The position numbers were made by a program, and so were the translations under genes. The notes below the pieces were generated by a model. The model saw only the letters and a program-made list of their open reading frames with translations. It did no database searches and was not told the DNA's origin. A DNA stretch of 64,000 nt from Thraustochytrium sp. TN22. Lineage: Eukaryota; Sar; Bigyra; Thraustochytrida; Thraustochytriidae. The stretch is taken from the NCBI GenBank assembly GCA_013306675.1, contig JABLUY010000128.1, positions 42,082 to 106,081 of the forward strand, written 5' to 3'. How positions within the stretch are numbered: position 1 is the stretch's first letter; each line of letters starts with the position of its first letter. This document shows, in pieces, positions 1-64,000 of the stretch.

Positions 1-1
1 G

Positions 2-769
2 CAGAGCGCGCGCGAGACCGGTGCGATCCGCATCCAGGCCATGTACAGGGGATACGCCGCACGAGTGGCGTTCGACGAAATGGAGCGCGAATACGCAGCC
101 ATTTATATTCAGGCGAACGTGCGACGGTTCCTAGTTGCACTGCAGACACGCGCCGCTTCGGTGCCGCCCAGCCCGCCAGAGTCGCCGCCTTCAAGCAGGC
201 CGAGCGAGGCGAGCGAGCCGCCGGCGCAAGCGGCCGACAAGGATAGGCTCGAAAAGGACGAGGACGAGGACGGCGAGGACAGCGCCAGTAGCGAATCGCC
301 TCCATCGCCGCCGACACCGCCGCCTGGGCTCGATAGCATCGACGCGCTGCCACCGCCACCGCCGGATATGCCGCCACCGCCGGCTGTGCCTCCGCCTGGG
401 TTCGACCTCGGCCTGGAGCCGGGCGTCGGGGTCAACGATGCAAGGAAGCGGCCGCAGCCGCCGGCATCGCCGCCGGCGCCGCCCGCAATGCCGCCGTCGC
501 CGCCGAGCGCGGAGAGCTCTGCTCGCCGCCGGTCCTCCGTGCCTCGACCGCCGGCACCGGGGCTCATCAAGGAGGTGCAGCCTCGCAGGGCGTCGGCAGT
601 GCCAACGCGCGAAGAGGACCAGCCCGAGACGGGCGGCAAAAGTAGCAGCAAGAAGAGGCCGCAGCCGCCCACCGTGCCGCCCCCCAAGGAGGTCAGGGCG
701 TTCGTTGCGCCCACGCCGCCGCGCGCGCTGCCCCCAAACGCACCGGACGACGGCGAGTACTCGGTGTGA
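2..769 (+). CDS. IQ-motif, proline-rich protein (5' end outside window)
   Basis: The frame is open from the first bases of the window, so the N-terminus lies upstream. The visible part begins with two IQ calmodulin-binding-type motifs. The first (nt 32-76) reads IQ..YRGYAAR and the second (nt 107-139) reads IQANVRRFLV. After these comes a low-complexity tail of about 200 residues rich in Pro, Ser and Glu/Asp, with PPSPP and PPPP runs that could bind SH3, WW or EVH1 partners. IQ pairs of this kind occur in myosin necks, IQGAPs and many orphan scaffold proteins. No motor or GAP domain is visible here, so the class cannot be assigned. The stop TGA is at 767-769. Calmodulin or light-chain binding is inferred from the motif only. 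Confidence 0.7.
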   Translation, partial: QSARETGAIRIQAMYRGYAARVAFDEMEREYAAIYIQANVRRFLVALQTRAASVPPSPPESPPSSRPSEASEPPAQAADKDRLEKDEDEDGEDSASSESPPSPPTPPPGLDSIDALPPPPPDMPPPPAVPPPGFDLGLEPGVGVNDARKRPQPPASPPAPPAMPPSPPSAESSARRRSSVPRPPAPGLIKEVQPRRASAVPTREEDQPETGGKSSSKKRPQPPTVPPPKEVRAFVAPTPPRALPPNAPDDGEYSV

Positions 770-976
770 GCGACGCATGTGCACTACTAACCTGGAGAAG
801 GAAGTCTTAGTAACTTAGTAGCTTATGGGTTGAATGTTGTTGACACGGGCAGGGAAGGAAGGCGTCGAGGTCGAGGAGGGAGGTGCATGCAGAAAAGGAC
901 AGCAGCTCACATCATGATCACGGTTCATCTTGTACCTCCAGTTCCTCCGCTACGCGAGCGGCTCCGACGGGTCCTT

Positions 977-1295
977 TTAAAAGTGCGCCGGCGTAGTCTG
1001 TCTCCGCCAGTTCGCGTAGTCCGGATCGAACTTGAAGTTCGAGTCGTCTAGGAACATGTAATCGACGATGAGCAGCGCCACGAAAACGCCCACCATGGTG
1101 ATCTGCGCGCAAGAACTCCTGCTTAGTTAGCCCTTTGCTCGCGCCCGCGGTCCGCGCGCGCGTGCATGCACTTACAAAGGCCGTCTGGATGATGTAATCG
1201 GCGACCGCGAAGGCTAGCACGATGAAGAGAAAGATGAAAGCGATGAGCGTGTACCTGCGCGTGTTCAGCCCCAGCGTGTACAGAAGCAGCGCCAT
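977..1295 (-). CDS. Small two-pass membrane protein, one intron (exons 1176-1295 and 977-1102)
   Basis: The ATG at 1295 opens a 40-codon exon that ends at a strong donor (GTAAGT). The acceptor CGCGCAG precedes position 1102, and a CTAAC branch-point-like sequence lies about 25 nt upstream of it. Joining the exons keeps frame (phase 0) and gives 81 residues ending TTPAHF and TAA at 977-979. The spliced product has two hydrophobic helices, LIAFIFLFIVLAFAVADYII and ITMVGVFVALLIVDYMF, with a short polar tail containing FDPDYANW. Read without splicing, the frame loses the second helix and becomes basic low-complexity sequence. I do not recognise the family; it could be a small ER or Golgi complex subunit. 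A coding or untranslated exon may lie further upstream, because a perfect donor is present at 2082. Confidence 0.6.
1103..1175 (-). other. Spliceosomal intron, 73 nt
   Basis: Minus-strand donor GTAAGT (first base 1175) and acceptor CGCGCAG ending at 1103, with a branch-like CTAAC in between. Removal restores a second transmembrane helix in frame. This is the only intron in the window I can place with confidence. Confidence 0.65.
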
Positions 1296-2415
1296 CCTGA
1301 CTACCTGCTCGTCCGCGCGCCAGTCCGTCAGCCTCCCTTCCCTCTGCCTGCCTCGCGCAGCCGGCGCGCCGGGCCGTCCTTGCGCCCGCCGTATCCCGCC
1401 GCCTCATGCACCCCAGCATGCCTGCCGCCGCGCGCAGCCCCCCGCGCGCACGGCCCGGGCGCGCGGCGGGCGAGCCGCCGCGCGCGCGCCGCCACCTACC
1501 GAGCCGCCACCGCGCCGCCGCCGCCGGGGAGCGAGAGCGCGCGCGTGAACGAAGACGATCGACCGATCGATCTACCTCGCGCAAGCCGTGACAACCTTCT
1601 CCAGCGAGCGAGCTCCCGTCTCCGCCAGCCGCGTAACCCCGCCCCGCGCGTGACGCCGCCTGCTTGGCGCTGCCTCACGGCACGCCGCAGAACCGGTTCT
1701 CTACGGTACTTTCACCTGAGGGCGATCAGCGCCGCCGTAACCCTGTTGGCGCTGTGACGCCGCCGTGGGCTACGAGCGCGAGGAGGACGCTGGCGACGTG
1801 GACAAAGTTCGGGACGGGCTGCGTCTTCTGGAGCTCGGCGCCGGAAGCTCCCTGCGACCTGCGAGGGACAAGGAGCGCCAGATCAAGCGACGATCGAATA
1901 CTGGTATGGGAGGGTACCAGGTCCCGTTGTACTCGAGGCGAGTCCAACCCGAGCCGAAGCTAGTTCCGCACGCGAGCTGCGAGACGTGGTGCCCGTGCGC
2001 ACGGAAGTCTGAAGCCAGCGGCAGCTCGCCGGTGGAGGCGGCGTGAGCGCGCCCACGTGGAGCCAAGAGCTAACTAACTTACCTGAGGTACGAGCCACGA
2101 GGCTAGCCAGCTAGCCAGCGGCGTCGTACTACTCCGAGGACTGAACGAGCGAGCGCTGTGGCGTGCAGTGGCGTCCGAGTCTCGCTGATCGAAGCGCCCG
2201 CTATCCAGTCCAGGGTCACGGTCAGGCGCCGGCAGAGCTGCAACGCGCGCGCGAGGGGCCGGAGCGGAGCGGCGGCGGCGCGGTGCGTGGCGAGCGAGCG
2301 AGGCGAGGCGAGGCGAGGCGAGGCGAGGCGAGGCGCGCGGCGCGCGAGGCAGCCAGCTCGCGCTCGGGCAGCTCAAGCGACTAGCTAGCTAGCTAGCTCT
2401 ACTAGCTCGAGCAAG
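1296..2415. other. Intergenic region between two divergent genes; possible 5'-UTR intron on the minus strand
   Basis: There is no convincing coding sequence; the open frames here are GC-rich, Arg/Ala/Pro shadows. On the minus strand a consensus donor CAG|GTAAGT lies at 2082. A plausible acceptor, with a CTGAC branch-like site 24 nt upstream, lies at about 1305 just before the ATG at 1295. The small membrane-protein gene may therefore have a 5'-UTR intron of about 780 nt. Near the plus-strand gene there is a GAGGC/GAGGCGAGGC run (about 2302-2336) and a CTAGCTAG run (2381-2398). Confidence 0.4.
2381..2398. promoter_or_regulatory. CTAG tandem element 18 bp before a start codon
   Basis: The CTAG tetramer is repeated in tandem immediately upstream of the SYLF-gene ATG at 2416. 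Similar runs recur between genes at 8284-8303, 15973-15996, 18885-18901, 44753-44796 and 48511-48526. A function as a 5'-UTR or core-promoter element is inference. Confidence 0.35.
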
Positions 2416-3684
2416 ATGGGGCGGTTTTCTCTGGACGGGTACACGGACAAGTGCATTCGCATGTTGAACGACATGGTGAATCCCAAGTATGTCAAGGCGG
2501 ACAAGCAGGTGCCAGCGACGCTAATCAGGCACTGCGAGGGCATCGCGTTCATCACGATCTTCAAGGCCGGGCTCTTCGTCATGGGCGGCAACGTGGGCGG
2601 CGGCTGCGTGATCGCCAAGGTGAAGGACGACAGCTCGCCGCGCGGCTGGCGCTGGAGCGGGCCCATCTCCGTGGCAGTGGGCGGCCTGGGCGGCGGCTTC
2701 ATCTTCGGCGCCGAGAAGATTGACTCCATGATTATTCTCAACACCAAGGGCGCTGTCAAGGCCTTCATGGACAAGGGCCAGGTCACCTTCGGCGGCAACG
2801 TGTCGCTGGCCGTCGGCCCGGTGGGCCGCGACATCGAGGCGCACGCCGGTATTTCCGCTAAGAAGCAGATTGTGGCGGCCTATTCGTACAGCAAGGCGCA
2901 GGGTCTCTACATTGGCGGCACTCTGGAGGGTGCCTTTGTCCTCGGCCGCAACTCTGACAATGTCAAGTACTACGGCGACCCGTCCGTGACGCCGCACAAG
3001 ATCCTGAGCGGCGAAGTGCGCCCGCCACTCAAGGTTGATACGCTGCACCGCGAGCTCTACGCCATTCATGACAAGAAGGGCGACTACCAGAGCCTGCCCG
3101 ACTCCATGCACGGCGCGCCCTCGCGTGAGCCGAGCATGTATGGGTCTGACTTCGGCGCCGCGGCGGCAGGCGCCGGCGCCGCCGCGGGCGCCGCCACCGC
3201 CGCGCTGCCGCCCAACTGGCGCCAGGTCACCACGCCCGACGGCAAGCCGTACTACCACAATACCGTCACCAACGAGACTGCCTGGGAGCGCCCCGGCGGC
3301 GCGGCGCCCACGCCGGCGGCTGCGCCGGCGGCCTCGCAGGACCCCTTCACGAACCAGCACGTGCAGGCGAAGGCTGAGCCGGCGCAGTTCGTCAACCCGA
3401 CAGTGCCGGTGGCACAGGCGGTGCCGTCCACCTCCCACCATGAGCAGTCGCCCTTCCAGCAGGCCGGTCGTACAACGCCCCCTGTGCCGGTCTCCAGGCC
3501 GTCCGCGGCGCGCAACGACACCGCTACCGCGCTCTACGACTACACGGCAGCACGCCCGGATGAGCTCTCCTTCAAGCTCAATGACAGACTCACCGTGCTT
3601 GACAAGAGCGACGCCAACTGGTGGAAGTGCAGCCTGCACGGCAAGTCCGGCATGGCGCCTTCCAACTATCTCAAGGCCGATTGA
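2416..3684 (+). CDS. SYLF (Ysc84/SH3YL1-like) protein with WW and SH3 domains
   Basis: 422 residues with three modules. Residues about 1-205 form a SYLF/DUF500 domain, a lipid- and actin-binding fold found in yeast Ysc84 and animal SH3YL1; the glycine-rich VGGLGGGFIFGAEK stretch is typical. A WW domain at about 265-294 starts LPPNWRQV, contains the YYHN core and ends WERP. A C-terminal SH3 at about 369-422 shows ALYDY, ELSF, WWKC and SNYL signatures. Ysc84 and SH3YL1 link phosphoinositide membranes to actin during endocytosis or ruffling; a similar role is likely here. The WW domain between SYLF and SH3 is an addition to the classical SYLF-SH3 arrangement and would give the protein a second proline-ligand reader. 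The start is supported by context (AAGATGGGG) and by the domain beginning immediately. Confidence 0.9.
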   Translation: MGRFSLDGYTDKCIRMLNDMVNPKYVKADKQVPATLIRHCEGIAFITIFKAGLFVMGGNVGGGCVIAKVKDDSSPRGWRWSGPISVAVGGLGGGFIFGAEKIDSMIILNTKGAVKAFMDKGQVTFGGNVSLAVGPVGRDIEAHAGISAKKQIVAAYSYSKAQGLYIGGTLEGAFVLGRNSDNVKYYGDPSVTPHKILSGEVRPPLKVDTLHRELYAIHDKKGDYQSLPDSMHGAPSREPSMYGSDFGAAAAGAGAAAGAATAALPPNWRQVTTPDGKPYYHNTVTNETAWERPGGAAPTPAAAPAASQDPFTNQHVQAKAEPAQFVNPTVPVAQAVPSTSHHEQSPFQQAGRTTPPVPVSRPSAARNDTATALYDYTAARPDELSFKLNDRLTVLDKSDANWWKCSLHGKSGMAPSNYLKAD

Positions 3685-3800
3685 TCACATGTCTTGGGGC
3701 TCCGAGCGTGATGAGTATAGTATTGTACTGTGGATTTTCAGGTGGTAGTTCAAATGTGAGTGGCGCGGCTTGCCTGTGGAGGAGGTGAAGCGGGATTCCG

Positions 3801-5279
3801 TCAAAGTTCTCTTCGAATCGGCCGAAGAGCCCCCGGCGTCCAGAGCATTATCGGTGGTTCTTGTGGCACGAGGCACGATGCCCTGAGCGCGAGCGACGAC
3901 TGAGAGAGCGACGACGGGGACGTCGACGACAGCGTCGAGGTCGACGTTGAGGACATCGTGGACGTCGAGGTCGACGACAGGGACGACGTCGACGTCGATG
4001 ACAAGGTCGAGGTTGAGGTCGACGAAGGCGTGAACGTTGAGGCTGACGAGTTCGGCTCGGTGGATGAGATTGGCAGCCAAGTGGTCCCAGATGAGGACGC
4101 GGGCGAAGCGGACGTGCGCAGCATTACGGACGCTGGTAGCAAAGCGGACGGATCAAAGTGGACCGCCCGACCTTGAGAAGATCGACCTGGGTTCGTGGGG
4201 CTGGCACACCTTGCAGGGCTTTCACGACTTGCAGGGCTCGCAGCGCACACGACTCTCTTAGGGCTCACAGGGCTCACTGGGTGCGTTGTTGTTGGGCTCA
4301 GGGTTGTCCCTACAGAAGCCCAGACACCTGGAGTGGACAGTTGGGTGGTACCCTCAGCGAGACGCAAAAAGGGTCCGGTGTCGAAGCGCTCAGGTAGCAC
4401 GCTTGACGTGGCCGCACTGCTGCTGCTGCTACTGCTGCTGCTGCTACGGCTACCGCTGCTTCTGCAATCGCTTCGAGCGGAGCCACAGGCCGCACGTGCG
4501 TTGTCCTCGTCCATGTTCTCGTCAGGGAGCACACGCGCCGCCAGGCGAGCCCAGCCCTTTCGTCGGTTTGGGCGGCTGCTCTCGCGGTGCGCGAGTCGAA
4601 TAGCGTTGGAGGCCTCGCAATGTTGTAGATTCTGCACAAAGCCCTGTACAAGCTGCGGTGCTGTCTGCTGCGCTGCAAGTGCAGCCTCCTTGTACACCTT
4701 GGCCGCTCGAGCGAAGTTCTTGTTGCCTTCCAGAGCGACGGCGTACGTGTGGAGCGCAACAGGCACGAGCGCGACTCGTCCGTGCCTCTCGCAGGCATCG
4801 ACGGCGTCTTTGGCTGGCGCGTACGCTTCAGAGAAGCGACGCGCATCGATAAGCAGCGCTGCCTGCCTGAGGAGCACCTCGGGCGAGCAGCGATCGCTCC
4901 GCACCTTGGCAGTCCAAGACGTGAGCGCCTTGAGCGCCGCCTCACCACGGCCCGCATCGTGAAGGAGCTTTGCCTGCCAGTCCACGAGCTCGTTGGCCAG
5001 CGCCAGCGCGCGAGCATTCAGCGTGCGAGGGTTTGATGCGAGCCGTCTTGCGAGCGCCCCACAGGCTTTTCTCACGGCCCTCGCCTGGGCGCCGCGGTTG
5101 GGCGCGCCGTGCTGCCGCAGCACAAGGAGCAGTTGGGCGGCTGCGTCTTGCACTGCCGCCTCTCCGGAGGCATCTGTGTCGCGTGCGGCCTGCGCAGCGC
5201 GCACCACCACAGTGCGCACGTGTTCGCCGGCGAACGCCATGCCCGCGGTGGTCTGACAGTGGTGGCGGTCCGAGTCCAT
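3801..5279 (-). CDS. TPR-like helical protein with Ser/Thr-rich tail
   Basis: About 492 residues from the ATG at 5279; the open frame extends 8 codons further only through a GTG. Residues about 1-250 are Ala/Leu-rich amphipathic helices. The clearest TPR-like pair is around ALHTYAVALEGNKNFARAAK, followed by VYKEAALAAQQ. The second half is a low-complexity Ser/Thr region with a Ser run and a tandem SSTSTSTL-type repeat (about nt 3905-4050), and several SP/TP sites that could be phosphorylated. A helical N-terminal scaffold with a disordered tail suggests a protein-interaction role; no enzyme motif is visible and I do not recognise the family. An alternative start is the next Met (5237). Confidence 0.65.
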   Translation of the reverse strand: MDSDRHHCQTTAGMAFAGEHVRTVVVRAAQAARDTDASGEAAVQDAAAQLLLVLRQHGAPNRGAQARAVRKACGALARRLASNPRTLNARALALANELVDWQAKLLHDAGRGEAALKALTSWTAKVRSDRCSPEVLLRQAALLIDARRFSEAYAPAKDAVDACERHGRVALVPVALHTYAVALEGNKNFARAAKVYKEAALAAQQTAPQLVQGFVQNLQHCEASNAIRLAHRESSRPNRRKGWARLAARVLPDENMDEDNARAACGSARSDCRSSGSRSSSSSSSSSSAATSSVLPERFDTGPFLRLAEGTTQLSTPGVWASVGTTLSPTTTHPVSPVSPKRVVCAASPASRESPARCASPTNPGRSSQGRAVHFDPSALLPASVMLRTSASPASSSGTTWLPISSTEPNSSASTFTPSSTSTSTLSSTSTSSLSSTSTSTMSSTSTSTLSSTSPSSLSQSSLALRASCLVPQEPPIMLWTPGALRPIRREL

Positions 5280-5628
5280 CACGATGATGATGATGGTGGG
5301 CACACAAGTGTCGGTTGCAACTTTTTCCCCTCGTCAGCCTGACTTACTCATCTCACTCACTGTCATCTCACAGTCAGTCAGAGTGGGGAGACAGACGATG
5401 AGCGAACAGTCTCGCGCGGCAAGCACACGGACCCAGAGAATGAATCGAGCAGAACAACACAAAAGTCTCTTTCTCTCTCTCTCTCTCGCTGTCTTTGACT
5501 CTAGGTTTACATACAAAAGTTGGCTGGGCTCGTGATGATGTTGGGTTGGTTCGCACGCAGCAGCAGCAGCAGGTGCAGGTGCAAGCGCATCTCTGGATGG
5601 GCACTTTTGCTCGCACTTGCAGCCAGGT
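5280..5628. other. Intergenic, pyrimidine-tract containing
   Basis: Lies between the 5' end of the TPR-like gene and the 3' end of the Wee1-like gene, both on the minus strand. It holds a CT-rich microsatellite (about 5465-5490) and a CAG/CAGGTG run near 5560. No gene is seen. Confidence 0.5.
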
Positions 5629-7810
5629 TTAGAGCGTGTTCGAGCGGCGCATCCGGTTGCGGGCATCCTCAAAGGTACCAGCATCGAAGGCGGCGGCCTG
5701 CTGCTGCAGCCCGGAGGCGGCGGCCTTCATGCGCACAAGCTCCTTGCGGTACTCCTCGGCCGCGGCGCGCTCGCGCGCCAGCTGGATCTCCCACGGGGTG
5801 CGCAGCACGCCGCCGGGCCCGCCCGAGGTGAGAAGAGTCTCGGCACTGGGCCGCACGACAGGGTCCTTCCCAAGCATGAGTCGGATGAGGACGCGCATGT
5901 CAGCGGAGATGTTGTTGAGTGCCTGCTCGCAGAGCACGCCGTTGCGGATCTCGTGCCACTCCGGGCCATTGGCCGGAAGCTCGCGGCCGAGGCACATCTC
6001 GTAGAGCGAGGCGCCGAGCGAGAAGATGTCCCCCTTCATGAGCTGGGAGTAGTCCTCGTTGAGGAGCTCGAGCGCCATGTAACGTGAGTCGCCCTCCTCA
6101 ATGTCCTGCGCATAGCACGCCTGCTCCTTGCTCTCGTAGTTGATCTTGGCGCCGTCGCGATCTTCGTCATCGTCGTCGAAGATGAGAAGTGAGGGCGAGG
6201 GCGAGGATACGCGCGAGCTCGTGGAGCGCATGGACCCCATGCGGCGCAACGGCGTGCGGTCCGCATCGCATATGGACAGCGGCGGGCGACTGCCGAAGCT
6301 GCCGCCGTTCTTGCTGCTGAAGCTGCCACTGCCACTGCCGGCCTCAAGCAACGGCGGCGGGCGCGGCAGCTGGTCGTCGGCGCGAAGCGGGCTGCGGCCG
6401 GTAGACGCCTCGCAGGCGTCTTCGGCGCCGGAGATGCGCGCCAGGCAGGCGTGGCCGAGGTCGCCGACTTTGAAGACGCCATTCTTGACGAAGATGTTAG
6501 CCGGTTTAATGTCCAGGTGCACGAGCTTGTGCTTGTGCAGGCTGTGGAGGCCATCGAGGACCTGGCGCGCGAGTTTGCGCGCGGTAGCTTCGAATCCGTC
6601 CGGGTAGTCGCGCGAGCGGATCATGTCCTGCAGGCTCCTGTCGCACAGCTCGGTCTGAATGAAGAGGCGGCCGTCCTCGACGAAGGCGCCAAAGTAGCGC
6701 ACGATATGCGGGCTGTCCTGCTCACTGCAAATGGCCGAGAGCGCGAAGACCTCCTTGAGCACGCGCTCGCGGTCTGCGCGGCCCTTGAAGCGCTGCTTGG
6801 TCACCTTGACCGCATAGAGGCAGCCGTCGAGCCGGTTGCGGCACTTGAAGACCGTGCCAAAGGTGCCGCCCCCGAGAATGCCTTGCTCCTCGAACTCCTC
6901 CTTGAAGCGAGACAGCGTCGCGGACTTCTCCAGCGTAAGCGCGGTTTGCGCAGGCAGGTGCGGCGACGCGTAGCCACCGCCGCCGCCCCGCGCGCGGCGC
7001 CCGCGCAGGCCCGTGGCGCCTCCCGGGGCGCGCAGCGGCTGAGGCGAGCAAGCTGAGAACGGAGAGCGGGGCGGCGTCTCCGATCCCCCGCCCAGGGCGC
7101 GACCGCGCGCGAAGCGGCGCGGTGCGGCGTTCGCGTGGCTCTCGTCCTCCTCGTCTTCGTCGATGAGCGCGGCCGCGCGGGGCGTCCCGCTCGCCTCGTC
7201 CGCCCGCTCATCCTCTTCCATGCCGTAGCTGGCGTCCGATACGCTGCACGTGCGCTTGAGCTCGTTGCAGAGCGCCGTGGGTGACATGTTGGACTTGCAC
7301 GGTGTAGGCGGCATCGGGCTGGGCGGCAGCAGCGGCGTCGTGCTGCCGCGGCGAGCCCGGCGCCGCGCCACCGTGCCTGGCCCCGCCTTCTTGCACGTGC
7401 TCGGCACGGCCAAGACGGGCGACTCCGCCGTCTCGAAGAGGTCCGCGTCTCCAGATGCGTCGCTCCCGCCGCGCGACCGCGGCTTGCGCACGGTGCGGGG
7501 CGCCGGCGTCGCGCCGCTGCGCCCAAACGCGAGACGCGCGGGCCGCAGGATGCCCTCGTACTCCTCCGCGTCGTTGTCGTCGTCCTCGTCGTCCTCGTCG
7601 TCGTCCTCGTCGCTATCCGCAGTCACGTACGAGGAGAGTGACTTGCGCTCACGTCTGCAGCGCCGCGTCGCGCCCGGGCTTGCGAAGAGCGTTGTGCGCT
7701 CCGGCGAGCGGTCGAAGCTCGTGCTGGCGCCACTCACGGCCGTCAGCGAGGACTCGTTCAGGTTCGACGTGTAAAAGGGGTTGACGTTCGACGTGCGGGC
7801 CGCGCAGCAA

Positions 7811-7842
<32 letters not shown>

Positions 7843-8148
7843 GCCGCCACCGGCCCCGGGTCCGCTTGGGATGCCATCCTCGCGGTCAGGAGTCCCAAAG
7901 ATCAGGTTGCGCTGCAGCCTGTGATTCTCCGAAGCCGAAGCGGGCGTGTCGAAGAGCACCTTGCGCGTGCTGCCGAGCGCCTGGCACGCCGTCGCGGGCG
8001 TGTCAGTGGGACGACTCGTGTCCGGCGTTGCGTGGAGGCCGCCCGCGGGCGTATGCATCCTGCGCCGCTTCCACGCGGGCGACGCCTCCCGCATGTGGCT
8101 GGGCGAGTCCAGCAGCCTCGTGCCGCCGCTCTTCATGACGCCCGGCAT
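5629..8148 (-). CDS. WEE1: Wee1/Myt1-like protein kinase with long activation-segment insert
   Basis: About 839 residues from the ATG at 8148; the longer frame starts at TTG with an in-frame stop upstream. The N-terminal half is disordered and rich in SP/TP sites, acidic runs and Ser runs, as in Wee1 regulators targeted by CDK. The kinase domain begins near residue 420. It has a glycine loop LGGGTFGTVFK, the AVKV lysine, KEVF helix C, catalytic HLDIKPANIF (about 543) and DLGHA in place of DFG. Then come EEGDSRYMALELL and a normal C-lobe. HLDIKP, DLGH and EEGDSRY are hallmarks of Wee1, which phosphorylates the inhibitory tyrosine of CDK1 and delays mitosis. About 110 Ser/Pro/acidic residues are inserted between DLGHA and EEGDSRY, where animal Wee1 has only a few. 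The insert keeps frame and lacks splice signals that I can see. Confidence 0.88.
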
Positions 8149-8675
8149 CCTGGGCGGGCGGGCGCTAGCGGGCGCGCTAGCCCAGCCGAGCTTTGCCTGT
8201 CGCCCAGCTGAGCTTTTGCCTGTGCTGTCTGGCGCGTGCTCGGGGGATTCTTGCAACGGGCGATGGGAGGGATGTGGCCGGCACTAGCTAGCTAGCTAGC
8301 TAGAGCGCCTGCTCGCCTGCTCGCCTTCGCCGCGCGCAAGCTCGCGAGAGTTAGCGCCTAGCCAGCCCGTCCGCGTGCCAGGCAGGCCTGCCGGCAGCCG
8401 GCCAGGTAGGCAGGCAGGCTAGGCGGGCCAGGCCAGGCCAGGCCAGGCAGGCAGCGCGAGCGCGGCGAGGCAGTCGCCGCCGTGCTCGGCGCTCAAGGAA
8501 GGCCGCTTGGGAGCGGATGCCACCAGCAAGATGCAGCCAGCGGGAGGAACGAATGCGCCGCGCCGGGCCGCGCCAAGGCTGCGCGCGCGCCGCGCGCCGA
8601 GCGGCTCGCTTGGACGGCGCCCGGCCTGCCCTCGCGTCTGCCCTGCCTGCTCTCCGGTCTGCCTGCCCGTCTCCC

Positions 8676-8715
<40 letters not shown>

Positions 8716-9435
8716 GCGCTCCTCGTCTTTGTTCGGGTCTGCTCGCGCGAGGCGGGCCGCCCCGCCGCGGCGGGCGCTGGGGTACACTGCGCCTTGCGCG
8801 TCCCGCCTCGCCTCGCCCTGCCCGGGTCCTGTTCCATGCTGCCCTACTCCCAGTACCGTCTGCAGCGTACGAGACGCGGGCCGCGCTTCGCGGGATCGGG
8901 CGCAGGACGCGCGCCCTGCCCCCCCGTGGCCCAGCGGTTTCGGGCCCCAGGCAGCGGCCGTGCCATCCGACAGCGCGCCCAGCCTGAGCTCCCAGCCTGA
9001 GCTGCGCGCCGCTTGCAGCGATGCGCACGTGAAGGCTCGCGGGCTGGGCGCCCGCCTGGCCCGCAGCCGCACGGCGCTGTGGCAGCGTCGCTGCGGCAGT
9101 GCGGCGGCGGTCTCGTGGCTCCGGCCCGGTGGGGCACGGAACGGCGGTGGTTAGGTTGCCCGGCGGCCGCTTGGCTGCCGGGCAGCTGGGGCGCGCCGCC
9201 GCCGCCGCGGTCGTGGCACTGCACTGCCAGGCGGGCCTCACTCCAGCGCAGGGCAGGGCACCTCGGAGTGCGAGTCGCCTGACATGCCGAGCAGGCAGAG
9301 AGAGAGCGAGAGGGAGAGCGAGAGGGAGAGAGAGCTCTCTGCTTGGAATGCATCGTCTGCAAGTTGCCGCAAGATGCAGGCTCGCCTCTCGGGTTCATGG
9401 TCACAGAGATTTTGCTGCTTTGAGCCTACTACCTT
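8149..9435. other. Intergenic, GC-rich low-complexity region
   Basis: Upstream of the Wee1-like gene and downstream of the Maf gene. It contains a CTAGCTAG run (8284-8303), CCAGG/GCAGGC repeats (about 8375-8455), a CCG-trinucleotide run (about 8676-8716) and a purine GAGAGC-rich stretch (about 9298-9335). The open frames on both strands are Arg/Ala/Pro-rich with no recognisable domain, so I call no gene. Confidence 0.5.
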
Positions 9436-10170
9436 CTACTTCATGGCGGTGGCCTTGCGCAAGAGGTCCTGGGTAAGCTTTACGGGCATGCCCTGCACGG
9501 ACTCCATCTCGCCCTCGCGTGGGCCAAGGTACGGGGCGAGCAGCGGGTCCTCTGCGACGAAGCTGCCGGCACAGTACATGATGTCGCCCTTGGCGATGAG
9601 CGCGTCGGCGACCTCGTCCGGAACGGGCGTGAAGAACTGCTTGGCCACGTCGACGCCGTTGACGCGAGCACGCGACTTGAGGTTGGTGACGACGAGGCCC
9701 GAGGTGCACTCGGCCGGCTTGCCGGCGGCGCCGTAGCTCTGCAGGTGGTCCTTGGCCTGTGCGGCGTCCACTGGTTTCTCACGGATGGTGCCGTCGAAAA
9801 CGATGACCTGGTCGGCGCAGATGAGGAGGTCTGGCCGCGGCGCGTCGGCCGGGCGCGCATCGAGGATCTCCAGCAGGCGGTCGGTCTTGGCCTGCGCGAT
9901 GGCGGTCACAAGCTCGTGCGGGTCCTCGCGGCGGATGGCCTTCTCATCGATGTCAGGCGCCACTTGCTCCGGGAACAGGCGAAAGCCCTCCGGCAGCGAG
10001 CCCTCCACGAGCTTCGCTCGCCACCTGGACGAGGACCCAAGCATGACCGTGAGCGTCTCGGCCTCGGCCTTGCTGGTGCCTGCCTCAGCGGTGCCCGCGT
10101 CGGTCGGCGCCGTCGTCGGCGCCGTCGCCGGCGCCGCCTCAGTAGCGGTCGTGGCCGCCTCGCTGCTCAT
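9436..10170 (-). CDS. Maf family nucleoside-triphosphate pyrophosphatase
   Basis: 244 residues from an ATG at 10170. The first 40 residues are Ala/Thr-rich and the conserved fold follows. It begins with LGSSSRWR, the Maf nucleotide-binding motif (family form S-x-S-x-R-R/W). Further motifs are the acidic PDIDEKAIR, CADQVIVFDG and REKP (family form AD-T-V-V...KP), then YCAGSFVAEDPLL and a C-terminal GMPV.L segment. Maf proteins hydrolyse non-canonical or modified NTPs to monophosphates and clean the nucleotide pool; eukaryotic members include the Maf half of ASMTL. The usual final Thr of ADT is Gln here (ADQ), a change seen in some eukaryotic members. It is divergent from the ThrRS gene, with 587 bp between the start codons. 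Confidence 0.85.
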   Translation of the reverse strand: MSSEAATTATEAAPATAPTTAPTDAGTAEAGTSKAEAETLTVMLGSSSRWRAKLVEGSLPEGFRLFPEQVAPDIDEKAIRREDPHELVTAIAQAKTDRLLEILDARPADAPRPDLLICADQVIVFDGTIREKPVDAAQAKDHLQSYGAAGKPAECTSGLVVTNLKSRARVNGVDVAKQFFTPVPDEVADALIAKGDIMYCAGSFVAEDPLLAPYLGPREGEMESVQGMPVKLTQDLLRKATAMK

Positions 10171-10757
10171 GTTGCTTGCTCGCCGCGAGCCAGCCAGGCT
10201 CTCCTGGGCTCGCTGCAGCGCGCGGCTATGCGTGCTCGCTGCGCTCGCTTCCCAGGCTTGCGTTTGCGTTTGCGTTTGCTTTGGCCAAGCCGCTCGGGTG
10301 TTGGCCTGCCCCTGGCTCTGGCGAGCAGGCTACGGCGAGCTCCGAGTTCGAGGTCCAAGGAAAGAAGCGAGGGTCCGACGACCGCCGGACTCCGGGCGCG
10401 CGTGCGTGCGCGTACCGTTCCTGATGCACGACGAGCCACGGCGGTCAGCCCGCCTGCCTGCCTGCCTGCCTGCCTGCCGCGCGCAACGTTGCCGCGCCGG
10501 TCTCCCTCCTCGCGGCGCGGCCACTGGCACACAGTGGCTTCAACCCAGGAGTTGACGGCGCAGCGCGCAAGCGGCGACGCGAGCAGTGGCCCGCGGCAAC
10601 CGCAAATCCGCAATTCGAATCAAGGCCGGCCGCGCGCGGCGGCGGGGCAGAGGCGGCGGCGGCGGCGGCGGCGGGCGGCGCGGGCGGTCCGGCGCGGCGT
10701 CGGGGCGTGCGGCTTGGGCGTGGTCGCGGGCGCGCAGCGGCGCTGGAGAAAAGAGCC
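10171..10757. promoter_or_regulatory. Divergent promoter region Maf / ThrRS
   Basis: 587 bp between two start codons facing away from each other, so promoters for both genes must lie here. It contains a GTTTGC repeat (about 10260-10282), a TGCC tetranucleotide run (about 10455-10482) and a GGC-rich block (about 10650-10690). No coding sequence is supported. Confidence 0.5.
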
Positions 10758-13220
10758 ATGGCGGACAAGCGCGATGAGCTGGAGGCCGAGGCCGCGCGGC
10801 TGCGCGAGCGGCTGGCCGAGCTGGAGGCGGCGCTGAGCGCGGAGCAGGAGGAGGGCAAGGAGGCCAAGGGACGCACGGAGCGCTCGCGCATGACCAAGAG
10901 CGCCGGCGCTGAGATCGGCGCGGACGAGGGCCGTCTGGGCGGCGAGTTCAAGTTCCAGGAGAACCCGGAGTTCATCGCGGCGCGCCTGGCCAAGTACGAG
11001 GCGCTCAAGGCGCGCAAGGATGAGGAGTTCAAGGCGATGCCGCGAGAGCCTATCAAGGTGACGCTGCCGGACGGCGCCGTCGTGGAGGGCACCTCGTACG
11101 AGACCTCGCCCATGGAGATCGCCACCAACATTAGCGTGGGCCTGGCGGCAAACTGCGTGGTGGCCAAGGTGTTTTACTCGCGGCGCGTGGGCGATGTCGT
11201 GGCGATCGCGGACAGCAGCGGCTTCGAGGAGGAGGACGACGCGCCGGCCGCCGGCGAGGCAGAGGTGAACATGGGCGAGCTCTGGGACATGGAGCGCCCG
11301 CTGGAGGGCGACTGCAAGCTCGAGCTGCTCAAGTTCGGCGAGCGTGACGCCAACATGGTGTTTTGGCACTCCTCCGCGCACATTCTGGGCGAGTGCATCG
11401 AGTGCGAGTTGGGCTCGCATCTGACGGTGGGCCCGCCCGTGGACCCGGGCTTCTACTACGACACCTACGTGGGCTCGGAGGGCGTGGGCGACGACAAGCG
11501 CAAGAAGCTGGAGGCCAAGGCCAAAAAGGTCATCAAGGACAAGCAGAAGTTTGAGCGCATTGTGCTGACCAAGGACGAGGCGCTGGACCTCTTCTCGGAG
11601 AACCCGTACAAGGTGTCCATCATTCGCAACAAGGTCAAGGACGGGAGCCTGACCACCGCGTACCGGTGCGGCCCGCTCATTGACCTGTGCATGGGCCCGC
11701 ACATCCCGCACACGGGCAAGGTCAAGGCCTTTGAGCTGACCCAGGCCACCACCGCGTACTGGCTGGGCTCCACCAACAATGACTCGCTGCAGCGCATCTA
11801 TGGCATCTCCTTCCCGGACAAGAAGCTCCTCGTGGAGCACAAGGAGTTCATGAAGCAGGCGGCTGAGAACGACCACCGCAAGAAGGGTATCGAGCAGGAC
11901 CTCTTCTTCTTCCACGAGTTCAGCCCGGGCAGCGCCTTCTTCAAGCCGCACGGCGCGCGCATCTACACCACCCTGCTTGAGTTCATGCGCAGCGAGTACA
12001 AGATCCGCGGCTACACCGAGGTGGTCACGCCCAACATTTACAACGCCAAGCTCTGGAAGGTGTCGGGCCATTGGGAGCACTACAAGGACGACATGTTCAC
12101 CTTCCAGGATGGCGACAAGGAGACCTTTGGCCTCAAGCCCATGAATTGCCCGGGCCACTGCCTCATGTTCGCGCACTCGGCGCACTCTTTCCGCGAGCTG
12201 CCCCTGCGCCTGGCCGACTTTGGCGTGCTGCACCGTAACGAGGCCAGCGGCGCGCTCTCCGGCCTCACCCGCGTGCGCCGCTTCCAGCAGGACGATGCGC
12301 ACATCTTCTGCTCAAAGGAGCAGCTCGAGGCCGAGCTCCTCGGCGCGCTCAACTTCATGAAGCGCGTGTACGAGACCTTTGGCATGACCTACAAGCTCGA
12401 GCGCTCCACCCGCCCCAAGAAGGCCGTTGGCCTCGATGAGCCCGAGGGCGTCGCGCTCTGGGACTTCGCCGAGGACACGCTCGCCAAGGTGCTCGACACC
12501 TTCGCCGGCCCTGGCCAGTGGCGCGACAACCCGGGCGACGGTGCCTTCTACGGCCCCAAGATTGACATCAAGGTGCTTGACAGCATGCGCCGCGTGCACC
12601 AGTGCGCCACCGTGCAGCTCGACTTCCAGCTGCCCAAGCGCTTTGACCTGCAGTTCCAGACCACCGACGGCTACGACCGCCCCGTCATGATCCACCGCGC
12701 CATGCTCGGCTCCCTCGAGCGCATGATCGCGGTCCTTGCGGAGCACTTCAAGGGCAAGTGGCCCTTTTGGCTCTCTCCGCGCCAGGCCATCGTTATCCCC
12801 ATCCACCCGGACCACAACGACTACTGCGAGATGGTGCGCGACCGCCTCCACGCCGCCGGCATCTTCTGCGACGCCGACACCTCCAAGGGCAAGACGCTCA
12901 ACAAGAAGATTCTCCTCGCGCAGCACGCGCAGTACAACTTCATGCTCGTCGTCGGCCCCACCGAGCGCGAGAGCGACTCCGTCAACATTCGCACGCGCCT
13001 CGACCGCAAGCTCGGCGTCATGACCGTCCAGGAGACCATTGACCTCTTCACGACCTGGAAGAACGAGCGCACCCTCGTGACCGAGCCGGAGCCCACTCAG
13101 GAGGAGCTCGACCGCGCGGCGCAGCTCGCCGCCAAGGGCAAGTCCAAGAACGCCAAGGGCGCCAAGCCCGCCAAGGCCGAGGCCGAGGCTCCTGAGCCCG
13201 AAGCACCCAAGGAGGAGTAG
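10758..13220 (+). CDS. TARS: Threonyl-tRNA synthetase, cytosolic type
   Basis: 820 residues from the ATG at 10758 in GCCATGG context; the open frame extends 17 codons upstream only to a GTG. Order of domains: an N-terminal charged coiled coil (1-40), a TGS domain (about 95-160, IKVTLPDGAVVEG), the editing/second additional domain with HSSAH (204-208) and the metal-site partner CMGPHIPH, and the class II catalytic core. The core has MNCPGHCLMF (about 462), motif 2 RNEASGALSGL.R.RRF (about 492), GDGAFYGPK and motif 3 RAMLGSLERM. An anticodon-binding domain (about 660-770) and a Lys/Ala/Glu-rich tail follow. It charges tRNA-Thr and edits Ser-tRNA-Thr. All zinc-binding and editing motifs I can check are present. 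No mitochondrial leader is evident, so it should be cytosolic. Confidence 0.97.
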   Translation: MADKRDELEAEAARLRERLAELEAALSAEQEEGKEAKGRTERSRMTKSAGAEIGADEGRLGGEFKFQENPEFIAARLAKYEALKARKDEEFKAMPREPIKVTLPDGAVVEGTSYETSPMEIATNISVGLAANCVVAKVFYSRRVGDVVAIADSSGFEEEDDAPAAGEAEVNMGELWDMERPLEGDCKLELLKFGERDANMVFWHSSAHILGECIECELGSHLTVGPPVDPGFYYDTYVGSEGVGDDKRKKLEAKAKKVIKDKQKFERIVLTKDEALDLFSENPYKVSIIRNKVKDGSLTTAYRCGPLIDLCMGPHIPHTGKVKAFELTQATTAYWLGSTNNDSLQRIYGISFPDKKLLVEHKEFMKQAAENDHRKKGIEQDLFFFHEFSPGSAFFKPHGARIYTTLLEFMRSEYKIRGYTEVVTPNIYNAKLWKVSGHWEHYKDDMFTFQDGDKETFGLKPMNCPGHCLMFAHSAHSFRELPLRLADFGVLHRNEASGALSGLTRVRRFQQDDAHIFCSKEQLEAELLGALNFMKRVYETFGMTYKLERSTRPKKAVGLDEPEGVALWDFAEDTLAKVLDTFAGPGQWRDNPGDGAFYGPKIDIKVLDSMRRVHQCATVQLDFQLPKRFDLQFQTTDGYDRPVMIHRAMLGSLERMIAVLAEHFKGKWPFWLSPRQAIVIPIHPDHNDYCEMVRDRLHAAGIFCDADTSKGKTLNKKILLAQHAQYNFMLVVGPTERESDSVNIRTRLDRKLGVMTVQETIDLFTTWKNERTLVTEPEPTQEELDRAAQLAAKGKSKNAKGAKPAKAEAEAPEPEAPKEE

Positions 13221-13591
13221 GCCTAGCTAGACTCGACCGACATTGCAGAAGAACAAAACAAAGCAAAACAAAACAAAGAAGAAGGCCTTTACTCTACAGC
13301 ATCGCCGACGTCATAACCATCACCAACCCCACCCTTTGCAGGGAGAAACCCGACGAGCTGCTCACCGGCTTTGCCCTGGGCTGTGTGCCAAGTTGGAACC
13401 CTGTACCACCGTGACCACCCGTCCCACTTTCCTTCATGCATTCGTTTCTTCCATTTTTATTACCTTTGGCAACTTCTCGAAAATGTCAAGCACTCTCGTT
13501 CGCCCGCCCGCTGACTGGCTGGCTGACTGACACGCCGTGCATCTTACCTTGGGTGGTACCAACCCCTACCGTGGCACCTTTCCTTTTCTTT
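13221..13591. terminator. Convergent 3' region of ThrRS and METTL13
   Basis: Both flanking genes end here, so it must hold both poly(A) sites. An AACAAAA-rich tract (13250-13282) follows the ThrRS stop, and a short GCCTAGCTAG lies directly after the stop codon. No gene is seen. Confidence 0.45.
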
Positions 13592-15826
13592 TCACTCGCC
13601 AAGCTTGTGCAGGGCACCGGCCTCATCGACGGTGTGAAGGTCCTCAAGGATCTCGGCAAAGTCATGCAGCGGCACCTCGTCCCCAAGGTCCGCAAGCGCC
13701 TTGGCACGGGCGAGCGCAGACGCATACAGGTCCGCGTCGGAAGCCGGCGACGACTTGAGGCAGTACACGATGCAGTTGGCGTCGCCAATGGCCTGGAGTG
13801 GGACGCAGAGCACCTGAGCGAAGAGGGAGCGCAGCTGGGCCAGAATCTCGGCCTGCTTCGCGGAAGACTTGCACGCAAGGTTGAGAATGAGAACGCCGTC
13901 GTCCGCGAGCGAGTCCTTCACGGCGGTGAGCGTGTCAGGCTCCAGGAAAGCAGGCGGCGGGAACAGGACGGGCTGCGTGAGGTCCTTGGCGTCAACGTCC
14001 AGAAAGATACAGTCTCGCTTGGAGGCGGCGCCAGCTTGCTCGCGCAGCCAGGCGGCGCCGTCGCCGATGTGCACGGGCACAAGGTCCTCCTCGAAGTCGA
14101 AGTGAGTCTTGGCGATGTCCAGCACAGCAGGGTCCAGCTCCACAGCGCTGACCTCGATCCCAGGCGCGAACCAGTCGCACTGTGTGGCGAGGTAGGAGGC
14201 GAGCGCGCCGCCGCCGAGGCCCACGACGGCGAAGCGGGCCTGGGCCTGGGCTGCCGCGTCCGCCGCCTCGCTCTCCGCCGTGGGCGGCGGCGATTTGGCA
14301 AAGCAAAGGCCGGCCACCATGGCGCGGTGGAACTCAAAGGCGAGGAAGGCCTTGTCGACCGCGATGGTCACGCGGCTCGCCTTGGCCTTTGCCTTGGAGG
14401 AAGCCTTCTTGGCCTTCTTGGCCGCCTTGTTGCGGTGCTTGGCCAGACGCGCCTCGGACTGGATCACGTCCGAGGCATTCATAAAGACCAGGCGGCGGTG
14501 CGTGAGCGTCTTGCCGGTCTCCTCGTCCGCCACCTCGACCTCCTCGATGACCAGATCGCCGCTGAGCTCGGACTGCGCCTTGGCCACCGGCTTGCGAGTA
14601 CCCAGGCTCGGGTCGACGGTCGTGTACGGCACCTGAAACGCAGCTGGCAGCTCCGCAGGAAAGAGCCGCGGCATAGACGGCGAGAGCTCCTTCTGCACGG
14701 CCTTGAGCGAGTCGAAGGAGTGGCTGCGGCCCAGACCCACGACGATGAGACGGGCCACACCGTTGCCTGAGGCCACGCCGACCTGGCCCTCCTCGCTCGC
14801 GAAGCTCCACTCGTGCTCGCGGCCCTGAGGCACCAGAAAGACCGCGCACGGCGTGCGCGCGTCACTCAACGCAATCCCCGAGTCCACAACGCTCACCAAG
14901 AAGCGCGGCAGGTTGGCACCCGCCTGCGCCGCCGGGTCCCAGAGGGCGAAGCGCGCGCGCAGTCCGCGGCCCATGGTCTGGATGTTGCGCCGCATGTGGA
15001 AGACCAGGCGGCGGTCGTCCACAGCCTGCTCCACCGCCTCGGCGCCCTCCACGCGCACGCCCGGGTGCGCCGGGTCCTCCACGACCACAAGCCCTGGCTC
15101 CGCGGCGGCCTTGCGAGCGCAGATGAGAAAGGGCGCCACCACCGAGCCGCCCGCCGGGTCGAAGGTGCGAACCTCCAGCGCGTAGCCACGCTCCGGCGAA
15201 AAGCTCTCCAGCAACAGACGCAGAATGTGCTCCTGCGCCAGCGTCACGCACAGGTAGCAGCCTCCCGGCTGCAGGACGCGGTCGATCTCCGCCAGCATTT
15301 TGGCGCCCTGCTCCGCGGCCGAGGCGTCCGTCATGAGCGCGTCCAGAGCGCCCTTGTCGAACACCACGTCGTAGCGAGCCTCCCACGCGGGCTCCATGGC
15401 CATGAAGTCCATCACCTCGTACACCAAGCCGGGCTTACCGCTCGCGCGCGCGCGCATCTCCTCGATCACCACCTCGCTAAAGTCAATACTCGTCACCTTC
15501 TTGAAGCCCGCCTCGTACATGTCCTCGCTCAGCGTCGAGTTGCCGCAGCCCACCACGAGCACCTCCGTCGCCTCGCGGCTCCCCGCCGGCACCGGCATCT
15601 TCTCCACCTGCGCCGCGAAGTCGGACCACGCGCCGTACCACTCGAAGGCGCCCGACCGCCCGTCCTGCTCGCGCAGCTTGTTGAAGAACTGGTCCCAGTA
15701 CGTCCGCGACGCGAACTGCTGGTGCGTCTGCGGCAGCAGCTTCAGCGCCTCCGGGTTCGGGTCCATGATGGGCACCGCGCGCCCGCCCTCCACGCCCCGC
15801 GGCGGCCGCGGCGGCATGGACGCCAT
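13592..15826 (-). CDS. METTL13: METTL13-like dual methyltransferase (eEF1A methylation)
   Basis: 744 residues from the ATG at 15826 (GCCATGG); the longer frame begins at GTG. The N-terminal module carries the family signature YWDQFFNKLRE then FEWYGAW, followed by SAM motif I VVGCGNSTLSEDMY and IDFSEVVI, then motif VVFDKGALDALM. The C-terminal module (about 528 onward) has a spermidine-synthase-like SAM site, AVVGLGGGALASYL, AVELDP, IGDGAAWL and DVDAKD. Human METTL13 uses its two halves to methylate eEF1A at the N-terminus and at Lys55. Conservation of both SAM sites suggests both activities here. The middle contains the long linker typical of the family. It is convergent with ThrRS, so two translation genes lie side by side. 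Confidence 0.93.
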   Translation of the reverse strand: MASMPPRPPRGVEGGRAVPIMDPNPEALKLLPQTHQQFASRTYWDQFFNKLREQDGRSGAFEWYGAWSDFAAQVEKMPVPAGSREATEVLVVGCGNSTLSEDMYEAGFKKVTSIDFSEVVIEEMRARASGKPGLVYEVMDFMAMEPAWEARYDVVFDKGALDALMTDASAAEQGAKMLAEIDRVLQPGGCYLCVTLAQEHILRLLLESFSPERGYALEVRTFDPAGGSVVAPFLICARKAAAEPGLVVVEDPAHPGVRVEGAEAVEQAVDDRRLVFHMRRNIQTMGRGLRARFALWDPAAQAGANLPRFLVSVVDSGIALSDARTPCAVFLVPQGREHEWSFASEEGQVGVASGNGVARLIVVGLGRSHSFDSLKAVQKELSPSMPRLFPAELPAAFQVPYTTVDPSLGTRKPVAKAQSELSGDLVIEEVEVADEETGKTLTHRRLVFMNASDVIQSEARLAKHRNKAAKKAKKASSKAKAKASRVTIAVDKAFLAFEFHRAMVAGLCFAKSPPPTAESEAADAAAQAQARFAVVGLGGGALASYLATQCDWFAPGIEVSAVELDPAVLDIAKTHFDFEEDLVPVHIGDGAAWLREQAGAASKRDCIFLDVDAKDLTQPVLFPPPAFLEPDTLTAVKDSLADDGVLILNLACKSSAKQAEILAQLRSLFAQVLCVPLQAIGDANCIVYCLKSSPASDADLYASALARAKALADLGDEVPLHDFAEILEDLHTVDEAGALHKLGE

Positions 15827-17304
15827 GGCGACCGGGACGCGCGACCGAATCAACGTCGTCCGGAAAGGAGAGACCGCGCCTGGCCTGGCACGTAGACCAC
15901 CGGCCGCAACCACGGCCCCGCGACCCCACGCGCGCTCCGACGCGCCTGCGCTGTCTGTCTGCCGTCTGCCGTCTAGAGCTAGCTCTAGCTAGCTCTTGCC
16001 AGCGCCGCGAGCGCCACTGGTTGCGAGCGAGCCTCTTTCAATACCATGGTACAATAATGGTACAGAGCGGTCGAAGTCAAAGAGCACCGCACGTCGCCTC
16101 GTCAAGGCACACCGTGACCCGGAGACGCGCTGCGAAGTCCGGAGGCCACGGCGAGGTTCGGGACGATGCCCAAGACAGACGGAGCTCAAAACAGAGTGCT
16201 CACCAAGACGAAAGAACGAAGCCAACAAGAAGGTGCTTGAGACGTGGCCCAAGGGAGCCGGACATGAAGACAAGTCTGTGCGGAGTCCGAGGCGGAGCCA
16301 ACGTTCGTGGCGGGAAATGCAACATCAACAACTTGCAAATGCCAACGGTAAGAAGTTGAACTTGAACTCGATCACGCGCTGTATCCTTGACGTCGGCTGT
16401 GCGCTGCATCCTCGAACCAACCTTACATTAGTACTGGTGCGTACTGGTAGGAACAGCGCACTGCACTGGCACTGCACTTGGCAACGGCCAGTACCGCGGT
16501 CAGGCACAACCTTCGTCATATGATGCACGGGGCCCATCCGAGTCCCGCCGGCGGGCCGGCGGCCCGCCTGGCAGGGTCGGTCGGCCAAATTTTCGACAGC
16601 GGCTGGCCGGGTAGGAGCGGCGTCGCCGTGGCCTCCCAGAAACCAAGCTCGCCCGCGCTCCCCGCCCCCATGACAGACAGCCCATGGACACACATTGCGT
16701 AGCTCTGCGCATACCCAGCCCTCCGGATCATCCACCCGCGATCGCCTGCACCAGCCTCCGAGTCGCGCCGCTTTCGCGCCGCATCCTAGGCCAGCTGGTA
16801 AGGTGCGAGCGGCGTGGGCGAGCCTGGGAGCTCGCAGCTTGCCCGCCGCCTGCACGCAGCTTGCTCGCTGCGAGCAGCCTGCTCTGCGCAGCTCCCTCGC
16901 TCGGCGCTTCCGGCTGCACAGCCTCTGGCTGTCCGGCTGCATTTTCTTGCGGCGCGGCGGCGGGGGCGCGACGCAGACGGAGCCTGGAGGGCCAGAGGCC
17001 AGGGAAATTGGGGGAATGTAACGTGCACCAGCGCACAATCATCAAGTCAGGCATCGCACTGCAAGGCAGCACGGAATCCCGGATGCACGGCGCTGTCTGC
17101 CTGGCACGGCGCACGGCACGCTCGCTGGCGCTCCAGATCGAGATTGCACTGCTGCAGGGCCGCGCGCTCCCGCTCGCCAGGTCTGGCGGCGGCGGCGGAG
17201 GCGCGGCGGCAGTCCCGGAACTCGGTGAGGCGGCGCGGCGACGGGTCGGCGGGGCGCACGGCGCAGCAGAGCGGCGAGGAGGTACTCGGCACCGACCTCA
17301 CCTC
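15827..17304. promoter_or_regulatory. Divergent intergenic region METTL13 / C1A protease
   Basis: About 1.5 kb between start codons facing away from each other. A CTAGAGCTAGCTCTAG element (about 15973-15996) lies 147 bp before the METTL13 ATG. Near 16043-16073 there is a short GGTAC/ATGGTAC cluster. An open frame joined to the protease runs back to 16684, but its predicted residues are compositionally random, so I treat it as leader sequence. No other gene is supported. Confidence 0.45.
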
Positions 17305-18720
17305 ATGAGGGCGGCGCTCGGGCTGGTAGTGGCCGGCGCGGCGGCGCTCGCGAGCGGCGCGGCAGGGCTGAACGCCGCGGAGACTGCGGCGAACTTGGCA
17401 CTGCTCGTCGTAAGCGAAGAAGAGGCAACGACGCTGCTGCAGGGCGAGTCGTGCACGCTTGCCACGCTGCTGACCGCGCTCACCCAAAACCGGACGGCCA
17501 AGCTGGTGGACGCGCTGAGCGACCTCGGACTGGAGCCGGGGGACCTCGGCTTCGAGCTGGCAGAAGGCTTGCTCGTGAATGGCGCGGGACTGAGCGACCT
17601 GGCCAAGCTGCGGCTCTGCATGTTCATGCGCGAGTCGGACAATGTGGAGACGCTGAACGAGGCCCCGGCCGAGGGCGACAACTCGGCATCTTTCAAGGTA
17701 CAGGGGAATGGCTTCCTCACGGCCGGCGAGCGCCTCCCGTTCACGGGCTTCAACCCGTCGAGCGACTTCTGGGACGACATCATCGACAGCCGCCCGACGC
17801 CCTCGCCCACCAATGACCCCAACACGCCTACCACGCCTCCCTCACCAACGGCTCCGCCGACCACGCCGGACGACTTCACCTGGGTGGACACGGCCATCTC
17901 AAGCAACGTGCGCAACCAGGGCTCGTGCGGCGGCTGCTGGGCCTTCTCGGCGGCTGAGGTCATCGGCGCGGCCGCCTATCTCAAGAACAATTCGCAGCTC
18001 TACGTGCTGTCGCCCCAGCAGCTCATCTCGTGCGACTCCGAGGGCAGCAACAATGGCTGCAACGGCGGCAACTACCAGTCCGTTTGGGGAGGTAGCACTG
18101 CATACTCCGCCTCCACCGGCATCGCCCTTTACACCACCTACCCATACACGGACGGCAGCGAGGGCTCCACGTCGGCTTGCAACGCTACTCTTGCCAGTGA
18201 TGGCGTGGCCACCGCCAGCACCAACCGCCTACTTGGCGACGAGGGCTCTGTTTTCTCTCCGTACGCCTCCACCACCTTGATGCGGGACATCCTGCTCACG
18301 CGCCCTCTCTCGGTCGCCATTGCCGTCACCGACTGCTTCTACGCATACTCCAGCGGCATTCTCAAGGCGAGTCAATGCCCGGAAATCATGGAGGCCTCCT
18401 CTTGCGGCCTGAACCACGCTGTCGTGCTCGTAGGCTACGGCGGCCTCGACACGGACGAGCCCTACTGGATCATCAAGAACTCCTGGGGTGCTTCCTGGGG
18501 CGAAGACGGCTACGCGCGCCTTGAGATGATCGCCGACGAGGATCTCTCCAGCTACACCTGCAAGGGCATGATCGGTCTCAACGAGATGGCCGCCTACCCT
18601 GACTCTGCAGCGCTTCTGCAGGCCCCAGACGACAACGGCGACGCTCCAAGCTCGGCGGCTCCGGTTGCTGGCGTCGCGAGCACCCTTTTTGCCCTGGCCG
18701 CCCTCTTTGCCGGCCTGTAA
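17305..18720 (+). CDS. Secreted papain-family (C1A) cysteine peptidase
   Basis: 471 residues from the ATG at 17305. A clear signal peptide starts MRAALGLVVAGAAALASG. The mature catalytic domain starts near residue 190. It has Q205, catalytic C211 in QGSCGGCWAF, the family motif GCNGG, H371 in GLNHAVVLVGYG and N392 in IIKNSWGASWG. The segment between signal and catalytic domain (about 25-165) lacks the ERFNIN/I29 pattern of standard cathepsin L proregions. It is joined by a Pro/Thr linker (about 166-190) like a mucin stalk. The protein ends in a hydrophobic stretch GVASTLFALAALFAGL after a small-residue DDNGDAPSSAA segment, which looks like a GPI-attachment signal. A cell-surface or vacuolar protease is inferred. 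The upstream extension to 16684 has no signal and is judged untranslated. Confidence 0.9.
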   Translation: MRAALGLVVAGAAALASGAAGLNAAETAANLALLVVSEEEATTLLQGESCTLATLLTALTQNRTAKLVDALSDLGLEPGDLGFELAEGLLVNGAGLSDLAKLRLCMFMRESDNVETLNEAPAEGDNSASFKVQGNGFLTAGERLPFTGFNPSSDFWDDIIDSRPTPSPTNDPNTPTTPPSPTAPPTTPDDFTWVDTAISSNVRNQGSCGGCWAFSAAEVIGAAAYLKNNSQLYVLSPQQLISCDSEGSNNGCNGGNYQSVWGGSTAYSASTGIALYTTYPYTDGSEGSTSACNATLASDGVATASTNRLLGDEGSVFSPYASTTLMRDILLTRPLSVAIAVTDCFYAYSSGILKASQCPEIMEASSCGLNHAVVLVGYGGLDTDEPYWIIKNSWGASWGEDGYARLEMIADEDLSSYTCKGMIGLNEMAAYPDSAALLQAPDDNGDAPSSAAPVAGVASTLFALAALFAGL

Positions 18721-19114
18721 AGCTGGTTTGGCATTGCTTAGTATTCACATCAAGGCTTCCTCTCCCCCTTTCCACGAATAGCTTACGAACGTCCTCTTGT
18801 GGCCAGGGAGCTTGGACTTTTATTTTAGTAAAAAATTGCTCGCTCTCGCTCCACGAGTTTGATCGCAACGATCGATCTGCGCTACTAGCTAGCTAGCTAG
18901 AGCGTCCCACTGCCAGTGGTGGAGATGCTTTAGTAGAGAACAAGGGCCGCCGTCAACTTCAAGTGCAGTGCCCCGCGCCGGCGCTTGGTGGCCCAACGGC
19001 TTGAGGCGCGCGTCCCACTTCCGAGGCCGAGTCTCCTGCCAGTGGGCTCTCGCAACTGGCCCAGAAGTCCAAACAGCGGGCGGCGCGAGGCCGCCAGGGC
19101 GCGCCGCGGAGGCC
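18721..19114. promoter_or_regulatory. Leader region of the giant gene
   Basis: 394 bp between the protease stop and the ATG at 19115. An AT-richer 3' stretch with TTTTATTTTAGTAAAAAATT (about 18817-18836) fits the protease 3' end. A CTAGCTAG run lies at 18885-18901. The open frame into the giant gene begins at a GTG (18968), and its first 49 codons look non-coding. Confidence 0.45.
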
Positions 19115-22100
19115 ATGGAAGCGGCGCGAGACAAGGCCCGCGCCGGCTTCGCCCGCGCTGTCGGCACCGGCCGGCGCCGCGGCCGCCCTGGCTCGGCGGC
19201 ACGGCATGGCGCACTCTGCCTCGCGGTACTTTGCAGCGCGCTCTTCGCATACGCACGGGCGGCGGCACCGGTGCTCGTGGACGCCGCGTTGGACGTCGGC
19301 ACGCGCGCGCTGACACTGGGCGTCTCCAGCGTCAACGTCGTTAGTGATGGCACCCTCGTAGCGCTTACGAGGTCAGATACCGCCGCTGTGCTGGCCATCC
19401 TCTCGGACATGACCTCCGTCACGGTCGATGCGGGCGCCGAAACCGTATCGGCGAGCTTGACACTCGCCCAGCAGTTCGCCGTGCAGCAGGCTCTCGACGC
19501 AGCCGCCTCGCTGGAGTTGACCGCGGGCGCATCGGCCTTTCAGAGTGCCGCGCTGGAGGGGAGCTCCTCCGCCACCGTCGCCGCCACTGTCACGCCCGAC
19601 TCACAGGCGCCCGCTTTGGTGCCTCCAGCAGCCCTGGATCTCAATACGGGTCAACTGATGCTCGTGTTCGACGAGTATGTTGACGCCAGCACGTGGAATG
19701 CTGCGCAGCTCACGCTCCAGTCGGGCGGCTTCTCTGGGGTCGCAACAGCTGCGACCCTCAGCGATGACGGCGATAACGAGCAGCTCGTCATGGCGCTTTC
19801 CGAGGCGACACGCGCCCAGCTGGCCGCACAAAATGCCGCGGCGAATCCTGTCACCTTGAGTCTCGCATCTTCCTTCATTCATGACTTCGAAGGCAACGCG
19901 AACACCGCTGCAACGGGTGCGGCTGTGACCGTGACGGCAGACACGACCCCACCGGCGCTGTCCAGCGCAACGCTCGACCTCAACACGGGTGTCGTACAGA
20001 TGGCATTCTCCGAATACGTCGACGTGTCCACGTGGAGCGCAGACGAGGTCTCATTCACACCGGCTGGCGGATCAGCGATTGCAGGCACGGGCTCTACACT
20101 CGATGACGACGGCGACAACGAAATCGTGGTCTTCACGCTGCCAGAGGCGACGCGGGCCGCGCTGAGCGCCGAGGACGCTGCGAGCAACGCCATCACGGTG
20201 ACTCTGTCGACCTCGTTCATCCAGGATTTCGGCAAGGTCGCGAACATCGCCGCTACAAGTGACCCCGTGACAGTGACGTCCGACTCGACCGCGCCGACGC
20301 TGTCCAGCGCGACGCTCGACCTCAACACGGGCACTGTGCAGCTCACCTTTTTGGAGTACGTTGACGTATCAACGTGGAGCGCAGACGAGGTCTCGTTCAC
20401 GGCTGCTGGCGGATCCGCGATTGCGGGCACGGGTTCCACGCTCGATGACGACGGCGACAATGAAATCGTTGTCTTCACGCTGCCAGAGGCGACGCGGGCC
20501 GCGCTAAGCGCCGAGGACGCCGCGAGCAACGCCATCACGGTGACTCTGTCGACCTCATTCATCCAGGACTTTGGCAAGGTCGCAAACGTCGCCGCTACAA
20601 GTGAAGCCGTGACAGTGACATCCGACGCGACGGCGCCGACGCTGTCCAGCGCGACGCTCGACCTCAACACGGGCACTGTGCAGCTCACCTTTTCGGAGTA
20701 CGTCGATGTGTCGACTTGGAGTGCCGACGAGGTCTCGTTCACGCCGGCTGGCGGATCAGCGACTGCGGGCACGGGCTCTACGCTCGATGACGACGGCGAG
20801 AATGAAATCGTTGTCTTCACGCTACCAGAGGCGACGCGGGCTGCGCTGAGCGCCGAGGACGCTGCGAGCAACGCCATCACGGTGACTCTGTCGACCTCAT
20901 TCATCCAGGATTTCGGCAAGGTCGCGAACATCGCCGCAACAAGTGACCCCGTGACAGTGACGTCCGACTCGACCGCGCCGACGTTGTCTAGCGCGACGCT
21001 CGACCTCAACACGGGCACTGTGCAGCTCACCTTTTTGGAGTACGTTGACGTATCAACGTGGAGCGCAGACGAGGTCTCGTTCACGGCTGCTGGCGGATCC
21101 GCGATTGCGGGCACGGGTTCCACGCTCGATGACGACGGCGACAATGAAATCGTTGTCTTCACGCTGCCAGAGGCGACGCGGGCCGCGCTAAGCGCCGAGG
21201 ACGCCGCGAGCAACGCCATCACGGTGACTCTGTCGACCTCATTCATCCAGGACTTTGGCAAGGTCGCAAACGTCGTCGCTACAAGTGACCCCGTGACAGT
21301 GGCGTCCGACGCGACCGCGCCGACGCTGTCTAGCGCGACGCTCGACCTCAACACGGGCACTGTGCAGCTCACCTTTTCTGAGTACGTCGATGTGTCCACC
21401 TGGAGCGCCGACGAGGTCTCGTTCACGCCGGCTGGCGGATCAGCGACTGCGGGCACGGGCTCTACGCTCGATGACGACGGCGAGAATGAAATCGTTGTCT
21501 TCACGCTACCAGAGGCGACGCGGGCTGCGCTGAGCGCCGAGGACGCTGCGAGCAACGCCATCACGGTGACTCTGTCGACCTCATTCATCCAGGATTTCGG
21601 CAAGGTCGCGAACATCGCCGCAACAAGTGACCCCGTGACAGTGACGTCCGACTCGACCGCGCCGACGTTGTCTAGCGCGACGCTCGACCTCAACACGGGC
21701 ACTGTGCAGCTCACCTTTTTGGAGTACGTTGACGTATCAACGTGGAGCGCAGACGAGGTCTCGTTCACGGCTGCTGGCGGATCCGCGATTGCGGGCACGG
21801 GTTCCACGCTCGATGACGACGGCGACAATGAAATCGTTGTCTTCACGCTGCCAGAGGCGACGCGGGCCGCGCTAAGCGCCGAGGACGCCGCGAGCAACGC
21901 CATCACGGTGACTCTGTCGACCTCATTCATCCAGGACTTTGGCAAGGTCGCAAACGTCGTCGCTACAAGTGACCCCGTGACAGTGGCGTCCGACGCGACC
22001 GCGCCGACGCTGTCTAGCGCGACGCTCGACCTCAACACGGGCACTGTGCAGCTCACCTTTTCTGAGTACGTCGATGTGTCCACCTGGAGCGCCGACGAGG

Positions 22101-25100
22101 TCTCGTTCACGCCGGCTGGCGGATCAGCGACTGCGGGCACGGGCTCTACGCTCGATGACGACGGCGAGAATGAAATCGTTGTCTTCACGCTACCAGAGGC
22201 GACGCGGGCTGCGCTGAGCGCCGAGGACGCTGCGAGCAACGCCATCACGGTGACTCTGTCGACCTCATTCATCCAGGATTTCGGCAAGGTCGCGAACATC
22301 GCCGCAACAAGTGACCCCGTGACAGTGACGTCCGACTCGACCGCGCCGACGTTGTCTAGCGCGACGCTCGACCTCAACACGGGCACTGTGCAGCTCACCT
22401 TTTTGGAGTACGTTGACGTATCAACGTGGAGCGCAGACGAGGTCTCGTTCACGGCTGCTGGCGGATCCGCGATTGCGGGCACGGGTTCCACGCTCGATGA
22501 CGACGGCGACAATGAAATCGTTGTCTTCACGCTGCCAGAGGCGACGCGGGCCGCGCTAAGCGCCGAGGACGCCGCGAGCAACGCCATCACGGTGACTCTG
22601 TCGACCTCATTCATCCAGGACTTTGGCAAGGTCGCAAACGTCGTCGCTACAAGTGACCCCGTGACAGTGGCGTCCGACGCGACCGCGCCGACGCTGTCTA
22701 GCGCGACGCTCGACCTCAACACGGGCACTGTGCAGCTCACCTTTTCTGAGTACGTCGATGTGTCCACCTGGAGCGCCGACGAGGTCTCGTTCACGCCGGC
22801 TGGCGGATCAGCGACTGCGGGCACGGGCTCTACGCTCGATGACGACGGCGAGAATGAAATCGTTGTCTTCACGCTACCAGAGGCGACGCGGGCTGCGCTG
22901 AGCGCCGAGGACGCTGCGAGCAACGCCATCACGGTGACTCTGTCGACCTCATTCATCCAGGATTTCGGCAAGGTCGCGAACATCGCCGCAACAAGTGACC
23001 CCGTGACAGTGACGTCCGACTCGACCGCGCCGACGTTGTCTAGCGCGACGCTCGACCTCAACACGGGCACTGTGCAGCTCACCTTTTTGGAGTACGTTGA
23101 CGTATCAACGTGGAGCGCAGACGAGGTCTCGTTCACGGCTGCTGGCGGATCCGCGATTGCGGGCACGGGTTCCACGCTCGATGACGACGGCGACAATGAA
23201 ATCGTTGTCTTCACGCTGCCAGAGGCGACGCGGGCCGCGCTAAGCGCCGAGGACGCCGCGAGCAACGCCATCACGGTGACTCTGTCGACCTCATTCATCC
23301 AGGACTTTGGCAAGGTCGCAAACGTCGTCGCTACAAGTGACCCCGTGACAGTGGCGTCCGACGCGACCGCGCCGACGCTGTCTAGCGCGACGCTCGACCT
23401 CAACACGGGCACTGTGCAGCTCACCTTTTCTGAGTACGTCGATGTGTCCACCTGGAGCGCCGACGAGGTCTCGTTCACGCCGGCTGGCGGATCAGCGACT
23501 GCGGGCACGGGCTCTACGCTCGATGACGACGGCGAGAATGAAATCGTTGTCTTCACGCTACCAGAGGCGACGCGGGCTGCGCTGAGCGCCGAGGACGCTG
23601 CGAGCAACGCCATCACGGTGACTCTGTCGACCTCATTCATCCAGGATTTCGGCAAGGTCGCGAACATCGCCGCAACAAGTGACCCCGTGACAGTGACGTC
23701 CGACTCGACCGCGCCGACGTTGTCTAGCGCGACGCTCGACCTCAACACGGGCACTGTGCAGCTCACCTTTTTGGAGTACGTTGACGTATCAACGTGGAGC
23801 GCAGACGAGGTCTCGTTCACGGCTGCTGGCGGATCCGCGATTGCGGGCACGGGTTCCACGCTCGATGACGACGGCGACAATGAAATCGTTGTCTTCACGC
23901 TGCCAGAGGCGACGCGGGCCGCGCTAAGCGCCGAGGACGCCGCGAGCAACGCCATCACGGTGACTCTGTCGACCTCATTCATCCAGGACTTTGGCAAGGT
24001 CGCAAACGTCGTCGCTACAAGTGACCCCGTGACAGTGGCGTCCGACGCGACCGCGCCGACGCTGTCTAGCGCGACGCTCGACCTCAACACGGGCACTGTG
24101 CAGCTCACCTTTTCTGAGTACGTCGATGTGTCCACCTGGAGCGCCGACGAGGTCTCGTTCACGCCGGCTGGCGGATCAGCGACTGCGGGCACGGGCTCTA
24201 CGCTCGATGACGACGGCGAGAATGAAATCGTTGTCTTCACGCTACCAGAGGCGACGCGGGCTGCGCTGAGCGCCGAGGACGCTGCGAGCAACGCCATCAC
24301 GGTGACTCTGTCGACCTCATTCATCCAGGATTTCGGCAAGGTCGCGAACATCGCCGCAACAAGTGACCCCGTGACAGTGACGTCCGACTCGACCGCGCCG
24401 ACGTTGTCTAGCGCGACGCTCGACCTCAACACGGGCACTGTGCAGCTCACCTTTTTGGAGTACGTTGACGTATCAACGTGGAGCGCAGACGAGGTCTCGT
24501 TCACGGCTGCTGGCGGATCCGCGATTGCGGGCACGGGTTCCACGCTCGATGACGACGGCGACAATGAAATCGTTGTCTTCACGCTGCCAGAGGCGACGCG
24601 GGCCGCGCTAAGCGCCGAGGACGCCGCGAGCAACGCCATCACGGTGACTCTGTCGACCTCATTCATCCAGGACTTTGGCAAGGTCGCAAACGTCGTCGCT
24701 ACAAGTGACCCCGTGACAGTGGCGTCCGACGCGACCGCGCCGACGCTGTCTAGCGCGACGCTCGACCTCAACACGGGCACTGTGCAGCTCACCTTTTCTG
24801 AGTACGTCGATGTGTCCACCTGGAGCGCCGACGAGGTCTCGTTCACGCCGGCTGGCGGATCAGCGACTGCGGGCACGGGCTCTACGCTCGATGACGACGG
24901 CGAGAATGAAATCGTTGTCTTCACGCTACCAGAGGCGACGCGGGCTGCGCTGAGCGCCGAGGACGCTGCGAGCAACGCCATCACGGTGACTCTGTCGACC
25001 TCATTCATCCAGGATTTCGGCAAGGTCGCGAACATCGCCGCAACAAGTGACCCCGTGACAGTGACGTCCGACTCGACCGCGCCGACGTTGTCTAGCGCGA

Positions 25101-28100
25101 CGCTCGACCTCAACACGGGCACTGTGCAGCTCACCTTTTTGGAGTACGTTGACGTATCAACGTGGAGCGCAGACGAGGTCTCGTTCACGGCTGCTGGCGG
25201 ATCCGCGATTGCGGGCACGGGTTCCACGCTCGATGACGACGGCGACAATGAAATCGTTGTCTTCACGCTGCCAGAGGCGACGCGGGCCGCGCTAAGCGCC
25301 GAGGACGCCGCGAGCAACGCCATCACGGTGACTCTGTCGACCTCATTCATCCAGGACTTTGGCAAGGTCGCAAACGTCGTCGCTACAAGTGACCCCGTGA
25401 CAGTGGCGTCCGACGCGACCGCGCCGACGCTGTCTAGCGCGACGCTCGACCTCAACACGGGCACTGTGCAGCTCACCTTTTCTGAGTACGTCGATGTGTC
25501 CACCTGGAGCGCCGACGAGGTCTCGTTCACGCCGGCTGGCGGATCAGCGACTGCGGGCACGGGCTCTACGCTCGATGACGACGGCGAGAATGAAATCGTT
25601 GTCTTCACGCTACCAGAGGCGACGCGGGCTGCGCTGAGCGCCGAGGACGCTGCGAGCAACGCCATCACGGTGACTCTGTCGACCTCATTCATCCAGGATT
25701 TCGGCAAGGTCGCGAACATCGCCGCAACAAGTGACCCCGTGACAGTGACGTCCGACTCGACCGCGCCGACGTTGTCTAGCGCGACGCTCGACCTCAACAC
25801 GGGCACTGTGCAGCTCACCTTTTTGGAGTACGTTGACGTATCAACGTGGAGCGCAGACGAGGTCTCGTTCACGGCTGCTGGCGGATCCGCGATTGCGGGC
25901 ACGGGTTCCACGCTCGATGACGACGGCGACAATGAAATCGTTGTCTTCACGCTGCCAGAGGCGACGCGGGCCGCGCTAAGCGCCGAGGACGCCGCGAGCA
26001 ACGCCATCACGGTGACTCTGTCGACCTCATTCATCCAGGACTTTGGCAAGGTCGCAAACGTCGTCGCTACAAGTGACCCCGTGACAGTGGCGTCCGACGC
26101 GACCGCGCCGACGCTGTCTAGCGCGACGCTCGACCTCAACACGGGCACTGTGCAGCTCACCTTTTCTGAGTACGTCGATGTGTCCACCTGGAGCGCCGAC
26201 GAGGTCTCGTTCACGCCGGCTGGCGGATCAGCGACTGCGGGCACGGGCTCTACGCTCGATGACGACGGCGAGAATGAAATCGTTGTCTTCACGCTACCAG
26301 AGGCGACGCGGGCTGCGCTGAGCGCCGAGGACGCTGCGAGCAACGCCATCACGGTGACTCTGTCGACCTCATTCATCCAGGATTTCGGCAAGGTCGCGAA
26401 CATCGCCGCAACAAGTGACCCCGTGACAGTGACGTCCGACTCGACCGCGCCGACGTTGTCTAGCGCGACGCTCGACCTCAACACGGGCACTGTGCAGCTC
26501 ACCTTTTTGGAGTACGTTGACGTATCAACGTGGAGCGCAGACGAGGTCTCGTTCACGGCTGCTGGCGGATCCGCGATTGCGGGCACGGGTTCCACGCTCG
26601 ATGACGACGGCGACAATGAAATCGTTGTCTTCACGCTGCCAGAGGCGACGCGGGCCGCGCTAAGCGCCGAGGACGCCGCGAGCAACGCCATCACGGTGAC
26701 TCTGTCGACCTCATTCATCCAGGACTTTGGCAAGGTCGCAAACGTCGTCGCTACAAGTGACCCCGTGACAGTGGCGTCCGACGCGACCGCGCCGACGCTG
26801 TCTAGCGCGACGCTCGACCTCAACACGGGCACTGTGCAGCTCACCTTTTCTGAGTACGTCGATGTGTCCACCTGGAGCGCCGACGAGGTCTCGTTCACGC
26901 CGGCTGGCGGATCAGCGACTGCGGGCACGGGCTCTACGCTCGATGACGACGGCGAGAATGAAATCGTTGTCTTCACGCTACCAGAGGCGACGCGGGCCGC
27001 GCTGAGCGCCGAGGACGCTGCGAGCAACGCCATCACGGTGACTCTGTCGACCTCATTCATCCAGGAGTTCGGCAAGGTCGCGAACATCGCCGCAACAAGT
27101 GACCCCGTGACAGTGACGTCCGACTCGACCGCGCCGACGCTCTCAAGCGCGACGCTCGACCTCAACACGGGCACTGTGCAGCTCACCTTTTTGGAGTACG
27201 TTGACGTATCAACGTGGAGCGCAGACGAGGTCTCGTTCACGGCTGCTGGCGGATCCGCGATTGCGGGCACGGGTTCCACGCTCGATGACGACGGCGACAA
27301 TGAAATCGTTGTCTTCACGCTGCCAGAGGCGACGCGGGCCGCGCTAAGCGCCGAGGACGCCGCGAGCAACGCCATCACGGTGACTCTGTCGACCTCATTC
27401 ATCCAGGACTTTGGCAAGGTCGCAAACGTCGTCGCTACAAGTGACCCCGTGACAGTGGCGTCCGACGCGACCGCGCCGACGCTGTCTAGCGCGACGCTCG
27501 ACCTCAACACGGGCACTGTGCAGCTCACCTTTTCTGAGTACGTCGATGTGTCCACGTGGAGCGCCGACGAGGTCTCGTTCACGCCGGCTGGCGGATCAGC
27601 GACTGCGGGCACGGGCTCTACGCTCGATGACGACGGCGAGAATGAAATCGTTGTCTTCACGCTACCAGAGGCGACGCGTGCCGCGCTGAGCGCCGAGGAC
27701 GCTGCGAGCAACGCCATCACGGTGACTCTGTCGACCTCGTTCATCCAAGACTTCGGCAAGGTCGCAAACGTCGCCGCGACAAGTGAAGCCGTAGCAGTGA
27801 CGTCCGACGCGACCGCGCCGACGCTGTCTAGCGCGACGCTCGACCTCAACACGGGCACTGTGCAGCTCACCTTTTCTGAGTACGTCGATGTGTCAACGTG
27901 GAGCGCCGACGAGGTCTCGTTCACGCCGGCTGGCGGATCAGCGACTGCGGGCACGGGCTCTACGCTCGATGACGACGGCGAGAATGAAATCGTTGTCTTC
28001 ACGCTGCCAGAGGCGACGCGTGCCGCGCTGAGCGCCGAGGACGCTGCGAGCAACGCCATCACGGTGACTCTGTCGACCTCATTCATCCAGGATTTCGGCA

Positions 28101-31100
28101 AGGTCGCGAACATCGCCGCAACAAGTGACCCCGTGACAGTGACGTCCGACTCGACCGCGCCGACGCTGTCTAGCGCGACGCTCGACCTCAACACGGGCAC
28201 TGTGCAGCTCACCTTTTTGGAGTACGTTGACGTATCAACGTGGAGCGCAGACGAGGTCTCGTTCACGGCTGCTGGCGGATCCGCGATTGCGGGCACGGGT
28301 TCCACGCTCGATGACGACGGCGACAATGAAATCGTTGTCTTCACGCTGCCAGAGGCGACGCGGGCCGCGCTGAGCGCCGAGGACGCCGCGAGCAACGCCA
28401 TCACGGTGACTCTGTCGACCTCGTTCATCCAAGACTTTGGCAAGGTCGCAAACGTCGCCGCTACAAGTGAATCCGTGACAGTGACGTCCGACGCGACCGC
28501 GCCGACGCTGTCTAGCGCGACGCTCGACCTCAACACGGGCACTGTGCAGCTCATCTTTTCCGAGTACGTCGACTCCACTTCATGGGTCCCTTCGCAGGTC
28601 TCGTTTACACCGGCGGGAGGCTCCGCCATCGTTGGCTCTAGCTCGAGCCTTAGCGATGACACCAACGACGCAATGGTCATCTTCGTTCTCGACGAAGCGG
28701 CTCGCGCACAGCTGAGCGCCGAGGATGCTGCGAGCAAGACCATCACCCTCACCCTCACCAGCACTTTCATTCAAGACTTCGGCAACGTGGCAAACGACCC
28801 CACAACAGGCGCTGCTGTCGCGGTCACCTCGGACACGACCTCCCCGTCGCTTGTCGCAGCGACTCTTGATCTCAATGATGGTACTGTGCAGTTGACCTTC
28901 TCCGAGTACGTGGACTCCACCAGCTGGGACCCCTCACAGGCCTCCCTTATGCCGGCGGGAGGCTCGCCCATCGTCGGCAGCAGCTCGTTGCTTGTCGACG
29001 ACAGTGACGACGCAGTCATCATCTTCATACTTCCAGAGGCGACCCGCTCGGAGCTGAGCGCCGAGGATGCCGCGGGCAAGACCATCACCATTGACCTGAC
29101 CACGTCTTTCGTGAAGGATTATGGAGCGGTAGCGAACGCGGCCGCAGGCGCGACTCTGATAATCACTTCCGACGTAACCTCGCCGGCGCTTTCGACTGCA
29201 GTTCTCGACCTGAACGACGGCTCCGTGCAGCTGACCTTCAGCGAGTACGTCGACGCCAGCACCTGGGACGCCTCCAAGGTATCCTTCGCGTCCACAGGCG
29301 GGCTCGCGCTCGCGGCCACGGGATCTACGCTCAACGACGACGGGGACAATACGGTGCTGATCTTTACGCTGCCGGAAGCCGCGCGAGCGCAGCTGAGCGC
29401 TCACGACGCCGCGAATGAGGCCATTACCATTGCCGCAGCTACCTCCTTCATCCAAGACTTTGGCTCCGTTCCCAACACGGCACTAGCGGACCTGTCCGTT
29501 CTCGTAACTTCGGATACCTCAAGCCCAGTGCTCTCGAGCGCGACACTCAACCTAAATGATGGCACCGTTCGACTCACATTCGGCGAGTACGTCGACGCGA
29601 CAACCTGGGACGCCTCGCAGGTTTTCTTCACGCCGGAGGATGGCTCGGCCATCGCCGCGACGGGCTCCACGCTTGCTGACGATGGCGACAACGCGATCCT
29701 CATCTTCACGCTTCAGGAGGCTGTGCGATCGCAGCTCAGCGCCGAGGACGCTGCGGCCAAGACCATCGCAGTCTCGCTCGCCACACCCTTCATTCAGGAC
29801 TTTGGGGGCGTGGCGAACGCGGCGGTCATTACAACAGTCGCAGTTACCTCGGACGGCACACGGCCGACGCTGAGTGCGGCGTCGCTCGATCTCAATGACG
29901 GAACGGTTCAGCTCACGTTCAGCGAGTATGTGAATGTGGGGGCCTGGGACGCCTCACAAGTTTCCCTGGCACCGAGTGGTGGCTCGCCGGTCTCCGTGGC
30001 AGACGCTGTGCTCGCGGACGGCGCCGAGAACGAGATCGTGGTCTTCATCCTGCCCGAGTCGACTCGGGCGCAACTCAGTGCCCAAGACGCCGCGAGCAAA
30101 GCCATTGCGATCAACCTGCCCGCTTCCGCCATTGAAGACTTCGGTACCCAACCTAGTCTTTCGGCGAGTAGCTTTGCAATGACGCTCACGTCCGATAGCA
30201 CGCCGCCCACACTTTTAAGCGCCGCACTCGACCTCAACGATGGCACCGTCCAGCTCACCTTTGACGAGTACGTGGACTCGACGACCTGGAACGCCTCACA
30301 GGCATCCTTCACGCCCGCGGGCGGGTCTGCCATTGCCACGACGCTTTCGACCCTCGCCGACGACGTCGACAACGACGTTCTGATCTTTGTGCTTCCAGAA
30401 GCCACACGCGCGCAGCTCAGCGCCGAGGACACTGCGGGCAATGCCATCACCATCACACTAACACCTGCCTTCGTCCAAGACTTTGGCGATGTAGCCAACG
30501 CCGCAGCAACCGATGCGGCTCTCGTGGTCACCCCAGACGCAACTTCGCCGATGCTTCTGAGCGCGACACTCGACCTCAACGATGGCAGCGTCCAGCTCAC
30601 CTTTGACGAGTACGTGGACTCAACGACCTGGGACGCCTCGCAGGCATCCTTCACGCCCGCGGGCGGGTCTGCCATTGCCGCGACACTTTCGACGCTCGCC
30701 GACGATGCTCACGACGAGGTTCTTATCTTTGTGCTCCCTGAAGCCACGCGCGCGCAGCTGAGCGCCGAGGACGCCGCGGGCAGTACCATCACTATCACAC
30801 TCACAACTGGCTTCGTTCAAGACTTTGGTGATGTAGCCAACGCCGCAGCAACCGAGGCGGCCCTCACGATCACCCCAGACACAACTCCGCCGGCGCTTCT
30901 GAGCGCGACGCTCAACCTCAATGATGGCACTGTCCAGCTTACATTTGATGAATACGTGGACGCGACCACCTGGGACCCCTCACAGGCCTTCTTCACGCCT
31001 GCAGGCGGCTCTGCCATTGCCGCAACACTCTCCACGCTCGCCGACGATGGCGACAACGACATCCTCACCTTCATCCTTCCTGAAGCCACGCGCGCGCAGC

Positions 31101-34100
31101 TGAGCGCCGAGGACGCCGCTGGCAATACCCTGACCCTTTCGCTCACTGCTGCATTCGTCCAGGACTTTGGCGACGTAGACATTGCAGCTGCCAACAATGC
31201 GGCAATTGCGGTTACGTCCGACAGCACGCCGCCGACTCTCCTGAGCGCAACGCTCGACCTCAACGATGGCACCGTTCAGCTCGCTTTTGACGAGTACGTG
31301 GACACGACCACATGGGACGCCTCGCAGGCATCCTTCACTCCAGAAGGCGGATCCACCGTCGCCGCGGCGCTTTCGACGCTCGCTATCGACGGCGACAACG
31401 ACATCATCATCTTTGTACTCCCCGAAGTCACGCGCGCGCTGCTCAGCGCCGAGGACGCTGCGGGCATTGCCATCACCATCACTCTCACAAGCGCCTTTGT
31501 GCAGGACTATGGCGATGTGTCCAATGCCGCAGCGCCCGACGCGGCACTCACGGTCACCTCGGACACCGTTCCGCCAACTCTTTTGGACGCGGCACTCGAT
31601 CTCAACGATGGCACCGTTCAGCTCACCTTTAGCGAGTATGTGGACTCAACCACATGGGATCCCTCGCAAGCATCCTTCACGCCGGAGGGTGGGTCGGCTA
31701 TCTCTGCGACGCTTTCGACGCTCGCTGACGATGCCGATGACGAGATCCTCGTCTTTGTGCTTCCCGAGTCCGCGCGCGCGCAGCTGAGCGCCGAGGACGC
31801 CGCGGGAGGGATCATCGCCATCACACTCACAACGGCCTTTGTCCAGGACTTTGGTGATGTGGCCAATACCGCAGCAACCAACACGGCCCTCACGGTCACC
31901 TCAGACACCACTCCGCCGGCGCTTTTGGACGCCGCATTGGACCTCAACGATGGCACTGTTCACCTCGCCTTTAGCGAGTACGTGGACTCGACCACCTGGG
32001 ACGCTTCGCAGGTCTCTTTCACGCCCACGGGCGGATCTGCCGTAGCCGCCACACTCTCCACACTCGCCGACGACGGTGACAACAACGTTCTCGTCTTCAT
32101 CCTTCCCGAAGCAACGCGCGCCCTGCTCAGCGCCGAGGATGCCGCGAGCAGGGGCATTACCCTTACGCTCACAACTGCCTTTATCCAGGACTTTGGCGAT
32201 GTGCCAAACGCTGCAGCCAGCGACGCGGTCGTCACGGTAACGTCCGACAGCATGCCACCCGCTCTCCTGAGCGCAACGCTTGACCTCAACGATGGCATCG
32301 TGCAGCTCGTGTTCAGCGAGTACGTGGACTTGACCACCTGGGACGCCTCGCGAGCATCCTTCACGCCGGAGGGCGGATCTGCCATTGTCGCGACGCTCTC
32401 GACGCTCGCTGACGACGTCGACAACGACGTCCTCATCTTTGTGCTTCCTGAAGCCACGCGCGCGCAGCTGAGCGCCGAGGACGCCGCGGGAAAGACCATC
32501 ACCATCACGCTCACAACGGCCTTTGTCCAGGACTTTGGTGATGTGGCCAATACCGCAGCAACCAACGCGGCCCTCACGGTCACCTCAGACACCACTCCGC
32601 CGGCGCTTTTGGACGCCGCATTGGACCTCAACGATGGCACTGTTCACCTCGCCTTTAGCGAGTACGTGGACTCGACCACCTGGGACGCTTCGCAGGTCTC
32701 CTTCACGCCCACGGGCGGATCTGCCGTAGCCGCCACACTCTCCACACTCGCCGACGACGGTGACAACAACGTTCTCGTCTTCATCCTTCCCGAAGCAACG
32801 CGCGCCCTGCTCAGCGCCGAGGATGCCGCGAGCAGGGACATTACCCTTACGCTCACAACTGCCTTTATCCAGGACTTTGGCGATGTGCCAAACGCTGCAG
32901 CCAGCGACGCGGTCGTCACGGTAACGTCCGACAGCATGCCACCCGCTCTCCTGAGCGCAACGCTTGACCTCAACGATGGCATCGTGCAGCTCGTGTTCAG
33001 CGAGTACGTGGACGCAGCAACTCTGGACGCCTCCCAGGTATCCTTCACGTCGAGCGGGGGCTCTGTGCTCCCCGCAACAGGCTCCACTCTCGCAGACGAC
33101 GGGACGAACGATGTCCTCATCTTCACGCTGCCGGAGGCAACCCGCTCTCAACTAAGCGCTGAGGATGCCGCAAGCAACGTGATTGCCGTGAGCTTGACGA
33201 ATTCGGCGATTCAGGACTTTGGAAAAGTCCTCAACGACCAGGAACCTGGTTTGAGTGTCGCCGTGACGTCCGACACGACGGCCCCGAGGTTGGCAAGCGC
33301 CACGCTGGACCTGAACGACGGAACTCTTGTGCTCACATTCACCGAATTCGTTCTACCCTCGCTCTGGGACGCGGCGCTGCTCTCTCTCTCCACCAATACC
33401 CTCACCTCCGAAGGGACGACCTTGGCGCTGCAAGCGACCGCGACGGCTATCGAAGTCACATTTCTTCTGCCCGAGGAGGCGAGGTCAATCTTCGCGGCAG
33501 ATGCAGAAGCAGGGCTAAGCGTCGCCGTGGATCTCACGGCCGCCTTTCTCCCGGATGCGGCCGGCAACCCGAGCCTGGCGAACATCATCTACGCCACGCT
33601 CACACTGGATACGACCCAGCCAAGCCTGCTCAGCGCAGCGCTCGACCTCAACGATGGCATGCTCGTACTGACCTTCTCTGAGTACGTAGACGAAACCTCG
33701 TGGGACGCCCAGGATTTAGTCATTACCTGTGACGGGCACTCCACCGCGGGCAGCACGCCCGAGCTTGTCTCCGCCGCGCGCAGCGAGGTCATCTCTCTCG
33801 TCCTCGAGGAGGCCGACCGGTCGGCGCTAGCCGAGGCGGCGCTCAGCAGCGCGGCCAGCCTCGCGATCATGGCCGGCTTCATTGCCGACTCGGCCGCCAA
33901 CCCAAGTCTACCCAGCGCCCAAGCACTGCCCGCGACGCTGGACACAACGTCCGCGGTACTTGCCGGCGCCACCCTGGATCTCAGCTCGCGGCAGCTCGTG
34001 CTCACATATGACGAGTTCCTGCGCTCTGCCACGGACAACCTGCTCCTCGTGGAGCTCAGCGTCACGAACGACACCATTGGTCCAATAAACCTCGGAAGTG

Positions 34101-37100
34101 ACTTCTCCGGGGAATCGCTCGCCGCGTCTGCGATCGGAGCAAGCTACGACTGGATCATTACACTTTCCCCAGAGCAGGAGGTTCACATTGCTCGGGAGAG
34201 CGTGAACGGCGGCGTCGGCATCGACGTTCTCGTCAGTGTCGGTGCTGCGCGCGACTACGGCGGGAATTCTGTCACGGAACAAACCATCACGGTGAGCGTT
34301 ACCTCGGATCTGACTTTGCCCACTGCCCTGGCCGCCGCACTTGACCTGGGCACCATGGTTTTGGACCTGCATCTGTCGGAGTTTGCCGATCAGGTTGACC
34401 TTGCGCAGTTCTCAGCGAGGACGACGGCGCTGGGAAGCATTGCAAGTGTGTCGGACTGGACCTACAGCGGAAGCCTCACGCTCGCAATCGTCGACAATAC
34501 GCTCAAGGACGATCTCACGGATACCTACCTCGCCGGCGATCCGCTCACATACAGTCTCGGCAGCGGCGCTGTTACCGATGTGGTGGGAAACGTCATCCTC
34601 GCGACCGGGGACGTCGTTTTTAGCTCTGTGGCACCAGATACCGTGCTGCCCCAAGTGGCACGCGTCGCGGTGGATCTCGGCCTGAAGCTGGTCACGCTAG
34701 ACTTTGATGAAACCGTGCTCAACCTGCAGTGGGGCCTCGTGAACCTGGAAGACAGCGACGCGAGCCAGAGCACTGGCCTGCAGGCCGAGACGTCCTCGGT
34801 GCGCAGCACGCAGCACGTACTCACGATGACCGAAGAGGTCCACCTGGCAGCCAGCCTCATCTCCCCGTCCGTCGCGGCTGTTTCGCTTCAGCAGGCCAGC
34901 TTTCAGGATGTCTCCGGCAACCCCAACGCACTGGATAGTGCGCACCCCGTTGACGCCCTTACGCTGGACGCTGTGCCCCCGGCAGTATTGTCGGGTTCGC
35001 TCGCGCTGCATCTGGGAACAGGTACGCTCACGTTCCAGCTCACGGAGCACATTGAGGTGGCCACGGTGGACCTCCTAAAAATGAGCATCATCGCGCAAGA
35101 CAGTAGCACGTCGTGCGCGCTCGGTGTCGAGAGCTTCCTGGTAACCTCCGACCAGTACAGCACGGCACTCGAGGTCACCATTGACACAGACTGCCGCGTC
35201 TTCGCAGTGCTTGCTGACAAGGGCGGCAGCGCGCTTGCTCTTGGCGTTCAGGCGGACGCCTTTCGAGACGCGAGCAACAACGCTGCCCTCGAGCACGAAG
35301 AGACCATCGACGCCATCACCCTGGACACGATCCTGCCCGAGATCACGCGCGTGGAGCTCGACCTCGACGCCGAGATCCTGACCGTCGTGCTGAGCGAGCC
35401 GATTAACTTGGCACGCATCAACACCTTCGGCGCGCTCAGTGGGGCGCTCGTCATCGGCACGGAAGAGCAGCACAGCATTGGCTTCCTCATGGACGGGGAC
35501 GCGGCGGGCAATCGCGCAGACTACGCCGCAATCGTGCAGCTGCCCATCCTCGAGGACGCTCGCCGCGACATGAACGTCGCGGCTCGCAGCGCCGTGTCCT
35601 TCGAGCTGCATTACACGGATAGCTCACAGCTCATCCTGGACGCTGCCGACAACGCGGTTCTGAGCGCCGGACAGGCCTTTGCGATGGCCTCATTGACGCT
35701 CGACGTGACGCCACCAAACCTCCTGGACGTGACCGTGGAGATCAAAAACGGTCGGGTACAGCTCACGAGTCGCGAGACGCTCGAGCCGCTACTTCTTGAC
35801 CCCTCTCGCATTGTGGTCGAGAACAGCCTCACGCTGACCGCGGCGGAGTGCGAGGTCCAGGCGATCAATGAGCTCGCGGTGACGAACGAGTTCATCATGT
35901 CTGACGTCCAGATCGTGCAATACCTGCCATTTATGGATGACGCGAGCGACGTGCTCATCTCTGTGCTGCCCGGCGCTGTGGCGGACGTCATGGGCAACCA
36001 GAACACGGAGACCTTCGACTTTGTCGTCTCGCCAGACGCCACCTACTTTGAGCTGCGCGTCATGGCCGTCAGCTTCACGCAGATCGTGCGAGGTGCCACC
36101 AAGTCCTTCTACCTCATCGGCACTGGTCTCGGCTCGGGGCAGCTTGCCAAGTGGGTGAGTGGGTCAGACTGCTCTGCCCAAGGGGTCTCCGTGAACGGCG
36201 GTGGCGGCACTGAGGTAACGCTGCAGACAGCCGATGGGAATAGTGGGCCGTACAGAACCGTGGCGCAGAACCTCGTCATCGATGTAGAGTCTGACCCGGT
36301 CGACTATACGCTCTGCGTGGAGAGCGAGGCGTACCCAGCCCTCACGCTGCGCGTCTTCGCAGTGCAGGCTGTCACGCAGAGCGTAGGGGATGACGCACGA
36401 GTCGTGGTGGGCGTGGCCAAGACGCAAACCTTCGCTGGCGTGGGCGTGAGCCCGGGTGACCGCGTCAAGTGGGTCTCCAGCGCGGGCGAGTGCGATGAGT
36501 CCGCGACCGTGCCGCACCACGTGCCAAACTTGCCCTGGACGCTCGGCCCTTCGCTGCGTGCCACCGACTTGCAGATCGGCCCGCGAACGGACGGCGAGCT
36601 AGAGTCGGCACACTTGCTGCTCTGCTTCAAGTTCAACTCGGAGCCTTACTTTCCTTTTGAGGAGTTCACGATTGACGTGCATCGCATCACATCCATGGTG
36701 TCCACGGACCGTCTCGTCGCCACGCAGACCAAGCCACTGCAGTTCGACGGCCTCAACGTGGACGCGACGGCGGACCGCATCGTCTGGGTCGAGGCAAGTC
36801 AGGCCTTCAGTGACGCTGACTGCCTGAACGCAGACATCTACCTGCCCCTTGCGCCGGCGCCGCTCGTCGACCCCTATGATGGCGTGGAGGTATCCATTGC
36901 TAGCGCGCCGCTGCCGGAACGCTCCTACGCCTTGTGCTATGGCTTCCGCGACGAGGCTCTCCGCCTGTATCCGGACGTGGAGCTTCTCCCGTGTGAGGTC
37001 ATCGACTACGACGTGTCTGCCGGAAGCGAGCGCGTCGCGGTGCGAGACGTGCCCAAGATCTTCTACTTTCATGGGAGCGGCTTCGACCCGACGCAGGACC

Positions 37101-40100
37101 GCATAATGTGGACGCCAGACGCGCAGGATGCAACCGCTTGCGCCGAGTACCCGGGGGTCATTACAAGCTCAAGCGCGGGCGCGGACTACAGCACGGGCTA
37201 CGGTGCGCTTACCTTTGACGCGACCGTGAACCTCGTTTACCTGTGTTACGGCTTCGGCTTCGCAGAGCCCTGGCAGGTGTATCCGGACGTCCACCTGCAG
37301 GTGCGCGCGGTGAATGGCGCAAGCCTCACGCGCACCGTGGCGGGCTTGGCACCGCCGGAGAACGTCACCTTGGACGGCTTTGGCCTGTATGCTGATGACC
37401 GTGTCAAATACGTGCCGCAAGTCTCGGGTCTGGATGCCAGTCAGCTATGCGCGCAGCAACAGACGAGCGGGGCGACGCAGACGCTCCGCGTCGGGCCTGT
37501 GAGCCTGGGCGCCGTGGTAGCCATGCCGTTCACCTCGCTTGCGAGCGCTTCTTCGCCTCTGCTGCTCTGCTACGCACACGAGATCGAGCCTTTTGCACTC
37601 TACGCGAGCATCGCCATGGAGGTGGACGGCATCTTGGCCTTCTCCCGCACGGAGTTCGTCGAGGGCCTTGCCTACACGATCTCCTTTGACGCAATGGGGC
37701 TGGAAGAGGGCGACCTGGTGCGCTTCGTGTACTTTGGAGGCGATAATACCGCCACCGCTTCCTCTTTCTCTGACGCCGACTGCGCGATGGCGGCAGTCGC
37801 CTACGAGGTCGAGGTAGCGGACCCAGTCAACGTGCAGACACTCACCTTTCCGCAGCGCACGCCAACGGACGAGCAGCGACACCCGGTCTGTGTGCAGTTC
37901 CGTCGCGCGATGGACGCGACCCGCTTTCGAGCGTACGCCTTCGACGTGCGCGCGATAGGCATCGAGTCGGTGAATCTCACCGACGTGGTGGTCGGCGAGC
38001 GTGCCGTCTTCGCGTTCGAGGGCACGGGCATTCAGGAGGGCGACCTCGTCAAATGGGTCTCTAGCGCTGACGTGAGCGACCACGGCGACTGCGACAACGC
38101 CAACAGCTTGCTGGCTGCCCTAGACGGCGAGCCCATGGGACCCGACCGCACCTTTTCAACGACCTTCCAGGAGGGTACGTCGCGTGCTGTCCTCTGTTAT
38201 CGCTTCCAAGACCACGATCGGTACCGACTGTACGACAATATTGCCATCGTTGTGAATGCAGTGCGCTCCATGAGCCCCGCGCACGCAGTCGTTGGGTCGC
38301 CGCAGACCCTGACGTTCGACCTCGCCAAGGTACGCAGCGGTGATGAGCTACGCTTCGTGGCGATGAATGCAAGCTCCTGCGAGGACGAGGACGCGAGCGA
38401 AGAAGGGGCGAACGACCTGGTGGCCTCGGCGACCTATGAGGTGGAGCAGGTGGTCTGCGACCAGCCCTCAAGCGCCGCTAGGGGGCTCCGCGCGCCATGG
38501 ACAAACAAGTGCGCCCAGGCTGTAGTGACCTTTGCGGCGGCGCCGGCGGTCGGAGACGCCTTTGCACTCTGCTACCGTTTCGCAAAAGAGGACCACTTTT
38601 CCTTCTTTCCGGATTTAGCCGTGCGTGTCGTGGAACCTGCCATTTCGAGCCAGGAAACGTCCTTCTTCGTGTCTGCGCAGAGCAAGACGGTGCAGCTGAC
38701 GGGTACCTTTGGCATCACCCAGGGAGACCGCTACAAGTTCATTGCTCCAGGAGAGACCTCGTGCGATAGCCTCAAGGCGACCACGGAACGCGCCGTGCCA
38801 GCCACGTCGCTCGATGCCGATGGCGACCTCAATCTAGGCACGGCGACTGTGCCGGTGCAGATCGACATTGGAAGCGTCGATGATGCGGACCTGCTCCGGC
38901 AGCGGCCCTATCGTCTGTGCTACAGATTCGGCACGCGCGGGCCCATGTTGCTCTTCAAGGAGCGCGCGCTCACTGGGCTCAAGCTGACCAAGGTCCTTCT
39001 GGCCACGCGGCCTGACAGCGTCGTGGCAGGCGCCCAGGTTGTCTTTGAATTTCATGGCGTGGGCGTCGCCGACGGTGACAGCGCCAAGTGGGTGAACCCC
39101 GGCGCGGACTGCTCCGCGGAAGGCGCGGCAGGGTCTGAGGATGGCATCGTCGAGGAGCAGCGGGCTACCTTCGTCTTTGACTCCAGCATAAGCAGCATGC
39201 TCCTGTGCTACAAGTTCCAGGGCGAGCCATTCACGGCCTACCCGTCCCTTCCATTGGGCCGTGTCGCCTATGCGGACATGGTTTCAGATCGGAGCTTGGA
39301 GGAAGACGCCACAAGCGCTGTGGACGCGGACGGAGACACGGAGTCGTCCGATGCGGAGGCAGTCGCGAGCAAGCTGCTCGAGGAGCAGGCCGTCATGGAC
39401 TCGAAGCTGCAGGATGAGGCGCAGCTGGTCATTTCACTCGATGTAGACTTTGCCACGGTCCTGCCCGGGTCCGCGGGGGAGGCGGAGTTTTTGACGAACT
39501 TCACTTCTGACCTGAGTGGCGCACTCCGGGTTCCGGAGGCGCGTATCCGCATTGTGGGCCTGTCTCGCGGGTCCGTGATTGTGAAGTTCATCATCTTGCC
39601 GCCCCTATCGAGCGAGGACAGCCTACCGGCTGAGACGGCGGCCTCGATCCTCGTCAAGAAGATCAGCGACCCAACCAGCGATGTGTACACGCAGACTTCC
39701 GTACTGGGCAAGGTCAAACAAGACGTTGCTGTCGAGGTGGTGGTGCTACCGAATGCCGACGCGGTGGCGCGCGCCGGGGAGACCGCGACGGCACAGCTCG
39801 AGCAGCAGCAAGCCGAGCTCTCCATCGCCAGCTACCAGGCGAGCGGCCTGATCCTCTTCCACGACGCCGTCAAGGTGGTTGTTGAGGGCTATGATGACTA
39901 CGTGGATTTGACGGTGCTGCGCGAGCACGGCACGAGCGGGGTTCTACCCGTGCACTACGCGACACGCGACGGAACGGCCGTTGCTGCTGCGCACTACACG
40001 CAGACGTCCGGTGTCCTGCGCTTCCAGGACGGCGAGCGCGAGAAAACGATCCGCGTGCCCATCTTGCGCGACGAGTCGGTCGGTCCTGCCTTTCGCTGGT

Positions 40101-41614
40101 TCGTGGTGGACCTCAGCTTCTCGCGCACGCCGGTGGACGCGCAGCTCGGAACGCGGCGGACTGGGCTTGTGAAAATATTCGACTACGGTGACGGCGAGAG
40201 CGTGGTGAGCGACGTCTTTGCGCTGGAGACTGGCTCGAGCCGCGAGACGGCCGGTTGGTCGGTGTCTGGTAATGGCCTTGGCAACGAGAGCGCGTGGGTC
40301 GACGTCCATGGGCTCTATAGCGTGGACCAGGTGGTGGCAAGCGAGGAGTACAACGAGCGATGCGACACGGCGAGCACGGTGGGACCGTGCACGTACTCGT
40401 GCGAGTACGGCGGCAGCTATGCGCTGAGCTCGGGACGGGACGATGGCGTCCTGGAGCTAGGGGGCGGGCCGCTCTCCTACGCGGCGTCGACCACTGCTTG
40501 GGACCTTTCCATCACAGCGACGTTCACAATTTCGCTATGGATCAAGGTGGCCGGGCAGGCGACTGGCCTGGAGACCCTTGTCTCGTACCAGGTAGCGGGC
40601 CAGCCCGGTCTGAGCGAGATCGCGCTCGTGAACGCTCGCGACCTTACGCTCGTGGTGCACGGCCGTTTGGATGCCGCGCGTGTCTCTGGAGAGCGCTCTG
40701 GCGTGGACGTGAGCGATGGGGCGTGGCACTTCGTGGCGGTCTCGTGGAACGCCGCTGGCGGCGAGGTCTTCGTCTACCACAATGGCGTGTTGGCGTATGA
40801 GGGCGGACCGCTGCGCGCGGACTATTCGATCGTGGGTGGTGGCGCCTGGGTTGTGGGCCAGGCTCAGGGCGGGAATCTATGCTTCGTGGGCGGGCCCGCG
40901 GAGTCCTGCTCCGGCTGGGTCGCAGGCCGTGATTTGCGTGGAGCGGTGCAGAACCTGCGCGTGTGGAACCAGGTGCGCGGCCTCAAGCAGGTGCAAGCCG
41001 GGATGCGCTGGCCATTCACTGCGTACCAGGGCAAGCTGCGGCTGTACTGGCGCTTCCGTGCAGAGGACGCCGAGGCGCGTCAGGCGGCGAACATCGCCTT
41101 GGCGGGTGTCGACCACGATGCAGTGGTGGGCATTGGTGCGACGATTGGGGACGGCGCGCCGTCTGCGCACCCGGACTACCCGTGCGGGCGCGTCCACAGC
41201 AACCTCTTTTACTTTGAGGCGCCGGACCGATACCGCGGCGACCTGACGCAGGTCTACAACGGTCGACTGCAGTTTGAGCTGTTCGCGCCGAGCCAGCACG
41301 GCTCCATGCGCGCGTCGCGCGGTTCCGTCGTGCTTGAGGGCGCTGGGTTGACGCTGTCCAACAGTCTGCTCGGCTTTCCGCTATCCACGCGCACCGCCGG
41401 TCGCCGCGGCTTCTCCGTGGTCCTGCAAGAGTCGCAAGGTTGGCTCCTCGAACCGTCGGGCGCGCAAGCATCCTTTGATGACTTTTGGGCGGTGCTCTCC
41501 AATGTTACTCGCCTCGGCATACGCGGAGATCTCATGGTGTATTCGACACAGGGCTCTGGTCAGGAGACCACCTACCTAAACAGCGTGGCTCTCCACCGTG
41601 CACCTACGAGCTGA
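19115..41614 (+). CDS. Giant secreted repeat protein with laminin-B, LamG-like and Calx-beta modules
   Basis: About 7,499 residues in one uninterrupted frame, starting at the ATG in GGCCATGG context. Residues 31-51 are a hydrophobic leader (LCLAVLCSALFAYARAAA), so it is secreted or a signal-anchored surface protein. Residues about 160-5645 are about 48 Ig-like repeats of about 114 residues. Each starts D-x-TAPTL, continues DLNTGTVQLTFSEYVD and has a DDDGDNE loop; the form resembles SbsA/SwmB-type Ig-like domains. Residues about 5646-6725 are ten repeats with G.GV..GD..KWV....C and LCY.F cores. A SEA-like segment (about 6768-6882), a Calx-beta domain (about 6905-7030) and a LamG/pentraxin-like domain (about 7080-7340, TISLWIKV and DGAWHFVAVSW) follow. 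The end is a laminin-B/domain IV match (YFEAPDRYRGDL, VLSNVTRLGIRG). No second membrane helix is seen. An adhesin or matrix role is inferred from domains. Repeat copy number may be mis-assembled. Confidence 0.9.
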   Translation: MEAARDKARAGFARAVGTGRRRGRPGSAARHGALCLAVLCSALFAYARAAAPVLVDAALDVGTRALTLGVSSVNVVSDGTLVALTRSDTAAVLAILSDMTSVTVDAGAETVSASLTLAQQFAVQQALDAAASLELTAGASAFQSAALEGSSSATVAATVTPDSQAPALVPPAALDLNTGQLMLVFDEYVDASTWNAAQLTLQSGGFSGVATAATLSDDGDNEQLVMALSEATRAQLAAQNAAANPVTLSLASSFIHDFEGNANTAATGAAVTVTADTTPPALSSATLDLNTGVVQMAFSEYVDVSTWSADEVSFTPAGGSAIAGTGSTLDDDGDNEIVVFTLPEATRAALSAEDAASNAITVTLSTSFIQDFGKVANIAATSDPVTVTSDSTAPTLSSATLDLNTGTVQLTFLEYVDVSTWSADEVSFTAAGGSAIAGTGSTLDDDGDNEIVVFTLPEATRAALSAEDAASNAITVTLSTSFIQDFGKVANVAATSEAVTVTSDATAPTLSSATLDLNTGTVQLTFSEYVDVSTWSADEVSFTPAGGSATAGTGSTLDDDGENEIVVFTLPEATRAALSAEDAASNAITVTLSTSFIQDFGKVANIAATSDPVTVTSDSTAPTLSSATLDLNTGTVQLTFLEYVDVSTWSADEVSFTAAGGSAIAGTGSTLDDDGDNEIVVFTLPEATRAALSAEDAASNAITVTLSTSFIQDFGKVANVVATSDPVTVASDATAPTLSSATLDLNTGTVQLTFSEYVDVSTWSADEVSFTPAGGSATAGTGSTLDDDGENEIVVFTLPEATRAALSAEDAASNAITVTLSTSFIQDFGKVANIAATSDPVTVTSDSTAPTLSSATLDLNTGTVQLTFLEYVDVSTWSADEVSFTAAGGSAIAGTGSTLDDDGDNEIVVFTLPEATRAALSAEDAASNAITVTLSTSFIQDFGKVANVVATSDPVTVASDATAPTLSSATLDLNTGTVQLTFSEYVDVSTWSADEVSFTPAGGSATAGTGSTLDDDGENEIVVFTLPEATRAALSAEDAASNAITVTLSTSFIQDFGKVANIAATSDPVTVTSDSTAPTLSSATLDLNTGTVQLTFLEYVDVSTWSADEVSFTAAGGSAIAGTGSTLDDDGDNEIVVFTLPEATRAALSAEDAASNAITVTLSTSFIQDFGKVANVVATSDPVTVASDATAPTLSSATLDLNTGTVQLTFSEYVDVSTWSADEVSFTPAGGSATAGTGSTLDDDGENEIVVFTLPEATRAALSAEDAASNAITVTLSTSFIQDFGKVANIAATSDPVTVTSDSTAPTLSSATLDLNTGTVQLTFLEYVDVSTWSADEVSFTAAGGSAIAGTGSTLDDDGDNEIVVFTLPEATRAALSAEDAASNAITVTLSTSFIQDFGKVANVVATSDPVTVASDATAPTLSSATLDLNTGTVQLTFSEYVDVSTWSADEVSFTPAGGSATAGTGSTLDDDGENEIVVFTLPEATRAALSAEDAASNAITVTLSTSFIQDFGKVANIAATSDPVTVTSDSTAPTLSSATLDLNTGTVQLTFLEYVDVSTWSADEVSFTAAGGSAIAGTGSTLDDDGDNEIVVFTLPEATRAALSAEDAASNAITVTLSTSFIQDFGKVANVVATSDPVTVASDATAPTLSSATLDLNTGTVQLTFSEYVDVSTWSADEVSFTPAGGSATAGTGSTLDDDGENEIVVFTLPEATRAALSAEDAASNAITVTLSTSFIQDFGKVANIAATSDPVTVTSDSTAPTLSSATLDLNTGTVQLTFLEYVDVSTWSADEVSFTAAGGSAIAGTGSTLDDDGDNEIVVFTLPEATRAALSAEDAASNAITVTLSTSFIQDFGKVANVVATSDPVTVASDATAPTLSSATLDLNTGTVQLTFSEYVDVSTWSADEVSFTPAGGSATAGTGSTLDDDGENEIVVFTLPEATRAALSAEDAASNAITVTLSTSFIQDFGKVANIAATSDPVTVTSDSTAPTLSSATLDLNTGTVQLTFLEYVDVSTWSADEVSFTAAGGSAIAGTGSTLDDDGDNEIVVFTLPEATRAALSAEDAASNAITVTLSTSFIQDFGKVANVVATSDPVTVASDATAPTLSSATLDLNTGTVQLTFSEYVDVSTWSADEVSFTPAGGSATAGTGSTLDDDGENEIVVFTLPEATRAALSAEDAASNAITVTLSTSFIQDFGKVANIAATSDPVTVTSDSTAPTLSSATLDLNTGTVQLTFLEYVDVSTWSADEVSFTAAGGSAIAGTGSTLDDDGDNEIVVFTLPEATRAALSAEDAASNAITVTLSTSFIQDFGKVANVVATSDPVTVASDATAPTLSSATLDLNTGTVQLTFSEYVDVSTWSADEVSFTPAGGSATAGTGSTLDDDGENEIVVFTLPEATRAALSAEDAASNAITVTLSTSFIQDFGKVANIAATSDPVTVTSDSTAPTLSSATLDLNTGTVQLTFLEYVDVSTWSADEVSFTAAGGSAIAGTGSTLDDDGDNEIVVFTLPEATRAALSAEDAASNAITVTLSTSFIQDFGKVANVVATSDPVTVASDATAPTLSSATLDLNTGTVQLTFSEYVDVSTWSADEVSFTPAGGSATAGTGSTLDDDGENEIVVFTLPEATRAALSAEDAASNAITVTLSTSFIQEFGKVANIAATSDPVTVTSDSTAPTLSSATLDLNTGTVQLTFLEYVDVSTWSADEVSFTAAGGSAIAGTGSTLDDDGDNEIVVFTLPEATRAALSAEDAASNAITVTLSTSFIQDFGKVANVVATSDPVTVASDATAPTLSSATLDLNTGTVQLTFSEYVDVSTWSADEVSFTPAGGSATAGTGSTLDDDGENEIVVFTLPEATRAALSAEDAASNAITVTLSTSFIQDFGKVANVAATSEAVAVTSDATAPTLSSATLDLNTGTVQLTFSEYVDVSTWSADEVSFTPAGGSATAGTGSTLDDDGENEIVVFTLPEATRAALSAEDAASNAITVTLSTSFIQDFGKVANIAATSDPVTVTSDSTAPTLSSATLDLNTGTVQLTFLEYVDVSTWSADEVSFTAAGGSAIAGTGSTLDDDGDNEIVVFTLPEATRAALSAEDAASNAITVTLSTSFIQDFGKVANVAATSESVTVTSDATAPTLSSATLDLNTGTVQLIFSEYVDSTSWVPSQVSFTPAGGSAIVGSSSSLSDDTNDAMVIFVLDEAARAQLSAEDAASKTITLTLTSTFIQDFGNVANDPTTGAAVAVTSDTTSPSLVAATLDLNDGTVQLTFSEYVDSTSWDPSQASLMPAGGSPIVGSSSLLVDDSDDAVIIFILPEATRSELSAEDAAGKTITIDLTTSFVKDYGAVANAAAGATLIITSDVTSPALSTAVLDLNDGSVQLTFSEYVDASTWDASKVSFASTGGLALAATGSTLNDDGDNTVLIFTLPEAARAQLSAHDAANEAITIAAATSFIQDFGSVPNTALADLSVLVTSDTSSPVLSSATLNLNDGTVRLTFGEYVDATTWDASQVFFTPEDGSAIAATGSTLADDGDNAILIFTLQEAVRSQLSAEDAAAKTIAVSLATPFIQDFGGVANAAVITTVAVTSDGTRPTLSAASLDLNDGTVQLTFSEYVNVGAWDASQVSLAPSGGSPVSVADAVLADGAENEIVVFILPESTRAQLSAQDAASKAIAINLPASAIEDFGTQPSLSASSFAMTLTSDSTPPTLLSAALDLNDGTVQLTFDEYVDSTTWNASQASFTPAGGSAIATTLSTLADDVDNDVLIFVLPEATRAQLSAEDTAGNAITITLTPAFVQDFGDVANAAATDAALVVTPDATSPMLLSATLDLNDGSVQLTFDEYVDSTTWDASQASFTPAGGSAIAATLSTLADDAHDEVLIFVLPEATRAQLSAEDAAGSTITITLTTGFVQDFGDVANAAATEAALTITPDTTPPALLSATLNLNDGTVQLTFDEYVDATTWDPSQAFFTPAGGSAIAATLSTLADDGDNDILTFILPEATRAQLSAEDAAGNTLTLSLTAAFVQDFGDVDIAAANNAAIAVTSDSTPPTLLSATLDLNDGTVQLAFDEYVDTTTWDASQASFTPEGGSTVAAALSTLAIDGDNDIIIFVLPEVTRALLSAEDAAGIAITITLTSAFVQDYGDVSNAAAPDAALTVTSDTVPPTLLDAALDLNDGTVQLTFSEYVDSTTWDPSQASFTPEGGSAISATLSTLADDADDEILVFVLPESARAQLSAEDAAGGIIAITLTTAFVQDFGDVANTAATNTALTVTSDTTPPALLDAALDLNDGTVHLAFSEYVDSTTWDASQVSFTPTGGSAVAATLSTLADDGDNNVLVFILPEATRALLSAEDAASRGITLTLTTAFIQDFGDVPNAAASDAVVTVTSDSMPPALLSATLDLNDGIVQLVFSEYVDLTTWDASRASFTPEGGSAIVATLSTLADDVDNDVLIFVLPEATRAQLSAEDAAGKTITITLTTAFVQDFGDVANTAATNAALTVTSDTTPPALLDAALDLNDGTVHLAFSEYVDSTTWDASQVSFTPTGGSAVAATLSTLADDGDNNVLVFILPEATRALLSAEDAASRDITLTLTTAFIQDFGDVPNAAASDAVVTVTSDSMPPALLSATLDLNDGIVQLVFSEYVDAATLDASQVSFTSSGGSVLPATGSTLADDGTNDVLIFTLPEATRSQLSAEDAASNVIAVSLTNSAIQDFGKVLNDQEPGLSVAVTSDTTAPRLASATLDLNDGTLVLTFTEFVLPSLWDAALLSLSTNTLTSEGTTLALQATATAIEVTFLLPEEARSIFAADAEAGLSVAVDLTAAFLPDAAGNPSLANIIYATLTLDTTQPSLLSAALDLNDGMLVLTFSEYVDETSWDAQDLVITCDGHSTAGSTPELVSAARSEVISLVLEEADRSALAEAALSSAASLAIMAGFIADSAANPSLPSAQALPATLDTTSAVLAGATLDLSSRQLVLTYDEFLRSATDNLLLVELSVTNDTIGPINLGSDFSGESLAASAIGASYDWIITLSPEQEVHIARESVNGGVGIDVLVSVGAARDYGGNSVTEQTITVSVTSDLTLPTALAAALDLGTMVLDLHLSEFADQVDLAQFSARTTALGSIASVSDWTYSGSLTLAIVDNTLKDDLTDTYLAGDPLTYSLGSGAVTDVVGNVILATGDVVFSSVAPDTVLPQVARVAVDLGLKLVTLDFDETVLNLQWGLVNLEDSDASQSTGLQAETSSVRSTQHVLTMTEEVHLAASLISPSVAAVSLQQASFQDVSGNPNALDSAHPVDALTLDAVPPAVLSGSLALHLGTGTLTFQLTEHIEVATVDLLKMSIIAQDSSTSCALGVESFLVTSDQYSTALEVTIDTDCRVFAVLADKGGSALALGVQADAFRDASNNAALEHEETIDAITLDTILPEITRVELDLDAEILTVVLSEPINLARINTFGALSGALVIGTEEQHSIGFLMDGDAAGNRADYAAIVQLPILEDARRDMNVAARSAVSFELHYTDSSQLILDAADNAVLSAGQAFAMASLTLDVTPPNLLDVTVEIKNGRVQLTSRETLEPLLLDPSRIVVENSLTLTAAECEVQAINELAVTNEFIMSDVQIVQYLPFMDDASDVLISVLPGAVADVMGNQNTETFDFVVSPDATYFELRVMAVSFTQIVRGATKSFYLIGTGLGSGQLAKWVSGSDCSAQGVSVNGGGGTEVTLQTADGNSGPYRTVAQNLVIDVESDPVDYTLCVESEAYPALTLRVFAVQAVTQSVGDDARVVVGVAKTQTFAGVGVSPGDRVKWVSSAGECDESATVPHHVPNLPWTLGPSLRATDLQIGPRTDGELESAHLLLCFKFNSEPYFPFEEFTIDVHRITSMVSTDRLVATQTKPLQFDGLNVDATADRIVWVEASQAFSDADCLNADIYLPLAPAPLVDPYDGVEVSIASAPLPERSYALCYGFRDEALRLYPDVELLPCEVIDYDVSAGSERVAVRDVPKIFYFHGSGFDPTQDRIMWTPDAQDATACAEYPGVITSSSAGADYSTGYGALTFDATVNLVYLCYGFGFAEPWQVYPDVHLQVRAVNGASLTRTVAGLAPPENVTLDGFGLYADDRVKYVPQVSGLDASQLCAQQQTSGATQTLRVGPVSLGAVVAMPFTSLASASSPLLLCYAHEIEPFALYASIAMEVDGILAFSRTEFVEGLAYTISFDAMGLEEGDLVRFVYFGGDNTATASSFSDADCAMAAVAYEVEVADPVNVQTLTFPQRTPTDEQRHPVCVQFRRAMDATRFRAYAFDVRAIGIESVNLTDVVVGERAVFAFEGTGIQEGDLVKWVSSADVSDHGDCDNANSLLAALDGEPMGPDRTFSTTFQEGTSRAVLCYRFQDHDRYRLYDNIAIVVNAVRSMSPAHAVVGSPQTLTFDLAKVRSGDELRFVAMNASSCEDEDASEEGANDLVASATYEVEQVVCDQPSSAARGLRAPWTNKCAQAVVTFAAAPAVGDAFALCYRFAKEDHFSFFPDLAVRVVEPAISSQETSFFVSAQSKTVQLTGTFGITQGDRYKFIAPGETSCDSLKATTERAVPATSLDADGDLNLGTATVPVQIDIGSVDDADLLRQRPYRLCYRFGTRGPMLLFKERALTGLKLTKVLLATRPDSVVAGAQVVFEFHGVGVADGDSAKWVNPGADCSAEGAAGSEDGIVEEQRATFVFDSSISSMLLCYKFQGEPFTAYPSLPLGRVAYADMVSDRSLEEDATSAVDADGDTESSDAEAVASKLLEEQAVMDSKLQDEAQLVISLDVDFATVLPGSAGEAEFLTNFTSDLSGALRVPEARIRIVGLSRGSVIVKFIILPPLSSEDSLPAETAASILVKKISDPTSDVYTQTSVLGKVKQDVAVEVVVLPNADAVARAGETATAQLEQQQAELSIASYQASGLILFHDAVKVVVEGYDDYVDLTVLREHGTSGVLPVHYATRDGTAVAAAHYTQTSGVLRFQDGEREKTIRVPILRDESVGPAFRWFVVDLSFSRTPVDAQLGTRRTGLVKIFDYGDGESVVSDVFALETGSSRETAGWSVSGNGLGNESAWVDVHGLYSVDQVVASEEYNERCDTASTVGPCTYSCEYGGSYALSSGRDDGVLELGGGPLSYAASTTAWDLSITATFTISLWIKVAGQATGLETLVSYQVAGQPGLSEIALVNARDLTLVVHGRLDAARVSGERSGVDVSDGAWHFVAVSWNAAGGEVFVYHNGVLAYEGGPLRADYSIVGGGAWVVGQAQGGNLCFVGGPAESCSGWVAGRDLRGAVQNLRVWNQVRGLKQVQAGMRWPFTAYQGKLRLYWRFRAEDAEARQAANIALAGVDHDAVVGIGATIGDGAPSAHPDYPCGRVHSNLFYFEAPDRYRGDLTQVYNGRLQFELFAPSQHGSMRASRGSVVLEGAGLTLSNSLLGFPLSTRTAGRRGFSVVLQESQGWLLEPSGAQASFDDFWAVLSNVTRLGIRGDLMVYSTQGSGQETTYLNSVALHRAPTS
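19600..20281 (+). repeat. First two Ig-like repeat units, diverged
   Basis: Two units of about 341 bp (DLNTGQLMLVFDEYVD and DLNTGVVQMAFSEYVD) that precede the homogenised array. A still more degenerate unit may precede them within residues 50-160. Confidence 0.7.
20282..28489 (+). repeat. 24 tandem 342-bp coding repeats without indels
   Basis: 8,208 bp is exactly 24 x 342 bp. Anchor codons (GAC of the D-x-TAP motif) recur every 342 bp from 20282 to 28490. Each unit encodes one Ig-like domain. Units differ by a few codon positions (FLEYVD/FSEYVD, AIAG/ATAG, GDNE/GENE, VANV/VANI). Confidence 0.95.
20981..27820 (+). repeat. 684-bp higher-order repeat (two domains per unit), about ten copies
   Basis: The marker ACG at the start of an ACGTTGTCTAGC sequence recurs at 20981, 21665, 22349, 23033, 23717, 24401, 25085, 25769 and 26453, with a variant at 27137. 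Lines compared 3,420 bp (five units) apart are base-for-base identical. The first differences I find are in the later copies, for example CGGGCTGC to CGGGCCGC near 26996 and GATTTC to GAGTTC (Asp to Glu) near 27067. Confidence 0.93.
28490..33274 (+). repeat. 14 diverged Ig-like repeat units
   Basis: Same domain at about 342-bp spacing, but with DLNDGTVQLTF and individually distinct sequences (DSTTWDASQASF, DFGDVANAA). It is followed by about eight strongly degenerate units to about 36050, for example DLTLP..LAAALDLG and DVTPPNLLDVTVEI. Confidence 0.85.
31830..33009 (+). repeat. Local 684-bp duplication inside the diverged repeat section
   Basis: Positions 31830-32325 are nearly identical to 32514-33009; for example GGCCAATACCGCAGC occurs at 31861 and 32545. 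The offset is exactly 684 bp, i.e. two domains, matching the higher-order period of the central array. Confidence 0.85.
36061..39250 (+). repeat. Ten Cys-containing repeat domains within the giant protein
   Basis: About 105-residue repeats. Each has a valine-rich first strand, an F.G.G motif, then GD..KWV or GDR.K(Y/F)(V/I), then a cysteine. Each closes with (L/V)CYxF about 55 residues later, then YPxxxL. Example cores are GVGVSPGDRVKWV, GTGIQEGDLVKWV and GVGVADGDSAKWV. The paired Cys in each unit suggests one disulfide per domain. The fold could be IPT/TIG-like; I cannot assign a family. Confidence 0.7.
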
Positions 41615-41767
41615 AGCTGTCGCGGTGCCCACGAAAGGAGAATGGACGGAGCCATGGCGTTGCAGGTTTTCGCCGCAGCCTCTTTCTGACGCTGGGCGGC
41701 ACCTGCGTCCGCACACGCGAAGAAATACAAGAGAGAGGGAGAGAGAGAGAAAAAGAGTGAGTGAGTG

Positions 41768-41809
<42 letters not shown>

Positions 41810-41917
41810 GACACAAGAGCGCTAAATAAGCTGGTACGGTCTGGTGATACTTACTCAAGGCTTGCAGATTCTTACATCATGGGCTTTTTGAATTTTAAAG
41901 GCCGCGCACACTCACGG
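41615..41917. terminator. Convergent 3' region with GA microsatellite
   Basis: Lies between the stop of the giant gene and the stop of Nop16 on the other strand. It contains an imperfect GA dinucleotide tract at about 41729-41806. No gene is seen. Confidence 0.5.
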
Positions 41918-42670
41918 TCAGAACTTGCACTCGCCTGTGGCGCGAAACTGGACAAAACGCTGGGCCTTGCGCTTCAGGTAGCCCGTTGGGTGCTGATACA
42001 CATTAAGCTTAATGTCGCGGAACATGGCGCCGTAGTCCGTGCCGTATTTGTCTACGAGCGGGGCCATGAAGAGGCAGTCCTCCTCACTCATCCAGTGCGC
42101 GGGCCGCCGACGCTCCATGAGCTTGTGCCCCGAGATCGCCGTCTCGATACTATCGATGCCCTTGATGGAGACCTTCTTCTCCAGCACGTCGGCGATGCGC
42201 GGAGCCTTCACCTCATCCTCCGCCTCGTCGACCTTGGTCTGCTTCTTCTTCTGCTTCTTCTTGGGGCGCTCGGCCGCATCTCCCTCCTCGGAGTCGGCCG
42301 CCTGCTCGCCGTTCGCCTCTTCCGTCTTCGCCGCATCCTCCTCCACATGCTCCGCGTCGGAGTCGGCGCCGGAGTCCACGCCGTCGGCATCCTGGTCGGC
42401 CTTGCCCCTGGTGGTGATCGATCTCTCCAGGCGCGCCCGCTTCACGCGACGAGCATTCTCCTGTCCATCAAAGCACGCGCCGGTGGTCACGACCGCGTTC
42501 GCGTTCGTAGCCAGCCCGAAGTTGGCGTAGTTCTTGTGCATGGAGGCGCGCCCCCACGCGTTGCGGACCTCCTCCGGCATGCTGCCCACCGGCCTGAACG
42601 CGCGCCGGTTCTTGGGCTTGCGCGACACCTTCGGCCCGCGCTTCTTCAGCCGCTTGCCGTACCCCGGCAT
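41918..42670 (-). CDS. NOP16: Nop16 ribosome-biogenesis protein
   Basis: 250 residues from the ATG at 42670; the longer frame upstream is low-complexity sequence overlapping the divergent gene. The N-terminus is strongly basic (GYGKRLKKRGPKVSRK), as in Nop16. It is followed by a conserved AWGRASMHKNYANFGLATN region, an acidic Glu/Asp linker with a bipartite-like PKKKQKKKQ nuclear signal, and the C-terminal conserved part. That part has MSEEDCLFMAPLVDKYGTDY, MFRDIKLN and HPTGYLKRK, and ends RFVQFRATGE. Nop16 is a nucleolar factor of pre-60S assembly. The length is close to family size. It is divergent from the next gene with 271 bp between ATGs, suggesting a shared promoter. Confidence 0.92.
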   Translation of the reverse strand: MPGYGKRLKKRGPKVSRKPKNRRAFRPVGSMPEEVRNAWGRASMHKNYANFGLATNANAVVTTGACFDGQENARRVKRARLERSITTRGKADQDADGVDSGADSDAEHVEEDAAKTEEANGEQAADSEEGDAAERPKKKQKKKQTKVDEAEDEVKAPRIADVLEKKVSIKGIDSIETAISGHKLMERRRPAHWMSEEDCLFMAPLVDKYGTDYGAMFRDIKLNVYQHPTGYLKRKAQRFVQFRATGECKF

Positions 42671-42941
42671 CTTGCCGCCGCCGCCGCCGCCGCCGACTCG
42701 CCGCGCGCGCCCGCGGTGCGGTCTCTGGTTCTGTGCCGCCCGCCCTCGCCGCCAGCCAGCCGCGCCGCGCGCCGCATCCCCGCCTGCCCCCCCTATCGCG
42801 CAGACGCGGGTAAATCCCCTGCGTAGACACCACCGAGAACATGCGCGCCGCCGACTAACCACGCGGGGGAGAACACGTTCGTCAAGATCAAGTCCATCTC
42901 GCTCCATCGCCGCGCGCGCGCCCGGAGGCCGCCGCGGCGAC
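42671..42941. promoter_or_regulatory. Bidirectional promoter interval
   Basis: 271 bp between the Nop16 ATG (42670, minus) and the ATG at 42942 (plus). It is very GC-rich, with a CCG run near 42675-42692. Both transcription starts must fall here unless leaders overlap the opposite gene. Confidence 0.55.
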
Positions 42942-44039
42942 ATGGAGGAGGCCGAGGCCGCCGGCCGCAAGCGGCCCCGCGACGAGGACGCAGCGGCGGC
43001 GGCGCCCCAAGGGGCTAGCGCTGGGGAGGACGAGGACGGCGCCGAGGGGGCCGACAGGCCCGCGCCTGCGCTGCGAAAGAGCGCCCTGCGCGAGAGCGCC
43101 GCTGGGGACGGCGCCGCCGCGCCTCCTCCTGCTGCTGCTGCTGCTGCCGAGGCGCCACATACCGATGCCGCCTCCGCTGCCGTCGCCGCTGCCCCGGAGA
43201 CCGGTGCTGCTGGTGCAGGCGCCGAGGGCGCGAACGCGGTCGTTGACCTGACCGAGCACCTGCAGCTCGAGACAGACAGCGAGATCGAGGTGAAGTGGGA
43301 CCTTGTCGATGAGAGCAGTGGGCGTACCGAAGAACACTGGTTCAAGGCGCGGCTCGCCGGCACGGTGGACGAGCCGTATCTGGCGGACGACCCGGAAAAT
43401 CCTGAGGACCGCGCACTGCTGCAGGTGCACGAGATCCAGTACGAGGCCGTGGGCGAGGAGTTCCCGGCGGAGAAGCGCAGGGTCTGCTTTGTGGGGCCGC
43501 ACCAGCTGCTCGATGTGGCGGACGGCGAGCATCAGATCTGGCGCCGGCCCGGCGATCTCTTCAACGGCGACCCGGTGGTGGACGAGGACGAGCCTGCAAT
43601 GCAGACGGCCGGCGCCGATTCCGGCGCGGGGCCCGAGCCTTCGCCGGAGCTGGTGCGCCAGGCCATGATGATGATCATCGAGCCGCCGCAGGTCAAGGCT
43701 GCCCTCGACGCGGTTCTGGCCAACGCCGAAGAGTACCGTCAATGCCGCCAGCAGGAGGAGCGGCGCGCGCTACTTGGCGCGGTCAGAGACGCTGCTCGGC
43801 AGCTTATGGATAGCTGCCTGGAGACAACCCTGCAGCGCGTGTCTGTTACCCATAATTTGAGCCTGAACGCGCTGCGCGCCGACCGTCAGCGCTTCATGGT
43901 CGATGTTGTGGCCCGCGTCAAGGAGAACATGGTCAACGGCCTCCTCGCGAAGGTGCGCGCCGGCAAGGACCTTGACGCCGACGCCATGCGCACGCTCTTG
44001 CGCGATGCCGTCGGCGAACTCTCCCGCCAGGCGCAGTAA
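42942..44039 (+). CDS. Unknown acidic protein, helical C-terminus
   Basis: 365 residues from the ATG at 42942; further upstream the frame opens only at a TTG. The first 95 residues are disordered and Ala/Glu-rich, with an early basic RKRPRDED that could be a nuclear signal. The middle part (about 105-205) has beta-type patterns, EVKWDLVDESSGRTEEHWFK and RRVCFVGPHQLL, that could be a Tudor/SH3-like fold. The C-terminal 140 residues are amphipathic helices with MMMIIEPPQ, EEYRQCRQQEERRAL and MDSCLETTLQRVS. The latter part could be a coiled-coil or helical bundle. I do not recognise the family. The shared promoter with Nop16 hints at a nuclear or nucleolar role, but that is weak evidence. Confidence 0.65.
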   Translation: MEEAEAAGRKRPRDEDAAAAAPQGASAGEDEDGAEGADRPAPALRKSALRESAAGDGAAAPPPAAAAAAEAPHTDAASAAVAAAPETGAAGAGAEGANAVVDLTEHLQLETDSEIEVKWDLVDESSGRTEEHWFKARLAGTVDEPYLADDPENPEDRALLQVHEIQYEAVGEEFPAEKRRVCFVGPHQLLDVADGEHQIWRRPGDLFNGDPVVDEDEPAMQTAGADSGAGPEPSPELVRQAMMMIIEPPQVKAALDAVLANAEEYRQCRQQEERRALLGAVRDAARQLMDSCLETTLQRVSVTHNLSLNALRADRQRFMVDVVARVKENMVNGLLAKVRAGKDLDADAMRTLLRDAVGELSRQAQ

Positions 44040-44807
44040 AGCAGTAAGCCGCAGTGAATGGTGGGTTTCCATCCCGCACTGCGGTCACTGTGCATCGATT
44101 TGTAGTCAACGAGAGCTTTGCTTCCTAAGAATTTATTCGACTTGGAGGCCGCCTGGCTCAGTCTGACCGAGAGAAGAGTCTCGTGCAGTGACGCGGTCCC
44201 GCTGTGCCCGGCCCGGGGGAGCCCGGCACGGCGTGCACGCCTTGATGGCCGCACGCGCCGCACGCCGGCCCGTCGCCGGGCCAAGCCTCCGCAGCTGACT
44301 GACATCATGAACATCGTGAACACGGTCGGGCTCGGGCGTGGCCAGCGCGTGGTGGTGGTTAGTAGCGGGCCAGCGCTGGCCATGACGGGCGGCGGTGGTG
44401 CCGGGGTCCGCGCGAGTCCCCGTGCACACCAGCGGACCAGCGGTACACACTAGCGGACCAAGGCTACTCGCGGACCCGCCAGGCCGCCCCATCGTGGCCA
44501 GGTCCGACTGTCCCACAAGGCGAGCTGTGATCATGAGCCGCGACTCGTGAGAGCAATCACAACTTGCAGTGCTCGAAGTGCCGCCACGGAGGCTGCGGCG
44601 TGGCAATGGCACTGGCAGACACAGCGCGGTGCGATTTGGACGGGCGGGGTTGGGGGCGGGCGGGCGGCAAAGCAGGATTACGCGGGCCTGGAGGCGAGCC
44701 TCGCTCCACACCGTGACTCGACTCGCACGGAACGAGCAGTTCTCAACCACCTCGCTAGCTAGAGCTAGCTACTAGCTGCCTCTAGCTAGCTAGCCAGGCA
44801 TCCAGCC
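44040..44807. promoter_or_regulatory. Intergenic with CTAG-rich leader of the first MFS gene
   Basis: 768 bp. The 3' part of the upstream gene comes first, then GC-rich sequence with short AGCGGACCA repeats near 44428-44462. A dense CTAGCTAG/AGAGCTAGCTACTAG cluster at 44753-44796 ends 12 bp before the ATG at 44808. No gene is seen. Confidence 0.45.
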
Positions 44808-46238
44808 ATGACGGGGCTGACGCCGGAGCAGCGGTGGCGCTCCTTCGTGTGCGTGTGGCTCGTGCAGGCGGTGGATGGCCTCGATGGCGCCCTCATGGGC
44901 CCGTCGATGGCGGAGTATATCGCGTCGCTGGGCGGCTCGCGGGCGCTCTACGGACACTCCATCTCGCTCTTCTGGCTGGCGCGCATAGTCGGACTGCCGT
45001 TCTACGGCTTCATGGCGGACAACGTCTCCTTCAAGGGCGCCTTCCGCATCTCGCTCGTGGTGGGCATCCTGGGCGGTCTGATCTATGCCTTGGCAGGTCC
45101 GATGCAAGCGGTTTGGATGATCCCGGTTTCCCGCATCATCCTGGGCTCCAGCGCCGGCGTCATCTCCGCAGCGATGGCCTTCTCCGGCGCGGCGGCGTCC
45201 GACCAGCAGACACGGTACTCGGGCATGACGGTGCTCATCTATAACATCACATCCATCTTCGCGCCGGCCCTGGGCTCCTTTCTGACGGTGCTGCCGCACG
45301 AGGGCACAGCTTTCAACTCGTTCACGTACTGCGGCTTCGTGCTCGTTATCTTCAACTTTTGCGCACTGATCCAGCTAGAGTGCAACTTCACGGAGCCAAC
45401 GCTGCCGGGCCGCGCTCGCGGCGCCGACGCGGCGGAGCCCGACGCTGAGTACGGTGTCGGGGAGCGCGTGCAGGCAACCTCGATCGTTAGCAAGACGCGC
45501 GCCTTCATGAGCCACCTCGGCGAGATGGCCCACGTGCTGTGCACCTCGGGCGCCTGGGTCTCGCTCATCCTGTCCTCGCAGAACAACTTCAACCAGGTCG
45601 TGGTCAAGTGGGCGCTGCCCATCATCACTGCCGAGCACTTCGACTGGGGCCAGCGTAAGAATGGCTTTCTCCTCATGGGCATGGGCATCATCGGCGTTGC
45701 ATGTGTGCCGGTCGTGATGCGCTACAGCCATCTGGCCAGCGACCGTAGCATCATCCTTTCCATGCAGGCCATCGTGGGCGTCTCGCTCGCGCTCTTCCTG
45801 CAATACGCGGGCTGCGGCCACACGGTGCTCACCGTGCCAATGCTCCTCGTGTGCGTTGGCATCTACTCGGTCGGTATTCTCGCGCAGGTTCCGGCCAACC
45901 TCGGGCTCTTCGGCAAGCTGCTTGGCAAGCGCAGGCAGGGCGGTTTCCAGTCCGTCCTGTGGATGCTCATGTCGGCCGCGCGTGCCTTCGCCGGTGTCAT
46001 GGTGGGCCGAGCCGACTCTGCATCTGGGGCTTGCGAGATGTGGGCCGTCACCTTCGGCTTTTGGGCAATCCAGCTAGTCTTCTTCTTGCCCATGTACCCG
46101 CGCTTCCACCCGAACCTCATCGAGCCCAAGGCCCAGCCGCCCTCCTCGAGCAACACGGAGCCCCTCTTGCAGCAGCAGCAGCAGCAGGAGCAGGAACCGC
46201 TCGGACAGGACCAGCTGGACACCACCGCCGCGCCCTGA
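44808..46238 (+). CDS. MFS transporter (paralogue 1)
   Basis: 476 residues with the alternation of about 12 hydrophobic helices typical of the major facilitator superfamily. MFS signatures in the first half are LGGSRALYGHSISLF and the loop 2-3 motif GFMADNVSFKGAFR (family form G.l.Dr.g.r). A long central cytoplasmic loop (about residues 200-245) separates the two six-helix halves. The ending carries SSNTEPLL, a poly-Gln run and acidic residues. The substrate is unknown; the pattern SRALYG....PxxGxxxDxxxFK recalls the MFSD8/CLN7-SPX-type group, which sits in lysosomal or vacuolar membranes. A paralogue follows 656 bp downstream on the same strand. Confidence 0.87.
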   Translation: MTGLTPEQRWRSFVCVWLVQAVDGLDGALMGPSMAEYIASLGGSRALYGHSISLFWLARIVGLPFYGFMADNVSFKGAFRISLVVGILGGLIYALAGPMQAVWMIPVSRIILGSSAGVISAAMAFSGAAASDQQTRYSGMTVLIYNITSIFAPALGSFLTVLPHEGTAFNSFTYCGFVLVIFNFCALIQLECNFTEPTLPGRARGADAAEPDAEYGVGERVQATSIVSKTRAFMSHLGEMAHVLCTSGAWVSLILSSQNNFNQVVVKWALPIITAEHFDWGQRKNGFLLMGMGIIGVACVPVVMRYSHLASDRSIILSMQAIVGVSLALFLQYAGCGHTVLTVPMLLVCVGIYSVGILAQVPANLGLFGKLLGKRRQGGFQSVLWMLMSAARAFAGVMVGRADSASGACEMWAVTFGFWAIQLVFFLPMYPRFHPNLIEPKAQPPSSSNTEPLLQQQQQQEQEPLGQDQLDTTAAP

Positions 46239-46894
46239 TTGATGATCCCGCAGGAGCAAAGAACATTACAATCCATTTGAGGCGCGTCCTTCCTGCTGTA
46301 GGAGGTAACGCATTAGCCTAGTCCTTCTCTCTCCAAGTTCCTCTGTTCCTCTTGCGCAATCCGTTCTGTCCTGCTCTCAATCTCTATTGGCCAGCCTTGA
46401 CAAGATCCGAGAGTTGGCCAGAAAAATCCTTGCCACCAGGCCAGGCCGCATGCCATGTGCAGGGCTGACAGTGGCGGCAGGGTCCTCGCGAGGTGTTCCT
46501 TGGGTCCTCGGCGAGCCTCCTCTCGCCTCACCATCACATCTTCGCCGCCATCTACCACAAGGATCGGTATCGTACGGCGCCTTATGACACTCGTCCAGCG
46601 TCCCTACGGACACGAGCCTTCCTCGTCACGATGGCACGGCGGGAAGAGCAAACAAACGCTAGCTGCCCTGCGTCTGCGCAAGCCGCGCGCGTCTGCACGC
46701 GCTCGCCCGTGCGAGCAGTGGCGCGCACGGCGACGGAGGCATCGCGTGGCGTCGCGTGGCCTGGGAGTTGAAAGGGCGCTCGCCTCGACTCGACTCGGCT
46801 CGACTCACCTTGATTCGCCTCGGCTCGACTCGCCTCAACTCGACTCGGCTCGCCTCGCCTCGCCTCGACTCGACTCAACTCGAGCGAGACCGCC
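46239..46894. promoter_or_regulatory. Intergenic between MFS paralogues, with CTCG(A/G/C) pentamer repeat
   Basis: 656 bp holding the 3' end of paralogue 1 and the leader of paralogue 2. Positions about 46780-46885 are a degenerate tandem of CTCGA, CTCGG and CTCGC pentamers ending about 10 bp before the ATG at 46895. No gene is seen. Confidence 0.5.
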
Positions 46895-48307
46895 ATGCCG
46901 CCGGCGCCGGACTCCGCCACGCAGCGCACGCGCAACTTTGTGTGCGTGTGGATGCTGCAGGTGGTAGACGCGCTGGACTCGTCGCTGGTGGCGCCGTCCA
47001 TGGCGGCGTACATTAGCTCGCTGGGCGGCTCGCGGGCGCTCTACGGGCAGGCCATCTCTTTGTTCTGGATTGGTCGCCTCGTGGGCTTGCCCATGTTCGG
47101 TCTGCTGGCGGACCACGTGTCCTTCACAGTAGCCTTCCGCTGGTCGCTCATCATTGGGCTCCTTGGCAGCGTCGTCTACGCGGCGGCCGGCCTCGTGCAT
47201 TGGCTTTGGCTCATCCCGCTCTCGCGCTTCATCTTGGGTGTCAGTACGGGCGTGATCTCGGCGGCAATGGCCTTCGCCGGCGCGGCAGCCGCCGGGGAGC
47301 AGACCAAGTTCTCTGGAATTACCGTGCTGGTCTTCAATATCACCTCTGTTGTGGCGCCGGCGCTTGGCTCGCTGCTGACAGTGCTGCCAAGCAGCGGCAC
47401 GGCCTTCAACTCCTTCACGTACTGCGGCTATGTCCTGCTCATCGCCAACACGCTCTGCCTTGCTGGCCATGTGGTGTACTTCACGGAGCCGGAGCGGCCG
47501 CCTGTGCTGGAAGATGATGTGGAGGAGGAAGCCGCCTCGCCGCTGCTAGGCAAGTCTGCCTTTGGCGCCGTGCGGGCCGGGGTGGGCCGTTTCTTCGCCA
47601 GCCTGGCCGACATGGTCTCGGTGCTGCGCCAGACGGGCGCCTGGATCACCTTCATCATGGCCACACAGAACAACTTCAACCAGCTCGTCATGCAGTGGGG
47701 ACTGCCCATCATCACCGAGGACAACTTCGGCTGGGGCCAGAGCAAGAACGGCCTCTTGCTCATGGGCATGAGTCTCATCGGGCTCGTGCTCCTGCCGCCC
47801 GTGCTAAGCAACCTGCACCGCTTCAGCGACCGCAGCATCCTGGTCTTCTTCCAGTGCTTCATTGGTGCCTGCACCCTGATCTTTACCGTCTTCGCCGGCT
47901 GCTCCGGCGGGCTCACCGTGCCCCTGCTCTTCCTCGGCTGCGCCTTCTGGGCCATTGGCACCTTTGGTCAAGTGCCGGGCAACATGGGTCTCTTCAGCAA
48001 GTTGCTCGGTGCACGCAAGCAGGGCAGCTTCCAGGCGGCGCTCTTCATGGTCATGGCTATCTCGCGCTCCGTGGCCGGTCTCATGGTGGGCGCCTCCGGC
48101 ACACATCACGGCGCTTGCGCCATGTGGACCACGGCGCTCGTGCTCTGGGTCGGCCAATTTGCCTTTCTGCTGCCCATGTACCCGCGTTTTCACCCGGACA
48201 TTATTGCGCGCAACAACGCAACTGCGGCGCCGCCCGAAGACGCCCGCGAGCAGGTGGACTATGAGGAGATCTCAAACACGTCGCCACTCCTGAGCCCGCG
48301 GACCTGA
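46895..48307 (+). CDS. MFS transporter (paralogue 2)
   Basis: 470 residues, co-linear with paralogue 1: LGGSRALYGQAISLFW, GLLADHVSFTVAFR, AMAFAGAAAAGEQTKFSG, then QNNFNQLVMQWGLPIITEDN at the same place as QNNFNQVVVKWALPIITAEH in the first copy. About 12 hydrophobic helices with a central acidic loop (EDDVEEEAASPLL). The C-terminus ends SNTSPLLSPRT, matching the SNTEPLL of paralogue 1. The shared tail suggests a conserved dileucine-type sorting signal. The two genes arose by tandem duplication long enough ago for the coding sequences to diverge clearly, while the helix-loop framework is kept. The substrate is unknown. Confidence 0.88.
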   Translation: MPPAPDSATQRTRNFVCVWMLQVVDALDSSLVAPSMAAYISSLGGSRALYGQAISLFWIGRLVGLPMFGLLADHVSFTVAFRWSLIIGLLGSVVYAAAGLVHWLWLIPLSRFILGVSTGVISAAMAFAGAAAAGEQTKFSGITVLVFNITSVVAPALGSLLTVLPSSGTAFNSFTYCGYVLLIANTLCLAGHVVYFTEPERPPVLEDDVEEEAASPLLGKSAFGAVRAGVGRFFASLADMVSVLRQTGAWITFIMATQNNFNQLVMQWGLPIITEDNFGWGQSKNGLLLMGMSLIGLVLLPPVLSNLHRFSDRSILVFFQCFIGACTLIFTVFAGCSGGLTVPLLFLGCAFWAIGTFGQVPGNMGLFSKLLGARKQGSFQAALFMVMAISRSVAGLMVGASGTHHGACAMWTTALVLWVGQFAFLLPMYPRFHPDIIARNNATAAPPEDAREQVDYEEISNTSPLLSPRT

Positions 48308-48510
48308 CAAGGTGGTACCGCCGCGGTACCGGTACACTACTAAGGATGTTAGGACGTTGAACGTGTTGCAAATCTCCCTTCTAAGATCTAGAGCGGCACG
48401 GACCGCCGAGGCATTTAAGCCGAGGCCCGGGTCCCGTCTGTCGTTTCTCACTTACTCACTCTTGTTTCAGGAGCCCCGCAAGCTCTCTCTCTGTCTCTCT
48501 CTGTCTCTCT

Positions 48511-48526
48511 CTAGCTACTAGCTAGA
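48511..48526. promoter_or_regulatory. CTAG element between convergent 3' ends
   Basis: CTAGCTACTAGCTAG-type sequence between the stops of the second MFS gene and the DDT-like gene. It is the one clear case of this element not near a start codon, which weakens a pure start-codon explanation. It is preceded by a TCTCTGTC microsatellite (48483-48512). Confidence 0.4.
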
Positions 48527-48569
48527 GCGAAAGAAGCTAAAGGGTGAGCTGCTCACTGTCAGTAGAGCT

Positions 48570-51269
48570 CTAGGTCGCCTTTTCAGGCGCCGGCGCCTGT
48601 GGCACATGCACAGCCGCGAGCATGGGCGCCCCCTGCTGCGACGGCGGGTGCTGCGGGGGCATTGCTGGCACCATCTGGACGGTCTGCAAGACCTGAGGAT
48701 GCACTTGAACGAGCTGTGGCGCCTGGCTCACGGGTGGCGCAGGCTCTATTACGTTCATCGAAGGGACCAGCGTCGGCGCAGGAGGGACAGTGACTGCCTC
48801 CACAGGTGGTGCGGTCGCAGCAGGCACAGGCGCAGCAGGCACAGGCGCAGCAGGCACAGGCGCAGCAGGCACAGGCGCAGCAGGCACAGGCGCAGCAGGC
48901 ACAGGCGCAGCAGGCACAGGCGCAGCAGGCACAGGCGCAGCAGGCATGGCTGCATCAACTGGCTTGGCTGCATCGACATGTCCCGCGTTCTCTTGGACCT
49001 CGGACTGCTGGTGCTGCTGCTGCAGGTGCTGGTGCTCCATCTTCTGTTCGCGAAGATGTGTGGCCTCGGCGCTGGGCGCCTGCTGCGCGGCCTGTAGCGC
49101 GGTGCGGGCATCATCGTCGGCTTCGGCCTTGGCAGCGGCCTTGGCCGCGTCCTTGCCAGTCAGAGTCGCGTCGCCATTGGCGTCAGTAGCCCCGCCCTGC
49201 CCCGAAACGGCGGGCTCGGCGTCCCCGGCAGCCTTGGAGGCCGCCTCGGCGTAGTCCGACACGGACTTGTTGTCAGAAGGGCTAGGCTGCTGGTCAGCGA
49301 GCTCACCGATGGAGATCTTGTAAGGGTTGTCGGTCTGGCGCGAGGACGAGCGACCCATGGCGGAAGCACGCTCGGCACGCTCACGTGTCTCCTCTGCCTT
49401 GGCCTGCTCGCGCTCGCGGATACGCTGCTCGCGCATTTGCACGCGCTCGCGTTCCGCCGCAGCGCGGCGAATGGCCGCCTGGCGCTCGGTCTCGAGGCGG
49501 CGGCGCTCCTCCTCGGCGGCAAGACGTGCCTCCTCCTCTTTACGGCGCTCCTCGACCTGCTGGATGCGCGAGGAACGCTTGCGAGGCATGAGCTGCATGA
49601 GCTGCTCGCGCTCCGCCTTGGCTTGCTCGCGGCGGAGGTTCTCGGCCTCCTGCTCCATGTACTCGAGGATGTCGCTGAGCGCGTCGAGAAGGGGCTCGTT
49701 GAGCTTGTTGTCGGCATCCTCGAGCTCCTTCATGAGCGCACGCAGCTCCTCGGCACCGTCCGCGGCTACCTCCCACTTGTCTGGGAGCGGCTCGGGGCCG
49801 GAGTAGAGACGCACGTGGCGCTTCGGCTGCTTGCGGCGCTTGCGCCCGGTGCCCTGGCTGCCGTTCTCGGTCTCGTCCGCGTCGTCGCCCTGGCGCTTGC
49901 CGGCGCCGCCGCGGCGCGCGCGCTTCCGGCCACGGCCGCGCTTGGGCGCCTCGTCTTCGTCTTCGTCTTCGTCCTCGTCCTCCTCGCTGTCCTCCTCCTC
50001 GCTTTCGCCTTCGCCTTCACTCTCCTGGGCCACCTTGCGCCCGCGGCGCCGGCCTTGCTTCTTGTTGAGCTGGGCCTGCTTTTCGTGGAACTCTTGCGCG
50101 AGCTCCGCGTCAAAGCGCTCGGGCTGCGTGCGCCGGCGCGAACTCGCGCGGCGCGGCGCACGAGCCGCCTCCTTCTTGCGCTTGCGCGCTGCGGCCTCCT
50201 CCTCCTTCTTGCGCTTGGCCTCCTCCTTCTTGCGCTGAAGCTCGAGCTTTTCCTGGCGCTGGCGCTCCTTCTCGGCGCGCTTGCGCTCGCGCTCCGCGAG
50301 GGCGGCCTTGTCCTCGTCACAGGGCGTCTCGCGGTAGATGCGACAGTCGCGGCGAAACTGCTCGAAGTGAAAGTACCTACGGCCCAAGTGGTCCTCTCCG
50401 AGCGGCAGCTGCCGCAGCGTGGGCGCGTCGTACGCGTGCAGGCGTCCCGCTAGGCTCGGCTCCGGCTCGCCGTTTGCCCGCCACACGCAGAGCGCGCGCA
50501 GCAGGTACAGACGACGGAGGGGATCGAGGCAGAGGTAGCCGTCCGGCCCGTGGAACGGCATGATGGCGTCGATCTTGGTCTCGTCGCGGTCGTTCTTCTC
50601 TGCAAGCAGCTCCTTGCGCGACTTGCGCGCCGGCCGCGCCTCGCGCATCTCCGCGTCATCCTCCTCAGCCCCATCGCCTTCGCCCGCCTTGCTGCTGCCG
50701 TTGGCGGCGGCGGCGGCACCACCCTTCTTCTCCGCCTCCGCCTCCTCCTCTTCCTCGTCCTCGTCGTTCTCGAGTTCCTCACCGCGCGCGGCAAGCTCTT
50801 CCTCCAGGTCGAGGAGCTCCGGCACAGGGGCGTCAAGGATGGGCGTGAGCAGCTCGTCGTAGTCGCGGATCGAGTCCTTGAGCGTCGCGACGGTATCTTC
50901 GTTGTAAAAGCCATCCTCGTCACTCTCCTCCATGATGCGCAAGTCGTGCGCCAGGTCACGCCGCATGCGGATCCACTGGCGCACCACCTCGTGAAGCTCC
51001 TGCGTCCACCACTCGAACGGCTTCTCCATGACGCGCAGGCTGGTGCCGCCCTTGGTCTCGCGCTCCAGCTTCGTGAGCTCCTTGCGAGGCAGCAGCAGCA
51101 TCGTGTGCGTGCTCGAGAGCAGCCCGTTGCGCTCCGGGTCGCGCAGGCCGGCCTCCAGCATCTTGGGTGAAAGCGCGCGCAGTTTGAACGTCGTGCTCGA
51201 CAGCACCAGGTACAGCAGGAAGCTCACCTCCACCACCTCCGCAGTTGCGCTCAGGCCATCGCCCGCCAT
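48570..51269 (-). CDS. DDT/WHIM-like chromatin-remodelling accessory protein
   Basis: 899 residues from the ATG at 51269. The N-terminus (VEVSFLLYLVLSSTTFKL through EWWTQELHEVVRQW) is helical and DDT-like. At about 288-304 the sequence LGEDHLGRRYFHFEQF fits the WHIM2/WSD core (family form LG.DR.GRRYW.f), found in ISWI partners such as BAZ and RSF1 proteins. Between them is a long acidic linker. Then come a Lys/Glu/Arg coiled coil, the basic PKRGRGRKRARRG stretch, a second coiled coil (EEERRRLETERQAAIRR) and a disordered Ala/Pro/Gln tail with eight AAPVP repeats. DDT-WHIM proteins act as linker rulers for nucleosome-spacing remodellers in the nucleus. No PHD or bromodomain is visible. The assignment rests on one good motif. 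Confidence 0.6.
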   Translation of the reverse strand: MAGDGLSATAEVVEVSFLLYLVLSSTTFKLRALSPKMLEAGLRDPERNGLLSSTHTMLLLPRKELTKLERETKGGTSLRVMEKPFEWWTQELHEVVRQWIRMRRDLAHDLRIMEESDEDGFYNEDTVATLKDSIRDYDELLTPILDAPVPELLDLEEELAARGEELENDEDEEEEEAEAEKKGGAAAAANGSSKAGEGDGAEEDDAEMREARPARKSRKELLAEKNDRDETKIDAIMPFHGPDGYLCLDPLRRLYLLRALCVWRANGEPEPSLAGRLHAYDAPTLRQLPLGEDHLGRRYFHFEQFRRDCRIYRETPCDEDKAALAERERKRAEKERQRQEKLELQRKKEEAKRKKEEEAAARKRKKEAARAPRRASSRRRTQPERFDAELAQEFHEKQAQLNKKQGRRRGRKVAQESEGEGESEEEDSEEDEDEDEDEDEAPKRGRGRKRARRGGAGKRQGDDADETENGSQGTGRKRRKQPKRHVRLYSGPEPLPDKWEVAADGAEELRALMKELEDADNKLNEPLLDALSDILEYMEQEAENLRREQAKAEREQLMQLMPRKRSSRIQQVEERRKEEEARLAAEEERRRLETERQAAIRRAAAERERVQMREQRIREREQAKAEETRERAERASAMGRSSSRQTDNPYKISIGELADQQPSPSDNKSVSDYAEAASKAAGDAEPAVSGQGGATDANGDATLTGKDAAKAAAKAEADDDARTALQAAQQAPSAEATHLREQKMEHQHLQQQHQQSEVQENAGHVDAAKPVDAAMPAAPVPAAPVPAAPVPAAPVPAAPVPAAPVPAAPVPAAPVPAATAPPVEAVTVPPAPTLVPSMNVIEPAPPVSQAPQLVQVHPQVLQTVQMVPAMPPQHPPSQQGAPMLAAVHVPQAPAPEKAT
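48828..48945. repeat. 15-bp coding minisatellite, about 8 units
   Basis: A CAGGCACAGGCGCAG-type unit repeated in tandem. On the minus strand it encodes the pentapeptide repeat (A)APVP in the tail of the DDT-like protein. It is nearly perfect and likely length-polymorphic. Confidence 0.9.
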
Positions 51270-52238
51270 GTTGCCCCGCCCGGCGCGCCCTCGTGCCGCC
51301 GACCGCCCGCCGCCGACCACCACGCGCGCGCGCCCTTCGCGCGCCTTCGCGTTTGCGAGCTGAGAGGTTGAAGCGAGCGCCTCCAACGACCACGGGTCTA
51401 CGTTGCTGTTTACCTTGCGCGCCTTGCGCACAGGGCCGTGGGCTCATGTTTTGTTTGCCGAGCCGCCTTGGAGGTCAAAACTTGCATGATCATGATCAGC
51501 AGAGCGATCGCCAGTGAGACCAAGCGAGAGCACAAATGTTAGCTCTCTGCCGGAGCACGAGGGCCCGGTCCGGGCCGCCGCCATGATGCTCACGTCTCTC
51601 GTTCGCGCCGAGCTCAACGAGCGAACCGCCAAAGAGACCGAGCAACTTGCAAGCTCTCGGAGACTCGTATGACAACAGAAGATCCGCTCGCCTACACCTT
51701 TGCGTTAGGCCTGCAGTAGCACCTGCACTGGAGCTCTTTGCGGCGACGCGATGCGTATCTTTGCTCTTTTATCCTCGCCCTCGTCCTCGTCCTCTCGTCC
51801 TCGTCCTTGTGTGCTCGTCCTCGTCCTCGCCTGTCCGTGGATGTCCTCGCCTGAGCGTCCTCGTCCACTCGTCCATCGTGGCGACGTCCTCCACCTGCAA
51901 GTTGTGCTCGGGCGACTCGGACCCGACCCCGTGCTGAGCTGACCCGCCGCGGTCAAGTCGCTGACTCCGCCGAGTTGGAGCTGGCCTCGGCGCGGAGCGG
52001 CCGTGGGGTTGGCGCGGCAGACCTGTTGGCGGCGGCGGCGGCTGGCGGCGGCTGGCGGCGGCTGGCGGCAGCGGCAGCGGCGGCGGCGGCTGGCGGCGGC
52101 GGGCGCGCGGCAGCGCGGCGCGGCAGCGCGGGTCTTCTGCGCTGCGCGGCGGATACTGGCGGCGACTCCAGCTCGCTCAGGCTCAGTGGTGAGGCGCTGG
52201 AGCAGGAGCAGGAGCAGGAGCAGCACAGCGGCGGCGGA
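51270..52238. promoter_or_regulatory. Divergent intergenic region DDT-like / EH-domain protein
   Basis: 969 bp between start codons facing away from each other. It contains a TCCTCG/TCGTCC hexamer-like run (about 51773-51870) and a GGC/TGGCGGCGGC-rich stretch (about 52027-52110). The EH-protein frame is open back to a TTG at 51975, but those codons give Ala/Gly runs and are taken as leader. Confidence 0.45.
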
Positions 52239-54563
52239 ATGGTGCAGTACGAGCCGAGCGTGCCGCAGGAGAGGGAGTACTACGAGGCCCTGCTTCGGCT
52301 AGCCAAGCCCGGCGACGGCGGCGAGGCGTTCGCGGCCAAAGACCTGGCTGGCTTCCTGCAGACGTCCAAGCTGGGCGTCACGGACCTGCGCGCCATCTGG
52401 AACGTGGGTTCCAATGGAGCGTCCGAGATCCGTGACCCGCAGGCGCTGACCATGATGCGCTGCGTGGCGCTCATCCAGGCCGGCGTGCCGCTCACGCCGG
52501 AGAATGTGATGCATCCCAAGCCTGGCGAGCCGCTCCAGCTGCCGCACTTTGAGGTGAGCGGCGCGCCACAGGCGCCGCAAGGCCTGGTGGCACCTTCGCA
52601 GGCTGCGCAGGCTCCCCAGGAGCAGCAGCAGCAGCAGCAGCAGTACGTGGCGCAGGCCCCAGAGGCACAGTTTCAGATGGCGCGGCCTGCGACGCCGGCG
52701 AGTGTGGGCGGCGGCAGCGCCTTCGAGACGTCAAGCGTGACCGGGTCCACGACCGGAAACTCGTGGGCCATGTCTCCCAATAAGCGCGCGCAGTACGAGG
52801 ATCTCTTCCGAAAGCAGAAGCTCACAGACGGCAAGCTGGAGTCACGAGAGGCGATTGACTTTTTCCTCAAGTCCCGCATGCCCTTGGAACAGCTCCGTGA
52901 GGTCCTGCGCATCTCTGACCTGGATGGCGACCTCAAACTGTCGCTGGATGAGTTCTGCATCGCCATGCACATGGTGCTCTGCATCTCGCGCAAGGGCTTT
53001 CAAATCCCCCCGGAGGTGCCGCAGGAGCTGCTTCCGAACCAGCCGCGTGCCGCGCCGCCCACTGCCGCCGAGGCTGTCGAGGCGCGCCAGCAGTACGGCT
53101 ACCAGCAGCAACAGCAGCAGCAGCAGCAGCAACAACAACAACAGCCCCCGCGGCACCCGACACCGGAGCCGCTGGGCGCGCCGGGGCATCACCGACGCCG
53201 CTCGTCGCGGTCCAGCCTGCCGCCGAACGGGCTTTATGAGGACCCGGTGCCAGCGCAGACGCCTATGCCTGCGGCAGTCCCTTCTGGCCCCACCGAGGAG
53301 GACGTAACCCGCGCGCGTGAGGCGAACCAGGCCCTGCAGGCTGCCTCAGCCGCTGTGGCGGGCGCCGCAGCGCAGCTGAGCGCCGAGAAATCTCGCATTG
53401 AGGCCGAGCTGGCACAGCTGGGCGCGGAGCGCGACCGCCTCCTGGGCGAGATCAAGTCTGCCACGGCGCAAGTTGAGGAGCGCCGCGGGGAGATGTCGAC
53501 GCTCGAGACCGACCTGGAGCTCCTGCGTGAGACGGTCACGCAGCTGCGTCAGTCCCTGGACAAGCAGCGCGATGAGGTCCACGCGTCCTCGCTCGCCAAC
53601 GTCGCCAAGGTTGCGGAGAAGGCCTCGCTTGAGCGCGAGGCCGATACGCTCAAGGCCCAGCTGGCCCAGCTTCAGGAGCATGCTGCCTCGCTGGAGAAGG
53701 CTGCCGCGGAGGCCGCAGCCGCCGCAGCTGCGGCGGCTGCGGCGCCCGTGCCGGACCCGGCGCCCGCGGAGGTGAAGCGCTCCCCGTCGCCTGTGCCGCC
53801 GGCGCGAGAAGCCCCCACGCACGCGGAGCGCTCCCCGTCACCCGTCCCACCGGCGCGCGAAGCGCCGGCGCGCGAAGTGCCAGCTCGTGAGGCACCGACG
53901 CGCGAGGCGCCCGCCCGCGAGGCGCCGACGCGCGAGGCGCCGGGGGCCGAGACAACGCCCGCAAACGAGGAGGTGCCGGAGTCTCCGGCGCCCCCGGTTC
54001 CTGCCTCGGTGGGCGAGGCGGTTCCGGCTGAGACGACCTCGCCGGCGGCGGAGAGCGCGCCGAAGCGCCGCGCCCCAACGCGCGCCGCGCCCTCGCTTTC
54101 CACGTCTTCTGTGCCGGACCTTGCGCCCATGACCCCTGGGGACGGGAGCTCGGCTGCTCCGGCTGCGGAGGAGTCTCCGACAGGGCCCGACGCCAGTGCC
54201 GAGGATGGCGCGGCGCGTGCAGCCTCCCCCGCCCCCGCGGCGGGGTCCGCGGCGGCCCCGGCCTCCAACAGCTCCACAACTTCGGGCTGGGATCAGATGG
54301 AGGTGACGAACCCGGGCGCTGCGGACCAGATGGATTCGTCTGCCTTTGACGAGGCCTTTGGCGGCGCGGATGCCGACCCGTTCGAGGAGGCCTCGACGAC
54401 GCAGCAAACGGACGGAGGCTTCCGGTCAGACGCCGCCACGGCCGGCGACGGCCCCACCGCCTCGACCACGGCGACGACTGGCGCGCCAGCCTCAAACATC
54501 GCCAACGCGTTCTCTGACGCTGGCTTTGAGGACACCTTTGATTTCGACAGCAACAAGAACTAG
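52239..54563 (+). CDS. Eps15/Ede1-like EH-domain endocytic protein
   Basis: 774 residues from the ATG at 52239. The first EH-like domain (about 5-95) has EYYEALLRLAKP and ends near LTPENVM. It is followed by Gln-rich linkers and a second EH domain (about 186-275). The second domain has YEDLFRKQ, a canonical EF loop DLDGDLKLSLDEF and the FCIAMHMV helix that binds NPF peptides. A central coiled coil (about 365-500, LETDLELLRETVTQLRQSLD) should drive dimerisation. After it come a 15-bp-based PAREAP/PTREAP repeat and an acidic tail with SAFDEAFGG, a DPF motif (about 712) and FEDTFDF. DPF motifs bind AP-2 appendages, so the architecture is that of an early clathrin-endocytosis scaffold. It has two EH domains rather than the three of animal Eps15. 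Confidence 0.88.
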   Translation: MVQYEPSVPQEREYYEALLRLAKPGDGGEAFAAKDLAGFLQTSKLGVTDLRAIWNVGSNGASEIRDPQALTMMRCVALIQAGVPLTPENVMHPKPGEPLQLPHFEVSGAPQAPQGLVAPSQAAQAPQEQQQQQQQYVAQAPEAQFQMARPATPASVGGGSAFETSSVTGSTTGNSWAMSPNKRAQYEDLFRKQKLTDGKLESREAIDFFLKSRMPLEQLREVLRISDLDGDLKLSLDEFCIAMHMVLCISRKGFQIPPEVPQELLPNQPRAAPPTAAEAVEARQQYGYQQQQQQQQQQQQQQPPRHPTPEPLGAPGHHRRRSSRSSLPPNGLYEDPVPAQTPMPAAVPSGPTEEDVTRAREANQALQAASAAVAGAAAQLSAEKSRIEAELAQLGAERDRLLGEIKSATAQVEERRGEMSTLETDLELLRETVTQLRQSLDKQRDEVHASSLANVAKVAEKASLEREADTLKAQLAQLQEHAASLEKAAAEAAAAAAAAAAAPVPDPAPAEVKRSPSPVPPAREAPTHAERSPSPVPPAREAPAREVPAREAPTREAPAREAPTREAPGAETTPANEEVPESPAPPVPASVGEAVPAETTSPAAESAPKRRAPTRAAPSLSTSSVPDLAPMTPGDGSSAAPAAEESPTGPDASAEDGAARAASPAPAAGSAAAPASNSSTTSGWDQMEVTNPGAADQMDSSAFDEAFGGADADPFEEASTTQQTDGGFRSDAATAGDGPTASTTATTGAPASNIANAFSDAGFEDTFDFDSNKN
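53851..53945 (+). repeat. 15-bp coding repeat (PAREA/PTREA pentapeptides)
   Basis: Degenerate 15-bp units encode alternating PAREA, PAREV and PTREA pentapeptides after the coiled coil of the EH-domain protein. Confidence 0.75.
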
Positions 54564-54999
54564 ACGATTACTTCGCAAGAGCAGTTTTACAGTTAGCACC
54601 ACCTGCTGCCGGTTTGCCTGCCCGCCTGCCTGCCTGCCCGCCTGCCTGCCTGCCTGTTCGACGAAATCATGGGTGGCACCACGTAGTACAAAGCGCATCC
54701 CTGGCCGTCCTGGGGACTCCAGCCAGTGCGGCGCCTCGTTCAAGATGACTTGGGAGCAGGCAGGGCCTGGCATTTGTCCTTTCGAACAGGGCTCCCAAGG
54801 TCACGGTCCTCCCTTGGGCTTCGCGTCGAACCCGGTGCATGCAATGCATGCCGCATCCAACGCGGCGCAACGAAGACGAATGGCTTTCTCTCTTGCTGGT
54901 GTCTCTGACTAACTGTAAAGAAGAAAGGCGGATTGTGTTCTGAAGCTGAGTTACCTTACATGGCCGTACATGGTGGTGTGCAGTGTGCAAATGGATCCC
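54564..54999. terminator. Convergent 3' region with TGCC repeat
   Basis: 436 bp between the stops of the EH protein (+) and PARP (-). It has a CTGCC tetra/pentanucleotide run at about 54612-54656, an imperfect palindrome around GCATGCAATGCATGC (54837-54851), and no coding sequence. Confidence 0.5.
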
Positions 55000-57588
55000 T
55001 CACATGTCAAAGAGGAGGACGAAGCGAAGGCGGTGCTGCTTCTCGTTATAAATGAGGATCTCATCCTGGTAAAACCGGGAGTTTTGGCCGGTGGACTTGA
55101 TGGGCCCGGCCGGGATGGTGACCTTGCGGCCGTCGATCTCAATGATCTCGTCCCCGGTGCCGAGCGGGCTCTGGGAGCCCTGCGCCAGGACCGAGTCGAA
55201 GCCCTTGGGCGGAGCGCGCAGCGTATGGTCGTCCATGTGGATGACCTTGGGCTTGCCAATGGCGGCCTCGACGAGGAACATGATGCCCATGTTTTTGTTG
55301 CCAAAGCGGGCGGGGCTGACGTAGCCGGCACTCTTGGCCTGCTCGGAGGCCAGGTAGATACCGCGGCCGACGCGGCCTCCGCTGTGCGGCATGATGCGCA
55401 GGCCACTGCGCATAATGGCGGCGGTGACGGAGACAGCGGTGCCGTGAAAGAGCAGCAGGCGCTCGGTGGGGCCCTGAAACTTGTCGTATGCGCTGAAGGC
55501 GACGTCCTCCCCGGCGCGGCCGACCTTGAAGATGCGGTTGAGGCGCATGTTGCGACCACCGCGGTTGGTGCGGGAGACGTAGGCCTCGAGGCGCTTGTAG
55601 AGCGGCGACTTGGCCTGGACCACGTCCCAGTCGTCGAGCTGCATCGACTTGAAGTAAGTGTCCAGGGGGTGCTCGGTGGGCGCGGCATCGGTCTCGGCGC
55701 CGCGCATCATGCCCTGGGCCTGCTCAATGTCGCCGATCACGTTGACGAGGTCAAACTCCCTTTGCAGCATCTCCTCGGAGGCGATGACGGGCGGGCGCTG
55801 GCGGCCCGTGGCGTGCGGCACGACTGTGTAGTACTCGGAGGAGAGGTCGGTGAGCACGTTGCGGCGGCCGCGGCCGTTGATCTCGGCCTCGATGCGGTTC
55901 AGCACGTCGAAGGCGCGCTGCACCTGGGCGTCGCTGAGCGCGCCGAGCGGCATCTTGTCCACGTCGACGCCGTGCGAGGCCATCTGCTCGCGGAACATGT
56001 CCTTGTCGAAGATAAACTTGACGAAGCTGGCGGTGTCCGGGTCGAGCTTGCACGGCGGAACCGCAACCGCGCGCGCCGGGCTGGCCGGCCCGGCCGCCTT
56101 GGCCGGCGACGGCGGGCCCTTCTTGGTCAGCACCAGGTCGTACTTGCCGCTGTGCTTGGTGAAGCTGGCGCGGTTGGCCCAGTGGTTGCGCGTCTTGTCG
56201 AGAAACTTCTTGGCGAAGAGCGCCTCGGCTTGCTGCGCGCTGGTAAAGTACTTGACGTCGGCCGACCCGTGCTCGCCCGTGCGGCCCCAGTGCGTGAAGA
56301 CGCCGTACGTTTGCGTCGGGGTCTCCACGCACTGAATGTAGTAGTACTTGTTGTTGTTGGCGCCGATGTTGGTCTGGTTGAGCGTCGCACTCATGCCGTT
56401 CCACACGCGCGAGCCACGCGGCACGGTGGCCTCGCACCGTGGCTGCAGCGGTACGTCGCCGTCGCCGTCGCCGTCGTCTCCGCCCGCGGCGGCCGGCTTG
56501 CCGCCTCCCAGAACCGCGGAAGCGACCTTGGAGGCGATCGAGCCGAGCAAGCCCTGCGGCGGCGTCTGCGCGATGGCCGGCGGTGTGCGCGCTGCCGGCG
56601 TGGCCTGCTTCTTCTTGGGCGGCGTCCGCGGCGCCGGCTTGGCGGACGCGGCGTCGCGGCGGCGGATGTGGCGCTCCTTTTGAGTCGTGGTGTTGGTCTG
56701 CGTGTAGTCGCCCTGCGCGGAGCTCAAGTCCACCAGATACACGTAGCGGCCTGACTCGACCAGGCGTTTGGACATGGACGCATTCTGCGCCACGTGGCGG
56801 TCGCGGTAGACCTCCTCCATAAACGGCAGCGCGTCCGCGTCGTACGGGTACCAGCCAGTCGCCTTGCCGTCCACGCCGTCGTCCACGTAGTACTCCCAGA
56901 CGGCGTCGGCCAGCGCCTGAGCCTGGGCAGCAGACACTACCGTAAGCCACGCGTACTTGCCAGCCTGCGGCGCGGCGGCGCCGCTGCTCGCGCTCGCGTA
57001 CTCCACGCCGGTCTTCTCCTGGAACTTGTCTTCGAACTCCGCGCGCATCTTCGCCTCGGAGCCCTCCAGCAGCTGGCCCTGGCCGGCCGTGCCCGTGCGG
57101 CCCCACCGGTGCCAGCAGTACCACTTCTTGCCCATCTGCACTACCTGGAGCACGTAGTACTTGTCCATATTTTTGCTCGGGTCCACCAGCACCAGCCGCG
57201 CGTCAAGCTTGAGCACCGGCTTGGCCCTGGCCTTGGGCAGGGCTGTCGTCACCAGGCTGTTGTCCAGCGTGCCCACGGTCATCACCGGGCTCGCGTTGCC
57301 TTTGAGCCCGACCTTTTCCGTCTTGGCCTTCTTCGCCTTGGGCTCCGCCTTGGCGGCCTTGGGCTCCGCCTTGACGGCCTTGGCCGCGGCGGCCCCGCGC
57401 GCCGACCTCGTCTTGCGCGCCGGCTTCGGCTTGGGCGCCGCGGCCGCGGCTTCCTCCTTCACCTTGCGCTTGGTGCCGCCATTCTTGCGCGTCTGCTTCT
57501 TCGCCGCTTCCTGTGTCTTCGCCTGCTCCTCCTTCTCCTTCTTCGCCACGCGCGCCGAGCTCCTCGCCGCGCGCGTCGCCGCCACCAT
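55000..57588 (-). CDS. Poly(ADP-ribose) polymerase, WGR-WWE-WGR-PRD-ART
   Basis: 862 residues from the ATG at 57588 (GCGACCATGG-like context); upstream codons encode a Leu/Ser run from the GA repeat. The first 125 residues are Lys/Ala-rich and DNA-binding-like. A WGR domain (about 130-205, WHRWGRTGTAG), a WWE domain (about 228-308, GWYPYD and TTQKERHIRR) and a second WGR (about 397-470, FTHWGRTGEHG) follow. Then come the helical regulatory domain (about 510-635) and the ART domain. The catalytic H-Y-E triad is complete: H715 in LLFHGT, Y745 in GRGIYLASE and E843 in QDEILIYN. The Glu and full regulatory domain predict real polymerase activity in DNA-break signalling, like PARP1-3. No zinc fingers or BRCT are present. 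The WWE domain, a poly-ADP-ribose reader, between two WGRs is unusual. Confidence 0.92.
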   Translation of the reverse strand: MVAATRAARSSARVAKKEKEEQAKTQEAAKKQTRKNGGTKRKVKEEAAAAAPKPKPARKTRSARGAAAAKAVKAEPKAAKAEPKAKKAKTEKVGLKGNASPVMTVGTLDNSLVTTALPKARAKPVLKLDARLVLVDPSKNMDKYYVLQVVQMGKKWYCWHRWGRTGTAGQGQLLEGSEAKMRAEFEDKFQEKTGVEYASASSGAAAPQAGKYAWLTVVSAAQAQALADAVWEYYVDDGVDGKATGWYPYDADALPFMEEVYRDRHVAQNASMSKRLVESGRYVYLVDLSSAQGDYTQTNTTTQKERHIRRRDAASAKPAPRTPPKKKQATPAARTPPAIAQTPPQGLLGSIASKVASAVLGGGKPAAAGGDDGDGDGDVPLQPRCEATVPRGSRVWNGMSATLNQTNIGANNNKYYYIQCVETPTQTYGVFTHWGRTGEHGSADVKYFTSAQQAEALFAKKFLDKTRNHWANRASFTKHSGKYDLVLTKKGPPSPAKAAGPASPARAVAVPPCKLDPDTASFVKFIFDKDMFREQMASHGVDVDKMPLGALSDAQVQRAFDVLNRIEAEINGRGRRNVLTDLSSEYYTVVPHATGRQRPPVIASEEMLQREFDLVNVIGDIEQAQGMMRGAETDAAPTEHPLDTYFKSMQLDDWDVVQAKSPLYKRLEAYVSRTNRGGRNMRLNRIFKVGRAGEDVAFSAYDKFQGPTERLLLFHGTAVSVTAAIMRSGLRIMPHSGGRVGRGIYLASEQAKSAGYVSPARFGNKNMGIMFLVEAAIGKPKVIHMDDHTLRAPPKGFDSVLAQGSQSPLGTGDEIIEIDGRKVTIPAGPIKSTGQNSRFYQDEILIYNEKQHRLRFVLLFDM

Positions 57589-57825
57589 GCTCGCTCCTTC
57601 TCCTTCGCGGCTTCGGCTTCGCGTGGGTGCCCGCGCGGCTCGGCTCGGCTCGGCTCGGCTTCCGCTCGCTGCCCGCTCCGCTGCTCTCTCTGCTCGCTGC
57701 CTGATTGCGGTCTGCTGCCCGCGCGCCGCGCCTCCAGCTCGGGCTGCTCGGCCTGGGCCGTGGCGTACCTCTGCGACCCGGCGAGCGAGCGAGCGAGCGG
57801 GGGTTCTCCGTGGAGAGAGAGAGAG

Positions 57826-57886
<61 letters not shown>

Positions 57887-59012
57887 CCAGACCAGCGGAA
57901 CCCACTTGGGCAACCCCAGAGCCAGCGAGTTGCGGAACTTGCGATACCAACCAACAACCCTCAGGCGGGCAGCGCGCCTGCGTGGCCCGGGGCGCCGCCA
58001 CCGCAACCCGAGAGCGGGCGCCAGCAGGCACGACGTGACGCGGCCGGGGTCTGCGGCCACGGGCGGCTCGGACTCGGACGCGAGCCGAAGTGGTGGCTGC
58101 CAGCCGCAGGCGTGGCCGTGGCTGCGGACTCGGAGGCGAGGCATTGCCAGTCACGGTGACGTGCGAAGCGCAGCGCATCGTGATGGAGCCACCGCAGGAG
58201 CTGCGCATGGACGTTGACTCACTGTCAGGCTGGCTTGCAGAGGGAGGTCGCGGTGATGCCAGTGGGCGGGCGTGCGCATGGGCGGGCATGGGCACCGTGG
58301 ACTGGTCAGATGCACGCGGGGGGCGGGGAACGGAAAGGGCAACAGCGCATAGCGCATAGCGGGCGCAGAGAGGCTTGCCAAGGCGCAGTGAGGCGACCAG
58401 GGCGAGAAGCCTGCCGGCGGTGGCGGGCGCTGACAGTGTCGTCACATGTTGTGGTCAACACCGCAAACGAATTTCATTGGCCGCTGTGCAGTTGAGCAAA
58501 ACTTCGAACCTCGCACGCCTCGTAGGCTCATCGCCGGGCGACATTTGCAGGGTGCAATGGGGAGCCAGGCGTCTGCCGGCGGATGCAGTGTCATCGTGTC
58601 GTAAGAGGTGGTCGTCACCATCGCCGGCGAACTCGGCCAGTGTGCATTTGAGCTACGAGCGAAACTTGGAACTTCACTCACAAACTCCTCAAGGCCTCGT
58701 AGGCTCGCGTAGGCTCGTCGCCGCAGCCGCAACGCCAGGGTGGCATAGCCAGGCCGCGGATGGCTGTCACAACTAGGGGCGGCGCCAGAGGCCTGACGAC
58801 GCTAGAGAGGCCAAGGCCAACACACAGCGAAGTGGGAAGGCGTAGGGAGGCGTTGGGGGGGGGGGGGGGAGAAGGGGGGACGGCTCGTGGTCTCTGTTCG
58901 CAGCCCACAATAAGGCTTTTCGCAATCCAAACCCCGCCTTCCAAAACACAATGTTGAGCCAGAGACAAGAAGAGAAAAATAGTTGAGGGGTACAGTGGTT
59001 GGTGCCACGGCG
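57589..59012. other. Intergenic with GA microsatellite, degenerate duplication and poly-G
   Basis: About 1.4 kb. A GA tract (about 57813-57883) lies upstream of PARP. A weak internal duplication occupies about 58430-58745: two segments share GTGCA-TTGAG, CGAAACTTGGAAC-like and CTCGTAGGCTC sequences. A run of 15 G lies at 58855-58869, and from 58882 the duplicated glycosyltransferase block begins. No gene is supported. Confidence 0.5.
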
Positions 59013-60920
59013 CTACGGTGCTACGGTGCCCTGGAGACGCTGATTGCTATTCTCTTCAACCGTCTCGGTCGCTTCCATGCGCTTGAGCCTGTCCTTCTTG
59101 TTGCGCGCCCTCTTTGCCTTCTCCAAGAGCATCATCAGCTCGTGTCTCTCATCCATGTTGTCCGCATCGGTCGTCTCCTCGCCAGGTTCTTTCGCTCCTT
59201 CGCCACGCACTGTGTCTTGCTTTGTCGAGTTGCCCGCCAGATTCGCATGGTCAGCCAACCAGGCATCGAGCTTGGAGGCGTTGTGCGCCTCGCTGCAGTG
59301 GTTCACGGTCGAGCGGAGCATGAACTGAGCCCACGGGGCGCCGTCGCGACAGAAAGGATCCAGCACGCAGCTGTAATCCTCGAGTACTCTTCTTCTTCTG
59401 CGAAGCTCAGGGCCCCAATACGGGTCCTCAGGGTTTGTGATCCGAGGAAGCAGATCATCCAGATCGCTCCACGTGGCCATGATGGTCAAGTTTCTCCATG
59501 GTGCACCTCGTGGGGAGGCATAGATAAATCCCTTGTGCAGGCCGCCGTCTCCAGGGAAGAGCAGCAGCCTCCCTGCGCGGAGGGAGTCGTACACGCGGCG
59601 GCTGGTTGGCGTGTCGCCCCGCAGGTGCACGCCGAGCTCCGAATTGAGCATCATCCCGCAGGACAGCGCCTCAGACGGCGGTCCCGCGTTGTGACACCAC
59701 GTGGAATTTCCAGAGAATTTGCCCGCCTCGCAATCTGGTGGGATAATGTCCGAGTGCTTGTTCCAGCCCCGGTCGTAAAACTTTGACGTCATGATGCAGA
59801 CGTGCTCCTGACGGCGCATCCAGGCGGTCTCGTTTAAATCAGGGCTCAAGCTGGTGGCTCTTACCTTGTCACAGAAGCGTCGCCTTTCCCCGTAGGCGCC
59901 GCGTCCGTCCATCGCGCCGACCATAATGGTTCCAAATGTGCAGCGGCCCTGGCCGTCAGGAAGACAGAGATCGTTTGAGGTCTCGTTGGACCAGTGATCG
60001 CCCCACACATGCCCGCGCGAAGAGTTCGTGGGCAGCCCAGGGAGGAGACTACTGACTTCGACGACCGCCTTTGCCAGCTCGCAGCGCAGCGGAACATACG
60101 ACGCCGCGAGCGCGCACTTACGATAAATTCTGTCGGTGGCAATCTTGTCCCTTGGAACTGTCTTGGCTTCGAAGGTGAAGGGATAGCTGAGGCCAATCAG
60201 GTCCCAGAAGTGTGTGGAGATTTCTCTATTCCACTTGAACCAGGCCCCAAAGGTCCATTTCCAATGGCCAAATGTGTACACATGTTTCGTCAGCAGCGTC
60301 GGATCCTTTCGAATGAACGGCTGCTCCATGAGAGCCTCCATGTACGTGTTGAGCATGACGTCAACCGCCACGTTGTCATTCTTATCTTGACCGCATTCCT
60401 TCATGGCAAGGGTCATCACGATAGGTGCCACGAAGCGCTCTGCCTTGCTCGGGTCTGAGGTGTACCACGGCGAGTCCAGGAAGCGCTTGCTCGTAATCGC
60501 GAGCGCGAACGCGAGGTCATCTGGGTGGTCGTCATCGAGATACGCCTCCAGATAGGAGCGCGAGACGGTCCTGCCGCCGCAGTACGAGCCCTGCTCCATC
60601 GCCAGGAGCCAATTGAGCCTAGGATCGTCCAGGTACACGTAAGTGAGCACGGGCTCGGTTGTGAGGTCGCTTGGCCAGTCATGCCGGTGCAAGCTGCCCA
60701 GGAGGTGCGGCTCCTCGCCATGGTCCTCTGCAAGTTCTTGAGCCGAGCCGGACGGAGACAGCCTTATCGTCTGCTCAAACGTGTTCATTGCGAAGCCTTT
60801 ATCCGCCTCTTCTGCGCCCTGGAGGGCTGCCAAGTTCAGCTCACCGACGAGGATGCAGGCAAAGACGCTGAGCAGGACAAGGAGAGCGCCTCGAAGCGCT
60901 GCCTTGTACCGTACCCACAT
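59013..60920 (-). CDS. GT47/exostosin-like glycosyltransferase, copy 1
   Basis: 635 residues. A short basic N-terminus (MWVRYK) and one hydrophobic helix (ALLVLLSVFACILVG) give a type II signal-anchor, as for Golgi glycosyltransferases. The lumenal part has exostosin-type patterns: YTSDPSKAERFVAPIV (family form T.dP..A..F.vP), FGHWKWTFG, and HLRGDTPTSRRVYDSLRAG (family form GDT..S.R..D...aG) near the C-terminal nucleotide-sugar site. There are several N-x-S/T sequons. The end is a charged helix KAKRARNKKDRLKRME. A role in building surface or matrix polysaccharide in the Golgi is inferred; the donor sugar is unknown. It is one of a tandem pair with about 92% amino-acid identity by my count. 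Confidence 0.78.
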   Translation of the reverse strand: MWVRYKAALRGALLVLLSVFACILVGELNLAALQGAEEADKGFAMNTFEQTIRLSPSGSAQELAEDHGEEPHLLGSLHRHDWPSDLTTEPVLTYVYLDDPRLNWLLAMEQGSYCGGRTVSRSYLEAYLDDDHPDDLAFALAITSKRFLDSPWYTSDPSKAERFVAPIVMTLAMKECGQDKNDNVAVDVMLNTYMEALMEQPFIRKDPTLLTKHVYTFGHWKWTFGAWFKWNREISTHFWDLIGLSYPFTFEAKTVPRDKIATDRIYRKCALAASYVPLRCELAKAVVEVSSLLPGLPTNSSRGHVWGDHWSNETSNDLCLPDGQGRCTFGTIMVGAMDGRGAYGERRRFCDKVRATSLSPDLNETAWMRRQEHVCIMTSKFYDRGWNKHSDIIPPDCEAGKFSGNSTWCHNAGPPSEALSCGMMLNSELGVHLRGDTPTSRRVYDSLRAGRLLLFPGDGGLHKGFIYASPRGAPWRNLTIMATWSDLDDLLPRITNPEDPYWGPELRRRRRVLEDYSCVLDPFCRDGAPWAQFMLRSTVNHCSEAHNASKLDAWLADHANLAGNSTKQDTVRGEGAKEPGEETTDADNMDERHELMMLLEKAKRARNKKDRLKRMEATETVEENSNQRLQGTVAP

Positions 60921-61492
60921 CCTTCCTGCTCTCAGCCCCGCGACTCCGGCCTAGCCACGCGCGCCGCTGGCACGCCTCGCGCCGCGCCGCGCCGCGCCGC
61001 TGGCACGCCTCCCCGTGCGGTTCTGCCCGAGGCGCGTGACGTGGCCACCGTGTAGTGCCAGTGGTCCGCCGGCGTAGGGTACGCGGCGCGGCCACTTTGA
61101 TTGGTACCACCAGTAACCAAACAAAAAAGTTTACACAAAGTTGAGTGGTACCATATGGTACCATGGTACCATGGTACCAGTAAATACCCAACGGCCAAAT
61201 TGGCCGTGTTTGAAAATTCTTTGAGCCAATCATGTAAGCACCTTTTGTAGGACTCGGACTCGGACCTCCAGCTCTCATCGGCTGTCTCCCTCCGAAGAGA
61301 ATCAAGCACCTTTATTTTTGAACGAATTAAACTCGCACTTGGTGTCGCTTGGACTGTGACTTGCATGTGGCGGGTGGCTCGTGGTCTCTGTTCGCAGCCC
61401 ACAATAAGGCTTTTCGCAATCCAAACCCCGCCTTCCAAAACACAATGTTGAGCCCCGAGACAAGAAGAGAAAAATAGTTGAGGGGTACAGTG
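60921..61492 (-). promoter_or_regulatory. Promoter of GT47 copy 1 and 3' flank of copy 2
   Basis: 572 bp. Going upstream from the ATG: GC-rich CGCCGCGC repeats (about 60958-61015), a cluster of four GGTACC sites (61147-61178), and the inverted repeat CGGCCAA-A-TTGGCCG (61192-61206). After these comes sequence shared with the copy 2 promoter up to 61371. From 61376 it is the 3' flank of copy 2. Confidence 0.55.
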
Positions 61493-63598
61493 CTACGGCG
61501 CTACGGCGCCCTGGCGACGCTGATTGCTATTCTCTTCAACCGTCTCGGTCACTTCCATGCGCTTGAGCCTGTCCTTCTTGTTGCGCGCCCTCTTCGCCTT
61601 CTCCAAGAGCATCATCAGCTCGTGTTTCTCGTCCATGTTGTCCGCATCGGTCGTCTCCTCGCCAGGTTCTTTCGCTCCTTCGCCACGCACTGTGTCTTGC
61701 TTTGTCGAGTTGCCCGCCAGTTTCGCATGGTCAGCCAACCAGGCATCGAGCTTGGAGGCGTTGTGCGCCTCGCTGCAGTGGTTCACGGTCGAGCGGAGCA
61801 TGAACTGAGCCCACGGGGCGCCGTCGCGACAGAAAGGATCCAGCACACAGCTGTAATCCTCGAGTACTCTTCTTCTTCTGCGAAGCTCAGGGCCCCAATA
61901 CGGGTCCTCAGGGTTTGTGATCCGAGGAAGCAGATCATCCAGATCGCTCCACGTGGCCATGATGGTCAAGTTTCTCCATGGTGCACCTCGTGGGGAGGCA
62001 TTGATAAATTCGTTGTGCAGGCGGTCGTCTCCAGGGAAGAGCAGCAGCCGCCCTGCGCGGAGGGTGTCGTACACGCGGCGGCTGGTTGACGTGTCGCCCC
62101 GCAGGTGCACGCCGAGCTCCGAATTGAGCATCATCCCGCAGGCCAGCGCCTCAGACGGCGGTCCCGCGTTGTGACACCACGTGGAATTTCCAGAGAATAT
62201 GCCCGCCTCGCAATATTGTGGGATAATGTCCGAGTGCTTGACCCGGCCCCGGTCGTAAAACTTTGACGTCATGATGCAGACGTGCTCCTGACGGCGCATC
62301 CAGGCGGTCTCATTTAGATCAGGGCGCAGGCTGGTGGCTCTTACCTTGTCACAGAAGCGTCGCCTTTCCTCGTAGGCGCGGCGTCCGCTCATCGCGCCGA
62401 CCATAGTGGTTCCAAATGTGCAGCGGCCCTGGCCGTCAGGAAGACAGAGATCGTTTGAGGTCTCGTTGGACCAGTGATCGCCCCACACATGCCCGCGCGA
62501 AGAGTTCGTGGGCAGCCCAGGGAGGAGATTACTGACTTCGACGACCGCCTTTGCCAGCTCGCAGCGCAGCGGAACATACGACGCCGCGAGCGCGCACTTA
62601 CGATAAATTCTGTCGGTGGCAATATTGTCCCTTGGAACTGTCTTGGCTTCGAAGGTGAAGGGATAGCTGAGGCCAATCAGGTCCCAGAAGTGTGTGGACA
62701 TTTCTACATTCCACTTCACCCGGCCCCCAAAGGTCCATCTCCAATGGCCAAATGTGTACACATGTTTCGTCAGCAGCGTCGGATCCTTTCGAATGAACGG
62801 CTGCTCCATGAGAGCCTCCATGTACGTGTTGAGCATGACGTCAGCCGCCACGTTGTGATTCCTATTGTGACCGCATTCCTTCATGGCAAGGGTCATCACG
62901 ATAGGTGCCACGAAGCGCTCTGCCTTGCTCGGGTCTGAGGTGTACCACGGCGAGTCCAGGAAGCGCTTGCTCGTAATCGCGAGCGCGAACGCGAGGTCAT
63001 CTGGGTGGTCTTGATCTAGATACGCCTCCAGATAGGAGCGCGAGACGGTCCTGCCGCCGCAGTACGAGCCCTGCTCCATCGCCAGGAGCCAATTGAGCCT
63101 GGGATCGTCCAGGTACACGTAAGTGAGCACGGGCTCGGTTGTGAGGTCGCTTGGCCAGTCATGCCGGTGCAAGCTGCCCAGGAGGTGCGGCTCCTCGCCA
63201 TGGTCCTCTGCAAGTTCTTGAGCCGAGCCGAACGAAGACAGCCTTATCGTCTGCTCAAATGTGTTCACTACGAAGCCTCTATCCGCCGGCTCCTCGCCAT
63301 GGTCCTCTGCAAGTTCTTGAGCCGAGCCGAACGAAGAAGGCCTTATCGTCTGCTCAAATGTGTTCACTCCGAAGCCTCTATCCGCCGGCTCCTCGCCATG
63401 GTCCTCTGCAAGTTCTTGAGCCGAGCCGAACGAAGACAGCCTTATCGTCTGCTCAAATGTGTTCACTACGAAGCCTCTATCCGCCTCTTCTGCGACTTGG
63501 AGGGCTGCCAAGTGCAGCTCAACGACGAGGCTGCAGGCAAAGACGATGAGCAGGACAAGGAGAGCGCCTCGAAGCGCTACCTTGTACCGTACCCACAT
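61493..63598 (-). CDS. GT47/exostosin-like glycosyltransferase, copy 2 with expanded stem
   Basis: 701 residues, the same type II architecture as copy 1, with MWVRYKVAL and a hydrophobic anchor. The extra 66 residues come from two additional copies of a 33-residue stem unit (GFVVNTFEQTIRL then QELAEDHGEEP) just after the membrane anchor. The catalytic part keeps YTSDPSKAERFVAPIV and HLRGDTSTSRRVYDTLRAG. Differences from copy 1 cluster in the anchor/stem (11 changes in the first 60 residues) and in patches such as CGHNRNHNVAAD, FGGRVKWNVEM and GDDRLHNEFINAS. Both copies are full-length with intact frames, so both are probably expressed. Confidence 0.78.
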   Translation of the reverse strand: MWVRYKVALRGALLVLLIVFACSLVVELHLAALQVAEEADRGFVVNTFEQTIRLSSFGSAQELAEDHGEEPADRGFGVNTFEQTIRPSSFGSAQELAEDHGEEPADRGFVVNTFEQTIRLSSFGSAQELAEDHGEEPHLLGSLHRHDWPSDLTTEPVLTYVYLDDPRLNWLLAMEQGSYCGGRTVSRSYLEAYLDQDHPDDLAFALAITSKRFLDSPWYTSDPSKAERFVAPIVMTLAMKECGHNRNHNVAADVMLNTYMEALMEQPFIRKDPTLLTKHVYTFGHWRWTFGGRVKWNVEMSTHFWDLIGLSYPFTFEAKTVPRDNIATDRIYRKCALAASYVPLRCELAKAVVEVSNLLPGLPTNSSRGHVWGDHWSNETSNDLCLPDGQGRCTFGTTMVGAMSGRRAYEERRRFCDKVRATSLRPDLNETAWMRRQEHVCIMTSKFYDRGRVKHSDIIPQYCEAGIFSGNSTWCHNAGPPSEALACGMMLNSELGVHLRGDTSTSRRVYDTLRAGRLLLFPGDDRLHNEFINASPRGAPWRNLTIMATWSDLDDLLPRITNPEDPYWGPELRRRRRVLEDYSCVLDPFCRDGAPWAQFMLRSTVNHCSEAHNASKLDAWLADHAKLAGNSTKQDTVRGEGAKEPGEETTDADNMDEKHELMMLLEKAKRARNKKDRLKRMEVTETVEENSNQRRQGAVAP
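63189..63485 (-). repeat. 99-bp coding repeat x 3 in GT47 copy 2
   Basis: Three tandem 99-bp units start at 63189, 63288 and 63387 (GGCTCCTCGCCATGG start). Copy 1 has a single unit at about 60709-60807. The length is a multiple of three, so the frame is kept and 66 residues are added to the lumenal stem. Confidence 0.95.
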
Positions 63599-64000
63599 CC
63601 TTCCCGCTCTCAGCCCCGCGACTCCGGCCTAGCCAGGCGCGCCGCTGGCACGCCTCGCGCCGCGCCTCGCCGCGGCCACTTTGATGAGGCGAGACGTTCC
63701 CACAAAACATGTAAACAAAAAAGTTCACAAAAAGTAGAAACGGCCATATTGGCCGTGCTTGCGCAATTTTTTTGAGCCGATGTAAGCACCTTTTGTAGGA
63801 CCCGGACTCGGACCTCCAGCTCTCATCGGCTCTCTCCCTCCGGAGAGAATCAAGCACCTTTATTTTTGAACAAATTAAAACTCTCATTTGGTGTCGCTTG
63901 GACTGTGACTTGCATGTGGCCAGGTGGGGCAGGGGGGGGGGGGGGCGCCCAGCTTTTGGGGGCCCACGTCGATGGCTATTTGAACATTTGGGTTATTTTT
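63599..64000. promoter_or_regulatory. Promoter of GT47 copy 2 and right edge of the duplication
   Basis: Contains the inverted repeat CGGCCA-TAT-TGGCCG at 63741-63755 (143 bp before the ATG). Sequence shared with the copy 1 promoter follows, up to 63919. Beyond that is a 14-G run (63932-63945) and unrelated sequence to the window end. No gene is seen in the last 400 bases. Confidence 0.5.

Follow-up and report, generated by a model that had tools for sequence, protein, structure and literature searches.

The window, a stretch of 64,000 nucleotides from a Thraustochytrium sp. TN22 assembly of 37.9 Mb in 453 contigs, carries a giant open frame whose features are collected in Table 1. In agreement with the original prediction of a single frame of about 7,500 codons with a hydrophobic leader, the frame runs uninterrupted from the ATG at 19115 to the stop ending at 41614 (7,499 codons, 22.5 kb); with the base composition of the window as null, the log10 probability of such a length without a stop is about -83. 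The ATG lies in the context GCCATGG, and the frame is already open from an in-frame GTG at 18968, upstream of it. The encoded protein has a mass of 772 kDa and a pI of 4.05, and contains 35 cysteines and eight NxS/T sites in total. Hydropathy windows above 1.6 are present in the leader (residues 32-55) and, more weakly, at two internal positions (4905 and 6813); the last 660 residues contain none, hence no C-terminal membrane anchor is visible. Apparently, the giant is secreted and, as judged by eye, its leader would be cleaved near residue 49, between ARA and AAP.

Table 1. Features of the giant gene (positions in the window)
Feature	Position	Strand	Remarks
Giant open frame	19115..41614	+	7,499 aa plus stop
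Leader, Arg-rich start and hydrophobic core	19115..19261	+	from hydropathy alone
Rod of 49 Ig-like units	19265..36049	+	residues 51-5645; mostly 114 aa; acidic
Eight consecutive two-unit (A+B) repeats	20969..26440	+	684 bp each, base-for-base identical
Ninth A unit	26441-26782	+	directly after the eight A+B repeats
Ten Cys repeats	36050..39265	+	residues 5646-6717; about 100-125 aa; KWV..C...LCY pattern
Acidic segment	39266..39829	+	originally predicted as SEA-like
Calx-beta (PF03160)	39857..40147	+	E 5e-14
Laminin_G_3 (PF13385), concanavalin-A-like	40499..40993	+	E 3.2e-10
Laminin_B (PF00052)	41210..41602	+	E 3.5e-14; ends 3 residues short of the stop

The gene is called intronless here in the sense that a single open frame starts with the leader and contains recognised domains up to its other end. 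According to Pfam, the frames adjoining it hold complete or near-complete domains in one piece, some of them of eukaryotic kind (Ysc84 with SH3 and WW, a protein kinase, an EH domain), along with a threonyl-tRNA synthetase, a papain-type protease and two MFS transporters. Since these domains are in one piece and partly eukaryotic, an intron-poor eukaryote seems a reasonable assignment of the host. The transporter frames are arranged in tandem downstream of the giant (44808-46238 and 46895-48307, plus strand). Two adjacent minus-strand frames, 59013-60920 and 61493-63598, give the same Exostosin_GT47 match, both under the cut-off, and a 99-bp tandem repeat is present at 63188-63485. A minus-strand frame of 2,963 codons (19879-28770), which overlies the repeat array of the giant, was rejected as a gene. 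Indeed, the 342-bp unit of the array is a multiple of three, so that a frame open in one unit is also open in its copies, and the antisense frame is most likely a by-product of this unit and of the high GC content.

The rod, originally put at about 48 Ig-like repeats, was resolved into 49 units of 111-126 aa each, the first and the last five boundaries being placed by hand. Its composition is dominated by acidic over basic residues (D+E 13.8% versus K+R 1.9%), and only four cysteines occur across the 5,482 residues 164-5645. Structure prediction, proposed earlier as a check on the units, gave a confident two-unit model (pLDDT 93) with an Ig-type β sandwich, the modelled unit of 114 aa carrying a single 12-residue helix. 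It is mainly this model that points to an Ig-like fold. In the whole-protein Pfam scan, Big_5 (PF13205) reached E 5.2e-18 summed over the repeats, with no stretch significant alone; since the same summing lifts unrelated families such as YbjM and pyridoxine phosphate synthase to E values of about 1e-7 to 1e-6, the Big_5 value has to be discounted. Searched against single units, Big_5 matched 11 of 20 at E <=0.1 (best 7e-4). A profile built from the units found no relative among the PDB sequences of solved structures and did not retrieve the Chlamydomonas protein FMG1B. Three acidic residues, E24, D95 and D114, do not vary across the 20 of the 49 units that were aligned, and the modelled strand order would place them near the unit junctions.

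Protein identity between neighbouring units amounts to 90-96% for units 3 to 27 and drops to 16-45% across the last eight steps of the rod. The A and B units of the base-for-base identical tandem array differ from each other by 28 bases, 20 of which occupy third codon positions, and by eight residues. Such a proportion of third-position differences is expected for a protein under constraint, and the array gives the picture of a recent expansion or homogenisation under protein-level constraint.

The ten Cys repeats were found as predicted. Eight of them contain two cysteines, one contains three and one four, the cysteine of LCY being aligned in all ten. They matched no convincing Pfam family (best E 0.017, from one member) and nothing in plasmids, and the structure predicted for one repeat, of middling quality (pLDDT 63.7), had no fold match at E <=0.001. 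On these searches, which found no known family, the region appears unclassified. The acidic segment that follows is not confirmed as SEA-like: no SEA family was listed by Pfam at E <=5, a threshold at which the HMMER filters drop most weak matches, and PDB sequences gave zero matches at E <=5. Its best Pfam match is FAZ1_cons (E 0.024, below the cut-off of that family).

The Pfam scan of the giant covered residues 1-2000 and 3001-7499, the interval 2001-3000 lying inside the near-identical array. All three domains predicted for the C-terminal head exceed their cut-offs, namely Calx-beta with 52.8 bits (cut-off 27), Laminin_G_3 with 40.8 bits (27.6) and Laminin_B with 53.2 bits (22.4; 59.2 bits in a separate search), and each has one stretch significant by itself. 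The profile search against laminin_B and LamG, on which the original prediction had staked itself, thus returned both families as significant, and the C-terminal laminin domain IV is confirmed, as is Calx-beta. The LamG-like domain stands as a match, though its family is the broad concanavalin-A-like PF13385, which also has matches in three bacteria and one archaeon among the 14 control genomes. Phage proteins align with the Calx-beta stretch at 40% identity. In residues 5001-7499, Laminin_B, Calx-beta and Laminin_G_3 are the only Pfam families at E <=0.1, and the EGF-like, LN, coiled-coil and animal LG modules of laminins are absent from residues 1-2000 and 3001-7499. Two RGD motifs are present in Laminin_B, at residues 7374 and 7470. 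At the latter position, the bacterial copies L019, L020 and L025 also read RGD, and at the former the aligned residues are RGD for perlecan and LGD or LGN for bacterial copies. Both motifs fit the domain's own pattern and were rejected as integrin signals; they would be weak evidence for integrin binding.

The cap had been taken as animal matrix-type. To this premise, the source of most of the protein's extraordinary look, the distribution of the domains gives no support, and it does not hold: besides the prokaryotic Laminin_G_3 matches and the Calx-beta-like phage proteins, Laminin_B occurs in six bacterial phyla. A scan of genome contigs with a signature of the domain gave 16 stretches. Pfam scans of frames from 10 of these showed Laminin_B over the cut-off in every one; by record titles and tree labels, the frames belong to Planctomycetota (four), Chloroflexota (two), Verrucomicrobiota, Gemmatimonadota, Cyanobacteria and Pseudomonadota (one each). 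The stretch L018, outside this scanned set, falls in a 63-codon frame, and its genome is negative by the Laminin_B profile. Ig-like or cadherin-like families accompany Laminin_B over the cut-off in L021, L028 and L031, and the Ig matches of L029 stay under it. The latter planctomycete frame (4561-6381) contains two Laminin_B domains and an equally sub-threshold dockerin match. The Laminin_B profile is positive in eight of nine genomes chosen from the signature matches and in 5 of 149 evenly drawn genomes of one phylum, including the Planctomycetota record G001 (4 of 148 without it), and in none of 14 control genomes. Laminin_B is thus sporadic yet spread across several bacterial phyla, and it is no mark of animal matrix. 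Because bacteria possess it, Laminin_B alone implies no matrix role.

In pairwise profile comparisons, the giant's Laminin_B scores higher with 16 of 19 bacterial copies than with solved perlecan. Among the pattern-found copies, a set of 14 that leaves out L018 and L027, 13 beat perlecan, the best being a Chloroflexota copy (52.1 bits versus 18.3 bits for perlecan). Of five copies found by the profile only, three score above perlecan (21.6, 34.6 and 27.0 bits) and two below (11.2 and 6.9 bits); three further profile loci are repeats of genes already counted. Laminin alpha-2 reaches 13.2 bits. In a tree of the domain, a branch with support 99/97 sets the two animal sequences, which represent two animal families, apart from all others. 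Of its 15 inner branches, 12 are open, including the place of the giant, and long-branch warnings were raised, one joining the giant with perlecan. The giant's Laminin_B is thus no nearer to these two animal copies than to most bacterial ones. In the passages cited, laminin-related genes are reported in choanoflagellates, Capsaspora, Dictyostelium and Thecamonas (PMC5395295), and table 1 of another study lists Laminin_B as exclusive to ECM proteins within the human proteome (PMC4224354). The open-licence literature searched for Laminin_B outside animals or in thraustochytrids and for giant protist adhesins held no title on this gene or on bacterial Laminin_B.

Within its own genome, Laminin_B occurs twice, in the giant and in a 371-codon frame (L002 853-1968, G000:C44) with a leader-like start and a Big_9 match over the cut-off. 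When the genome was searched at the protein level with the Cys repeats and with a portion of the rod, only the giant was retrieved; the SEA-Calx stretch returned one Calx-beta-like match besides itself. In these searches the best candidates were scored, so that distant paralogues may be missed. Similarly, profiles of the Ig unit and the Cys repeat, as well as single-sequence searches with the Cys repeat and the SEA-like segment, detected only this gene (L051) among 798 frames of >=150 codons from L002, L004 and L018-L069, the largest frames being covered in part. On the other hand, Laminin_G_3 has 14 matches in the genome, many in frames of 3,000-12,321 codons. A family of paralogous LamG giants was rejected as far as examined, since the five scanned frames are other genes, with EF-hand and a sub-threshold TRP match, BEACH, 7tm_3, Sel1 and TIG repeats, respectively; four more (C63, C439, C38 and C133) were inspected by eye, in pieces. 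A frame of 1,506 codons (L064 3616-8133, G000:C224) combines two Laminin_G_3 domains with ephrin-receptor-like repeats and a 7tm_3 receptor domain. A frame of 12,321 codons (G000:C90, L066, 52001-62000) matches Laminin_G_3 (2.4e-22) and, with scores summed over the repeats, TIG/IPT (9.5e-59) within the 3,055 codons examined; it is a second giant single-frame gene, possibly for an extracellular protein. Giant single frames are not rare in this genome.

We propose, with a confidence somewhat short of even, that the giant is a secreted extender fibre, working like the bacterial giant Ig-rod adhesins and carrying a C-terminal binding head, a function that we infer. The single frame with its leader, the confident two-unit model and the significant head domains support this reading. 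So do the eight identical tandem dimers with diverging flanks, which resemble the MpAFP-type extenders in the passages cited (PMC4083281), and the pI of 4.05, the acidic rod, its invariant acidic columns and the constraint pattern of A and B. The leader would route the chain into the secretory pathway, and the 49 units, two of which were modelled, would form a rod of roughly 200 nm. Indeed, at 4-4.75 nm per unit the length would be 196-233 nm, the upper figure coming from the solved RII tetra-tandemer of MpAFP, reported as ~190 Å for four repeats (PMC4083281); a fibre of order 200 nm, as proposed originally, is thus reasonable. The rod could keep the head, made of Calx-beta, a lectin-like Laminin_G_3 and Laminin_B, at a distance from the cell, where it might bind a glycan or surface partner, to judge from the domain types. 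Calcium could stiffen the rod near the junctions through E24, D95 and D114, by analogy with the RII repeats, and the ten Cys repeats may act as a disulphide-stabilised collar between rod and head. Since no membrane anchor is visible, the giant would be released or held by a partner. Unequal exchange among the identical 684-bp repeats could alter the length of the rod.

The chain could also serve as a structural part of the cell wall, scale layer or matrix, cross-linked via its Cys repeats and having no long-range adhesion role. The absent anchor and the ten Cys repeats would suit such a part, and the solved Laminin_B relatives, perlecan and laminin alpha-2, are basement-membrane proteins; but, given its occurrence in bacteria, Laminin_B by itself is no sign of matrix, the accompanying laminin modules (EGF-like, LN, coiled-coil) were not found in the scanned parts, and we consider this role unlikely. 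Improbable, too, yet the main rival of the extender fibre, is a protective cell or flagellar coat like that of FMG1B, in which packed Ig-like chains form an adhesion-limiting glycocalyx. Foldseek with the two-unit model ranked FMG1B (9gos) third, at E 5.6e-7, and the passages cited describe 34 Ig-like units, each with a single short helix and a length of 109.6 ± 10.9 aa, similar in size and helix to our 114-aa unit, together with a Cys-rich domain, and loss of FMG1B, jointly with its isoform, raises adhesion (PMC12021028). However, almost all other Foldseek matches among those shown are antibodies and the unit profile misses FMG1B in PDB sequences, so that the match means Ig-like and little more. 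Furthermore, 25 N-glycan sites are confirmed in FMG1B (PMC12021028), against the eight NxS/T sites of the giant.

Two further explanations concern the origin and length of the gene and are compatible with these functions. Lateral transfer of the gene, or of its head, from a bacterial surface protein would fit the presence of the head domains in bacteria or phages, the higher score of Laminin_B with the Chloroflexota copy than with perlecan, and the finding that the Cys repeats, like a portion of the rod, retrieved only this gene in protein searches of its genome. Nevertheless, the top bacterial identity is 35%, three collection scans built on the giant's Laminin_B confirmed zero relatives, tblastn in plasmids and phages gave none, and the Cys repeats match nothing in plasmids. 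With the giant's place among the open branches of the tree, two of the five profile-only copies below perlecan, and a comparison spanning two animal families and, for protists, this genome only, such a transfer seems quite unlikely. An assembly artefact in the copy number of the identical repeats, making the true rod shorter or longer, would account for eight copies lacking a single base difference; yet the divergent units on either side stay in frame, and MpAFP, a real adhesin, has identical arrays in the passages cited (PMC4083281). We regard such an error as very unlikely, and it would leave the domain architecture unchanged.

Under the extender-fibre reading, the giant would show in a eukaryote the kind of rod that is familiar mainly from giant adhesins of bacteria, and its repeat array looks as if growth were still under way. 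The plan of a giant Ig-rod surface protein is known; the giant varies this plan and has an unclassified Cys-repeat region. A broader scenario, which we rate as rather unlikely, is that an Ig rod stiffened by calcium and in recent expansion, with a Laminin_B tip and a Cys collar of a new family, arose in a eukaryote independently of bacteria, Laminin_B being an old surface-binding module of bacteria and protists and its animal basement-membrane copies one late use. As Laminin_B is present both in this protist and in a number of bacterial phyla, its occurrence in a single-celled genome should not be taken for a move towards animal matrix.

Comparison with known systems places the giant as follows. 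It shares the Laminin_B (domain IV) module with perlecan and laminin alpha-2 but lacks their EGF-like, LN and coiled-coil parts in the scanned regions, and perlecan scores lower with the giant's domain than most bacterial copies do. The bacterial Laminin_B frames, for instance L028 of Aquisphaera insulae and L021 of a Verrucomicrobia MAG, are likewise long and combine Ig-like or cadherin-like repeats with Laminin_B, whereas their Ig families and domain order are different, none is a close sequence match, and the Cys-repeat profile found nothing in them. Like FMG1B, the protein is a very long eukaryotic chain whose Ig-like units measure about 110 aa and have one helix each, and it includes a Cys-rich part. 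In the passages cited, however, FMG1B has a membrane domain at its C-terminus and a disulphide conserved in every unit (PMC12021028), while the rod of the giant has only the four cysteines mentioned and the giant has no hydrophobic C-terminus; many of its repeats are near-identical rather than diverged, and it carries the Calx-beta/Laminin_G_3/Laminin_B head. Since the per-unit disulphide and the anchor are absent, the giant falls outside the FMG1 family, although it could function in the same way. Compared with the bacterial extenders, it is eukaryotic with an ER-type leader, lacks bacterial domains for secretion or anchoring in the Pfam-scanned residues, and has a different head and units with no sequence relative among solved structures. 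According to the passages cited, the Ca-dependent Ig-like repeats of MpAFP, ~120 in number, are identical and 104 residues long; calcium bound between them stiffens the array, which holds the binding domain off the cell (PMC4083281). The giant resembles such extenders in its long array of near-identical Ig-like units (~104-114 aa), in its binding domains separate from the rod and, probably, in acidic residues that lie at the unit junctions in region II of MpAFP and would lie near them here.
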